Assembly: GCF_017302275.1 (NCBI RefSeq)
Contig: NZ_JAFLDR010000037.1
Span: 1-44,212, forward strand
Origin: Sulfuritalea sp.
GTDB taxonomy: Bacteria; Pseudomonadota; Gammaproteobacteria; Burkholderiales; Rhodocyclaceae
DNA length: 44,212 bases
Direction of reading: 5' to 3'
Part shown: positions 1 to 44,212 of the stretch, one piece after another
Numbering within the stretch: position 1 is the first letter of the stretch
Layout of the letters: the number at the start of each line of letters is the position of its first letter
The notes under the pieces: model-generated
Database searches by the model: none
Told to the model about the DNA's origin: nothing
Seen by the model: only the letters and a program-made list of their open reading frames with translations
Program-made: the position numbers and the translations under genes

Positions 1-2
1 GC

Positions 3-19
3 GCCGCCCTTGGGGCGGC
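3..19 (-). terminator. GC-rich stem-loop downstream of the first operon
   Basis: A perfect 7-bp inverted repeat (GCCGCCC, loop TTG, GGGCGGC) lies about 17 bases past the stop of the minus-strand dehydrogenase gene. It could end transcription of the operon. No T-tract can be seen because the window begins here, so the call is tentative. Confidence 0.35.
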
Positions 20-36
20 CCGGCGGGCGGCGCGCA

Positions 37-1113
37 TCAGGCGTGCCCGGTCGCCAGCAAACGATGCATGCCGGCGCGGTCGAGCGCGGCCAGGCCCAGA
101 GCCTCCAGCGTACGCGGCCCGGCGCGCAGGTCGCGGCCGCAGATGGCCGAAGCCAGCGCCAGCAGGCCGCTGGCGAGCGGCGCGGAGACACCGGCCCAGT
201 CGGCCACCGAGACGAGGAAGGCCAGCCCGTAGTGGATGTCCTCGGTCATGTAGCGATGCTCGGTGAGCACGATGTGCTCGCGCCAGTCGCCGCTGTCGGT
301 GAGGCGCTTATGGGCGTCGCCGTACATCCAGCGGTCATTTTCGTAATGGTCGCGCAGCGGAAAGTGTTCGCCGGTGTAGCCTAGCGCGACGCGGATCGCC
401 ACGCGTTCATCATCAAGCGCATTGGTGACGCGGCGGATCGCGGGCTGGGTGCCCTCGTTGTGGATGTCCCAGCGCTCGAAGTGCTCGAGCGGGCCGGCGT
501 TCATCAGGATCAGCGGCGGGTGGATGATGGGCCCGGCGTTCATCAGCGCGCCGGCCAGCGCATCCTCGATCGGCTCGACGGATGGAAACGCGGCGCGCAG
601 CACGGCGAAGGCGGCGGCGGATTTCTCCGCCGGGAAAACGCCGGTGGGCAGGCGTACGGCGCGCATGGTGATGGCGACTTCCGCCGGCCCGTGCAGGCGC
701 GTCAGCCAGGGCAGGGTGCCGGTCTCGGCGAAGGCGACCTCGGCGGCGCAGCCGGCATGGCGCAGGGCCTGCATCATGGCCACGCTGCCGAAGGTGCCCG
801 GCGGCAGGAAGATCACCTGCCCGTCGGCGAGATGCGGCGCCAGGGCGCGGGCGATGTCCTCCTGGGCGAATGCCGGCGTCGGAATCAGGATCAGCTCGGC
901 GCCGCGTACGGCGGCGCCGAGATCGGCCGTGACCACGGCGATTTCGACTTCACGCCGGCCGGCGATGTCTTTCAGCATCAGGCGCCGCGTCGTTGCCAGT
1001 TCGCCGAAGGCCGCCGCGTCGCGTCGCCAGAAACGGACCTCGTGGCCCTGATCGGAAAGATCGGCGGCGGCGGCGTGCGAGCCGTTGCCGCCGCCCAGCA
1101 CGGCTATGCGCAT
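37..1113 (-). CDS. NAD/NADP octopine/nopaline dehydrogenase-family protein
   Basis: This 358-aa protein begins with a Rossmann dinucleotide-binding motif (GGGNGSHA, residues 7-14). Its C-terminal half has the helical-domain signature of the octopine/nopaline dehydrogenase family, with the AGPIIHPPLILMNAG and HNEGTQPAIRR segments around residues 190-225. Family members reduce or oxidise opine-like or 2-hydroxy acids with NAD(P)H; the substrate here is unknown. It is the last gene of a minus-strand operon, 85 nt after dctM, behind a UbiD-type decarboxylase and a TRAP transporter, so it probably acts on the imported carboxylate or a product of it. The length is normal. The ribosome binding site before the ATG is weak (TGAAG). 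Family confidence is high and substrate confidence is low. Confidence 0.85.
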   Translation of the reverse strand: MRIAVLGGGNGSHAAAADLSDQGHEVRFWRRDAAAFGELATTRRLMLKDIAGRREVEIAVVTADLGAAVRGAELILIPTPAFAQEDIARALAPHLADGQVIFLPPGTFGSVAMMQALRHAGCAAEVAFAETGTLPWLTRLHGPAEVAITMRAVRLPTGVFPAEKSAAAFAVLRAAFPSVEPIEDALAGALMNAGPIIHPPLILMNAGPLEHFERWDIHNEGTQPAIRRVTNALDDERVAIRVALGYTGEHFPLRDHYENDRWMYGDAHKRLTDSGDWREHIVLTEHRYMTEDIHYGLAFLVSVADWAGVSAPLASGLLALASAICGRDLRAGPRTLEALGLAALDRAGMHRLLATGHA

Positions 1114-1198
1114 GGCTTCAGGTCCAAAATCGCCGTTGCCGTCCCGCGAAGCGGAAATCCAGTCACAGCACCAACGCGATGCGTCCTAACAGGAACTC

Positions 1199-2509
1199 TC
1201 ATCCTGCCCCCAGCATCCAGTTCGGCAGCCCGGTGACGGTGGCCGGGTAGACCCACATCATCAGGATGCACAGCACGAACGAGACCACGAAATAGGCCAC
1301 GCCGCGAAAGATGGTGTGGATTGGTACATCGGGCGCGAGGCCGTGGACGATGAAGACATTCACCCCCACTGGCGGCGTCACCGCGCCCATCGTCGTGACG
1401 ATGGTCAGGATCACGGTGAACCAGACCGGGTCGTAGCCGAGTGCGACGCCGAGCGGGAAGAAGATCGGGATGGTCACCACCAGAAAGCCCAGCGCGTCCA
1501 TCAGCATGCCGCCGATGATGTAGATGCCGAGCACCACCAGCAGGATGACGAAGGGCGCCACCGGCAGCGCGGCAGCCCACTCCGCCAGTTCGAAGGGCAG
1601 GCGCGAGACGGTGAGGAAGCGGCCGAAGAGTACCGCGCCGGCAATCAGCAGCACCACCATGGCGGAGATGCGCACGCTCTCGACAATGGACATGACGATG
1701 CCCTTGAGGTCGAGGCTGCGCTGGACCAGGCCGATCGCCAGCGCGCCGAAGGCGCCCGCCGCGCCGGCCTCGGTGGGCGTGAACCAGCCCATGTAGAGGC
1801 CTCCGATGACAAGCGAGAACAGCGCCAGCGCCTCGACCACGCCGGTCAGCGCGCGCAGCTTCTCGCCCCAGGTGGTTTGCGGCCCCAGCGGCCCCAGCGC
1901 CGGATTGCGCTTGCACATCCATACGATGGTGGCGAGGAACAGCGCGGTGAGGATGAGCCCGGGCACCACGGCGGCGACGAACAGGCGCAGCAGCGACTGC
2001 TCGGTCTGCACCGCGATCACGATCAGCACCACGCTGGGCGGGATCACCACGCCCAGCGTGCCGCCCACCGCGATGGCACCGGTGGATAGCGCCGGGTCGT
2101 AGCCGTAGCGGCGCATCTCGGGCATGGCGATGGTGCCCATGGTGGCGGTGGTCGCCGAATTCGAGCCGCAGATGGCCGAGAAGCCGGCGCTGGCGGCAAT
2201 CGTGGTGCCGGCCAGCCCGCCGGGCAGGCGCCCGACCCAGGTGTAGGCCGCCCGGTAAAGCCGCTCGGTGGTGCCGGCGCGGTAGGCGAACTGGCCCATC
2301 AGCACGAACAGCGGGATTACCGACAGGCCATAGGAGGAGAACTGCTCCCAGATGTTGGTCGCCAGCAAATGGGTGGCGGCGGCCGGGGTCAGCAGGTAGG
2401 CATTGCCGATGACACCGGCGGCGAGCATGGTGAAGGCGATGGGCTGGCCGAGCAGCATCAGCAGCGCCATCAGGGCGAGGCCGATCACGGCGACGATGTT
2501 CGCGTCCAT
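1199..2509 (-). CDS. dctM: TRAP transporter large permease (DctM-type)
   Basis: This 436-aa polytopic inner-membrane protein has about 11-12 hydrophobic segments. It carries DctM-family signatures, for example the GFSAICGSNSATTATMGTIAMPEM block near residues 109-132, GTLGVVIPPSVVLIVIA, and the late TPPVGVNVF motif. DctM is the ion-coupled transport subunit of tripartite ATP-independent periplasmic transporters, which take up carboxylates using a Na+ or H+ gradient. It starts one nucleotide after the dctQ stop (TGA-G-ATG), so the two are almost certainly translationally coupled. It works with the adjacent DctQ and DctP subunits. Length is typical for the family. Confidence 0.95.
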   Translation of the reverse strand: MDANIVAVIGLALMALLMLLGQPIAFTMLAAGVIGNAYLLTPAAATHLLATNIWEQFSSYGLSVIPLFVLMGQFAYRAGTTERLYRAAYTWVGRLPGGLAGTTIAASAGFSAICGSNSATTATMGTIAMPEMRRYGYDPALSTGAIAVGGTLGVVIPPSVVLIVIAVQTEQSLLRLFVAAVVPGLILTALFLATIVWMCKRNPALGPLGPQTTWGEKLRALTGVVEALALFSLVIGGLYMGWFTPTEAGAAGAFGALAIGLVQRSLDLKGIVMSIVESVRISAMVVLLIAGAVLFGRFLTVSRLPFELAEWAAALPVAPFVILLVVLGIYIIGGMLMDALGFLVVTIPIFFPLGVALGYDPVWFTVILTIVTTMGAVTPPVGVNVFIVHGLAPDVPIHTIFRGVAYFVVSFVLCILMMWVYPATVTGLPNWMLGAG

Positions 2510-2510
2510 C

Positions 2511-3053
2511 TCAGGCCTTCATCGCCGCGCCCAGCGCGGCCAGCGACTTCAGCAGGTCGACCAGCAACGCCAGCGCGAGGCCGAAGCAGCCGATGCCGAC
2601 GACATAGACCCAGGGATAGACGATCACCCGCAGGGTCTCGGACATCGAGCCGGTTTCGTGCAGGGTGCGGCCGTAGCGCGTGACGTAGAAAGCCGTCACG
2701 GCAAACAGCGCGAGCGAGAGCACGGCCATGGCCGCCTCGACCAGCGCGCGGTTGCGGTGCCCCAGCCTGACCACGAACAGCTCCATGGCGACGTGGCCCT
2801 TGTGCCGCTGCACCGTGCCCAGGGCCAGCGCCATGGCGGCGGCCGACATCCAGCCAATCACCTCGTAGGAACCGGCGATCGTGCGGCCCAGGCCGCGCAT
2901 CACCATGTCGGCTACCGAGAACAGCATCATCGCGGCCAGCAGCGCGGCGGCGGCCCAGGCCAGGCCCTCGTTGAGGCGGGCGCTGGCGCGGTCGAGGGCG
3001 TGGACCACCCCGCCGGGCACGGCATCCGCGCCCGGTTGTGCTCCTCCTGCCAT
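2511..3053 (-). CDS. dctQ: TRAP transporter small permease (DctQ-type)
   Basis: This 180-aa membrane protein has four predicted hydrophobic segments, at roughly residues 33-55, 65-82, 105-128 and 150-170, as expected for DctQ. DctQ binds the large permease in the inner membrane. Its ATG overlaps the dctP stop by one base (TAATG), and its own stop is followed one base later by the dctM start. This compact spacing places P, Q and M in one transcript. The first 20 residues are polar and slightly long, so a start a few codons inside is possible, but the coupling to dctP favours this one. Confidence 0.9.
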   Translation of the reverse strand: MAGGAQPGADAVPGGVVHALDRASARLNEGLAWAAAALLAAMMLFSVADMVMRGLGRTIAGSYEVIGWMSAAAMALALGTVQRHKGHVAMELFVVRLGHRNRALVEAAMAVLSLALFAVTAFYVTRYGRTLHETGSMSETLRVIVYPWVYVVGIGCFGLALALLVDLLKSLAALGAAMKA

Positions 3054-4075
3054 TACTTTTTGGCGAACTGCGGCGCCAGTTCGTGCAGGCGTTTCATGTA
3101 GGCGGCGGCGGGCAGGCCCTTGCCGGTCATCTCCTTGACCCAGTCCTCTTCCATGGACTTGAGCTTGGCATCCCAGCGCGCCTTTTCGTCGGCGGCGAGC
3201 GGCACCACCTGCAGCTTGTGGTCCTTCTGCGCCCAGGCCATGGCGGCGCCGACGTTCTCGTTGTCATGGTAGTTGCCGGTCCAGCCGGGCATTTCCTCGG
3301 CCAGTTCCTCGATCACCTTCTTCACGTCGGCCGGCAGCTTGTCCCATTTCTTCTGGTCCATCACGGCGGCGAAGGCCACCACCACGGTCGGGTAGTCGGT
3401 GACGAACTTCAGCGATTCGGCCAGCTTGAAATCCTGCAAGACTTCGCGCGAGGTCATGGTGCCGTTGATGACGCCGGTGGATACCGACTGCGGCACTTCC
3501 GGCATGGGCATGCCGATCGGCGCCGCGCCCAGCGCCTTCAGCACCGGCACGCCGGTACCGGCGGCGCGCAGCTTCATGCCGGCGAGGTCGGCGGCGTTCC
3601 TCACCGCCGTCTTGCTCTGGATGAAGCCGGGCTCGGTGGTGAACATCGCGATCACCTTGAATCCCTCGTATTCCTTGGGCTTGAACTCCTTGGTCAGCGC
3701 CCACAGGGTCTTGCTGGCCTGGGTCGCGCTGGTGAAGCCGACCGGCAGCGCCACGCCCGAGGTCAGCGGGAAGCGGCCCGGATCGTAGGAGGGCGAGCCC
3801 AGGCCGATGTCGGCCACGCCCTTGGTGACGCCGTCATACATGTCCTTGGCGCCGAGCAGCGTGCCGCCGGGGAAGGTCTTGACCTCGACCTTGCCGCTGC
3901 TGCGCTTGTTCAACTGCTGCGCCCAGTGCGCCATCTGCACGGCGGGAAAGGTCTTGGCCGGGGCAAAGAAGGCGTAGGTGAGCGTGACATCGGCGGCGGC
4001 TGCGGCCTGCGGCAGGCCGAGGGCGCCGAGGGCGAGCGCGGCGGCGATTGCGGATAAGCTGTTGCGACGGTTCAT
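3053..4075 (-). CDS. dctP: TRAP transporter substrate-binding protein (DctP-type)
   Basis: This 340-aa periplasmic solute-binding protein has an N-terminal signal peptide: positive MNRR, hydrophobic core, and an AxA cleavage site near residues 25-28. The mature part shows DctP features, including the FPGGTLLGAKDMYDGVTKGVADIG segment and the MKLRAAGTG loop, whose arginine in this family usually binds the substrate carboxylate. The start at 4075 is chosen because an AGGAGGAG ribosome binding site lies just upstream and a signal peptide follows; the same frame stays open further upstream but that part looks like noise. The likely ligand is an organic or aromatic acid handled by the neighbouring UbiD-type decarboxylase (inference from context). 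Confidence 0.93.
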   Translation of the reverse strand: MNRRNSLSAIAAALALGALGLPQAAAAADVTLTYAFFAPAKTFPAVQMAHWAQQLNKRSSGKVEVKTFPGGTLLGAKDMYDGVTKGVADIGLGSPSYDPGRFPLTSGVALPVGFTSATQASKTLWALTKEFKPKEYEGFKVIAMFTTEPGFIQSKTAVRNAADLAGMKLRAAGTGVPVLKALGAAPIGMPMPEVPQSVSTGVINGTMTSREVLQDFKLAESLKFVTDYPTVVVAFAAVMDQKKWDKLPADVKKVIEELAEEMPGWTGNYHDNENVGAAMAWAQKDHKLQVVPLAADEKARWDAKLKSMEEDWVKEMTGKGLPAAAYMKRLHELAPQFAKK

Positions 4076-4139
4076 GCTGACTCCTCCTGTTGTTTGTCTG
4101 CGCGCACTGCCGGACGCGCGGCGGTCTTGTCCTGCTGTC

Positions 4140-5522
4140 TTACCTGATCTCCGGCACCTCGATGTCGAGCCCGTCCAGCGTCGCCGGTTTGACCTTGGCG
4201 CGGGTGAAGTTCGGCGTGTGCGGAAAGGGCCGCGTGGCGTCGAAGCCGACCTTGCTGCCGAGGTAGTCGGGAAAGGTCGGGTTGAGGCCATGGCCGAAGA
4301 CATTGTCGATCACGAGAATTCCGTGCTTCGGATCGAGCCGTGTCGCCATCGCCCACTCGACATCGGCCGGGTTGCGGATGTCCACGTCATCATCGACCAC
4401 GGTCACCATCTTCAGCGGCGGGAAGGCGGCGAAGGCCGCCATCAGCGCCTGCTTGGCCCAGCCGGCGCGCTTCTGCGCGATCTGCACCACGGCGTGGTAG
4501 AAGCCGCAGCCGCCGTGGGAGAAGTAAACATCCTTGACGCCGGGCACCTGCTTTTGCAGCAGTGCCAGCACATTGGCCTCGCCGAGCAGGCCGACCGAGT
4601 TGAACACCTCGCCGCCCGAGATGATGGTCTGGAACACGGGGTGGCGACGGCGGTGGATGCGCCGCACGCGCACCAGCGGACGTGGCGCCACCGTGGCGTA
4701 GTAGCCGGTGACCTCGGCAAAGGGGCCTTCCGGATGAACTTCGCCGGGCATCATTTCGCATTCCAGCGCGATCATCGCGTCGGCCACCATCTCGACATGG
4801 GTCAAGGAGCTGCCGACCAGTTCCAGCGGCCGGCCGTGGAAGCGGCTGGCGATGCCGAGTTCGTCGGTGCCGAAGGGCGCAGCTTCGGCCGGCGCCGCGG
4901 CGGCGAAATGCAGGCCGGGGCCGACACCGATGTTGAGCGTGAAGGGCAGCACCTGGTTGCGCGCCGCCGCCTTGGCCAGACACAGTTCAAGGTGGCGGCC
5001 GGCATCGATGTTGATCGCCAGCCGGTCCTTGCCGATGACCTGAAAGCGCTGGATCGAGGTATTGCGGATGCCGGTTTCGGGGTCCTTGGTGATCACCACG
5101 CCGGCATCGAAATACGGCCCGCCGTCGAGTTCGGCATGGGTCGGCACCGGCAGGATGGAGAGGTCGACCGTATCCTCGGTGACCTCGCGCACCGGGCCGC
5201 TCCTCACCAGCACCGGCGCCACGGGATTCACCTGCCAGTCGCGTATGCATTCGGCGACATACTGCGGCAGGCTCAGCACCGGCTTGCCGAACAACTCGCC
5301 GAGCAGCTCGCGCGACCAGTACAGGCCAGTGAATACGGGGAAGGCCGAGCCCCTGACCCTCTCGAACAGCACGGCGCGCGGGCCGCGCTCGAATTTCGCC
5401 GCAATGCCGGCCAACTGGTGCGCCGGGTCGACCTCGGAGCGCACCCGCACCAGGCGACCGCGCCCGTCGAGCCACTGGATGATCGAAGCGAGATCGGAAA
5501 TATCGGCTGCCACCTGCGCCAT
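4140..5522 (-). CDS. UbiD-family (prenyl-FMN) decarboxylase, catabolic type
   Basis: This 460-aa enzyme belongs to the UbiD family of reversible decarboxylases that use prenylated FMN. The cofactor/metal residues can be placed by spacing against fungal Fdc1: N154, R159 and H177, plus an acidic residue near 221. The catalytic pair is in the EGPFAE motif (E265 and E270). It is distinct from the canonical ubiquinone UbiD further along (16749-18239), which has EGPYGD at this place. It is the first gene of the operon with the TRAP transporter and has a strong ribosome binding site (GGAGGGAGGG). No UbiX-like prenyl-FMN maker is in the window. Substrate unknown; an imported aromatic or unsaturated acid is likely (inference). 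Confidence 0.9.
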   Translation of the reverse strand: MAQVAADISDLASIIQWLDGRGRLVRVRSEVDPAHQLAGIAAKFERGPRAVLFERVRGSAFPVFTGLYWSRELLGELFGKPVLSLPQYVAECIRDWQVNPVAPVLVRSGPVREVTEDTVDLSILPVPTHAELDGGPYFDAGVVITKDPETGIRNTSIQRFQVIGKDRLAINIDAGRHLELCLAKAAARNQVLPFTLNIGVGPGLHFAAAAPAEAAPFGTDELGIASRFHGRPLELVGSSLTHVEMVADAMIALECEMMPGEVHPEGPFAEVTGYYATVAPRPLVRVRRIHRRRHPVFQTIISGGEVFNSVGLLGEANVLALLQKQVPGVKDVYFSHGGCGFYHAVVQIAQKRAGWAKQALMAAFAAFPPLKMVTVVDDDVDIRNPADVEWAMATRLDPKHGILVIDNVFGHGLNPTFPDYLGSKVGFDATRPFPHTPNFTRAKVKPATLDGLDIEVPEIR

Positions 5523-5570
5523 GCCCTCCCTCCGTGCGTTATTGCCGTTCCGCGAGCCGCGGGGCAGTTT

Positions 5571-5597
5571 GCGGATACTGTATACAAATTAAAACCG
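5571..5597. promoter_or_regulatory. Candidate operator/promoter in front of the UbiD-TRAP operon
   Basis: In the 169-base divergent gap between the UbiD-type gene and the dioxygenase gene is an AT-rich island with the palindromic core GTATAC (TTTGTATACAGTAT on the minus strand). The surroundings are GC-rich. GntR-type regulators of catabolic operons often bind short TGTATACA-like palindromes, so this may be an operator overlapping a -10 box. No regulator gene is adjacent. This is a weak, sequence-only call. Confidence 0.3.
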
Positions 5598-5691
5598 CAT
5601 GGGAAGAGGTGGCACCCTGTTGCGCGACCGGTAACAGTCATTTCATCCTGCGCGTCTGGGCTGCGCAAGGCCGCGCCGCTAGACTGCAGCC

Positions 5692-6474
5692 ATGAACTTT
5701 GTTCCGCCCATCTTCATCTCCCACGGCTCGCCGATGTTGATGCTGGAGCCCGGACGCGCCGGCCCGGCGTGGCAGGCACTGGCGCGATCGCTGCCGCGGC
5801 CGCGCGCCATCCTCGCCGTTTCCGCGCACTGGACTAGCCTGTCGCCGGCCGTCAGCGCCGCTGCCGCCCCACCGACCATCCACGATTTCCACGGATTTCC
5901 CGAGGCGCTCTACGACCTTGATTACCCGGCACCCGGCGCACCCGCTTTGGGAGCGGAAGTCACTGCGCTGCTGCCCGGCATCCATGTCGACCCGCGCCGA
6001 GGACTGGATCACGGCACATGGTCGCCACTGCGCGCGATGTATCCGGCGGCCGACATCCCCGTCATCCAGCTGGCCGTAATGCCGCGCGCAGACGCGGCCG
6101 CGCACCACCGCATGGGCCAGTCACTGCAGGCCCTGGCGCGGGACGGCGTGCTGGTGCTCGCCACCGGCGGCCTGACGCACAACCTGGGCGAGGTGGCGTG
6201 GGATGCCGCCGACGGCATCGCTCTGCCGCATGTGCGCGAGTTCCGCGATGCGTTCGTCGATGCGCTGCTGCGGCGCGATCTGCAGCGCCTGCTCGACTGG
6301 CAGCGGCAGATGCCCCACGCCCGGCGCGCACATCCGACGCCGGAACACCTGCTGCCGCTGTTCGTCGCGCTCGGCGCAGCCGGCGACGACGCGCAGCCCT
6401 CGACGGCGTTCAGCGATTACCAGCTTGGCGCCCTGGCGCTCGACAGCTTCGTCTTCGATTCAGGCACGAACTGA
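5692..6474 (+). CDS. ygiD: LigB/DODA-type extradiol dioxygenase (YgiD-like)
   Basis: This 260-aa protein is of the class III extradiol dioxygenase (4,5-DOPA dioxygenase/YgiD) family, which opens catechol rings with O2 at a metal centre. The four expected histidine positions are visible: H11 in the SHGSP motif, H46 in the SAHW motif, H163 in GGLTHN, and H214/H219 in the HPTPEH stretch. Length matches E. coli YgiD. It is divergent from the UbiD-TRAP operon and may share the catabolic theme, but YgiD-like proteins are common and often uncharacterised. A TAGACT hexamer only ten bases before the ATG suggests a very short 5' leader. Confidence 0.9.
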   Translation: MNFVPPIFISHGSPMLMLEPGRAGPAWQALARSLPRPRAILAVSAHWTSLSPAVSAAAAPPTIHDFHGFPEALYDLDYPAPGAPALGAEVTALLPGIHVDPRRGLDHGTWSPLRAMYPAADIPVIQLAVMPRADAAAHHRMGQSLQALARDGVLVLATGGLTHNLGEVAWDAADGIALPHVREFRDAFVDALLRRDLQRLLDWQRQMPHARRAHPTPEHLLPLFVALGAAGDDAQPSTAFSDYQLGALALDSFVFDSGTN

Positions 6475-6499
6475 ATGGCGCAGTGCAGGTAGTTGGTGA

Positions 6500-6556
6500 T
6501 ATCGAGCGCAGCAAGCCAATCAGTAATCCCCCGGGCGGGGGCGAACGTTTCGCGAC
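6500..6556 (-). repeat. Partial copy of the dispersed 3'-flank element
   Basis: This short copy shares the GAGCGCAGC end, the CCCCCG-GG-CGGGGG stem-loop (6528-6541) and the TTCGCGAC block with the fuller copies at 22289, 26112 and 33881. It lacks the CTGCGGCGG half. It sits between the converging dioxygenase and TrmO-like genes and reads in the sense of the TrmO-like gene, so it lies on that gene's 3' side. The stem-loop may also stop transcription from both sides. Confidence 0.55.
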
Positions 6557-6584
6557 TTGCTGGTGGCTTTCGAAGCCGTAGCCA

Positions 6585-7055
6585 TCAGTAAGGCTTGAGG
6601 TCGAGCACCGGCGTATCGGCGAAGGCGTCGATGTCGCCGATCTCGATCACGTTGCCGCGCACCGCTATCACTTTCACCTGCGTCAGCGCGATCAGGTTGG
6701 GACGGAACGGCGAGCGCGTGGCAAACACTCCGCGCAGCGGATTGTCGGGATTGCCGCGCGGATGCACCTGCAGGATCGCGCGCTTGTCGGGCGTGTCGTT
6801 GCGATCGAACCACCAGAACACCCAGAGCGAGGACAGTTCATCGACGCCGAGCAGTGCCACCTGGTACCGCGGTTCGACCTCGATGAAGGTCTTGCCGCCG
6901 GCCTTGCGCACCCAGCCGATCGGGCTCATCGAGTACACCGGCGCGGCCTTCGTCGCCGCCTCGGCCAGCAGCGGCGGACTCAAGCAAAGCGTCAGGGCAA
7001 AGGCAACCAGCGGCAGGCAGGCACCCCGGAGCAGGCTTTTCGGCTTGGAATCCAT
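6585..7055 (-). CDS. TrmO-like (UPF0066/TsaA) domain protein with signal peptide
   Basis: The protein is 156 aa from the chosen ATG; a 171-aa form starting at 7100 is possible. Residues 28-156 match the TrmO/TsaA beta-barrel family, which in bacteria N6-methylates t6A37 of some tRNAs. Recognisable pieces are the SPIGWVRK opening, LWVFWWFDRND, VHPRGNPDNPLRGVFATRSPFRPNLIALT and VLDLKPY. The unusual part is the front: MDSKPKSLLRG followed by a hydrophobic stretch ending LLAEA looks like an export signal, which is wrong for a tRNA enzyme. Either a genuine periplasmic relative or an unrelated N-terminus is fused here. Ribosome binding sites are weak for every candidate start. Confidence 0.8.
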   Translation of the reverse strand: MDSKPKSLLRGACLPLVAFALTLCLSPPLLAEAATKAAPVYSMSPIGWVRKAGGKTFIEVEPRYQVALLGVDELSSLWVFWWFDRNDTPDKRAILQVHPRGNPDNPLRGVFATRSPFRPNLIALTQVKVIAVRGNVIEIGDIDAFADTPVLDLKPY

Positions 7056-7105
7056 GGCTGGCTTTCGGAAGTCGTCGCGCATCCCCGCATTGTGCGACAA
7101 AGGCG

Positions 7106-7130
7106 AAAAGTCGGCGCCGGCGACACGGCG
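7106..7130 (+). repeat. 25-bp dispersed repeat, copy 1 (intergenic)
   Basis: Begins AAAAGTCGGCGCCGGCGAC and ends CACGGCG. It differs by one base from the copy in the GH57 gene (34105-34129). It lies between the TrmO-like gene start and the end of the HDOD gene. The core is an imperfect dyad (GTCGgCGCCGgCGAC). Confidence 0.8.
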
Positions 7131-7167
7131 TGGAAAACATCCCGCGGCGCCGGGCGCGACCGGGCGA

Positions 7168-7995
7168 TCACCGCGTGGAGTAGTGGAAGCGCGCGCGACA
7201 GCGGCCGAAGCAGTCGTGCATTGCCGGGGAATTCCAGTCGATGCCCAGTTCCTCCACGGCCTTCACATTCAGGCGCGTCACCCGGTTCTTCGGCGACGAT
7301 GGAATGTCGAGGCCGCGCGCCAAGCTCTCGGCGACATTGATGACCGCCTGCAGCCTGCTGGTGACCACCGCGTCCTCATGGTGATCGCGGATGGAAAGTA
7401 TGAAGTCCTCCGGTAGCTGCCAGTGGGCGGCGAGCGCGGCACCGATCAGGGTGTGGTCCACGCCGAAGGCGGCGGTCTCCCTCTCGATCAGCCGCCCGTC
7501 GGCAACCGACCGGCGATAGACATCCTGGAACTGCCCGGCGTCCATGATGTGGAAGCACAGTTGGCCGACATCGTGCAGGATGCCGGCGACATAGGCCTTC
7601 TCCGTGGATTCGCCGCACAACTGCGCCAGTTCCTGGGCAACGATGGCGACCGCATGGGAATGGTCGAAGAGGAAGGTCGCGCCCCTGTCGTCGGCCAGGA
7701 ACTTGTTCATCGCCGCGGTGACGACGATGTGCTGGAATTGGGTGATGCCGATCAGCGAGGCCGCGACGAAGGGATCGTGCAAGTCAGGCAGGGCGTTGAT
7801 GCGTCGCAGCCGGTTGGCGGTGGCGAGGACGCCGGAGGTGATCACCGGGTCGTTCCGCGCCAGGCGCGTCATGGCTTCCATCGAGGCTTCCTCGTCGCGC
7901 AACATCGCCAGCAGTTGCAGCACCACCTTGGGAAAGGGCGGCAAATACCTGGCGATCGTCCCGATCGCGCCCGGCAGCGTGGCTACGCTCAGCAT
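7168..7995 (-). CDS. HDOD-domain signalling protein
   Basis: This 275-aa protein is almost entirely an HDOD domain, a degenerate HD-type fold found in bacterial signalling proteins. Features are the PPFPKVVLQLLAMLRDEEASMEAMTRLARNDPVITSGVLATAN opening at residues 19-61, the GITQFQHIVVTAAM segment, the HDVGQL motif (H141-D142), and the HWQLPEDFILSIRDHHE end. The HD pair is kept, although most HDOD proteins have no known enzyme activity. Its ATG overlaps the end of the upstream 118-aa gene by 7 nt (ATGCTGA), which suggests coupled translation. The longer open frame upstream of this start is the shadow of the partner gene. Confidence 0.88.
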   Translation of the reverse strand: MLSVATLPGAIGTIARYLPPFPKVVLQLLAMLRDEEASMEAMTRLARNDPVITSGVLATANRLRRINALPDLHDPFVAASLIGITQFQHIVVTAAMNKFLADDRGATFLFDHSHAVAIVAQELAQLCGESTEKAYVAGILHDVGQLCFHIMDAGQFQDVYRRSVADGRLIERETAAFGVDHTLIGAALAAHWQLPEDFILSIRDHHEDAVVTSRLQAVINVAESLARGLDIPSSPKNRVTRLNVKAVEELGIDWNSPAMHDCFGRCRARFHYSTR

Positions 7996-8345
7996 GCGGA
8001 CGGGCCGCAGGCACGAAGTGCATCGAGCAGGGGATGGCAGGCATCGTTGGGCTGGTCGCCGAAGATCTCGGCCAAGCGCTGCCCGTAGCGGGCGACGGCC
8101 GCCGCGCGCGCCGCCTCGTCGAGTGGGGCGTCCTGGCGCACGGCGACGCATTCGACGCCCTTGTTCACCAGTTGCGCGATGGTGCTGGTGGTGACGCTGC
8201 TGCCCACGGCGATGCGCAACGTGAGCTGGTTGCCGCGCCCGCCCTGGACCGGACGGGCGATCACCATGCCCGGCGCAAGATCCTCGGTCGGAATCCAGCA
8301 GTAGCAACCGGGCGCGGCGGCGGAGAGCGCGTCTTCCGTACTCAT
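7989..8345 (-). CDS. Small protein resembling the N-terminal domain of HD-GYP proteins
   Basis: This 118-aa protein contains LAPGMVIARPVQGGRGNQLTLRIAVGSSVTTSTIAQLVNKGVECVAVRQ (about residues 22-70). That is the 'GM-leading strand, then i-x-x-L-x-x-x-G-i-x-x-v-x-v' pattern seen at the front of many HD-GYP and HDOD signalling proteins. It overlaps the HDOD gene by 7 nt, so the two likely act as a split two-piece signalling unit. They may also have come from one gene separated by a frameshift. It is a family-level resemblance, not a firm domain assignment. Confidence 0.7.
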   Translation of the reverse strand: MSTEDALSAAAPGCYCWIPTEDLAPGMVIARPVQGGRGNQLTLRIAVGSSVTTSTIAQLVNKGVECVAVRQDAPLDEAARAAAVARYGQRLAEIFGDQPNDACHPLLDALRACGPSAC

Positions 8346-8711
8346 GGCGCAATGGTAACGCGTAAGGGCATGTCCATGTGACGCGCTGCGAACGACGTAG
8401 CCACGCGCCCTCTCGGTTCTGGAGCGATCGACAGGCCCATGCACGATCCCTTACGCATATACGGTCGCTCGCGACGGCGGAAAAACCGACCATTCCGATC
8501 GTTGCGCGCGGAAGCAATTCGCCGATTGCCATTGAGTCGGCTGCAACCTTCCAGAACAATCGCCCTGAGCTTGCCTCTTCCGATCGCCCCGGGCGCGAAC
8601 GGAGGTTCCAAAGTCACCGAGGTCGACTCCATGGTCGATTCGCTGCAGACGCCCGAATGCGGCACCAGCGCTTCTTGTCCCGACCATCGTCAAATTCGGA
8701 CAGGGCGTATC
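8346..8711. other. Gene-free stretch left of the insertion sequence
   Basis: This 366-base stretch is the left half of an intergenic region that was split by the IS element; the right half is 11097-11395. Open frames on both strands look non-coding, with poor family resemblance and no good ribosome binding sites. The promoter for the HDOD pair must lie at its left edge. Nothing else is recognised. Confidence 0.6.
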
Positions 8712-8719
8712 CGCCAGAC
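8712..8719 (+). repeat. Target-site duplication, left copy
   Basis: CGCCAGAC directly precedes the left terminal inverted repeat, and the identical octamer follows the right terminal repeat (11089-11096). An 8-bp duplication fits the 8-9 bp typical of IS1-family insertions and shows that the element inserted as one unit. Confidence 0.92.
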
Positions 8720-8738
8720 GGTAGTGTCTCAGTTTGAA
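8720..8738 (+). repeat. Left terminal inverted repeat of the IS
   Basis: GGTAGTGTCTCAGTTTGAA matches the right end in 18 of 19 positions when read inward. Confidence 0.93.
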
Positions 8739-8749
8739 AAACCCAACTC

Positions 8750-8786
8750 TTGACATCGGAGAGGCAGGCGCTACGCTGTGCGTACT
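8750..8786 (+). promoter_or_regulatory. Candidate promoter of the 79-aa passenger gene, near-leaderless start
   Basis: TTGACA (8750-8755), a 16-bp spacer and TACGCT (8772-8777) form a plausible sigma-70-type promoter. Transcription would begin at about 8783-8785, directly in front of the ATG at 8787. If so the message is nearly leaderless, and the in-frame GTG at 8778 would be upstream of the transcript start. A GGAGAGG string (8758-8764) inside the spacer would then not serve as a ribosome binding site. Confidence 0.5.
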
Positions 8787-9026
8787 ATGCCTAAACGCTC
8801 AAGCACTGGTCGCAAAGACCTGAATCAACTCGCCGCGTCGATTGTCGCCCAGGCTACCGACGAGGAACCCAAGCAACCAGAACAGCCTGAGAAGAACCCG
8901 GCTGCCGTTGCTCTTGGTCGCCTTGGTGGCCTCAAGGGTGGTGCTGCCCGAGCAAAAAAACTGACCGCTAAAGAGCGGTCAGAGATTGCGAAAAAGGCGG
9001 CAGCGGCGAGATGGGAGAAATCTTAA
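8787..9026 (+). CDS. IS passenger: small basic protein with C-terminal KGG/RW module
   Basis: This 79-aa protein is rich in lysine, alanine and arginine. Residues 1-40 are polar (KRSSTGRKDLNQLAASIVAQATDEE followed by a Pro/Gln-rich linker). Residues 41-79 hold AVALGRLGGLKGG, then ARAKKLTAKERSEIAKKAAAARW. Similar small proteins are widespread and are sometimes annotated as histone-H1-like; no function is known to me. The C-terminal module also begins the P63C protein encoded next to it. Its stop codon overlaps the stop of that convergent gene (shared TTAA at 9023-9026). The alternative GTG start at 8778 would add three residues. Role inferred as DNA- or protein-binding. Confidence 0.8.
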   Translation: MPKRSSTGRKDLNQLAASIVAQATDEEPKQPEQPEKNPAAVALGRLGGLKGGAARAKKLTAKERSEIAKKAAAARWEKS

Positions 9027-10060
9027 TCAGTTTCGTCGTCGTCAAAAAGGCGCTGAGTTTCACCGGGAATAGGAAACGCCTTCTTAACGTGTCCCTCGAA
9101 TTGTCGCCAAGTCGAGGAGATTCTCATCAGCGTCATTGTTGATGCAATTTGACGTTCAAGATGCGGGTTCCCTATGTAATCGGTCAGAAACTGGTGATGC
9201 TTATGTTTCCGTCGACCTTGCTCGTTCTTTGGATTCTTGTTCTTTAATTCGTCTAGCACGCCAATAGGCAGTCGCTTGTAGATTATGGCCTCAGTTAATT
9301 TCCCGATCAGAATTGGTCGTTTCACTGATAGCGGGTTATAGCTCCATCCTCTAAGACGAAACATCTCACGATAAAACTCATCAGGGAATCGCTTGGTCCA
9401 AGGTAAGAACTCAGGTGCGACATATGCCTCAAGCAACTTCCTAAGTTCGTCTTTTGATCGCTGCTGTTGATAGCCAGTGGCTTCGTCAATGAGCGCGACA
9501 AGACCTATCTTTGCAAATGCTTTGTAGATGAGTTGAGCTTGATCAGCAACGATATATTGACGCTCTGTACTCAACAGACCTCGGTCTCGCGCCAAGATCA
9601 TCAGCTCACAGAATTTTGTCAGCGCATCCGCAGTAAATCCGTTGATCTTTCTGCCCCGATAATTTTTCTGAATCGTGGTGAAGAGGTCCTTCATTTCCTC
9701 TTGAGAAATCAAAGAGCTAAAGAATTTTCTGCCCAAAAACCGCTTGAATCGGGTCCCAGGTCTTTGCACCCTGGTTCGGTCTTCTGGTTCGTCCTCAACG
9801 ACCTTTAGTATTTCCTGCATCTTTCTGCTTGCGATGAGCCGTTCGCCGGTGCTTGTTACAAAGCACGGAACTGTCACGTCGCCAAGTTTTAATTCACCTT
9901 CGTGGGTGATTTCTGATGTCTCTGCCGTTTCTGTGCTGCGTGGCTTTGACCATCTTTCCTTTGCCGCGTGAGAGGCAATATCACGGCGTTCGTCATCTGA
10001 GAGTTTTTTAGCCCGAGCAACCCCTCCCTTAGCTTTACCTTGTGGCGCTTCTGAGGTCAT
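9023..10060 (-). CDS. IS passenger: P63C-domain protein
   Basis: This 345-aa protein begins with a KGGVARAKKLSDDERRDIASHAAKERW module (about residues 10-36). It continues with ITHEGELKLGDVTVPCFV at about residues 50-70 and a C-terminal P63C domain that includes WTKRFPDEFYREMFRLRGW and an IYKRLPIGVLDELK segment. P63C domains occur in phage, plasmid and mobile-element proteins and have no established activity. The ATG at 10060 is preferred over the one at 10102 because it has a GGAG ribosome binding site at good spacing. The longer form would lack one and would start between the promoter and operator sites. It is more AT-rich than the host genes, which fits foreign origin. A repressor role is possible given the operator-like sites upstream (inference). 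Confidence 0.87.
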   Translation of the reverse strand: MTSEAPQGKAKGGVARAKKLSDDERRDIASHAAKERWSKPRSTETAETSEITHEGELKLGDVTVPCFVTSTGERLIASRKMQEILKVVEDEPEDRTRVQRPGTRFKRFLGRKFFSSLISQEEMKDLFTTIQKNYRGRKINGFTADALTKFCELMILARDRGLLSTERQYIVADQAQLIYKAFAKIGLVALIDEATGYQQQRSKDELRKLLEAYVAPEFLPWTKRFPDEFYREMFRLRGWSYNPLSVKRPILIGKLTEAIIYKRLPIGVLDELKNKNPKNEQGRRKHKHHQFLTDYIGNPHLERQIASTMTLMRISSTWRQFEGHVKKAFPIPGETQRLFDDDETD

Positions 10061-10190
10061 GCTTGCATCTCCATTTGTGGCGATGCTTGCAATATAACCC
10101 ATAGTCAGGTTTTAATGCAAGCATTACTTAAAACTAATGCTTGCATTTACTCTAAGTTCAGGCATAATTTCATTATGAACTTAATGCTTG
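10059..10190. promoter_or_regulatory. Divergent control region with iterated ATGCTTGCA sites
   Basis: The 9-mer ATGCTTGCA occurs at 10059-10067, 10083-10091 and 10137-10145. It occurs on the other strand at 10116-10124, and as ATGCTTG at 10184-10190. For the P63C gene (minus), TTGCAT and TATATT lie 18 bp apart (10120-10115 and 10096-10091). For the transposase (plus), TTGCAT (10141-10146) and CATAAT (10163-10168) lie 16 bp apart. Both -35 boxes are part of an ATGCTTGCA site, and another site overlaps the P63C -10 box. This is the layout of an autoregulated divergent operator. Confidence 0.7.
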
Positions 10191-10200
10191 AGGGGTAGCC

Positions 10201-11079
10201 ATGAACAAGTTGAGTCTTCAAAAGCGCGCGCAGATCATCGGCCTGCTGGTCGAAGGCAACAGCATGCGCGCCGTGACCCGATTGGTCGGATGCTCCATCA
10301 ACACCGTGACCAAGTTGCTCGAAGACGTAGGCGCAGCCTGCGCAGAGTTCCAAGACGGCGCAATCCGTAACATCAACAGCAAGCGCGTTCAGTGCGACGA
10401 AATCTGGTCGTTCTGCTACTCCAAGGAAAAGAACGTCGCGCCAGAAGATAAAGGCATCCTGGGCCACGGTGACGCCTACACTTGGACCGCCATTGATGCG
10501 GATACCAAGCTGGCTATTTCGTGGCTTGTGGGCCAGCGTGATGGCGACTACGCCGAAGCGTTCATCACCGATCTCGCCTCACGCTTGGCCGGTCGGATTC
10601 AATTGACCACTGACGGATGGGGGCCGTATGTTGGGGCGGTCGACAAGGTGTTTGGTGGCGCAATTGACTACGCCATACTGGTGAAAATTTACGAAGGCGA
10701 TGGCCAGAAAGATCAGCGCCGCTATAGTCCCGCTGGATTCGTGAAGTCTGAAAAGCGCCGGATCAACGGGAACCCCGACGTAAAGGAAGTTTCAACCAGC
10801 TACGTTGAGCGTCAGAACCTCACGATGCGCATGAGCATGCGCCGCTTCACGCGCCTTACAAACGGGTTCAGCAAGAAGATCGAGAACCTGGGCCATGCCG
10901 TAGCCCTGCATTTCATGTTCTACAACTTCGGGCGCATTCACAAGACGCTGCGCGTAACCCCAGCGATGGAAGCGGGCATCAGCGATCACGTTTGGACGCT
11001 TGAAGAAATCGCGGCCCTGGTCAAAGACGAGACGCCAGCCAAACGCGGCCCGTACAAAAAGAAAGAAAATTCAAACTGA
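10201..11079 (+). CDS. IS1-family DDE transposase
   Basis: This 292-aa transposase has an N-terminal helix-turn-helix (about residues 17-42, EGNSMRAVTRLVGCSINTVTKLL) and a DDE catalytic domain. The likely triad is D66 (CDEIWSF), D138 (TTDGWGPY) and E203 (SYVERQN). The C-terminal RFTRLTNGFSKKIENLGHAVALHFMFYNFGRIHKTLRVTPAMEAG block is typical of this group. A GAGGGG ribosome binding site precedes the ATG. The last codons run into the right terminal repeat, and the TGA stop at 11077-11079 is within it. The frame is full length with no visible damage, so the enzyme is probably active. Confidence 0.95.
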   Translation: MNKLSLQKRAQIIGLLVEGNSMRAVTRLVGCSINTVTKLLEDVGAACAEFQDGAIRNINSKRVQCDEIWSFCYSKEKNVAPEDKGILGHGDAYTWTAIDADTKLAISWLVGQRDGDYAEAFITDLASRLAGRIQLTTDGWGPYVGAVDKVFGGAIDYAILVKIYEGDGQKDQRRYSPAGFVKSEKRRINGNPDVKEVSTSYVERQNLTMRMSMRRFTRLTNGFSKKIENLGHAVALHFMFYNFGRIHKTLRVTPAMEAGISDHVWTLEEIAALVKDETPAKRGPYKKKENSN

Positions 11080-11088
11080 GACACCACC
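11070..11088 (-). repeat. Right terminal inverted repeat of the IS
   Basis: Read inward it is GGTGGTGTCTCAGTTTGAA, one mismatch from the left end. It contains the stop codon of the transposase gene. Confidence 0.93.
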
Positions 11089-11096
11089 CGCCAGAC
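11089..11096 (+). repeat. Target-site duplication, right copy
   Basis: CGCCAGAC, identical to 8712-8719 on the other side of the insertion sequence. Confidence 0.92.
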
Positions 11097-11395
11097 CGTT
11101 GGCGTGACAACTGCACCCGGTTCGGCGACAATGCAATTTGGTGCAAGGACGGAAGGGATTTGCGGGGTCATGACTCCGCCCTATGTGTAGGTTTGCAACT
11201 GTCTCATGTTCGGTCGTCGGCGCAATGCGGACACCTCTCCTCGGTAGCACGAACACCCACTGGCCTGGTAGCGGCAATCATCGCTCCAAGCGCTTATTCC
11301 CCGCGCTCACTTCGCATGCAACCGGGTGTGCGATGGATGTCTGCCTGCCCTGACGGGCTGGCGTCCGCTGCGGCCCAATCACTTCGGATCACATC
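11097..11395. other. Gene-free stretch right of the insertion sequence
   Basis: About 300 bases lie between the IS and the CorC/HlyC-type gene, the right half of the interrupted intergenic region. It must hold the promoter of the downstream gene, but I see no strong -35/-10 pair, no convincing gene and no known riboswitch motif. Confidence 0.5.
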
Positions 11396-12727
11396 ATGGA
11401 AATCTTCTTCCTTGTTACGCTAATCCTGCTCAACGGCGCCTTCGCCATGTCCGAGATCGCCCTGGTCACCGCGCGCCGCGGACGATTGGCGCGCCTCGCC
11501 GAGGATGGCGATGGCGCCGCTGCGATTGCCATCAAGCTCCATGATGAGCCGACCCGCTTCTTGTCCACCATCCAGATCGGCATTACCTCGATCGGCATCC
11601 TCAACGGCATCATCGGCGAGGCCGTACTTGCAGAGCCCATGGCGATCCGGCTGCAGGGACTGGGAATGGACGCAGACAGCAGCAGCATCATCTCAACCGC
11701 CCTGGTGGTCGTGGTAATCACCTTCATATCCATCGTCATCGGCGAACTGGTGCCCAAGCGCATCGGTCAGTTCAATCCCGAGGGCATCGCCCGCCTGGTG
11801 GCGCGGCCGATGCAATTCCTTTCGCTGCTCACGCGCCCCTTCGTGCGCCTGCTCTCCTTTTCCACCGACGCCATCCTGCGCCTGCTGGGCAAGCGCGAAG
11901 CGGAAGGCCAGGGCGTCACGGAAGAGGAGATCCACGCCATGCTGGAGGAGGGATCGGAGGCCGGTGTGATCGAGCAGCAGGAACACGACATGGTGCGCAA
12001 CGTGTTCCGCCTCGATGATCGCCAGATCGGCTCCCTGATGATTCCGCGCGCGGATATCGTTTATCTCGATGTCGATCGCCCGCTCCAGGAAAACATGGAC
12101 CATGTGACCGATTCGGAACATTCGCGCTTTCCTGTCTGTCGCGGCGGACTCCACGAAGTGCTGGGCGTCATCAATGCCAAGCAATTGCTGCGAAAGACCC
12201 TGAAGGGCGGAATTACCGACCTTGCCACCCAGTTGCAGCCGGCCGTGTTCGTGCCCGAAACGCTGACCGGCATGGATCTGCTGGACCATTTCCGCGCTTC
12301 CGGCGTGCAGATGGTGATGGTGGTGGACGAGTATGGCGAGGTGCAGGGCCTGGTAACGCTGCAGGATGTTCTGGAGGCCGTAACCGGGGAATTCAAGCCA
12401 CGCAACCAGGAGGATGCCTGGGCGGTCCAGCGGGAGGACGGATCATGGCTGCTCGATGGTCTGATTCCAGTGCCGGAACTCAAGGACAAACTGGAGCTGA
12501 AGACCGTGCCCGAGGAAGACAAGGGGCGTTATCACACCTTGAGCGGACTCATGATGTGGCTGCTGGGCCGCCTGCCGCAGACCGGCGACGTGGGTACTTG
12601 GGAAGATTGGCGCCTGGAGGTCGTCGATCTGGATGGCAAGCGAGTCGACAAGGTCCTGGCCAGTCGATTGCCGGATGCGATCGAGGGCACGCCGCCTGCC
12701 CACGCTCCAGCTCCACCCGCCGGCTGA
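11396..12727 (+). CDS. CorC/HlyC-type (CNNM + CBS) membrane protein
   Basis: This 443-aa inner-membrane protein has a DUF21/CNNM transmembrane domain (residues 1-180, opening with ILLNGAFAMSEIALVTARRGRL and GELVPKRIGQ). Next comes a CBS-domain pair (about residues 205-330, with MIPRADIVYLDVD, VDEYGEVQGLVTLQDVLEAVTGE) and a CorC_HlyC domain at the C-terminus (about 345-425). Relatives take part in Mg2+/Co2+ transport or export, and the CBS pair binds ATP-Mg in characterised members. Despite the frequent label 'hemolysin', haemolytic activity is not implied. It is a single-gene unit, convergent with the Vgb-like gene. The start is preceded by a weak ribosome binding site. Confidence 0.92.
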   Translation: MEIFFLVTLILLNGAFAMSEIALVTARRGRLARLAEDGDGAAAIAIKLHDEPTRFLSTIQIGITSIGILNGIIGEAVLAEPMAIRLQGLGMDADSSSIISTALVVVVITFISIVIGELVPKRIGQFNPEGIARLVARPMQFLSLLTRPFVRLLSFSTDAILRLLGKREAEGQGVTEEEIHAMLEEGSEAGVIEQQEHDMVRNVFRLDDRQIGSLMIPRADIVYLDVDRPLQENMDHVTDSEHSRFPVCRGGLHEVLGVINAKQLLRKTLKGGITDLATQLQPAVFVPETLTGMDLLDHFRASGVQMVMVVDEYGEVQGLVTLQDVLEAVTGEFKPRNQEDAWAVQREDGSWLLDGLIPVPELKDKLELKTVPEEDKGRYHTLSGLMMWLLGRLPQTGDVGTWEDWRLEVVDLDGKRVDKVLASRLPDAIEGTPPAHAPAPPAG

Positions 12728-12860
12728 GAACCGGCAATGTCGGCCGCGTTCGAGTGGCGGACACCGCAGGCGACCGTTTCCTTGGGTCGATTGCGGCAGC
12801 GTTGGCCGAAAGCCTTGATGCCACTCGCTCGATCCTCTCAAGTCCGGCAGGCACGATTGC

Positions 12861-13850
12861 CTACCGTACCATCCCCAGACGCCCGTTGTGGCTACCCATG
12901 TACCAGTAGCGCCCGGCGCCGTCGATGATGGCCTTGCGGATGCCGAGGTTCGTCGACGGCAGACTGACGACGCGGAATTCCTCCTTCGCCGGATCGAACA
13001 CCGAGACGGTGTCGGTGTCGATGCCGTTGATCCAGATGCGCCCGGCGGCGTCGGTGGTCACGGCGTAAGCGCGCTCGCCGCCGGCCTTCGGCAGCGCCCA
13101 GGTCTTGACGATGCGCTTCGCCTTCGGATCGAGCTTCGCCAGCTTGCCGTTGCCGAAGTAGGCCACCCACAGGCTGCCGTCGGGCGCGGTGGCAATGCGG
13201 CGTGGCAGCGAGCCAGGGCCGGTCGCCAACTCGCCGGTCTTGCCGCTGGCGGGATCGATCCAGCCCAGCGCATCGCCCGCAAGGCGACAGACCCAGACGA
13301 TGCCGTCGCGGTCGATGGCAAGGCCGTAGGGATTGCCACTCATCGGGAATTCGTCGATCCGGCCGCTGGCGCGATCCAGGCGGCCTACGCGCTGCCCGCT
13401 CTGGATGCTGAACCACAGCTTGCCTTTGGCATCGATGACGATGGTGTGCGGATCGCCGCCGCCGGGCACGCGGTATTCGGTGACATTTCCGGTTTTCGGG
13501 TCGAGGCGACCGACGGTGCCGTTGCCGTTGCCCGTGTACCAGACGATGCCGGCCTCGTCGACGAGAAGGCCGTGCGGCTTGGCGCCGGGCGGCAGTTCCC
13601 ACTCGGTGAATTTTTCGGCGGCGGTGTCGAAGCGCGCGATGCGGTTGCCATGCATCACGGCGATGTAGATATTGCCGTCGGGCGCGGGCGCCGGATCGCG
13701 CGCGAAACTGGGCGTCGGCACCGGCCATTCGCGCGCCTGTCCGGCGATCTGCTTGAGCGCGCCGGGCGCGACGCCGTAGTTCGAACCGCCGGCCAGCGCT
13801 GTTCCGGCGGCAAAGGCAAAGACAAGAATGCAAGCGCGGGCAGTCAACAT
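12861..13850 (-). CDS. Exported Vgb-like beta-propeller protein (virginiamycin B lyase family fold)
   Basis: This 329-aa protein has a signal peptide (MLTARACILVFAFAAGTALAGG). Repeated blades of the form 'G.iW.....g.vgrLDp.tG.v.ey..p' follow, seven or so, which is the streptogramin-lyase (Vgb) propeller pattern. Examples are GIVWYTGNGNGTVGRLDPKTGNVTEYRVP, KLWFSIQSGQRVGRLDRASGRIDEFPM and SLWVAYFGNGKLAKLDPKAKRI. Only true Vgb enzymes linearise streptogramins; periplasmic relatives like this are mostly uncharacterised. The start is set by a GGAGGGAACC ribosome binding site, and the signal peptide then begins at residue 1. It is divergent from the FAH-family gene. Confidence 0.85.
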   Translation of the reverse strand: MLTARACILVFAFAAGTALAGGSNYGVAPGALKQIAGQAREWPVPTPSFARDPAPAPDGNIYIAVMHGNRIARFDTAAEKFTEWELPPGAKPHGLLVDEAGIVWYTGNGNGTVGRLDPKTGNVTEYRVPGGGDPHTIVIDAKGKLWFSIQSGQRVGRLDRASGRIDEFPMSGNPYGLAIDRDGIVWVCRLAGDALGWIDPASGKTGELATGPGSLPRRIATAPDGSLWVAYFGNGKLAKLDPKAKRIVKTWALPKAGGERAYAVTTDAAGRIWINGIDTDTVSVFDPAKEEFRVVSLPSTNLGIRKAIIDGAGRYWYMGSHNGRLGMVR

Positions 13851-13973
13851 GGTTCCCTCCGGATCCGACATGGACCAAGTATCCGGTGGTCCGCGTGCGC
13901 CGTCAATGCGCGGCGCGGCGGCCGCAGTTCGGCGGTGCTACACTCGCCGCCCCGCAACCACCGGCGACGCATC

Positions 13974-14741
13974 ATGGCTTCCTGGCTACGTTTCTCCGCT
14001 GCAGGCACGGAACATTTCGGTACCCTTGACGGCGACAGGGTAGCCGTCTGGCATGGCGACATGTTCGCCGATCCGCAGCGCACCGACCTTGGCTTTCCGC
14101 TCGCCGACGTGCGCCTCCTCGCGCCCTGCCGGCCGGGCAAGATGATCGGCCTGTGGAACAACTTCCACGAACGCGCGGCAAAGGAAGGGCTGCAGCGGCC
14201 GGCCCATCCACTGTATTTCCTCAAGGCCACCACCTGCATCGCGGCGCAGGGCGACGCCATCCGCCGTCCGCCGGATTACGCAGGCGCGATGGTGTTCGAG
14301 GCGGAGCTCGGCATCGTGATCGGCAGGCGGGTTTCCGGCATCGATGTCGCGGCGGCGCCGGCGGCGATCTTCGGCTACACCTGCGTCAATGACGTCACCG
14401 CGCGCGACCTGCTGCGCCTTGACCCGGCCTTCGCGCACTGGACGCGCGCCAAGAGCTTCGACACGTTCGGTCCCTTCGGCCCGGTGATCGCCACCGGCGT
14501 CGATCCGGCCGGCCTGCGCGTACGCGCCGTAGTCGCCGGTCGCGAGTTGCAGGACTACCCGGTGGCCGACATGTTCTTTTCACCGGCGGAGATCGTCAGC
14601 CACATCTCGCACGACATGACGCTGGAACCCGGCGACGTGATCGCCTGCGGTACCTCGGTCGGCGCCGGGGCGCTGGCCGACGGCGACACGGTCGAGGTCA
14701 TCATCGACGGCGTGGGGCGCCTGGTCAATCACCTGGTTTGA
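13974..14741 (+). CDS. Fumarylacetoacetate hydrolase-family protein
   Basis: This 255-aa protein contains the FAH catalytic fold. A short N-terminal part (residues 1-50) precedes the core that starts at KMIGLWNNFHERAAKEG. The metal-binding acidic residues are within VFEAELGIVIGR, and NDVTARDLLR and AKSFDTFGPFGPVI are family signatures. Members hydrolyse or decarboxylate 2-oxo acids or acylpyruvates late in aromatic catabolism, for example 2-hydroxyhepta-2,4-diene-1,7-dioate isomerase. The enzyme reaction cannot be chosen from sequence alone. The gene stands alone. It could serve the same degradative programme as the dioxygenase and UbiD-type genes, but the 7 kb gap makes this weak. Confidence 0.9.
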   Translation: MASWLRFSAAGTEHFGTLDGDRVAVWHGDMFADPQRTDLGFPLADVRLLAPCRPGKMIGLWNNFHERAAKEGLQRPAHPLYFLKATTCIAAQGDAIRRPPDYAGAMVFEAELGIVIGRRVSGIDVAAAPAAIFGYTCVNDVTARDLLRLDPAFAHWTRAKSFDTFGPFGPVIATGVDPAGLRVRAVVAGRELQDYPVADMFFSPAEIVSHISHDMTLEPGDVIACGTSVGAGALADGDTVEVIIDGVGRLVNHLV

Positions 14742-14750
14742 GCCACCGCG

Positions 14751-14769
14751 CGGCGCGCCTGGCGCGCCG
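14751..14769 (+). terminator. GC stem-loop after the FAH-family gene
   Basis: CGGCGCG and CGCGCCG arms (7 bp) with a 5-base loop start ten bases past the stop codon. There is no clear T-tract, so the terminator role is tentative. Confidence 0.4.
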
Positions 14770-15018
14770 GCAGCATATTCCCGGGCTGACGATGAACGCG
14801 ATGGCGGTGTCCAGCCCCTGGCCGGTCTTCATGTCGAAAAACACGAGGGACCGCTCCAGACATGGCTGACAGTTCCGCAGGACGCTGTGTGCTGGCCTGC
14901 GCTATACAGCGATCCGGGCGACGTTACGCACCACAACGGCGTGCGCGAGAGAACCCCTGACCTGAGTAGGTGCTCCGCATCGGCTATGGCGGGTGCCCAC
15001 CCCTGCGAGGCAGTGGAA

Positions 15019-15180
15019 CTATTTCTTCCGGCTTGTGGCCGACTTGCGTGGCTTTGCCGGAACTTTCGCTTCTGCAGCCGGTGCCGGCGGCTTGTCACCG
15101 AGCACGCCCTTGAGCGGGCAGATCCTGAAGGCCGGACATTTCTGGCAGCCGGCGACAATGGCAATCGGGCAAACGGTCAT
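15019..15180 (-). CDS. 53-aa four-cysteine small protein
   Basis: A short gene starting ATG at 15180 and ending TAG at 15019-15021. The N-terminus reads MTVCPIAIVAGCQKCPAFRI, followed by CPLKGVLGD. The tail from residue 30 is a Lys/Ala/Pro-rich chain. Cysteines at 4, 12, 15 and 21 (C-x7-C-x2-C-x5-C) could bind a metal or iron-sulfur cluster. An AGGA ribosome binding site stands at good distance. I recall similar 'MTVCPIAIVAGCKKCP' proteins in other betaproteobacteria, but no function. Its neighbours give no clue. Confidence 0.7.
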   Translation of the reverse strand: MTVCPIAIVAGCQKCPAFRICPLKGVLGDKPPAPAAEAKVPAKPRKSATSRKK

Positions 15181-15594
15181 GATGATTCCTGTAAGGGATG
15201 GCAGAGATCGCGCAGTATGCGGCGCGTTCCCGTCGGGGGGTAGTCGGCGCCGCCTAATGCCGCGACCGCAAGCGACTTAATCGTTCGCCCTGAGCCTGTC
15301 GAAGGGCGCGCAGAGCTTCGACAGGATCAGCCCGAACGGTGGGTTCGGGTTTACGGATGCAGAATCGACAATGCACAGGCGGCATGCCGTGGACTCGGAA
15401 GCGATCGCGGACCAGGCAGAGGCGGGAGGCGTCCTGGCTAAGGAATACGCTGGCCGACTGGGGCGACCTGGCATCGGCAGAATCGCCATGGCAGGAGTCG
15501 CGATCGACCATGCGTTGCGGACCGAACAGGCGCGGCTCGCCGGCGGCAGGACGAGGCAAACAAGCAGCGCCCGGCTCCCGCCAGGCGCAGGCAA
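15181..15594. other. Gene-poor stretch with a REP-like hairpin
   Basis: No open frame here looks like a protein family, though frames are open on both strands as expected in GC-rich DNA. The one clear structure is the long inverted repeat at 15281-15339. The plus-strand frame near 15371-15600 has gene-like composition but overlaps the AlgH-like gene in antisense and is probably a shadow. Confidence 0.5.
15281..15339. repeat. REP-like palindrome (TTCGACAGGCTCAGGGCGAA type)
   Basis: Two 24-base arms, 15281-15304 and 15316-15339, pair with only a few mismatches around an 11-base loop. The arm sequence (TTCGCCCTGAGCCTGTCGAA) is a known, very common interspersed repeat type in beta- and gammaproteobacterial genomes. 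It is probably mobilised by RAYT-type transposases, none of which is in this window. Confidence 0.75.
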
Positions 15595-16242
15595 TCATCG
15601 CAGTGGCGGCCGCCACGCCGCGATCTCGACGGGCGACACCGACGCCGGCGCCCGCACCATCACCTGGGTGGCGCGACGCCACAGCTTGGGCCACAGGTCG
15701 TCGAGCGCTTCGTTGAACAGCGCGTCCGCATCGACCGGCAGCAGGTACCAGTCGCCGCGATCGATCTCGACTTCGAGCTGGTTCGGCACCCAGCTGGCGA
15801 TGCCGCGAAATACCCGCAGGCGGCTGTCCGGGGTGGCCGCGTCGAGCAGGCGCCGCAGGCCCTCGCCGTCGCTGCTGATGAATAGCCGTTCGGCGAGGTT
15901 GATCGCCGCCGCCGGTGCGGTCTCGGCCCGCACCAGGAACACGATCTGCCCCGGCGCCACCGGGCCGCCGTAGTGCAGGCGATGCCTGGCCGCCGCTTCC
16001 AGTCCGGGAAACAGCGGCGCCAGCGACAGGTCGAGCGCGCGATTGACGATGACGCCGATGGTCGAGCGGCTGCGGCCGTGCCGCGTGACGAGGACCACGC
16101 TCTGGCGAAAGCGCGGATCGGCCATCCCTTCGGCCGCGATCAGCAGCACGGAGCGCGCTTCGGCCACGTCCGCCGCCAGCAGCGCGGGCGACGAGATGCA
16201 GCCGAACAGGAGCATCAGGAGGGCGGCGAACAGGCGCGGCAT
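15595..16242 (-). CDS. YqgE/AlgH-family protein with signal peptide
   Basis: This 215-aa protein matches the YqgE/AlgH family from about residue 30, with SVLLIAAEGMADPRFRQSVVLVTRHG, GVIVNRALDL and the HYGGPV motif. Family proteins are usually cytosolic, about 185 aa, and of unclear function (AlgH affects alginate regulation in Pseudomonas). This one starts with MPRLFAALLMLLFGC and a further hydrophobic stretch ending LLAADVAEA, which looks like a Sec signal or lipoprotein signal, so it is probably exported. The start at 16242 is picked for the signal peptide. A longer form from 16299 exists, but neither has a clear ribosome binding site. Confidence 0.82.
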   Translation of the reverse strand: MPRLFAALLMLLFGCISSPALLAADVAEARSVLLIAAEGMADPRFRQSVVLVTRHGRSRSTIGVIVNRALDLSLAPLFPGLEAAARHRLHYGGPVAPGQIVFLVRAETAPAAAINLAERLFISSDGEGLRRLLDAATPDSRLRVFRGIASWVPNQLEVEIDRGDWYLLPVDADALFNEALDDLWPKLWRRATQVMVRAPASVSPVEIAAWRPPLR

Positions 16243-16308
16243 GGAAAAAGCATAGACGCCGCCTGCACCGCGGCCAGCCGGGCGGTCGGGCACCGGCATC
16301 GCGGAAAA

Positions 16309-16740
16309 TCAGGCGGCCGAGGCCTCGGGCGGGACCGGCATCGCACGCCGGTCGATCAGCGCCAACCAGCCGCGGATCACGCGGTAAAGCACCCAGAGGC
16401 CCGTACTGACGATGACCAGGATCGCTGCCGGAATGCCGATCAAGGTCAGCATCAGGATGCCGGCGACCAGCAGCCAGAGCGCGGCGAACCAGAAGGTGCG
16501 CATCTGCCAGCGCCAGTGCGTCGCCAGCCAGGTGCCGCGCACCTTGTCACGGGTGACGTAATTGATGATCACCGCGATGATCGACGGCCAGCCGAAGACG
16601 AAGGCGCCGACCACGGTGGCCGAAGTGAGCACACCGGATATCGCCGAAACCGCGTGGAGGCCATACATCACGTGGCACCAGGCGCGCGGCCCGTCCAGAT
16701 CGCCGTCGTCGCGCGCGGAAATCACTTCGACTTCAGTCAT
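16309..16740 (-). CDS. Small membrane protein (DUF4870-like)
   Basis: This 143-aa protein has about three hydrophobic segments, at residues 28-50, 83-105 and 108-125, with a charged NYVTRDKVRGTWLATHWRWQMRTFW stretch between them. The layout (short cytosolic start, HVMYGLHAVSAISG opening, WLATHWRWQ loop) resembles DUF4870-type membrane proteins of unknown function. An AGGAGGA ribosome binding site sits before the ATG at 16740, and the gene follows ubiD by only eight bases, so it is the last member of the ubiA-ubiD operon. Confidence 0.78.
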   Translation of the reverse strand: MTEVEVISARDDGDLDGPRAWCHVMYGLHAVSAISGVLTSATVVGAFVFGWPSIIAVIINYVTRDKVRGTWLATHWRWQMRTFWFAALWLLVAGILMLTLIGIPAAILVIVSTGLWVLYRVIRGWLALIDRRAMPVPPEASAA

Positions 16741-16748
16741 CTGTCCTC

Positions 16749-18239
16749 CTAGAGTCCCAACTGCTGCCAGAGCGCGTCCACGCGCAGCTTCACGGCGGGG
16801 TCCATGACGATCGGACGGCCCCATTCCCGTGTCGTCTCGCCCGGCCACTTGTTGGTCGCGTCGATGCCCATTTTGCTCCCCAGGCCCGCCACCGGTGAAG
16901 CGAAATCGAGGTAATCAATGGGCGTATTCTCGGCAATCAGGGTATCACGCGCCGCATCGACCCGCGTCGTCAGCGCCCAGATCACCTCGGGCCAGGAACG
17001 CACGTCGACATCGTCGTCGGTGACGACGATGAACTTGGTGTACATGAACTGACGCAGGAAGCTCCAGATGCCGAACATGACCCGCTTGGCGTGGCCGGGA
17101 TAGGCCTTGCGGATCGAGACCAGCGCCATGCGGTAAGAGCAGCCCTCGGGCGGCAGGTAGAAATCGACGATCTCGGGGAAGGTCTTGCGCAGCAGCGGCA
17201 CAAAGACCTCGTTCAGCGCAAGGCCAAGCATTGCCGGTTCGTCGGGCGGCTTGCCGGTATAGGTGGAATGGTAGATCGCGTCGCGCCGCAGGGTGATGCG
17301 CTGCACCGTGAACACCGGAAACTCGGAGACCTCGTTGTAATACCCGGTGTGGTCGCCGTAGGGACCTTCGGCTGCGGTCTCGCCTGGATGGATAACGCCT
17401 TCGAGCACGATCTCGGCGGAGGCCGGCACCTGCAGGTCGGACCCGATGCATTTCACCACCTCGGTCTTGGCGCCGCGCAGCAGGCCGGCGAACTGGTATT
17501 CTGACAGCGTGTCCGGCACCGGAGTCACGGCGCCGAGTATGGTCGCCGGATCGGCGCCGATCACCACCGCGACCGGGAAAGGCTGGCCGGGCTTGGTCGC
17601 GCAATGCTCGCGAAAGTCCAGCGCGCCGCCGCGATGGGCCAGCCAGCGCATGACCAGCTTGTTCGGCGCGAGCAGCTGCTGGCGGTAGATGCCGAGGTTC
17701 TGCCGCGCCTTGTGCGGCCCGCGCGTCACCACAAGGCCCCAGGTGACCAGCGGCGCGGCGTCGCCCGGCCAGCAGGTCTGGATCGGCAGGCGGCCGAGGT
17801 CGACCTCGCGGCCCTCCCAAACGACTTCCTGGCAGGGCGCGGACGAGACGACCTTGGGCGCCATGTTGAGCACCTGCTTGAGGACCGGCAACTTGTCCCA
17901 GGCGTCCTTGATGCCCTTGGGCGGTTCCGGTTCCTTGAGGTAGGCCAGCAGTTCGCCGACTTCGCGCAAGCGGGTCTTCCAGTCCACTGCCGCGCCCTCC
18001 GCTGCCGCGCCTGCGGCAATCCCCATGGCGACGCGCTCGGGCGTGCCGAACAGGTTGGCCAGCACCGGCATGGCGTGGCCCCTGGGATTCTCGAACAACA
18101 GGGCGGGACCGCCGGCGCGCAGCACGCGATCGGCGATCTCGGTCATCTCCAGCTTGGGATCGACCTCCACCGTGATGCGCTTGAGCTGGCCGATGGCTTC
18201 AAGCTGGCGGACGAAGTCGCGCAGGTCGGCGTATTTCAT
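16749..18239 (-). CDS. ubiD: 4-hydroxy-3-polyprenylbenzoate decarboxylase UbiD
   Basis: This 496-aa enzyme matches canonical UbiD, which removes the carboxyl group from the UbiA product in ubiquinone synthesis using prenyl-FMN supplied by UbiX. N181 and R186 (NLGIYR) and the [13 protein letters not shown] motif (E291, D296) are in place. Other landmarks are [13 protein letters not shown] and [52 protein letters not shown]. The length is typical (E. coli 497). The ATG overlaps the stop of the upstream MBL gene (ATGA), and ubiA is two genes upstream, so decarboxylation directly follows prenylation in gene order. Confidence 0.97.
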
Positions 18240-19336
18240 TTTTCGATTCTAACCGTCCGCGTCTCGCCATGTTTCAGGAGCCAGATCCGGTCGGGCGAAA
18301 GTCGGCGCTGGCGCGACGCCAGTTCGAGGTCTTTGGGCGGCTGGTCGAAGGGCTCCTGGGTCAGGGCGAAGGTGCCCCAGTGCACACCGAGCCCTTGCTT
18401 CGCGTCGAGGTCGAGCAGAATCTGCAGCGCATCGTCGGGATTGACGTGCTGCGGCCCCATGAAGTCGCGCGGCAGGTAGGCACCCACCGGTACCGCGAGG
18501 AGATCCACCGGGCCGAGGCGACGGCGGATTTCGCGGAAGTCGGCCGAGTAGCCGGTGTCACCGGTGTATAGGAAGCGCCAGGCTTCGGCGTCGCCGCGCT
18601 TCCATTCGACCATGAAGCCGCCCCACAGCGAGGCATTTGTGTCGAATGCGGTGCGCCGGCTCCAGTGCTGGGCCGGCGTAAAGCGCAACGTGAGGCCAGC
18701 GATTTCCATCCGGTCCCACCAATCCATCTCGGCCGCCACCGGACCGATGCCCTGCTCCTCGAACCAGGACTTGAGACCCAGCGGCACCACGTAGGCTGGC
18801 CTCTGTCCGGCGGCATGCAGGCGGCGCAGCGTCGGCTCGTCGAGGTGGTCGTAGTGGTTGTGCGAAATCAGCACCAGGTCGATCGGCGGCAGTTGCGCCT
18901 CGGACAGCGGCGGCGGCACATGGCGCGGCGCGCCGAGGTCGAGCAGGCCGCCGATGACGGGGCCGGCCTTGTTCGAGAACTGCGGATCGATCAGGATGTT
19001 CTGCCCGCCCACCTGGAGCAGCAGCGAGGCATGGCCCAGCCAGGTGATGCGCGGCTCCTGGGTGCGTCGCGCCAGCAGGGCATGCTCGACCGGCGCCGTC
19101 CACATCGCGGCAAAGGCCACGTAGCCACCCTCGGGCGGCGCCACCGGACGAAAATCCCCGCGCAGGTTGCGAAACAGGATCTCGTACCAGGGAATGCCGC
19201 CTACCGGTGCTGCGGGATCGGAGTTGACGAAGCCGTTGGGCCGGTGATGGGCCTTGGCCGCGTTGTAGTGGATATTCACCGGCGTGCAGGCGGCAACGCC
19301 GAGGGCCAGCGCGAGCAGCGCGAGCGCCCGCCTCAC
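18236..19336 (-). CDS. Metallo-beta-lactamase-fold hydrolase, predicted lipoprotein
   Basis: This 366-aa protein starts at GTG and overlaps the ubiA stop by four bases (GTGA). It has a lipoprotein signal: [16 protein letters not shown], with Cys 17 as acyl site. The mature part is an MBL-fold hydrolase of the UlaG/RomA/NAPE-PLD-like group. Signs are [26 protein letters not shown], the metal motif [12 protein letters not shown] (HxHxDH), and [13 protein letters not shown]. Relatives include N-acyl-phosphatidylethanolamine phospholipase D. Sandwiched between ubiA and ubiD with 4-bp overlaps on both sides, it is tightly co-translated, although no link to quinone synthesis is known to me. The upstream open frame before the GTG is ubiA shadow. 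Confidence 0.88.
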
Positions 19337-20220
19337 AGGCCGAGCCAGGGCCGCAGGTTGAGCTCGGCGACGATGCCGGCGAAGACCGCCGCGCCGAACC
19401 ACTTGTTGTGGCGGAAGGCGGCGAAGCAGCCGTCACGCTTGCGATCGCGGATCAGCAGGAAATGGTAGCCGGCGATCATCGCGGCGACGCCGAGTCCCGC
19501 GTAGTACGGCCAGGCGTAGGCCAGGCGCAGGCCGACTTCGACCAGTATCAGCAGCGTGATGCCATAGCAGATCATCACCGCGGCGACGTCGAAATTGCCG
19601 AAGGTGATGGCGGCGGTGCGGATGCCGATCTTGAGATCGTCCTCGCGGTCGACCATGGCGTATTCCGTGTCGTAAGCCAGTGCCCAGAACACGTTGGCGG
19701 CCAGCAGCGTCCAACCCACCGGACCGACTTCGCCATCCACCGCGGCGAAGGCCATCGGGATGCCGAAGCCAAAGGCGACCCCGAGGTAGGCCTGTGGCAA
19801 CGCGAAAAAGCGCTTGGTGAAGGGATAACTGGCGGCGAGGAACAGCGCGATCAGCGCCAGCCACCAGACGTCGCGGAAGATCGGCAGGATCAGCAGGAAG
19901 GAACAGAACACCAATACGCCGGCCAAGGTCAGCGCCTCGCGCGTGGAGACCCTGCGCGCCGCCAGCGGACGGTCCCGGGTGCGCTCGACATGCGGGTCGA
20001 AATCGCGGTCGGCATAGTCATTGATGACGCAACCGGCAGAACGCATCAGCAGCGTGCCCAGCGCGAAAATCCAGACCAGCGGCCAGCTCGGCTGGCCGCG
20101 ACTGGCGATCCACAGCGCGCACAGGGTGGGCCACAGCAGCAACAGGGTGCCGATCGGCTTGTCCAGCCGCATCAGCTTTTCGTAGAGGTCGAGGCGCTCT
20201 TTGATCCGGGCGAGATCCAT
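19333..20220 (-). CDS. ubiA: 4-hydroxybenzoate polyprenyltransferase UbiA
   Basis: This 295-aa inner-membrane protein with about eight to nine hydrophobic segments transfers the polyprenyl tail onto 4-hydroxybenzoate in ubiquinone synthesis. The Mg-diphosphate motifs are NDYADRDFD (about residue 66) and [13 protein letters not shown] (about residue 180). Length matches E. coli UbiA (290). The start at 20220 gives [25 protein letters not shown], the usual opening; the open frame further upstream is recG antisense-type noise. It is ten bases from the recG stop, so recG and ubiA may be co-transcribed. Confidence 0.97.
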
Positions 20221-20230
20221 GGGGCGGATT

Positions 20231-22270
20231 TTACGCCTTGAGCAGTTCCTCGCGTCCGCCCAGCCAGCGCTGCAGGTGCGCCGTCGCCAGCTCCGGCGCG
20301 TCGCGCAGCATGTCCTCGGCGATGACGCGGGCCCGCTCGACCAGCGCGGCGTCCTCCAGATCCGCGTAGCGCAGCAGCGGCATGCCGCTTTGGCGCGCAC
20401 CGATGAATTCGCCGGGACCGCGCAGGCGCAAATCCTCGCGCGCGATCTCGAAACCGTCGTTGGTTTCGAAGATGGCCTTCAGCCGCGCCCGCGCCAGTTC
20501 GCCCAACGGCTGGGCGTAGAGCAGGATGCAGGCCGATTGCGCGGCGCCGCGCCCGACGCGGCCGCGCAACTGGTGGAGCTGGGCGAGGCCGAAGCGTTCC
20601 GCATGTTCGATCACCATCAGGCTGGCGTTGGGCACATCGACACCGACCTCGATCACGGTGGTCGCCACCAGCACGTGGACCTCGTTGCCGACGAAGGCCG
20701 CCATCACCGCCGCCTTGTCGGCGGCCTTGAGCCGGCCGTGCACCAGGCCGATCTTGAGGTCCGGCAGTTCGGCGACCAGGCGCGCATAGGTCTCTTCCGC
20801 GGTCTTGAGTTGCAAGGTTTCACTCTCTTCTATGAGCGGGCACACCCAATAGGCCTGACGCCCCGTCCGACAGGCATCGTGCACACGCTTCAGGACTTCA
20901 TCGCGCCGCCCCTCTGCGACCAGCCTGGTGGTGACCGGGCTGCGTCCCGGCGGCAACTCGTCGAGCACCGAGACGTCGAGATCGGCGTAGTAGCTCATGG
21001 CCAGGGTGCGCGGAATCGGCGTCGCCGACATCGCCAGTTGATGGGCGAAGCTACCCTTGTCCTTCAGCGCGAGGCGCTGGCGCACGCCGAAGCGGTGCTG
21101 CTCGTCGACGATGGCCAACCCGAGACGCGCGAACTCGACCTTGTCCTCGATCAAGGCATGGGTGCCGATCGCGATCGCCGTGTCGCCAGCGCCGACTCTT
21201 GCGATCGCCGCTTCCTTGTCGCGCTTCTTCAGGCTGCCGGTGAGCCAGGCGACTTCCAGCCCCAAGGGCTGCAGCCAGGTCGCGAGCTTGCGGTAATGCT
21301 GCTCGGCAAGGATTTCGGTGGGCGCCATCAGCGCCGCCTGGTGTCCGGCTTCGACCGCATGCAGTATGGCCAGCGCGGCGACCACCGTCTTGCCGCTGCC
21401 GACGTCGCCCTGCAGCAGGCGCTGCATGGGATGCGGCTGACCAAGGTCGGCGGCGATCTCGCGCCAGGCGCGCTGCTGTGCGCCGGTAAGCTTGAAGGGC
21501 AAGGATTTCAGCAGCGCGTCGGTGAACTGCGCCGTCGGCCCCAGCTTCGGTGCACCGCGCGCGCGGCGAGCAAGGTAGGCACGGCGCAGGCTGAGCTGCT
21601 GGGCCAGCAGTTCGTCGAACTGCACGCGGCGCCAGGCCGGGAAGTCGCGCGCTTCGAGCACCGATTGCGCCATCTCGGGCGGAGGGTTGTGGAGGAAGCG
21701 GATCGATTCCGCGATGCCGGGAAGATCCAGGCGGCGCAGCAGGTCCGGTGCCAGCGTGTCGCTGAGATCGACCCGCGCCAGCGCCTTTTCGATCAGGCGG
21801 CGCAGAGTGGCCTGGCCCAGCCCGGCCGTGGTCGGATAGACCGGCGTCAGCCCGTCGGGCAGGGATTCGCCGGCCGCCACCGGATGAAAGCGCGGGTGGA
21901 TGATCTCGGGGCCGAGGTAGCCCTCGTGCACTTCGCCGAAGATGCGCACGCGCGTGCCGGGCTGCAGCACCTTCTGCTGGCTGGGATAGAAATTCAGGAA
22001 GCGTAGTGACAGTGCACCGCCGGCATCGCGCACCCGCGCGATCAACTGGCGGCGAGGACGGTAGGCGACGTCACAGTCGGTGACCTCGACCTCGAACTGG
22101 GCGGCGACGCCGGGACGCGCGTCGGCCAGCGCGGTAATGCGTGTCTCGTCCTCGTAGCGCAGCGGCAAGTGCAGCGCGAAATCGGCGTCGGTCTTGAGGC
22201 CGAGCCGCGCCAGGCGGCCGGCGAGCGTGTTGGAGGCGGCGGCAGCGGGTTTAACGTGAAGAACACCCAT
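20231..22270 (-). CDS. recG: ATP-dependent DNA helicase RecG
   Basis: This 679-aa branch-migration helicase acts at stalled forks and Holliday junctions. Its features are an N-terminal wedge/OB domain (about 1-230), the Walker A motif [11 protein letters not shown] (about residues 283-293), the DEQH box within [14 protein letters not shown], and the [10 protein letters not shown] motif. A GRVGRG helicase motif and a C-terminal RecG wedge follow. Near residues 357-365 it contains ARVGAGDTA, about three residues longer than the AIASG-type segment usual in RecG. That stretch is encoded by the 25-bp dispersed repeat (21176-21200). The ATG at 22270 lacks a visible ribosome binding site; the longer frame upstream runs through the intergenic repeat and is not credible. 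Confidence 0.96.
21176..21200 (-). repeat. 25-bp dispersed repeat, copy within recG
   Basis: Read on the minus strand it begins AAGAGTCGGCGCTGGCGAC and ends CACGGCG, one base different from the GH57 copy. It is read in the same frame as in the GH57 gene and gives ARVGAGDTA. Confidence 0.85.
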
Positions 22271-22288
22271 TGGGCATCGTGTCAGGCA

Positions 22289-22402
22289 TCGAGCGCAGCG
22301 AGCAAACCAGGAACCCCCCGCGAGGGGGCGAGGCGGGAATTCGCGACGCATGCGTCGCGCCGCCGCAGCCGGCTGGCTGTGCAAAGCCAGCCGTGGGCCG
22401 CA
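22289..22402 (-). repeat. Dispersed 3'-flank element, copy A (downstream of ridA)
   Basis: In the sense of ridA it contains three stems: GGCTGGCT/AGCCAGCC (22371-22392), the 16-bp palindrome GCGACGCATGCGTCGC (22343-22358), and a CCCCC/GGGGG stem near 22313-22328. It ends in GCTCGCTGCGCTCGA. It fills most of the ridA-recG gap, just upstream of recG. The second stem has a different sequence but conserved pairing in copy C, which points to selection on structure. Confidence 0.75.
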
Positions 22403-22432
22403 TAGCGGAAAGGGGGGCGGGCGTCTGAAAAG

Positions 22433-22453
22433 GGCTGATTTTGAAAATCAGCC
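22433..22453 (-). terminator. Perfect stem-loop at the ridA stop codon
   Basis: GGCTGATTTT and AAAATCAGCC form a 10-bp perfect inverted repeat around a single centre base. It starts at the ridA stop codon (22448-22450 lies in the right arm), followed in the ridA sense by CCCTTTTC. It could be a terminator, or part of the neighbouring repeat element. Confidence 0.5.
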
Positions 22454-22828
22454 AAGGACGAGCACGGCGTCCGCCTCGACCAGCGCGCCGCGCGGCAACT
22501 CCTTGACGCCGACGGCGGCGCGCGCCGGGAAGGGTTGGCTGAAATACCTCGCCATGGTTTCATTGACTTTGGCGAAGTTGGCCAGGTCGGTCAGGTAGAT
22601 GTTGAGCTTGACCGCGTCGGCGAGCGACGCGCCGGCGGCTTCCGCCACCGCCTTGAGGTTGTCGAAGACGCGCACGATCTGCGCGTCGATGCCCTCGACC
22701 ATGGTCATGGTCGATGGGTCGAGGCCGATCTGGCCCGACATGTAGACGGTGTCGCCGACCTGCACGGCCTGGGAATAGGTGCCGATGGCGGCGGGCGCGG
22801 CGGCGGTGGAAATGATCTTGCGGCTCAT
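22448..22828 (-). CDS. ridA: RidA-family reactive intermediate deaminase
   Basis: This 126-aa protein matches RidA (YjgF/YER057c/UK114), a homotrimeric enzyme that hydrolyses reactive enamine/imine intermediates released by PLP enzymes. Family landmarks are [24 protein letters not shown] (residues 16-39), [26 protein letters not shown], and the active-site [21 protein letters not shown] segment at the end, with the conserved arginine. Length is typical (about 128). It lies ten bases after the SPOR-protein gene and downstream of the PLP enzyme MetY, a sensible partner because RidA protects against enamine by-products of such enzymes (inference). Confidence 0.96.
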
Positions 22829-22838
22829 GGTTGGGTTC

Positions 22839-23249
22839 TCACTGTTTCAGGGTTACGGTCTGGGCGCCATAGACGCCCAGTTCCTTGAGTTTTGCGCGCG
22901 CGGCCTCGGCTTCCTCCTGCGTGCGGAACGGCCCCACCGTGACATGCGCCTCGACGCGCAGGCTGGAGGGAATGCCCAGCGCGTCCAGCTTGGCGCGCAC
23001 ATCCTCGGCGGTGGCGACCTCGCTGTAGGAGCTGAGCTGGATGGCGTGGCGCGCGGCAGCGGAGCGCGGCACGGGATCCTGGGGCGAGGCCGCCGGCACA
23101 ATCGGCGCGGATGCCGACGCCGGCGAATACTGCTGCAAGGATTGGTACATGATCCAGGCGCCCATGGCCCCGACCAGCACCAGGAGGACGACCACCAGTC
23201 CGTTGATGCGCTTGACCGGATCACTGCCGCCCTGCGGTGTTTCGCTCAT
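22839..23249 (-). CDS. SPOR-domain membrane protein
   Basis: This 136-aa protein has a short cytosolic start ([17 protein letters not shown]) and one transmembrane helix (about residues 17-36). A Pro/Ala/Ser linker and a C-terminal SPOR domain (about residues 66-136, ending [26 protein letters not shown]) follow. SPOR domains bind denuded peptidoglycan glycans at the division site. The start overlaps the metY stop (ATGA at 23246-23249), and the frame upstream of it is a shadow of metY. Its neighbours do not otherwise hint at division. Confidence 0.88.
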
Positions 23250-24544
23250 GATGCGCTGCGCTCCAGGGCCTGGTCGATGTCCCACAGGATGTCGTCGAGG
23301 GTCTCGATGCCGATCGAAAGCCGCACCATGTCCGGCGTGACGCCCGAGGCGCGCTGGTCGGCCTCGTTCATCTGGCGATGGGTGGTCGATGCCGGATGGA
23401 TCACCAGGGTCTTGGCATCGCCGATGTTGGCCAGATGCGAGCAGAACTGCAGGGCATCGATGAAACGCTCGCCGGCCGCTTGCCCACCCGTGACGCCGAA
23501 TGCCAGCAACGCGCCGGCTCCGGGGTGGCGCGGCGAGCCGAGGTAGCGCTGCGCCAGTGCGTAGCCGGGACTGGAAGGCAGGCCCGGGTAATTCACCCAT
23601 GCCACGCGCGGATGCTGTTCCAGATGGCGCGCCACGGCCAGCGCGTTCTCGCAATGGCGTTGCATGCGCAGCGGCAGCGTCTCGATGCCCTGCATCAGTT
23701 GCCAGGCCGAGAAGGGCGAAAGCGCGGGGCCGAAGGTGCGCAGGGTCTCCATGCGCGCCTTCATGGTGAAGCCGAAGTCGCCGAAGGTCTCGTAGAACTT
23801 GACGCCGTGATAACCGGCGGAGGGCTCGGTCATTCCGGGGAACTTGCCGTTGCCCCAGTCGAACTTGCCCGACTCGACCACCACGCCGCCCAGGGTGGTG
23901 CCGTGGCCGCCGAGGAACTTGGTCGCCGAATGCACCACGATGTCGGCGCCGTGCTCGAAGGGGCGGCACAGATACGGCGAGGGCACGGTATTGTCGATGA
24001 TCAGCGGCACGCGATGATCGTGGGCGACCCTGGCCACGGCGGCGATGTCGAGCACGTTGAGGCGCGGGTTGGCGACAGTTTCGGCGAACAGGCAGCGCGT
24101 GTTGTCGGACAGCGCGGCGCGGAAGTTCTCCGGATCGTCGGAATCGACGAACACGGTCTCGATGCCGAGCCTGCGGAAACTGACATCGAGCTGCGAGAAG
24201 GTGCCGCCGTAGAGCGAGCGGGCCGCGACGATGCGGTCACCGGCCTGGCACAGCGTCAACAGGGCCAGTGTCTGCGCGGCGAGGCCGGTGGCGGCGGCCA
24301 CGGCAGCGCGACCTCCCTCCAGCGCGGCGACGCGTTCCTCGAAGGCGGCGACGGTCGGATTTCCGATGCGCGAATAGACGTTGCCGAAGGTCTGCAGGTT
24401 GAACAGGCTGGCGGCGTGCTCGGCCGAATCGAAGACGAAGGAGCTGGTCTGGTGGATCGGCAACGCGCGCGCGCCGGTAGCCGCGTCCGGCTGGGCGCCG
24501 GCATGCAGGCAGAGGGTCTCGATTCCGTAGTGGTGATCGCTCAT
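23246..24544 (-). CDS. metY: O-acetylhomoserine sulfhydrylase (MetY), PLP enzyme
   Basis: This 432-aa PLP enzyme of the Cys/Met metabolism family makes homocysteine (or methionine) from O-acetylhomoserine and sulfide (or methanethiol). The PLP lysine is K209 in SATKFLGGHGTTLGG. The opening YGIETLCLHAGAQPDAATGARALPIHQTSSFVFDSAEHAA and the end RLSIGIETLDDILWDIDQAL are typical of the MetY group, which is a little longer (about 430) than cystathionine gamma-synthases. The start at 24544 is chosen because homology begins there; the open frame beyond it is antisense to the YdcF/ElyC gene. It is the first gene of the metY-SPOR-ridA run. Confidence 0.94.
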   Translation of the reverse strand: MSDHHYGIETLCLHAGAQPDAATGARALPIHQTSSFVFDSAEHAASLFNLQTFGNVYSRIGNPTVAAFEERVAALEGGRAAVAAATGLAAQTLALLTLCQAGDRIVAARSLYGGTFSQLDVSFRRLGIETVFVDSDDPENFRAALSDNTRCLFAETVANPRLNVLDIAAVARVAHDHRVPLIIDNTVPSPYLCRPFEHGADIVVHSATKFLGGHGTTLGGVVVESGKFDWGNGKFPGMTEPSAGYHGVKFYETFGDFGFTMKARMETLRTFGPALSPFSAWQLMQGIETLPLRMQRHCENALAVARHLEQHPRVAWVNYPGLPSSPGYALAQRYLGSPRHPGAGALLAFGVTGGQAAGERFIDALQFCSHLANIGDAKTLVIHPASTTHRQMNEADQRASGVTPDMVRLSIGIETLDDILWDIDQALERSAS

Positions 24545-24631
24545 GATGTGCGCGTCTGGGGCGGAGCAATTGCGCCGATAATGGCGGCCCACCGTCATGC
24601 GATGATACGCGATCAGCCTGCTTCCCGGCCC

Positions 24632-25387
24632 ATGTTCCTGCTCAAGAAAATCCTTGTTTCCCTGATCCTGCCGCCGACCGGACCGGTCCTGCTGGCGCTG
24701 TTCGGGCTTTGGCTGTCGCGCGCCAAAAGTCGGCGCTGGCAATACGGCGGCGTTGCCCTGGCGTCGGTCGCGCTGCTGGCGTTGCTGGTGCTTTCCACGC
24801 CGATCGTCGGCCATGCGCTGATGGCCCCGCTGCAGCGGCATCCGGCGCTCGCGCCCGGGCAACTGAAGGACGTCCAGGCCATCGTCATCCTCGGCGGCGG
24901 TTCCTACTACGGGGCCCCCGAGTATGGCGGCGACACGATAGGCGGCCCGACCCTGGAGCGCATTCGCTACGGCGCGTGGCTGTCGCGCAAGACGCGCCTG
25001 CCGCTGCTGGTCACCGGCGGCGCCCCCTATGGCGGCCGCGCCGAGGCCGATTCGATGCGCGAGGCGCTGGAACCGGAATTCGGCGTCGCGGTGCGCTGGG
25101 TCGAATCCGCCTCGCGCGACACCGCGGAAAGCGCCCGCCTGTCGGCGCCGCTGCTCGCCTCCGCCGGAATCACCCGCATCGCGCTGGTCAGCCACGGCTG
25201 GCACCTGCCGCGCGCGGTCCCGCTGTTCGAACAGCAAGGCCTGCAAGTCCTTGCCGCGCCAACCGCCTTCAGCATGCCCTCACCCTCCCTGCTGGAAAAT
25301 CTTTTGCCCAGCAATCTGGCCGGCAGCCGCTGGGCGCTCAACGAATACCTCGGCCAACTCTATTACCGCCTGAAGGAATCGTTATGA
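24632..25387 (+). CDS. YdcF/ElyC-family (DUF218) membrane protein
   Basis: This 251-aa protein has two N-terminal hydrophobic segments (about residues 3-29 and 40-60) and a DUF218 domain. The domain shows VQAIVILGGGSYYGAPEYGG (about 81-100), LLVTGGAP, and SRDTAESARLSAPLLASAGITRIALVSHGWHLPRAVPLFEQQGL. ElyC and SanA relatives act in envelope integrity and lipid-linked polysaccharide metabolism. An in-frame ATG ten codons upstream (24602) is possible; neither start has a good ribosome binding site. Codons 32-39 fall on a copy of the 25-bp repeat. It is divergent from metY. Confidence 0.88.
   Translation: MFLLKKILVSLILPPTGPVLLALFGLWLSRAKSRRWQYGGVALASVALLALLVLSTPIVGHALMAPLQRHPALAPGQLKDVQAIVILGGGSYYGAPEYGGDTIGGPTLERIRYGAWLSRKTRLPLLVTGGAPYGGRAEADSMREALEPEFGVAVRWVESASRDTAESARLSAPLLASAGITRIALVSHGWHLPRAVPLFEQQGLQVLAAPTAFSMPSPSLLENLLPSNLAGSRWALNEYLGQLYYRLKESL
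24725..24749 (+). repeat. 25-bp dispersed repeat, copy within the YdcF/ElyC gene
   Basis: Begins AAAAGTCGGCGCTGGCAAT and ends TACGGCG, with two differences from the GH57 copy. Here it is read in another frame, giving KSRRWQYG next to a membrane segment. Confidence 0.7.
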
Positions 25388-25399
25388 CCATCCCCCCAT

Positions 25400-25447
25400 C
25401 CCCCTGCCCATGGCAGGGGGTGACACTTGTTCGCGGGCCAGGCCCGC
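25400..25447 (+). repeat. Two GC stem-loops between the YdcF/ElyC gene and mogA
   Basis: CCCCCTGCC-CAT-GGCAGGGGG (25400-25420) and GCGGGCC-A-GGCCCGC (25433-25447) are both perfect. They lie in the 82-base gap and resemble the stem-loop before glgA. They may limit read-through into mogA, or stabilise the mRNA end. Confidence 0.6.
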
Positions 25448-25469
25448 TCCACTGCCCTGCGGAGAAGCC

Positions 25470-26054
25470 ATGAACGACGAACTTCTGATCGGCCTCGTAT
25501 CCATTTCCGACCGCGCCTCCAGCGGTGTCTACGAGGACAAGGGCATTCCCGCGCTGCAGGAATGGTTCGGCGCCGCGCTGGCCTCGCCCTGGCGCATGGA
25601 GACGCGCCTGATTCCCGACGAGCAGCCGGTGATCGAGCGGACCCTGATCGAACTGTGCGACACGGTCGGCTGCCATCTGGTGCTGACCACCGGCGGCACC
25701 GGTCCAGCACCGCGCGACGTGACGCCCGAGGCGACCCTGGCCGTGGCGCACAAGCTGATGCCCGGCTTCGGCGAACAGATGCGGCAGATCTCGCTGGCCT
25801 TCGTGCCGACGGCCATCCTCTCGCGCCAGGTCGGCGCGATTCGCGGCAAGTCGCTGATCCTCAACCTGCCGGGACAGCCCAAGGCCATCAAGGAAACCCT
25901 GGAGGGCGCGAAAGACGCGGCGGGAAAGCCGCTGGTGCCGGGAATCTTCGCCGCCGTGCCCTATTGCCTCGACCTGATCGGCGGGCCCTACGTCGAGACC
26001 AACGAATCGGTGATCAAGGCCTTCCGGCCCAAGTCGGCAATCCGGGCGAAATAG
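25470..26054 (+). CDS. mogA: Molybdopterin adenylyltransferase MogA
   Basis: This 194-aa protein matches MogA, which adenylates molybdopterin before molybdenum insertion. The MPT-binding TTGGTGPAPRDVTPEA motif (residues 73-88, with D83) and ISDRASSGVYEDKGIPAL (residues 12-29) are both present. Length equals E. coli Mog (195). The ATG at 25470 has a GGAGAAG ribosome binding site; the longer frame upstream crosses the stem-loop region and is not credible. It follows the YdcF/ElyC gene. Its presence implies molybdoenzymes such as nitrate reductase elsewhere in the genome (inference). Confidence 0.95.
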   Translation: MNDELLIGLVSISDRASSGVYEDKGIPALQEWFGAALASPWRMETRLIPDEQPVIERTLIELCDTVGCHLVLTTGGTGPAPRDVTPEATLAVAHKLMPGFGEQMRQISLAFVPTAILSRQVGAIRGKSLILNLPGQPKAIKETLEGAKDAAGKPLVPGIFAAVPYCLDLIGGPYVETNESVIKAFRPKSAIRAK

Positions 26055-26111
26055 CAGGCCGGCGGCAGTTAGCCACCAAGCCGCCACGTCACGACGAATC
26101 CCGCGAAGAAT

Positions 26112-26226
26112 TTCGAGCGAAGCGAGCCGATCAGTCGCCTCCTCATGGGGAGGCGAGGCGGAAATTCGCAACGCGTGCGTCGCGCCGCCGCAGCCGGCGG
26201 GTTGTGCAAAGCCAGCCGTGGGCCGC
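26112..26226 (-). repeat. Dispersed 3'-flank element, copy B (downstream of the 496-aa gene)
   Basis: It has the same order of parts as copy A. The first stem (26196-26217) has two mismatches. The second stem (26168-26183) is kept with one G-T wobble and one mismatch, and a GCCTCC/GGAGGC stem lies near 26137-26154. In the sense of the 496-aa gene it lies on its 3' side, as in the other copies, between that gene and the converging mogA. Confidence 0.7.
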
Positions 26227-26323
26227 GCAGCGGATGGGAGAGGCGGGCCTTCAATTCGCTTTTCCGGCCAAGCACCAACATGCTTGATCGAAGCTTTCCC
26301 TTTTCGATTACGGCTTGCGCGGC

Positions 26324-27814
26324 TTACGAATACGACTGGACGAAGAAGTTGGCGATGACGAAATCGGGGCCGGTCGCGACCGTCTCGCGCGGGTGCAGGC
26401 GCGCGTTCTTCTCGTCGACCTTGAACAGCAGCGCAACGCCCTCCTCGAGGGTGTTGTGCGGCAAGGCCATGCGCGCGTATTCGCCGACTTCGGGCACGTC
26501 CAGCAACAGCGCCTCGGTGAGCAGGCCACCGGCATCGGCCAGCACAGCGCGCGGCGCTTTCGAAATCGTTTCGATGCCGATGGAATGGTTATTGGCGCCG
26601 GTGCGCACGTAGCGCCGGACGACGCCGATCAGCCAGTTGTCGCCACCGTCCGGCTGCACGGCGACTAGGGCACCGATGCGCAACCATCCGGTGCGTGACA
26701 GGGTGGCATGGGCGCCCAGCCCGCCGAGGCTGACGTCGTCGACAATCCAGGATTCGACGCCCTCGGTTTCGGATCCGTAACCGGACAAGCGACGGTGCAC
26801 CCCGGTCATGCCGTTGACCACCTTGAGCGGCGAAGCCAGCCGGCGCCGGTTGGTATTGCGCATCGGTGGCTTGGGTGCCCAGTACATCGCCAGGTGGCCC
26901 AGGACCGGCAACACCGCGTCGGCGTCGTATTGCGCGCCAAGGTTGATGTTCGGCGGAACGCGGCGATCCTTGGTGATCTGTTCGGCGGTTTCGTTCACCG
27001 CCTCCAGCGCCTGGGTGCCGTTGAAGAAGCGCAGGGTCGGCGAAACCTCGGGAAGCTTGGCGAGCCTTGTTGGAGGTACCGGCTTGGCGGCATCGACCCA
27101 GTAAACATTTTCCGGCCGCAGTTCGCGAATCAGGGAGAAATGGGGCAGGAAATGCGCGACCAGATGTTCCGCGATCTCGATTTGCAAGGGCTTGAGCTTG
27201 TCCATCGACGTGGCCTGGAACACCAGCACCTTGAGGTACTCGGCCTCGATCGTGGTCTCGGGCGCCCCGGCATACAGTTGCAGGGGCTTGCGATCGAGTT
27301 TGCCGTCGAAGGCGGCCAGGTAGGTTCCGCCGACGTTCAGCCAGAATTCCGGGTCGACCGGCCCGTAGCGAAACTGGTCCCATTTCAGCCGCGCGGCGAG
27401 CGCGCCGATCAATCGACCGTAGAGCACCCCCAATTGCGGCCTGATCGCCTCGGCGTCCTTTTCTCCGGCCTTCAGGCGCGCCAGACTGTCGAGATAGGCA
27501 TTGATAAGCAGTTGCCAATAACCGCGGCCGATGCCCCACTGGCGCGATTCCATGGCGCGGCTCTGGTCGCTCAGGGAGGGGTAGTCGCGTGCCAAGCGCC
27601 GGGCCTGCGCCACCGCCGCCTCGTCCAGTCGCAACGCCAGGTCGAGCCGCTGCAAGGGCTTGAAGCCGGTGTCCGCGGCGACCGACTCCAGCCATGCGCT
27701 GGCGTCCTCGACGGCGAGCAGGGGCTCGCGCGTCACGATCTCGCCGAGGATGATCTTGGCTTCCTTGGGGTCGGCCAAGGGGTGGACCGGCTGTTTGGAA
27801 AAGAATCCGAGCAT
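26324..27814 (-). CDS. Conserved hypothetical protein with PilZ-like C-terminal region
   Basis: This 496-aa protein begins at MLGFFSKQPVHPLADPKEA, 66 bases inside the open frame, where a GGAAAC ribosome binding site precedes the ATG. The first 330 residues are helical-looking and not recognised, with GYWQLLINAYLDSLARLKAGEKDAEAIRPQLGVLYGRLIGAL as a landmark. Near residues 340-390 it has NTNRRRLASPLKVVNGMTG followed by WIVDDVSLGGLGAHA, resembling the R-x3-R and D-x-S-x2-G elements of c-di-GMP-binding PilZ domains. This hints at nucleotide-regulated signalling, but the full PilZ pattern is not certain. It converges on mogA and is followed by copy B of the repeat. Confidence 0.65.
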   Translation of the reverse strand: MLGFFSKQPVHPLADPKEAKIILGEIVTREPLLAVEDASAWLESVAADTGFKPLQRLDLALRLDEAAVAQARRLARDYPSLSDQSRAMESRQWGIGRGYWQLLINAYLDSLARLKAGEKDAEAIRPQLGVLYGRLIGALAARLKWDQFRYGPVDPEFWLNVGGTYLAAFDGKLDRKPLQLYAGAPETTIEAEYLKVLVFQATSMDKLKPLQIEIAEHLVAHFLPHFSLIRELRPENVYWVDAAKPVPPTRLAKLPEVSPTLRFFNGTQALEAVNETAEQITKDRRVPPNINLGAQYDADAVLPVLGHLAMYWAPKPPMRNTNRRRLASPLKVVNGMTGVHRRLSGYGSETEGVESWIVDDVSLGGLGAHATLSRTGWLRIGALVAVQPDGGDNWLIGVVRRYVRTGANNHSIGIETISKAPRAVLADAGGLLTEALLLDVPEVGEYARMALPHNTLEEGVALLFKVDEKNARLHPRETVATGPDFVIANFFVQSYS

Positions 27815-28021
27815 GGATGTTTCCAGTGGATGGATTACCGCGCGGCGGGGACGGCGGCGCTTTGAATCCCGCGCCGCCATTGTGCCAGCAGCGTCGGGGC
27901 ACGTGCAACATCTATTGCTTGCGGCCTAGCGGCAATTGGCCGCGAGATGGCGACCGCCTTTCCCCCACCGACCCGCCGCCCCCGCCGCCCTGCGATGGAT
28001 GAATCGCGCGGCAATAGACCC

Positions 28022-28027
28022 TAAAAT
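28022..28027 (+). promoter_or_regulatory. Candidate -10 element of thyA
   Basis: TAAAAT stands 32 bases before the thyA ATG, in the context CCCTAAAATAGG. No good -35 box is visible in the GC-rich DNA before it, so this is only suggestive. Confidence 0.3.
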
Positions 28028-28059
28028 AGGCCGCTCGATCCAAGTCCCGCCATCCATCC

Positions 28060-28875
28060 ATGCGCCCCTACCTCGACCTGATGAGCCACGTGCTCCAGCA
28101 CGGCAACGAAAAGTCCGATCGCACCGGCACCGGCACTCGCTCTGTGTTCGGCTGGCAGATGCGCTTCGACCTGGCCGAGGGCTTCCCCCTGCTGACGACC
28201 AAGAAACTGCACCTGCGCTCGATCATCCACGAACTGCTGTGGTTCCTCCAGGGCGACACCAACATCCGCTACCTGAAGGAAAACGGCGTTTCGATCTGGG
28301 ACGACTGGGCCGATGCCGACGGCAACCTCGGGCCGGTGTATGGCCACCAGTGGCGCCACTGGCCGGACGGCAAGGACGGCGCGATCGACCAGATCGCCGA
28401 ATTGATCGCCGGCCTGAAGAAGAATCCGGATTCGCGCCGCCACATCGTCTCGGCATGGAACCCCGCCGACATCCCTCGGATGAAGCTGCCGCCCTGCCAC
28501 GCGCTGTTCCAGTTCTACGTCGCTCCCGCGACCAGCCCGGGACTGGCTCCCAGGCTCAGTTGCCAGCTCTACCAGCGCAGCGCCGACATCTTCCTCGGCG
28601 TACCGTTCAATATCGCGTCCTACGCGCTGTTCACGCTGATGGTGGCCCAGGTCTGCGATTACTCGCCGGGCGACTTCGTGTGGACCGGCGGCGACTGCCA
28701 CCTCTATTCCAACCACCTCGACCAGGCGCGCCTGCAGCTTTCCCGCGAACCGCGACCGCTGCCGAGGATGCGGATCAACCCCGCGGTCGAGGACATCTTC
28801 GGCTTCCGCTACGAGGACTTCACGCTAGAGGCCTACGACCCGCATCCGCACATCGCCGCACCGGTGGCCGTGTGA
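28060..28875 (+). CDS. thyA: Thymidylate synthase ThyA
   Basis: This 271-aa enzyme methylates dUMP to dTMP with methylene-tetrahydrofolate and produces dihydrofolate. The nucleophile is C146 in [43 protein letters not shown] and [12 protein letters not shown] are family signatures. It starts a plus-strand run with glk (GTGA overlap). In many relatives thyA is followed directly by folA, but here folA lies 15 kb downstream beyond the glycogen cluster. It is preceded by a 245-base gap that holds no other gene. Confidence 0.98.
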
Positions 28876-29855
28876 CGCCGCGGAAGCCGACTGGCGGACG
28901 GGCGCCGGCGGGGAAGCGGCTCCTGCTTTGCGCCGACATCGGCGGCACCAAGACGCTGCTGGGCCTCGCGGACGAGGGCGGTCTGCAGGCGCATCGCCGT
29001 TACACCAACGCCGACTTTCCGGATTTTCCGGCTGTCCTGGCCGCCTTCCTCGCCGACACGCGAACCGACCCGGCTCAGGTCGATGGCGGCTGCCTGGCCG
29101 TTGCGGGTCCGATCGCCGACGACGGCCATTCGGCGCAGCTGACCAACCTGCCGTGGCGCATCGACGGCACCAAGCTGACCCACCGTTTCGGGCTGCCCGC
29201 CCTGCACCTGGCCAACGATTTCGCCGCGGCCGCAATGGGCGCCGTGACGTCTTCGACGGCGCAGCGCCACACCCTGCAGCAGGGCGATCCGCTGGCGACG
29301 GCGCCCTGCCTGGTGGTCGGCGCCGGGACCGGGCTCGGCATGGCCATCGTCCTGCCCGAGGGCGCAGGGTGGCGAATCGTCGCCGGGGAAGGCGGACACG
29401 CGGCCTTTGCTCCTGCGGACGAGACGCAAGCGGCGCTTTGGCGCTTCCTGCAGGCGCGTCATGGCCGGGTCACCTGGGAAAGGGTGGTTTCCGGTCCGGG
29501 CCTGGCCGCCATCCACGAATTCGTCGCCGGCGACCTGCTGTCACCGGCGGAGATCGCCGCACGCGCGGCGGGGGATACGGCTGGCGCCGAAGCACGTTCG
29601 GTGGACCTTTTCCTTGCCGCCTATGGTGCGTTCGCCGGTGACATGGCGCTGGCCTGCCTGGCGCGTGGCGGCGTCTTCATCGCCGGCGGCATTGCCGCCA
29701 GCCTGCTCCCGCTGCTGCCGCGCAGCGGATTCCTCGCCGCCTTCGGAGCGAAGGCCGAACATGCCGCGATCGCCGCACGCATGCCGATCCACGTTGCCAC
29801 CGATCCGCTGCTGGGGCTGCGTGGCGCGCTCGGCGTCGCCAGGCAGAGGGCTTGA
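28872..29855 (+). CDS. glk: Glucokinase (Glk family)
   Basis: This 327-aa kinase converts glucose to glucose-6-phosphate with ATP. The phosphate-1 motif [11 protein letters not shown] (residues 21-31), the catalytic D116 in [26 protein letters not shown], and [10 protein letters not shown] identify the Glk family. It starts at a GTG that overlaps the thyA stop by four bases (GTGA), so translation is coupled. The frame upstream of the GTG is a thyA shadow. Placement beside glg genes and pgi fits feeding of free glucose into glycogen and glycolysis. Confidence 0.92.
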
Positions 29856-29929
29856 CGATTGTCAACGTGCTGTCATGGCAGCGGCGCACTATATCGATCA
29901 AGCACATCGAAGATCAGGAGGAACGCCAA

Positions 29930-30283
29930 ATGACAGGTTCGAAGACCAGCACGAAAAGCAGCGCTACCGGCGCGGCGAAGAAAGTTCCCGCCGCGACCCA
30001 AGCCAAGGCTCCGGCCAAGAGGGCGCAGCCCGCGAAGGCAGTAGCGGCGGTGAAGAAGCCGGCCGTCAAGCTGAGCGATGCGAAAGCGGTGCCGAAGCCC
30101 GCCGCCCCGCGCGCGAAGAAGTCGAAGTCCGTGCCAGCCGAGCAGCGGCGGAACTACGTCGAAATGGCGGCGTATTACATCGCCGAACGGCGTGGGTTCG
30201 CTCCGGGCAATCCGCTGGAGGATTGGGTGCAAGCCGAGGCCGAGATCGACCGCCTGCTCGCCGAGGGGCGTCTGGGCGGCTGA
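29930..30283 (+). CDS. DUF2934-domain protein with basic Lys/Ala/Pro tail
   Basis: This 117-aa protein starts after an AGGAGGA ribosome binding site. Residues 1-67 are a low-complexity AKP-rich chain like histone H1 or phasin tails. Residues 72-117 are a DUF2934 domain (YVEMAAYYIAERRGFAPGNPLEDWVQAEAEIDRLLAEG). DUF2934 proteins occur near glycogen/trehalose genes in many proteobacteria. No reaction is known. The basic tail suggests binding to DNA or an anionic polymer (inference). It converges on glgB, three bases apart. Confidence 0.85.
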   Translation: MTGSKTSTKSSATGAAKKVPAATQAKAPAKRAQPAKAVAAVKKPAVKLSDAKAVPKPAAPRAKKSKSVPAEQRRNYVEMAAYYIAERRGFAPGNPLEDWVQAEAEIDRLLAEGRLGG

Positions 30284-30286
30284 ATT

Positions 30287-32440
30287 TCAGGCCGGCAGCA
30301 GGATCAGTGCGGCGAGCGGCGGCAAGGTCAGGGCCAGCGAAGCCGGGAAGCCCATCCACGAACGCGCTTCGGCATTTACGTGGCCACCGTTGCCCAGGTC
30401 GCTGCCACCATACAGCGCTGAATCGGTATTGAGCCGTTCGCGGTAGGGTCCGGTTCGCGGCACGCCGAGCCGGTAGCCGTGTCGCGGCACCGGGGTGAAG
30501 TTGAGCACCACCACGACGTGGCTGCCGTCGCGCGCATGGCGCAACCAGCTCACGACCGACTGGTCCGCGTCGTGGCAATCGATCCACTGGAAGCCGAGGG
30601 AGGAGAAATCGAGTTCATGCAGCGCCGTTTCGCCGACATACAGGTGGTTGAGTTCGCGCGTCAGTTCCCTGACTCCGGCATGCAAAGGGGACTGGAGGAG
30701 TTGCCAGGGCAGTTCCTCGGCGGGGCGCCATTCCCAGGGCTGCCCCAGTTCGGCGCCCATGAACTGCAGCTTCTTGCCCGGCGCCGTCATCTGGTAGGCC
30801 AGCAACAGCCGCAGGTTGGCGAAGCGCTGCCATTCATCGCCCGGCATCTTGCCCAGCAGCGAATGCTTGCCGTGCACCACTTCGTCATGCGACAGGGGCA
30901 GCACGAAGTTCTCGCTGTAGGCGTACAGCTGGCCGAAGGTCAGCCGCTCGTGGTTGTAGCGCCGGTAGATCGGGTCGTGCTCCATGTAGTCGAGCGTATC
31001 GTTCATCCAGCCCATGTTCCACTTCATCGAGAAGCCCAGGCCGCCCAGCCAGGTCGGGCGCGACACCATCGGCCACGCCGTGGATTCCTCCGCGATGGTC
31101 AGCGCGCCGGGAAAATCGGCGTGCACCATTTCATTCATTTCGCGCAGGAAGGCGATGGCTTCGAGGTTCTCGCGACCGCCATGGACGTTCGGTGTCCACT
31201 CGCCGGCGCGGCGGGAGTAGTCGAGGTAGATCATCGACGCCACGGCGTCGACGCGCAGCGCGTCTACGTGAAACTCGCCCAGCCAGTAGGACGCGGAAGA
31301 AAGCAGGAAGCTCCTGACCTCGTTGCGCCCGTAGTTGAAGACATGGGTGCCCCAGTCGGGATGCATTTTCTGCTTCGGGTCTTCATGCTCGTACAGTGCG
31401 CTGCCGTCGTAGTGGGCCAGCGCCCAGTCATCGGCGGGGAAGTGTCCGGGAACCCAGTCGAGGATCACGCCGATGCCGGCCTGATGCAGCGCATCGACCA
31501 GGCAGCGCAGATCGTCCGCGCTGCCGAAGCGCGAGCTGGGCGCGAAGAAGCCGGTGCATTGGTAGCCCCAGGATTCGTCGAGCGGATGCTCCATCAGCGG
31601 CATGAATTCGACGTGGGTATAGCCCATCTCGACCAGGTAGGGAACCAGCCGCTCCGCCAGGTCACGATAGCTGTAGAAGCTGCGATCGGGATGCCGCATC
31701 CAGCTGCCCAGGTGCATCTCGTAGATGCTCATCGGCGCCGACAGCCAGTCGCGCCTTGCGCGCGCCTGCAGCCATGCGTCGTCGTTCCAGACGTGTGCCG
31801 CCGGGGCCGTGACGCGGCAGGCCGTGGCCGGCCGCCGCTCGAAGGCCCGCGCGTAAGGATCGCTCTTCAGGCGCAACGCGCCGCTGCCACGCACGCGCAA
31901 TTCGAACCGGTACAAGGCGCCGGCGGCGAGCTCCGGAACGAACAGTTCCCAGACACCGGACGCGCCCAGCGTCGCCATCGGGTGCACGCGGCCGTCCCAG
32001 CCGTTGAAATCGCCGACCACCGAGACGCGCTCGGCGTTCGGCGCCCAGACGCGAAAGCAGACACCGGCAACACCGTCGCGCTGTTCCGGCAACGCGCCCT
32101 GGCTGCGCCACGCCTGGCGCAAGCGGCCGGCATTGAAAAGAAACAGGTCGTCGGCCGGTGGCCGCGGGACGAAAGCGTAGGCATCGTAGTGCGTCGCGCC
32201 GTCGATCTTGAGCCGCCACGGCCGGGGCGGCGGCGCGCTGCCCTGCCACTCGAACAGGTCGCTGCCAAGGCGACGCTTGAGCGGCGCCCAGGCGCCGTCG
32301 GCGAGTTCCACCGAGATCGCCGAGGCACGGGGACGAAAAACGCGCAGGTGCCAACCGGCACCCTGCGGGTGCAGTCCGAGGACGGAGAACGGGTCATGTT
32401 CGCGCGCCTCGAACAGCGCGCGGAAGGCAGCGTCAGGCAT
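30287..32440 (-). CDS. glgB: 1,4-alpha-glucan branching enzyme GlgB
   Basis: This 717-aa GH13 enzyme makes alpha-1,6 branches in glycogen. N-terminal CBM48-type domains (about 1-200) precede the (beta/alpha)8 barrel. The nucleophile is D398 ([11 protein letters not shown]), the acid/base E451 ([11 protein letters not shown]), and the third acid D519 (SHDEVVHGK). YEMHLGSW (about 240) marks the barrel start. Length is near E. coli's 728. It is divergent from the glgC leader, with the intergenic region 32441-32503 carrying control signals for both. Its ATG has no obvious ribosome binding site, and a TATATA string lies only four bases upstream. Confidence 0.97.
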
Positions 32441-32503
32441 GGGTATATAGTCTCAGGAGTTTTTTGCTATCGTGCGGATTGTAGCCGCAAGGGAGGATTC
32501 ACC
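32441..32503. promoter_or_regulatory. Divergent promoter region glgB / glgC-leader
   Basis: This 63-base gap is AT-rich by local standards, with TATATAGT near 32445-32453 and TTTTTTGCTATCGT near 32459-32472. TGCTATCGT resembles an extended -10 box for the leader and glgC. TATATA on the opposite strand may serve glgB. No -35 match is convincing. A GGGAGGA ribosome binding site (32491-32497) ends the region. Confidence 0.45.
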
Positions 32504-32575
32504 ATGTATTGGAATGCAGAACCTGCCGGTTCCGACGCGACTCGGCCCGGCGCGGGCAGAGGAGTGCGTTCGTGA
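32504..32575 (+). CDS. 23-aa leader peptide coupled to glgC
   Basis: A short frame opens with ATG seven bases after a strong GGGAGGA ribosome binding site. The peptide begins [15 protein letters not shown] and ends GVRS. Its TGA overlaps the glgC GTG start in the pattern GTGA (32572-32575). This is the strongest ribosome binding site in the region, stronger than the GAGGAG before glgC, and suggests that ribosomes reach glgC partly by reinitiation. The peptide has no recognised domain and no repeated-codon attenuator pattern. A cistron this small may be regulatory rather than functional as a protein. Confidence 0.6.
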
Positions 32576-33831
32576 CAGCCACCGAGATCGCGCACAACAC
32601 CTTCGGCATCGTGCTGGCCGGCGGCCGCGGCAGCCGCCTGATGCAACTCACGGACTGGCGCTCCAAGCCTGCCGTTCCATTCGGCGGCAAGTTCCGCATC
32701 ATCGACTTCACGCTGTCGAACTGCGTCAATTCCGGCATCCGCCGCATCGGCGTCGCCACCCAGTACAAGGCACAGAGCCTGATCCAGCACCTGCAGCGCG
32801 GCTGGAGCTTCCTCGACGGTCGCTTCCACGAATTCATCGACATCCTGCCGGCGCAGCAGCAGATCAGCGAAGACTGGTATCGGGGAACGGCCGATGCGGT
32901 ATTCCAGAATCTCGACCTGATCCGGCGCAACCGGCCAAGGTACGTGCTGGTGCTTTCGGGCGATCACATCTACAAGATGAACTACGCCCGCATGCTGGCC
33001 GAACATGCCGACCGCCAGGCTGATTTCAGCGTTGCCTGCATCGATGTCCCGCGGCTCGAGGCGACCGAATTCGGTGTCATGCACGTCGACGAACAGCAGC
33101 GCGTGGCGGCCTTCGTCGAAAAGCCCAAGGATCCTCCGGCGATCCCTGGACGCCCGGACCGCGCCCTGGCCAGCATGGGCGTGTATGTCTTCAATGCCGA
33201 CTTCCTCTTCGAACAATTGATCCGCGACCACGACGAGCCGAAGTCGTCGCACGACTTCGGCAAGGACCTGATTCCGCATTGCGTAGACCGCTACCGGGTT
33301 TTCGCCCACAACTTCGTCGATTCCTGCGTCGGCATGGACGAAACCAGGATTCCCTACTGGCGCGATGCCGGCACCATCGACGCCTACTGGGAAGCCAACA
33401 TGGAGCTGACCAAGGTCACGCCGGAACTCAACCTCTACGACGACGACTGGCCGATCTGGACCCACCAGGAACAGCTGCCGCCGGCCAAGTTCGTTTTCGA
33501 CGACGACGGGCGGCGCGGCATGGCGGTGGATTCGCTGGTTTCCGGCGGCGACATCATCAGTGGCGCGCTGGTGCGCCATTCGCTGCTGTTCTCCCGGGTC
33601 CACGTGCACAGCCACGCGGAGATCGAGGACTCGGTGATCCTGCCGGACGTCCATATCGGTCGCCACGCCAAACTGCGCCGCGTGGTGATGGACAAGCATT
33701 GCCGGGTTCCCGAGGGCTTGCAGATCGGCTACGACCGCGAGGCCGATCGCAAGCGCTTCCACGTCAGCGACAACGGCGTCACGCTGGTGACGCCGGAAAT
33801 GCTGGGCCAGCAGGCGCACCACATAAGGTGA
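32572..33831 (+). CDS. glgC: Glucose-1-phosphate adenylyltransferase GlgC
   Basis: This 419-aa enzyme makes ADP-glucose from glucose-1-phosphate and ATP, the committed and allosterically controlled step of bacterial glycogen synthesis. The nucleotide-binding loop is [14 protein letters not shown] (residues 14-27). [11 protein letters not shown], the FVEKPKDPP glucose-1-P site and [15 protein letters not shown] follow, and a left-handed beta-helix completes the C-terminus. GTG at 32572 is preferred as start because it overlaps the leader stop and lies after a GAGGAG motif. The frame upstream of it belongs to the leader region. A perfect stem-loop begins at its stop codon. Confidence 0.96.
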
Positions 33832-33851
33832 CTTTCAAAATGAAAGTCACC
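33827..33851 (+). terminator. Perfect 11-bp stem-loop at the glgC stop codon
   Basis: GGTGACTTTCA and TGAAAGTCACC flank an AAA loop; the glgC stop TGA (33829-33831) is inside the left arm. No T-tract follows, so it may act as an mRNA-end stabiliser or attenuator between glgC and the GH57 genes rather than as a full terminator. It parallels the stem-loop at the ridA stop codon, which is also followed by the dispersed element. Confidence 0.6.
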
Positions 33852-33880
33852 ATGGTCATCATGGCCCCCCACCCCTCGCT

Positions 33881-33995
33881 CCACGGCCGGCTTTGCACAG
33901 CCGGCCGGCTGCGGCGGCGCAAGGCAGTGCCTTGCGAAACCCCGCCTGCGCCCCCTTCCCGGGGCGGGGGCCAAGTATTGCTCGCTGCGCTCGAA
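33881..33995 (+). repeat. Dispersed 3'-flank element, copy C (downstream of glgC)
   Basis: Three stems are present: GGCCGGCT/AGCCGGCC (33885-33906), GCAAGGCA/TGCCTTGC (33919-33935), and a CCCCC/GGGGG stem (33951-33970). They are followed by GCTCGCTGCGCTCGA. Compared with copy A, the first stem changes a T-A pair to C-G. The second stem changes at several positions yet stays fully paired. Confidence 0.75.
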
Positions 33996-34036
33996 GTGGC
34001 GTATCGCGGCCCCTGCCATCTGACCCGGCTCCAGTC

Positions 34037-35758
34037 ATGAAACAGCTCGATCTCGTCTTTCTCTGGCACATGCACCAGCCGGACTATCGCGATCACGGCG
34101 CGGCAAAAGTCGGCGCTGGCGACACGGCGTCGGGAGAGTTCGTCCTGCCCTGGGTCTATCTGCACGCCATGAAGGACTATGTCGACATGGCAGCGCACCT
34201 GGAACGCCATCCGCGGATCCATTGCGTCGTCAATTTCGTCCCGGTTCTGCTCGACCAGATCGAGGACTACGCGCAGCAGTTCGCCAGCAGGCAGTTTCGC
34301 GACCCCCTGCTGCGCATGCTGGCGACACCCGACCTCGAATGCCTCGGCGTGGCCGACCGGAAGCTTCTGTTGGCGACCTGCTTCCGCAGCAACCACACCA
34401 CCATGCTGGCGCCCTTCCCGCAATACAAGCGCCTGCACGAGATCTACCTGCTGCTCGCCAACGACAGCGAAGCAACCTACTGCTACCTGTCCGGCGCCTA
34501 CTTCTCCGACCTCGTGACCTGGTACCACCTGGCGTGGACCGGCGAGACCGAACGTCGCCGCAACCCCCTGCTGGCCAAGCTGATGAGCCAGGGCGAAGGC
34601 TATGACGCCGGGGATCGCCGCGCGTTGCTGGACAGCATCGGCGAACTGATCACCGGCCTGGTTCCGCGCTGGCGGGCACTCGCCGAACGCGGCCAGGTCG
34701 AGATCTCGTCCACGCCGAACACGCATCCGCTGTCGCCCTTGCTGCTCGACTTCAAGGCCGCACGCGAGAGCCTGCCCGATGCGCCGCTGCCCTTCAGCGC
34801 GGCCTATCCCGGCGGGCGCAGCCGGGTCATCGCCCACATCGATGCCGCGCGCATCAGCCATGCCCGCCGCTTCGGCGCACCGCCGGTCGGCATGTGGCCG
34901 GCCGAGGGTGCCGTTTCCGAGGACTTCGTCAAGCACCTCGCCGCCGCCGACTGCCGCTGGATCGCCAGCGGCGAAGGGGTGCTGAACAACAGCCTTGCCA
35001 CCAGCAAGGTCAGCGACCCGCGCGCCACCTATCATCCCTGGAAGCTGGAACAGGCTCCCGGCCTGACCCTGTTTTTCCGCGACGAGCGCCTTTCCGACCT
35101 GATCGGTTTCGACTATGCCAAATGGCACGGCCGCGACGCCGCCAAGCACCTTTTGCTGCAGCTGGAAGCCATCCTCGATGCCGCGACAGGAGAAGAAAAC
35201 CCGGTGGTCAGCATCATCCTCGACGGCGAAAATGCCTGGGAGCACTATCCCTACAACGGCTTTTACTTCTTCGAGGACCTCTACGGCCTGCTCGCCGAGC
35301 ATCCCCGTATCCGCACCACGACCTACGCCGAACTGCTGGCACGACCCAGCCCGCCAGCCGCCACGATACTGCCGCGCCTGACCGCGGGCAGCTGGGTGTA
35401 TGGCACGCTATCGACCTGGATCGGCGACGAGGCCAAGAACCGGGGCTGGGACCTGCTGTGCGAAGCCAAGCAGAGCTGCGACCGGGTGCTGGCCAGCGGC
35501 CGCCTCGACAGCGCGCAAGCCACCGCGGTCATCGCGCAGCTGGCCATCTGCGAAAGCTCCGACTGGTTCTGGTGGTTCGGCGACTACAACCCGTCGACCG
35601 CTGTCGCCAGTTTCGACAGCCTGTACCGGCGCAACCTGGCAAGGCTCTACCAGTTGCTGCAGCTGGAGCCGCCTGCGCAGCTCGACACCCCCATTTGCGC
35701 CGGATCGGCGACCGCCACCGGCGGCTCGATGCGCCGCGTCACCGTTTCCCAAAACTGA
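34037..35758 (+). CDS. Glycoside hydrolase family 57 protein (first of two)
   Basis: This 573-aa GH57 enzyme is an alpha-amylase/amylopullulanase-type relative. It opens with LVFLWHMHQPDYRD; the HMHQPDY block is GH57 motif 1. The nucleophile is E290 in GMWPAEGAVSED, and the acid/base is D396 in LDGENAWEHYPYNG. Residues 23-31 (AKVGAGDTA) come from the 25-bp dispersed repeat and look like part of an in-frame insertion of about 11 residues. In relatives, as I remember them, DYRD is followed almost directly by SGEF-like residues. It acts on glycogen or maltodextrins together with GlgP. It lies eight bases before the second GH57 gene. Confidence 0.92.
   Translation: MKQLDLVFLWHMHQPDYRDHGAAKVGAGDTASGEFVLPWVYLHAMKDYVDMAAHLERHPRIHCVVNFVPVLLDQIEDYAQQFASRQFRDPLLRMLATPDLECLGVADRKLLLATCFRSNHTTMLAPFPQYKRLHEIYLLLANDSEATYCYLSGAYFSDLVTWYHLAWTGETERRRNPLLAKLMSQGEGYDAGDRRALLDSIGELITGLVPRWRALAERGQVEISSTPNTHPLSPLLLDFKAARESLPDAPLPFSAAYPGGRSRVIAHIDAARISHARRFGAPPVGMWPAEGAVSEDFVKHLAAADCRWIASGEGVLNNSLATSKVSDPRATYHPWKLEQAPGLTLFFRDERLSDLIGFDYAKWHGRDAAKHLLLQLEAILDAATGEENPVVSIILDGENAWEHYPYNGFYFFEDLYGLLAEHPRIRTTTYAELLARPSPPAATILPRLTAGSWVYGTLSTWIGDEAKNRGWDLLCEAKQSCDRVLASGRLDSAQATAVIAQLAICESSDWFWWFGDYNPSTAVASFDSLYRRNLARLYQLLQLEPPAQLDTPICAGSATATGGSMRRVTVSQN
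34105..34129 (+). repeat. 25-bp dispersed repeat, copy within the GH57 gene
   Basis: Begins AAAAGTCGGCGCTGGCGAC and ends CACGGCG. It is read as AKVGAGDTA, in the same codon phase as the recG copy (24 of 25 bases identical). Confidence 0.85.
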
Positions 35759-35766
35759 ATTCGACC

Positions 35767-37779
35767 ATGACCATCAGCCTATTGTTCGGCGTCCACGCCC
35801 ATCAGCCGGTCGGCAACTTCCCCGCCGTCATCGACGACGCCCATGTCCGCAGCTACGGCATGTTCATTCGCGTCATGGAACGCTACCCCGAGTTCCGTTT
35901 CAGCGTGCATTTCTCCGGCTGGCTGCTCGATGTACTCTACGAGCGCTTCCCCGACGACATGGCGCGCCTGGCCGCGATGACCCGCCGCGGCCAGGTCGAA
36001 TGGTTCGGCTCGGGCGACTGCGAGCCGGTGCTGGCGGCGATCCCGCATCGCGACCGCGTCACGCAGATCGCCACGCTCTCCGACAAGATCGAACGCCGGT
36101 TCGGCATGCGGCCCAGCGGCGCCTGGCTCACCGAACGCGTCTGGGAGTCCTCGGTGGTCACCTCGCTGGTCGCCACCGGCATCCGCTACGTGGCGGTGGA
36201 CGACTACCATTTTCTTTGCGCCGGCGAAAGCCAGGAGCACCTTGACAGCTTCTTCTCCACCGACGAGGACGGCCGCCGCCTCGACCTGTTCCCGATCTCG
36301 GAGGGCGCGCGCTACCGCCTACCCTTCTCGCCGGCCGACGAGGCGGTGGGCTGGCTCGAGGACCTCGCCCGCCAGGGACGCCGCGCGGCGATCTACTTCG
36401 ACGACATCGAGAAGTTCGGTATCTGGCCCGAGACCTACCAGTGGGTGTACGAGAAGGGCTGGCTGACGCAGTTCGTCGAGGGTGTGCTGGCGTCGAAGCT
36501 GATCCGCACCGAGACCTATGCCGAGTACCACGCCCGGGAACGCACCCGCGGCATCGTCTACCTGCCGACCACCTCCTACATCGAAATGAACGAGTGGACG
36601 CTGCCGGCGCGGCGCGCCACGGAGTACCACGCCCTGGTCGAGGCGGAAAAGGCGGCCGGCCGCTTCGAGGCGCACAAGCCCTTCCTGCGCGGCGGCATCT
36701 GGCGCAACTTCATGTCGCGCTACAGTGAAGCCAACTGGATGCACAAGCGCATGCTCGGCGCCTCGCGACGCCTCGCCGCGCTACCGCCCGAGCAGCGCAG
36801 CCCCGAGCTGCAGGAATGCCTGCACCGCGCCCAGGCCAACGATGCCTACTGGCACGGCCTGTTCGGCGGCCTTTACCTGCCCCACCTGCGCCGGGCCATC
36901 TGGAACAACCTGCTCAAGCTCGAGGCCGCGCTGGAACGCCTGGCCCCCTGGCCGCGCCTGCAGCAGGGCGACCTCGACCATGACGGCCATGTCGAAACCG
37001 CCCTGCGCAACCCGCTGATCCACGCCTATGTGCGCGACGACGGCCATGCCTCGCTGGTGGAACTTTCAAGCCTGGCCGTGGCGCACAATTTCGGCGACAC
37101 GCTGCGTGCCTATGAGGAGGCCTACCACGCCAAGATCCACCTTGCCGACTTGACCCAGACCAGCAATGCCGGCGGTGGAGGCATCACCTCGGCCCACGAC
37201 CGCATCGCCTTCCTGCACACCATCCTGCCGGGCGACGCCGACCCGGACGAACGTCCGCGCGGCCTCTTCGTCGACAGTCGTGTTTGTGCCAACGACATGC
37301 TTTGCCCGGTGGATGGTTACCAGGCCGATGCAAGGCCGGGAAGCTGGATCGCCGTCGGCGAGGGCTGGCGCATCGAGAAACGCTACACGCTGGACAAGGA
37401 TGTGCTGAGCGTCGTCTTTCGCGTCGAAGGCAGGAACCCGCCGGCGTCGCTGGAAACCGAAATCAACCTCGCCATGCCCAGCTGCGACGGCTTCGGCGGC
37501 CGCTATGTGCTCGCCGACGGCAGCGTTCCCGGCGGCTTCGGGGAGCCACTCGGACTGCCCTCCGCGTCGGAGCTGACGCTGGACGACAGCGAACTCGGCG
37601 GCGCGCTGCGCATCGAGGCCAGCCGCCCGGTGCGCATCGATGCCGGACCCCACCGCACGGTTTCGCAGTCCGAAGCCGGTTTCGAGAAGATCATGCAGGC
37701 GGCCTGCATCACCCTGGCCTGGTCGCCCGCCGCCGGCGAACAGCGAATAACGCTGCGCGTGATCCCGGCGGCGTCGTAG
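35767..37779 (+). CDS. GH57 4-alpha-glucanotransferase/alpha-amylase (second of two)
   Basis: This 670-aa protein matches the GH57 4-alpha-glucanotransferase type, with a catalytic N-terminal domain (1-310) and the DUF1925/DUF1926 C-terminal beta domains (about 320-670). The nucleophile is E123 in LTERVWESS, the same position number as in the Thermococcus litoralis enzyme; the acid/base is D213 (FDDIEKFG), one residue from that enzyme's D214. The opening LLFGVHAHQPVGNF is GH57 motif 1. It can transfer maltosyl chains, which would help process branched limit dextrins where no GlgX or MalQ gene is present in the cluster (inference). Confidence 0.92.
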   Translation: MTISLLFGVHAHQPVGNFPAVIDDAHVRSYGMFIRVMERYPEFRFSVHFSGWLLDVLYERFPDDMARLAAMTRRGQVEWFGSGDCEPVLAAIPHRDRVTQIATLSDKIERRFGMRPSGAWLTERVWESSVVTSLVATGIRYVAVDDYHFLCAGESQEHLDSFFSTDEDGRRLDLFPISEGARYRLPFSPADEAVGWLEDLARQGRRAAIYFDDIEKFGIWPETYQWVYEKGWLTQFVEGVLASKLIRTETYAEYHARERTRGIVYLPTTSYIEMNEWTLPARRATEYHALVEAEKAAGRFEAHKPFLRGGIWRNFMSRYSEANWMHKRMLGASRRLAALPPEQRSPELQECLHRAQANDAYWHGLFGGLYLPHLRRAIWNNLLKLEAALERLAPWPRLQQGDLDHDGHVETALRNPLIHAYVRDDGHASLVELSSLAVAHNFGDTLRAYEEAYHAKIHLADLTQTSNAGGGGITSAHDRIAFLHTILPGDADPDERPRGLFVDSRVCANDMLCPVDGYQADARPGSWIAVGEGWRIEKRYTLDKDVLSVVFRVEGRNPPASLETEINLAMPSCDGFGGRYVLADGSVPGGFGEPLGLPSASELTLDDSELGGALRIEASRPVRIDAGPHRTVSQSEAGFEKIMQAACITLAWSPAAGEQRITLRVIPAAS

Positions 37780-37810
37780 AATTTCGGCTCCCCCTCGACA
37801 GTATCCCATC

Positions 37811-40366
37811 ATGCCCGGCACCCGCTACCAGCTCGAAGTCAATCCCGAAATTCCGCCACGCCTGGCGCGCCTGGACGAACTCGCCAACAACCTCTGGTAC
37901 AGCTGGGACCGGCCCACCCGCTCGCTCTTCGCGCGGCTCTCCGCCGGACTCTGGCGCGCGGTGCACCACAGCCCCAAGGCGTTCATGAAGCGCATGGACC
38001 AGAAGCGGATCGACGAGGCCGCCGAGGACCCGGTCTTCCTCGGCACCATGAACCGCGTGCTGTCGGCCTACGATTCCTACCATGCCGAACCGCGCCTCGA
38101 ACTGCCAGGACAGCCGCCGCTGCAATCCAGCGACCTGATCGCCTACTTCTGCGCCGAATTCGGCTTCCATGAAAGCCTGCCGATCTATTCGGGCGGCCTC
38201 GGCATCCTTGCCGGCGACCACTGCAAGGGTGCGTCCGACCTGCGCCTGCCCTTCGTCGCCGTCGGCCTGCTCTACCGCCAGGGCTATTTCCGCCAGTCGA
38301 TCGACCGCGAAGGCCGGCAGACCGCGCATTACGGCGACAACGACTTCGACGACATGCCGATCGAACTGGTGCATGGCGAGGACGGCAAGGAACTGCGCGT
38401 CGGCGTGGATTTCCCCGGACGCACCGTTTGGGCAAAGATCTGGCGCGCCCGCGTCGGCAATAACCGCCTCTACCTGCTCGACACCCAGGTCGACGAGAAC
38501 AGCGATGCCGACCGCGGCATCCTGCACCAGCTTTACGGTGGCGACCGCCGCACGCGCATCGAGCAGGAGATCATCCTCGGCGTCGGCGGCGTGCGCGCGC
38601 TAGCCGCGCTCGGCCTGCGCCCGACGGTCTGGCACATCAACGAAGGCCACGCCGCCTTCCTGGTGCTGGAGCGCATCCGCAACCTGATCCGGCTCGACAT
38701 GAGCTTTGCCGCGGCGCTGGAAGCCGCTTCCGCCAATACGGTATTCACCACGCATACTCCGGTGCCGGCCGGCCACGACCATTTCGCCGACGACATGGTG
38801 ATGCACTACTTCGGCGAGTTCTGCGCGGCGGCGGGGCTCGACCGCGACGGACTGCTCGGCATGGGGCGCGTCGGCGATGGCGGCCGCGAGTTCAACATGA
38901 CGGCGCTGGCCCTGCGCGGCTCGCGCTTCCACAACGGTGTATCGCGCATCCATGGCGAGGTCTCGGCACGCATCTGCGCCGACATGTGGCCGCAGGTCAC
39001 CGCCCCGGAAAACCCGATGGACTACGTCACCAACGCGGTGCACGTGCCGACCTTCCTCGCCACCGACTGGTACGAGACCTTCGATCGCCACCTCGGCCTC
39101 GGCTGGCAGCACCGCCTGACCGACCAGGCCTGCTGGAACGGCGTGCATCGCATCCCGGACCAGATATTCTGGAGCATCCGCCAGTCGCTCAAGGCGCAAC
39201 TGTTGCACCTGGTGCGCAGCCGGGTGCGCCAGCAGTATCTGCGCAACCAGGGCTCGGAGGCCCACCTAGACCGCGTGCTGCGCGGCGCCGACCCGTCCAA
39301 TCCCACGGTGCTGACCATCGGCTTCGCCCGCCGCTTTGCCACCTACAAACGCGCCACGCTGCTGTTCAACAACCTCGACTGGCTGCGCGAGATCATTTCC
39401 GATGCCGAGCGCCCGGTGCTGTTCATCTTTGCCGGCAAGGCACACCCGGCCGACGAGCCGGGGCGCGAGCTGATCCGCCAGATCGCCGAACTCTCGCACA
39501 AGCGCGAGTTCGAGGGCCGCATCCTGCTGGTGGAGGGCTATGACCTGCACCTGGCGCGGCGCATGGTCGCCGGCGTCGATGTCTGGCTCAACAATCCGAT
39601 CTATCCGCTGGAAGCTTCCGGCACTTCGGGCATGAAGGCGGCGATCAACGGCGCGATCAACCTGTCGGTGCTCGACGGCTGGTGGGGCGAGGGCTACGAT
39701 GGCAAGAACGGCTGGGCCATCAAGCCGGCGGCCGAGGGCCTCGACCCGTCCGAGCGCGATGCCGACGAAGCGCGCACGCTCTACGAGCTGCTGCAGGACA
39801 GCGTAATCCCGATGTACTACCGCAACACCTCGCTCGGCTATTCGCCGGAATGGGTGGCGATGGCCAAGTCGTCGATCGCTTCCATCATGCCGCGCTTCAA
39901 CATGCAGCGCATGCTGACCGACTACGTCGAGAGGTTCTATTCGCCGGCGGCGGAGCAGTGGCGCCGCTACGCCGGCGACGGCTATTCGGGGGCGCGCCAC
40001 GTCGCCGAATGGAAGACGAGGATCCGCGCCGCCTGGCCGCGCATCGCCTTGCGCCGGCTCGACCAGCCGGTGCCGCGCATCCGCTATGGGGAAACCATGT
40101 GCTTCGAGGTGGCAGTCCAGCTCGATGGCCTCACGCCGGACGACCTGACGGTGGAAATGGTATTCACCCGCCCCGGCGAACCGACCACCGAGCGGGCCCG
40201 CCGCTACGTGCTGAAGCATGAGCGCCCTTTGGGCAATGGCGAACATCTGTTCGCCCGCGAACTGACGCCCGACCAGTGCGGCAAGATGGAATACCGCGTG
40301 CGCGTATATCCCACCCACGCCCTGCTGACCCATCCCTTCGAGATGGGCATGATGCTCTGGTTGTAG
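37811..40366 (+). CDS. glgP: Alpha-glucan (glycogen) phosphorylase, DUF3417 type
   Basis: This 851-aa GT35 enzyme releases glucose-1-phosphate from glycogen. An N-terminal DUF3417 region (residues 13-120) precedes the catalytic core. The PLP lysine is K609 in EASGTSGMKAAINGAINLSVLDGWW, and IGFARRFATYKRATLL (about 503-518) is the phosphate-binding region. This is the shorter 'alpha-glucan phosphorylase' subgroup, different from E. coli GlgP/MalP. It follows the GH57 gene by 31 bases and precedes pgi by 11 bases, so glucose-1-P production is next to G6P/F6P interconversion. A phosphoglucomutase is not in the window. Confidence 0.95.
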   Translation: MPGTRYQLEVNPEIPPRLARLDELANNLWYSWDRPTRSLFARLSAGLWRAVHHSPKAFMKRMDQKRIDEAAEDPVFLGTMNRVLSAYDSYHAEPRLELPGQPPLQSSDLIAYFCAEFGFHESLPIYSGGLGILAGDHCKGASDLRLPFVAVGLLYRQGYFRQSIDREGRQTAHYGDNDFDDMPIELVHGEDGKELRVGVDFPGRTVWAKIWRARVGNNRLYLLDTQVDENSDADRGILHQLYGGDRRTRIEQEIILGVGGVRALAALGLRPTVWHINEGHAAFLVLERIRNLIRLDMSFAAALEAASANTVFTTHTPVPAGHDHFADDMVMHYFGEFCAAAGLDRDGLLGMGRVGDGGREFNMTALALRGSRFHNGVSRIHGEVSARICADMWPQVTAPENPMDYVTNAVHVPTFLATDWYETFDRHLGLGWQHRLTDQACWNGVHRIPDQIFWSIRQSLKAQLLHLVRSRVRQQYLRNQGSEAHLDRVLRGADPSNPTVLTIGFARRFATYKRATLLFNNLDWLREIISDAERPVLFIFAGKAHPADEPGRELIRQIAELSHKREFEGRILLVEGYDLHLARRMVAGVDVWLNNPIYPLEASGTSGMKAAINGAINLSVLDGWWGEGYDGKNGWAIKPAAEGLDPSERDADEARTLYELLQDSVIPMYYRNTSLGYSPEWVAMAKSSIASIMPRFNMQRMLTDYVERFYSPAAEQWRRYAGDGYSGARHVAEWKTRIRAAWPRIALRRLDQPVPRIRYGETMCFEVAVQLDGLTPDDLTVEMVFTRPGEPTTERARRYVLKHERPLGNGEHLFARELTPDQCGKMEYRVRVYPTHALLTHPFEMGMMLWL

Positions 40367-40377
40367 GAGCGCAGCCG

Positions 40378-42012
<1,635 letters not shown>

Positions 42013-42151
42013 AGCCCTGCCGACACTGGGCCGCGCCCCGCAGGAAGTCCCCTTGGGGGACCCCAAGGCAGGGCAAGCCAACACCACGAAGCCGCAGGAC
42101 GGCGACCAGCCGCCACCCCCTTGCGTGGCAAGGGGGTTGGGGGGAATGCCA
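42013..42151 (+). repeat. Pgi-glgA gap with two GC-rich stem-loops
   Basis: CCTTGGGG-GA-CCCCAAGG (42051-42068) and CCCCCTTGC-GTG-GCAAGGGGG (42116-42136) are perfect inverted repeats. The second resembles the CCCCCTGCC-CAT-GGCAGGGGG loop before mogA. The glgA ribosome binding site (GGGGGGA, 42138-42144) immediately follows the second loop, which could therefore hide it or separate glgA translation from pgi. Confidence 0.6.
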
Positions 42152-43582
42152 ATGAAGGTTCTTTTCGCCACCTCCGAACTTGCGCCCTGGGTCAAGACCG
42201 GCGGCCTCGGCGATGTCGCCGGTTCGCTGCCGGCGGCGCTGCGCGCGCAGGACGTCGACGTGCGTGTCCTGGTGCCCGCCTACCCGGCCCTGGCGCAGGC
42301 GTTTCCCGACGCGGTCGAAGTCGCGCGCCCGCACTGGCTCGGCGGCCTGCTGCCGACGCCCGGCCTGAAGCAGGCGGTGACGCCCGACGGCACGCCGCTC
42401 TTGCTGCTCGACTACCCGCATTATTTCGACCGAACCGGCAACCCCTACCTCGGCCCCGAGGGACGGGACTGGCTCGACAACCATTTGCGCTTCGGCCTCC
42501 TGTCGCGGGTCGCCGCCTGGATCGGCTCCGACGCCAGCACGCTCGACTGGCAGCCCGACGTCATCCACTGCAACGACTGGCAGACCGGCCTGGCGCCGGC
42601 CTACCTGCGCTACCTGCCGGGGCGGCTGGCGAAGTCGCTGCTCACGGTGCACAACCTGGCCTTCCAGGGCCTGTTCGACCACGCCTCTCTGTTCGAGCTG
42701 GGCCTGCCCGACGCGTCATGGCACCTGGACGGCGTCGAATACCACGGCTACCTGTCCTTCCTCAAGGCCGGCCTGCAACAGGCGGACGCCATAAGCACGG
42801 TCAGCCCGAGCTACGCCCGCGAGATCCAGACCGATGCCGAAGGCATGGGCATGGCCGGCCTGCTGCGCCATCGCGCGGCCCGGCTCTCGGGCATCCTCAA
42901 CGGCATCGACACGCAAGCCTGGAACCCAGCGACGGACCCCCACCTGCCCAACCACTATGGCCCGCGCCGGCTGGAGGCGAAGGCCGCCAACAAGGCCGGG
43001 CTCCAGGTAGAGGTCGGGCTAGACCTGCGCGACGACCTGCCGCTGCTCGCCGTCGTCAGCCGCCTCACGGAACAGAAGGGGCTCGACCTGCTGCTGCAGA
43101 TCGCGCCACGCGTCCTCGAACTGCCGGCGCAACTGGTCATCCTCGGCAGCGGCGACCACGCCATGGAGCGTGCCTTCGCCAGCATGGCCCACCGCCACCC
43201 GGGGCAATGCGCGGTGCGCATCGGCTTCGACGAAGGATTCGCCCATCGCATCGAGGCCGGCGCCGACATCTTCCTCATGCCCTCGCGCTTCGAACCCTGC
43301 GGCCTCAACCAGATGTACAGCCTGCGCTACGGCACGCCGCCCGTGGTGCGCGCCACTGGCGGACTGGCCGACACCGTGGTCGATGCCGCCGACGAAAAGC
43401 ACGGCAACGGCTTTGTCTTCGGCCCGGCCACGGCCGCCGCACTGCTCGACGCCGTGCAGCGCGCCGCCACGGCCTGGCGCGATCCGGCGCTCTGGCGCCG
43501 CCTGCAAAAGCGCGGCATGGCACGCGATTCGAGCTGGGCCAGCGCCGCGCGCCACTATGTCGACCTGTATCGCGCCCTGTAG
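42152..43582 (+). CDS. glgA: Glycogen synthase GlgA (GT5)
   Basis: This 476-aa enzyme extends alpha-1,4 glucan chains with ADP-glucose. The KTGGLGDV motif (K15, residues 15-22) binds ADP-glucose. VIHCNDWQTGLAPAYL, TVHNLAFQG, INGIDTQAWNPATD-type and PSRFEPCGLNQMYSLRYGT (about 378-396) are glycogen synthase hallmarks. Length matches E. coli's 477. The ATG at 42152 is favoured over the one at 42146 by ribosome-binding-site spacing. It uses the product of GlgC, which is 10 kb upstream in the same cluster. Confidence 0.96.
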   Translation: MKVLFATSELAPWVKTGGLGDVAGSLPAALRAQDVDVRVLVPAYPALAQAFPDAVEVARPHWLGGLLPTPGLKQAVTPDGTPLLLLDYPHYFDRTGNPYLGPEGRDWLDNHLRFGLLSRVAAWIGSDASTLDWQPDVIHCNDWQTGLAPAYLRYLPGRLAKSLLTVHNLAFQGLFDHASLFELGLPDASWHLDGVEYHGYLSFLKAGLQQADAISTVSPSYAREIQTDAEGMGMAGLLRHRAARLSGILNGIDTQAWNPATDPHLPNHYGPRRLEAKAANKAGLQVEVGLDLRDDLPLLAVVSRLTEQKGLDLLLQIAPRVLELPAQLVILGSGDHAMERAFASMAHRHPGQCAVRIGFDEGFAHRIEAGADIFLMPSRFEPCGLNQMYSLRYGTPPVVRATGGLADTVVDAADEKHGNGFVFGPATAAALLDAVQRAATAWRDPALWRRLQKRGMARDSSWASAARHYVDLYRAL

Positions 43583-43591
43583 CCAGACATC

Positions 43592-44089
43592 ATGCCCGGG
43601 CCGCGCCTCGCACTGATCGCCGCCGTCGCCAGGAACGGCGTGATCGGCATGGCCAATCGCCTGCCGTGGCACCTGCCGGCCGACCTGAAACATTTCAAGG
43701 CGCTGACCACCGGCAACAGCGTGATCATGGGCCGCAAGACCTGGGAATCGCTGCCCGAAAAATTTCGCCCGCTGCCGGGCCGGCGCAACATCGTCGTCAC
43801 GCGCAACGCCGCGTATCGCGCCGAGGGCGCCCTGGTCGCCAATTCGCTGCCGGCCGCGGTGGCGCTGGTCGCCAGCGGCGAGGCCTTCGTCATCGGCGGC
43901 GCCGAACTCTATGCGGCCGCGCTGCCGCACGCCGACCGGCTGGAACTCACCGAGATCGACGCCGACTACGCCGGCGACACCTGGTTTCCCCTGCGCGACC
44001 CGAACGACTGGCGCGAATCGGCGCGCGAGGCGCACGCCGACCCTGCCGGGCCGGGCTACGCCTTCGTCAGCTACGAGCGGATCCGCTAG
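43592..44089 (+). CDS. folA: Dihydrofolate reductase FolA
   Basis: This 165-aa enzyme reduces dihydrofolate to tetrahydrofolate with NADPH. VARNGVIGMANRLPWHLPADLKHFKALTTG contains the catalytic acid D31, and VIMGRKTWESLP and FVIGGAELY are the nucleotide-binding motifs. It is only ten bases after glgA. It completes the dTMP cycle with ThyA, which is located on the other side of the glycogen cluster. Length is typical. Confidence 0.98.
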   Translation: MPGPRLALIAAVARNGVIGMANRLPWHLPADLKHFKALTTGNSVIMGRKTWESLPEKFRPLPGRRNIVVTRNAAYRAEGALVANSLPAAVALVASGEAFVIGGAELYAAALPHADRLELTEIDADYAGDTWFPLRDPNDWRESAREAHADPAGPGYAFVSYERIR

Positions 44090-44168
44090 CCCGGATATTT
44101 CACCAGCCCCCATGACTTGGGTGCCGAGCTATGCCGAATAGGTGGATCGTGATGCCCGGGAGGGATAG

Positions 44169-44187
44169 TTGATCAAGTTTTGATCAA
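44169..44187. promoter_or_regulatory. Paired TTGATCAA palindromes near the window end
   Basis: Two copies of the 8-bp palindrome TTGATCAA (44169-44176 and 44180-44187) are spaced 11 bp start to start, about one helix turn. The layout suggests a dimeric regulator binding cooperatively in front of a gene to the right. It could also be the end of a mobile element, since the region after folA looks non-coding. Confidence 0.35.
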
Positions 44188-44212
44188 TTGAGCGAATTCT
44201 GGACGAACCTCC

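What the first reader, a model, noticed from the sequence alone, without database searches (positions are those of the whole stretch)
7106..34129. A 25-bp sequence dispersed at five places, including inside genes
Copies that begin AAAAGTCGGCGCTGGCGAC and end CACGGCG lie at 7106-7130 (intergenic), 21176-21200 (recG, minus), 24725-24749 (YdcF/ElyC gene) and 34105-34129 (GH57). A 16-base piece is at 18298-18313 in the MBL gene. Such identity across unrelated genes cannot be chance. A repeat tolerated in coding sequence is unusual and could be a mini-mobile element, uptake signal or protein-binding site.
Basis: partly seen in the sequence, partly recalled or inferred. Interest (0 to 1): 0.75.

Follow-up and report, generated by a model that had tools for sequence, protein, structure and literature searches.

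The report
Candidate DNA uptake tag, new family
A 25-letter DNA tag occurs hundreds of times in this betaproteobacterium and in its relatives, and it looks like the "self" labels that two other bacterial families use to choose which free DNA to take up; uptake itself has not been tested here.

Summary
The 25-mer AAAAGTCGGCGCTGGCGACACGGCG (up to 3 mismatches) occurs 478 times in the 4.41-Mb genome, 233 forward and 245 reverse; the reversed-pattern control gives 0. All 31 genus genomes searched have it, 11 to 478 copies. In a draw of 199 family genomes, five further genera reach 100 or more, some with variant spellings; the others have 26 or fewer.

Edges are sharp and flanks unconserved. In recG 18 of 21 genomes carry it; the other three differ by substitutions, without a gap. 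Within it an alanine codon is GCT in 16 of 18, against 2% of GCN codons elsewhere in recG: the constraint is on DNA. A conjugative island holds 1 copy, 11 expected (post hoc).

This is the anatomy of DNA uptake sequences, which a 2025 paper says are known only in Neisseriaceae and Pasteurellaceae. Best reading: a self-DNA uptake sequence of a Rhodocyclaceae-type lineage (0.70). Against it: uptake untested, receptor unknown, ComEA not recognised in motif-rich genus members, and at GH57 the motif sits in extra sequence.

The parts
7106..7130 (+). motif copy, intergenic, between the minus-strand TrmO_N ORF (6585-7100) and the minus-strand HDOD ORF (7168-8559)
   Evidence: AAAAGTCGGCGCCGGCGACACGGCG, 1 mismatch; neighbours by Pfam
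18297..18321 (+). degenerate motif copy near the 3' end of a minus-strand metallo-beta-lactamase-fold gene (18236-19402)
   Evidence: 2 mismatches at the 21 constrained positions; copy at the same site in 4 of 4 aligned genomes, own included; Lactamase_B_2
21176..21200 (-). motif copy in recG, same strand as the gene, read as RVGAGDTA
   Evidence: AAGAGTCGGCGCTGGCGACACGGCG, 1 mismatch; copy in 18 of 21 genomes; RecG domains
24725..24749 (+). motif copy in the ydcF/elyC-type gene (frame of 24647-25387), read as KSRRWQYG ahead of the DUF218 domain
   Evidence: AAAAGTCGGCGCTGGCAATACGGCG; copy in 15 of 19 aligned genomes; DUF218. My gene caller misassigned this one.
   Evidence: GAAAGTCGGCGTTGGTGTAACGGCG, 2 mismatches at constrained positions; copy in 12 of 15 aligned genomes; Glucokinase domain
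34105..34129 (+). exact motif copy in the GH57 gene (34037-35758), read as KVGAGDTA, in a loop of variable length
   Evidence: 0 mismatches; Glyco_hydro_57; loop compared across the genus

Best explanation
The motif RARAGTCGGCGCTGGCGNNACGGCG(a) is a self-DNA uptake sequence. A surface receptor, most likely a minor pilin of the type IV pilus, prefers free DNA that carries it; that DNA is pulled in, crosses the inner membrane through ComEC, and recombines with the chromosome. Marked alleles are imported more often, so copies that arise by point mutation spread and are kept where the protein or spacer tolerates them. Spelling variants arise as receptor and motif drift together. Shown here: abundance on both strands, a sharp profile, evolution mostly by substitution, DNA-level constraint, clade-limited spread with variants, presence of ComEC and pilins. 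Inferred: the uptake bias, the receptor, the drive.
For: 478 copies, both strands equal, control 0; 31 of 31 genus genomes; six genera with 100 or more copies in 199 family genomes, 0-4 in the 291 genomes drawn outside the family; sharp edges, free positions 18-19; variant spellings in g43 and g69; substitutions without gaps between carriers and non-carriers at recG and no long gap in 802 comparisons; GCT held in 16 of 18 recG copies against 2%; uneven use of the six frames, chi-square p 4e-7; conjugative island 1 copy against 11 expected; ComEC over cut-off in 29 of 31, pilin signatures in 10 of 10.
Against: No uptake or competence data. The receptor was not found: pilins of motif-poor G017 match those of the own genome. 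ComEA: of 9 genus genomes searched with HHH_3, only motif-poor G017 has matches in ORFs under 400 aa; the motif-rich ones have only ORFs of about 800 aa or longer, or none; across the family, small ORFs with HHH_3 were seen more often in motif-poor genera. ComEC is also in G017, which has 11 copies. The GH57 copy lies in extra sequence. No paired copies forming terminators, no even spacing. The island test was chosen after seeing the counts, and the composition trend is not significant in G002. Some viral contigs carry the motif, often more than once.
Confidence: 0.7

Rival explanations
1. A genome-wide binding site of a cytoplasmic protein (chromosome organisation, segregation, replication or repair), kept by selection on chromosome function.
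For: High information over 25 bp, two blocks with a free 2-bp gap, DNA-level constraint, spread over 19 of 20 windows of the G002 chromosome.
Against: Near-loss in G017 within the genus; present in many and absent from most genera of one family; depletion in an integrated island; no strand polarity by GC skew, 20 against 32. None of these is decisive.
Confidence: 0.15
2. A relic: an uptake sequence of an ancestor, now decaying without function in these genomes.
For: Low counts in G017 (11), G021 (72) and G025 (103), with substituted sites; no other dominant 12-mer stood out in 286 kb of G017; ComEA not recognised in motif-rich genus members.
Against: In the own genome 12 copies are exact and a rare codon is held in 16 of 18 recG copies, so upkeep looks recent in most of the genus.
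Confidence: 0.06
3. A mini-mobile element of about 25 bp that inserts into genes and spacers.
For: At GH57 the motif lies in sequence that genomes without it lack.
Against: No gap over 7 bases on the copy-less side in 802 comparisons around recG and none over 12 in a wider, weaker set of 2773 in which gaps up to 47 were bridged on the other side; recG sites differ by substitutions only; variant spellings per clade.
Confidence: 0.04
4. A peptide repeat kept for its protein sequence (KVGAGDTA).
For: 27 of 75 in-gene copies use that frame.
Against: 48 of 75 use the five other frames and 33 of 114 copies are intergenic; a rare codon is conserved inside it.
Confidence: 0.01

Closest known systems
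DNA uptake sequence (DUS) of Neisseriaceae, receptor ComP
   Same: Genome-wide, both strands, in genes and spacers, clade dialects (PMC3630211 passages); atypical distribution in conjugative islands (PMC7371117 abstract).
   Different: Different sequence and longer (25 bp in two blocks, not about 10-12); no paired copies forming terminators, which PMC3630211 reports in all DUS genomes; receptor unknown; uptake untested.
Uptake signal sequence (USS) of Pasteurellaceae
   Same: Genome-wide, both strands, biased frames in genes (frame bias of USS recalled); an extended profile beyond a core (extended 17-position USS in PMC12616744 passages).
   Different: Unrelated sequence; different lineage; here the second block is 6 bp after a free 2-bp gap.
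REP/MITE-type small repeats
   Same: Many dispersed copies.
   Different: Those move by insertion and carry palindromes (recalled); here sites change by substitution and the motif is asymmetric.
Chi/KOPS-type polar chromosome signals
   Same: High copy, tolerated in genes.
   Different: Those are about 8 bp and strand-polarised (recalled); no such polarity here.

Membership tests
DNA uptake sequences (DUS/USS as a kind) | One short motif in hundreds of copies, both orientations, far above chance | tested here: met
   478 copies, 233/245, control 0
DNA uptake sequences (DUS/USS as a kind) | Copies in genes and spacers, in tolerated frames | tested here: met
   75 of 114 sampled copies wholly in genes, 33 intergenic, 6 partial; frames uneven; crude gene caller
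DNA uptake sequences (DUS/USS as a kind) | Clade-limited, with dialects | tested here: met
DNA uptake sequences (DUS/USS as a kind) | Copies arise by substitution, not as inserted units | tested here: met
   recG, ydcF and glucokinase sites; GH57 loop is contrary
DNA uptake sequences (DUS/USS as a kind) | Depleted in mobile DNA | tested here: inconclusive
   Island 1 against 11 expected, chosen after seeing counts; own-genome trend rho -0.62, G002 trend not significant; 78 viral stretches carry it
DNA uptake sequences (DUS/USS as a kind) | Competence machinery present | tested here: inconclusive
   ComEC 29 of 31 over cut-off; pilins 10 of 10; ComEA not recognised in motif-rich genus members; DprA, PilQ and PilT not searched
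DNA uptake sequences (DUS/USS as a kind) | DNA with the motif is taken up preferentially | not testable with these tools
   needs a living strain
DNA uptake sequences (DUS/USS as a kind) | Specific surface receptor | tested here: inconclusive
   pilins compared in G000, G002 and G017, no candidate stood out
Neisseriaceae DUS proper | Inverted pairs forming terminators (PMC3630211) | tested here: not met
   closest copies 401 bp (own sample) and 254 bp (G002 sample) apart
Mini-mobile element (MITE/REP) | Inserted unit absent from empty sites | tested here: not met
   exception GH57
Polar chromosome signal (Chi/KOPS) | Strand bias along the replichores | tested here: not met
   20 against 32 copies by local GC skew; windows with |skew| at or under 0.01 left out of 20 windows of G002

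The most novel reading that the evidence does not exclude
A third bacterial lineage, Rhodocyclaceae-type betaproteobacteria, has its own self-DNA uptake system with a 25-bp two-block signal, clade dialects and losses, read by an unidentified receptor (probably a minor pilin, possibly touching the DNA twice) and perhaps imported without a recognisable ComEA.
Probability: 0.62. Interest if true: 0.87.

Novelty: new variant of a known kind. Interest (0 to 1): 0.78.

Why it matters
A 2025 paper names two families only with self-specific uptake motifs (PMC12616744 introduction, passages). A third case, in a family known here largely from metagenome-assembled genomes (record titles), with spelling variants and near-loss in one congener, would make it testable how a receptor and hundreds of genomic sites change together, and would predict natural transformation in genera for which my searches found no report of uptake sequences. 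It would also mark imported DNA in these genomes.

Tried and rejected
Mini-mobile element: disfavoured for lack of insertion gaps, kept at low odds because of GH57. Peptide repeat: rejected, copies use all six frames and spacers. Polar chromosome signal: no polarity. Paired terminators: none in the samples. Even spacing: not seen, variance/mean 1.21 and 1.16. Replacement motif in motif-poor G017: no dominant dispersed 12-mer in 286 kb; frequent words of genera g3 and g7 were listed there but not followed up. Receptor: the pilins of G000 that match G002 also match G017, PilW by tblastn only; my pattern is incomplete and missed the short major pilins at first. ComEA: not recognised in motif-rich genus members. 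Phage avoidance: not shown. The first protein comparison of GH57 used a wrong frame; only its DNA was used. Densities from G098, G132 and G091 are not used, since those stretches were picked near known copies. Odds lowered from 0.73 to 0.70 on re-reading: the only small HHH_3 ORFs in the genus are in motif-poor G017.
Full report
Observation. The 19-base head gives 6 matches in the window where shuffles give 0.02. In the whole genome the 25-mer at up to 3 mismatches has 478 copies, 233 forward and 245 reverse; the reversed-pattern control has none.

Anatomy. From 46 copies in a 442-kb sample of the own genome (window included) and 57 in 400 kb of G002, at up to 4 mismatches, the motif is RARAGTCGGCGCTGGCGNNACGGCG followed weakly by A. 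Positions 18 and 19 are nearly free, and information drops to background outside. The motif is asymmetric. The closest neighbours in the samples are 401 bp (own) and 254 bp (G002) apart.

Spread. All 31 genus genomes searched have it: 11 in G017, 72 in G021, 103 in G025, up to 478. Of 199 genomes of 68 genera drawn from the family, 66 have a match. Six genera have a genome with 100 or more: g1, g32 (544), g62 (580), g70 (158-443), g88 (250-332), g43 (35-413). G098 of g69 has 26 and G076 of g47 has 19; all others have 11 or fewer. Of 300 genomes drawn from the order, the 291 outside the family have 0-4; the control pattern hit once there, in G506. In some poor genomes the few copies share a contig (G108, 4 of 4; G183, 3 of 3), as imports would. 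Among 80 named recG loci, 4 carry the motif at up to 3 constrained mismatches: L072, L073, L075 and, once and with 2 mismatches, L071. Their record titles say Rhodocyclaceae, Rhodocyclales or beta proteobacterium.

Dialects. Sampled copies show g62 (17 copies) with the own spelling, g43 (26 and 20 copies) ending ACGGCAc with position 5 loose in G072, and g69 (12 copies) with GTCGACGCTGG and position 16 free. They were collected with the own motif as seed at up to 4 mismatches, which biases towards it. The GAC spelling used as a pattern gave no further rich genus.

How copies arise. Of 21 loci around recG, 18 carry the recG copy (up to 2 mismatches at 21 constrained positions). G017, G021 and G025 differ by 6, 9 and 9 substitutions and no gap. 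The ydcF site is a copy in 15 of 19 aligned genomes (G017 aligns there with a 7-base gap), the 28995 site in 12 of 15, and the 18297 site in 4 of 4. In 802 comparisons of 56 copies, many of them redundant, the longest gap on the copy-less side is 7. RecG of other betaproteobacteria shows no gap over two residues in the 50 residues around the site (loci whose alignment spanned it). A wider set (115 copies, 2773 comparisons, many weak; 963 with some gap in the site) has no gap over 12 on the copy-less side, although gaps up to 47 were bridged on the other side. Contrary: the GH57 copy lies in a loop of variable length; G017 and G021, for example, lack motif and extra sequence together.

DNA-level constraint. 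In the 18 recG carriers the alanine codon of KVGAGDTA is GCT in 16; GCT is 2% of GCN codons elsewhere in recG. At 227 other fourfold sites with an invariant codon prefix the commonest base has mean frequency 0.79; the five such sites in the motif have 0.83, 1.0, 0.89, 0.94 and 1.0. Of 114 sampled copies, 75 lie wholly in called genes, 33 between genes, 6 across ends; the 75 use the frames unevenly: 27 sense KVGAGDTA, 21 antisense AVxPAPTF, 13 antisense RRxASADF, 14 the other three (p 4e-7). The gene caller is my own and misplaced the 24725 copy. Intergenic copies exceed the non-coding share in G002 (22 of 66, p 1e-5) and not clearly in the own sample (11 of 48, p 0.07).

Foreign DNA. Contig C1 from about 80 kb on has 57-58% GC and encodes a TraI_2 protein, a TraC and a coupling protein with TraG/TraD domains. 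The 80 kb sampled there hold 1 copy where 11 are expected (p 0.0005), a test chosen after seeing the counts. Copies fall with compositional distance in the own genome (rho -0.62, p 0.002, 22 windows), not significantly in G002 (rho -0.36, p 0.12, 20 windows). Low GC may itself make the motif rarer. Of IMG/VR, 78 stretches have the motif; they hold 125 copies in 749 kb, a figure inflated by selection, so phage avoidance is not shown.

Machinery. ComEC is over cut-off in 29 of 31 genus genomes. Pilin signatures are in 10 of 10 genomes searched, GspH/FimT-type in 31 of 32. PilE-, FimT- and PilW-like genes lie together in G000, G002 and G017 (names by resemblance). ComEA: TIGR00426 gave 19 of 31 weak matches and none over cut-off. 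HHH_3 matched 28 of 32 genomes; in the genus the matches lie in ORFs of about 800 aa or longer (Tex by recall), except three in motif-poor G017 in ORFs of 181-314 aa; complete, motif-rich G002 gave none. Motif-rich G117 and G199 of g88 have HHH_3 ORFs of 195 and 210 aa, and several motif-poor genera have such ORFs too. This counts against the reading or shows a divergent ComEA; I cannot tell which.

Literature. PMC12616744 (passages) says that Neisseriaceae and Pasteurellaceae are the only families known with such motifs. Seen besides: passages of PMC3630211 and PMC4212676, abstract and outline of PMC7371117. Searches for uptake-sequence terms with Accumulibacter, Rhodocyclaceae, Rhodocyclales and betaproteobacteria, for Sulfuritalea with natural transformation, and for the string GTCGGCGCTGGCG returned no paper; with Xanthomonadaceae one, on Xylella, seen in the listing only. 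Two broader listings (20 of 30 and 20 of 23 papers) were seen as titles and abstract starts. The library is open access only. By recall, unchecked, the size of G002 suggests Sulfuritalea hydrogenivorans.

Verdict. A candidate uptake sequence in a third family: same kind as DUS and USS, unrelated spelling, longer and in two blocks, unpaired. Shown: abundance, spread, variants, origin mostly by substitution, DNA-level upkeep. Inferred: uptake, receptor, drive.

Noticed in passing
own genome contig C1, about 80-220 kb (L033-L036): Conjugative island of 57-58% GC with TraI_2, TraC and TraG/TraD-type genes, also a SAVED-domain protein and an N6-methyltransferase; nearly free of the motif.
   Followed up: partly
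GH57 gene of G015 (L306) and G023 (L297): The motif is split after GTCGGCGCTG by some 65 bases of similar sequence in both genomes; the inserted string was found only there among the fetched genus loci scanned.
   Followed up: partly
L377 (G002) against L369 (G000), and L051 (G002): Another motif copy is split at the same point by about 30 bases that resemble a string at a second place in G002; the motif may be an insertion target of a small repeat.
   Followed up: no
recG of G006, G007, G015, G022: The match to RecG breaks near residue 494 with about 50 extra bases in an open frame, suggesting an in-frame insertion; a later look joined each into one longer alignment without showing detail.
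   Followed up: partly
window 22324-22409, 26149-26234, 33881-33926 (minus): Dispersed repeat of 46-86 bp, about 90% alike, with palindromic GGCTGGC/GCCAGCC; REP-like. Its last copy matches the false N-terminus of the GH57 ORF, which recurs in many genus genomes.
   Followed up: no
window 6501-6544 and 22288-22331: 44-bp repeat beginning ATCGAGCGCAGC, 84% alike; similar strings stand near GH57 in other genus genomes.
   Followed up: no
own genome C10:60001-79000 (L050): Tandem array with 84 CGCCCGGCCC words in one 19-kb stretch.
   Followed up: no
G108 contig C50, G183 contig C148: In motif-poor genera the few copies sit together on one contig, as if imported from a motif-rich donor.
   Followed up: no
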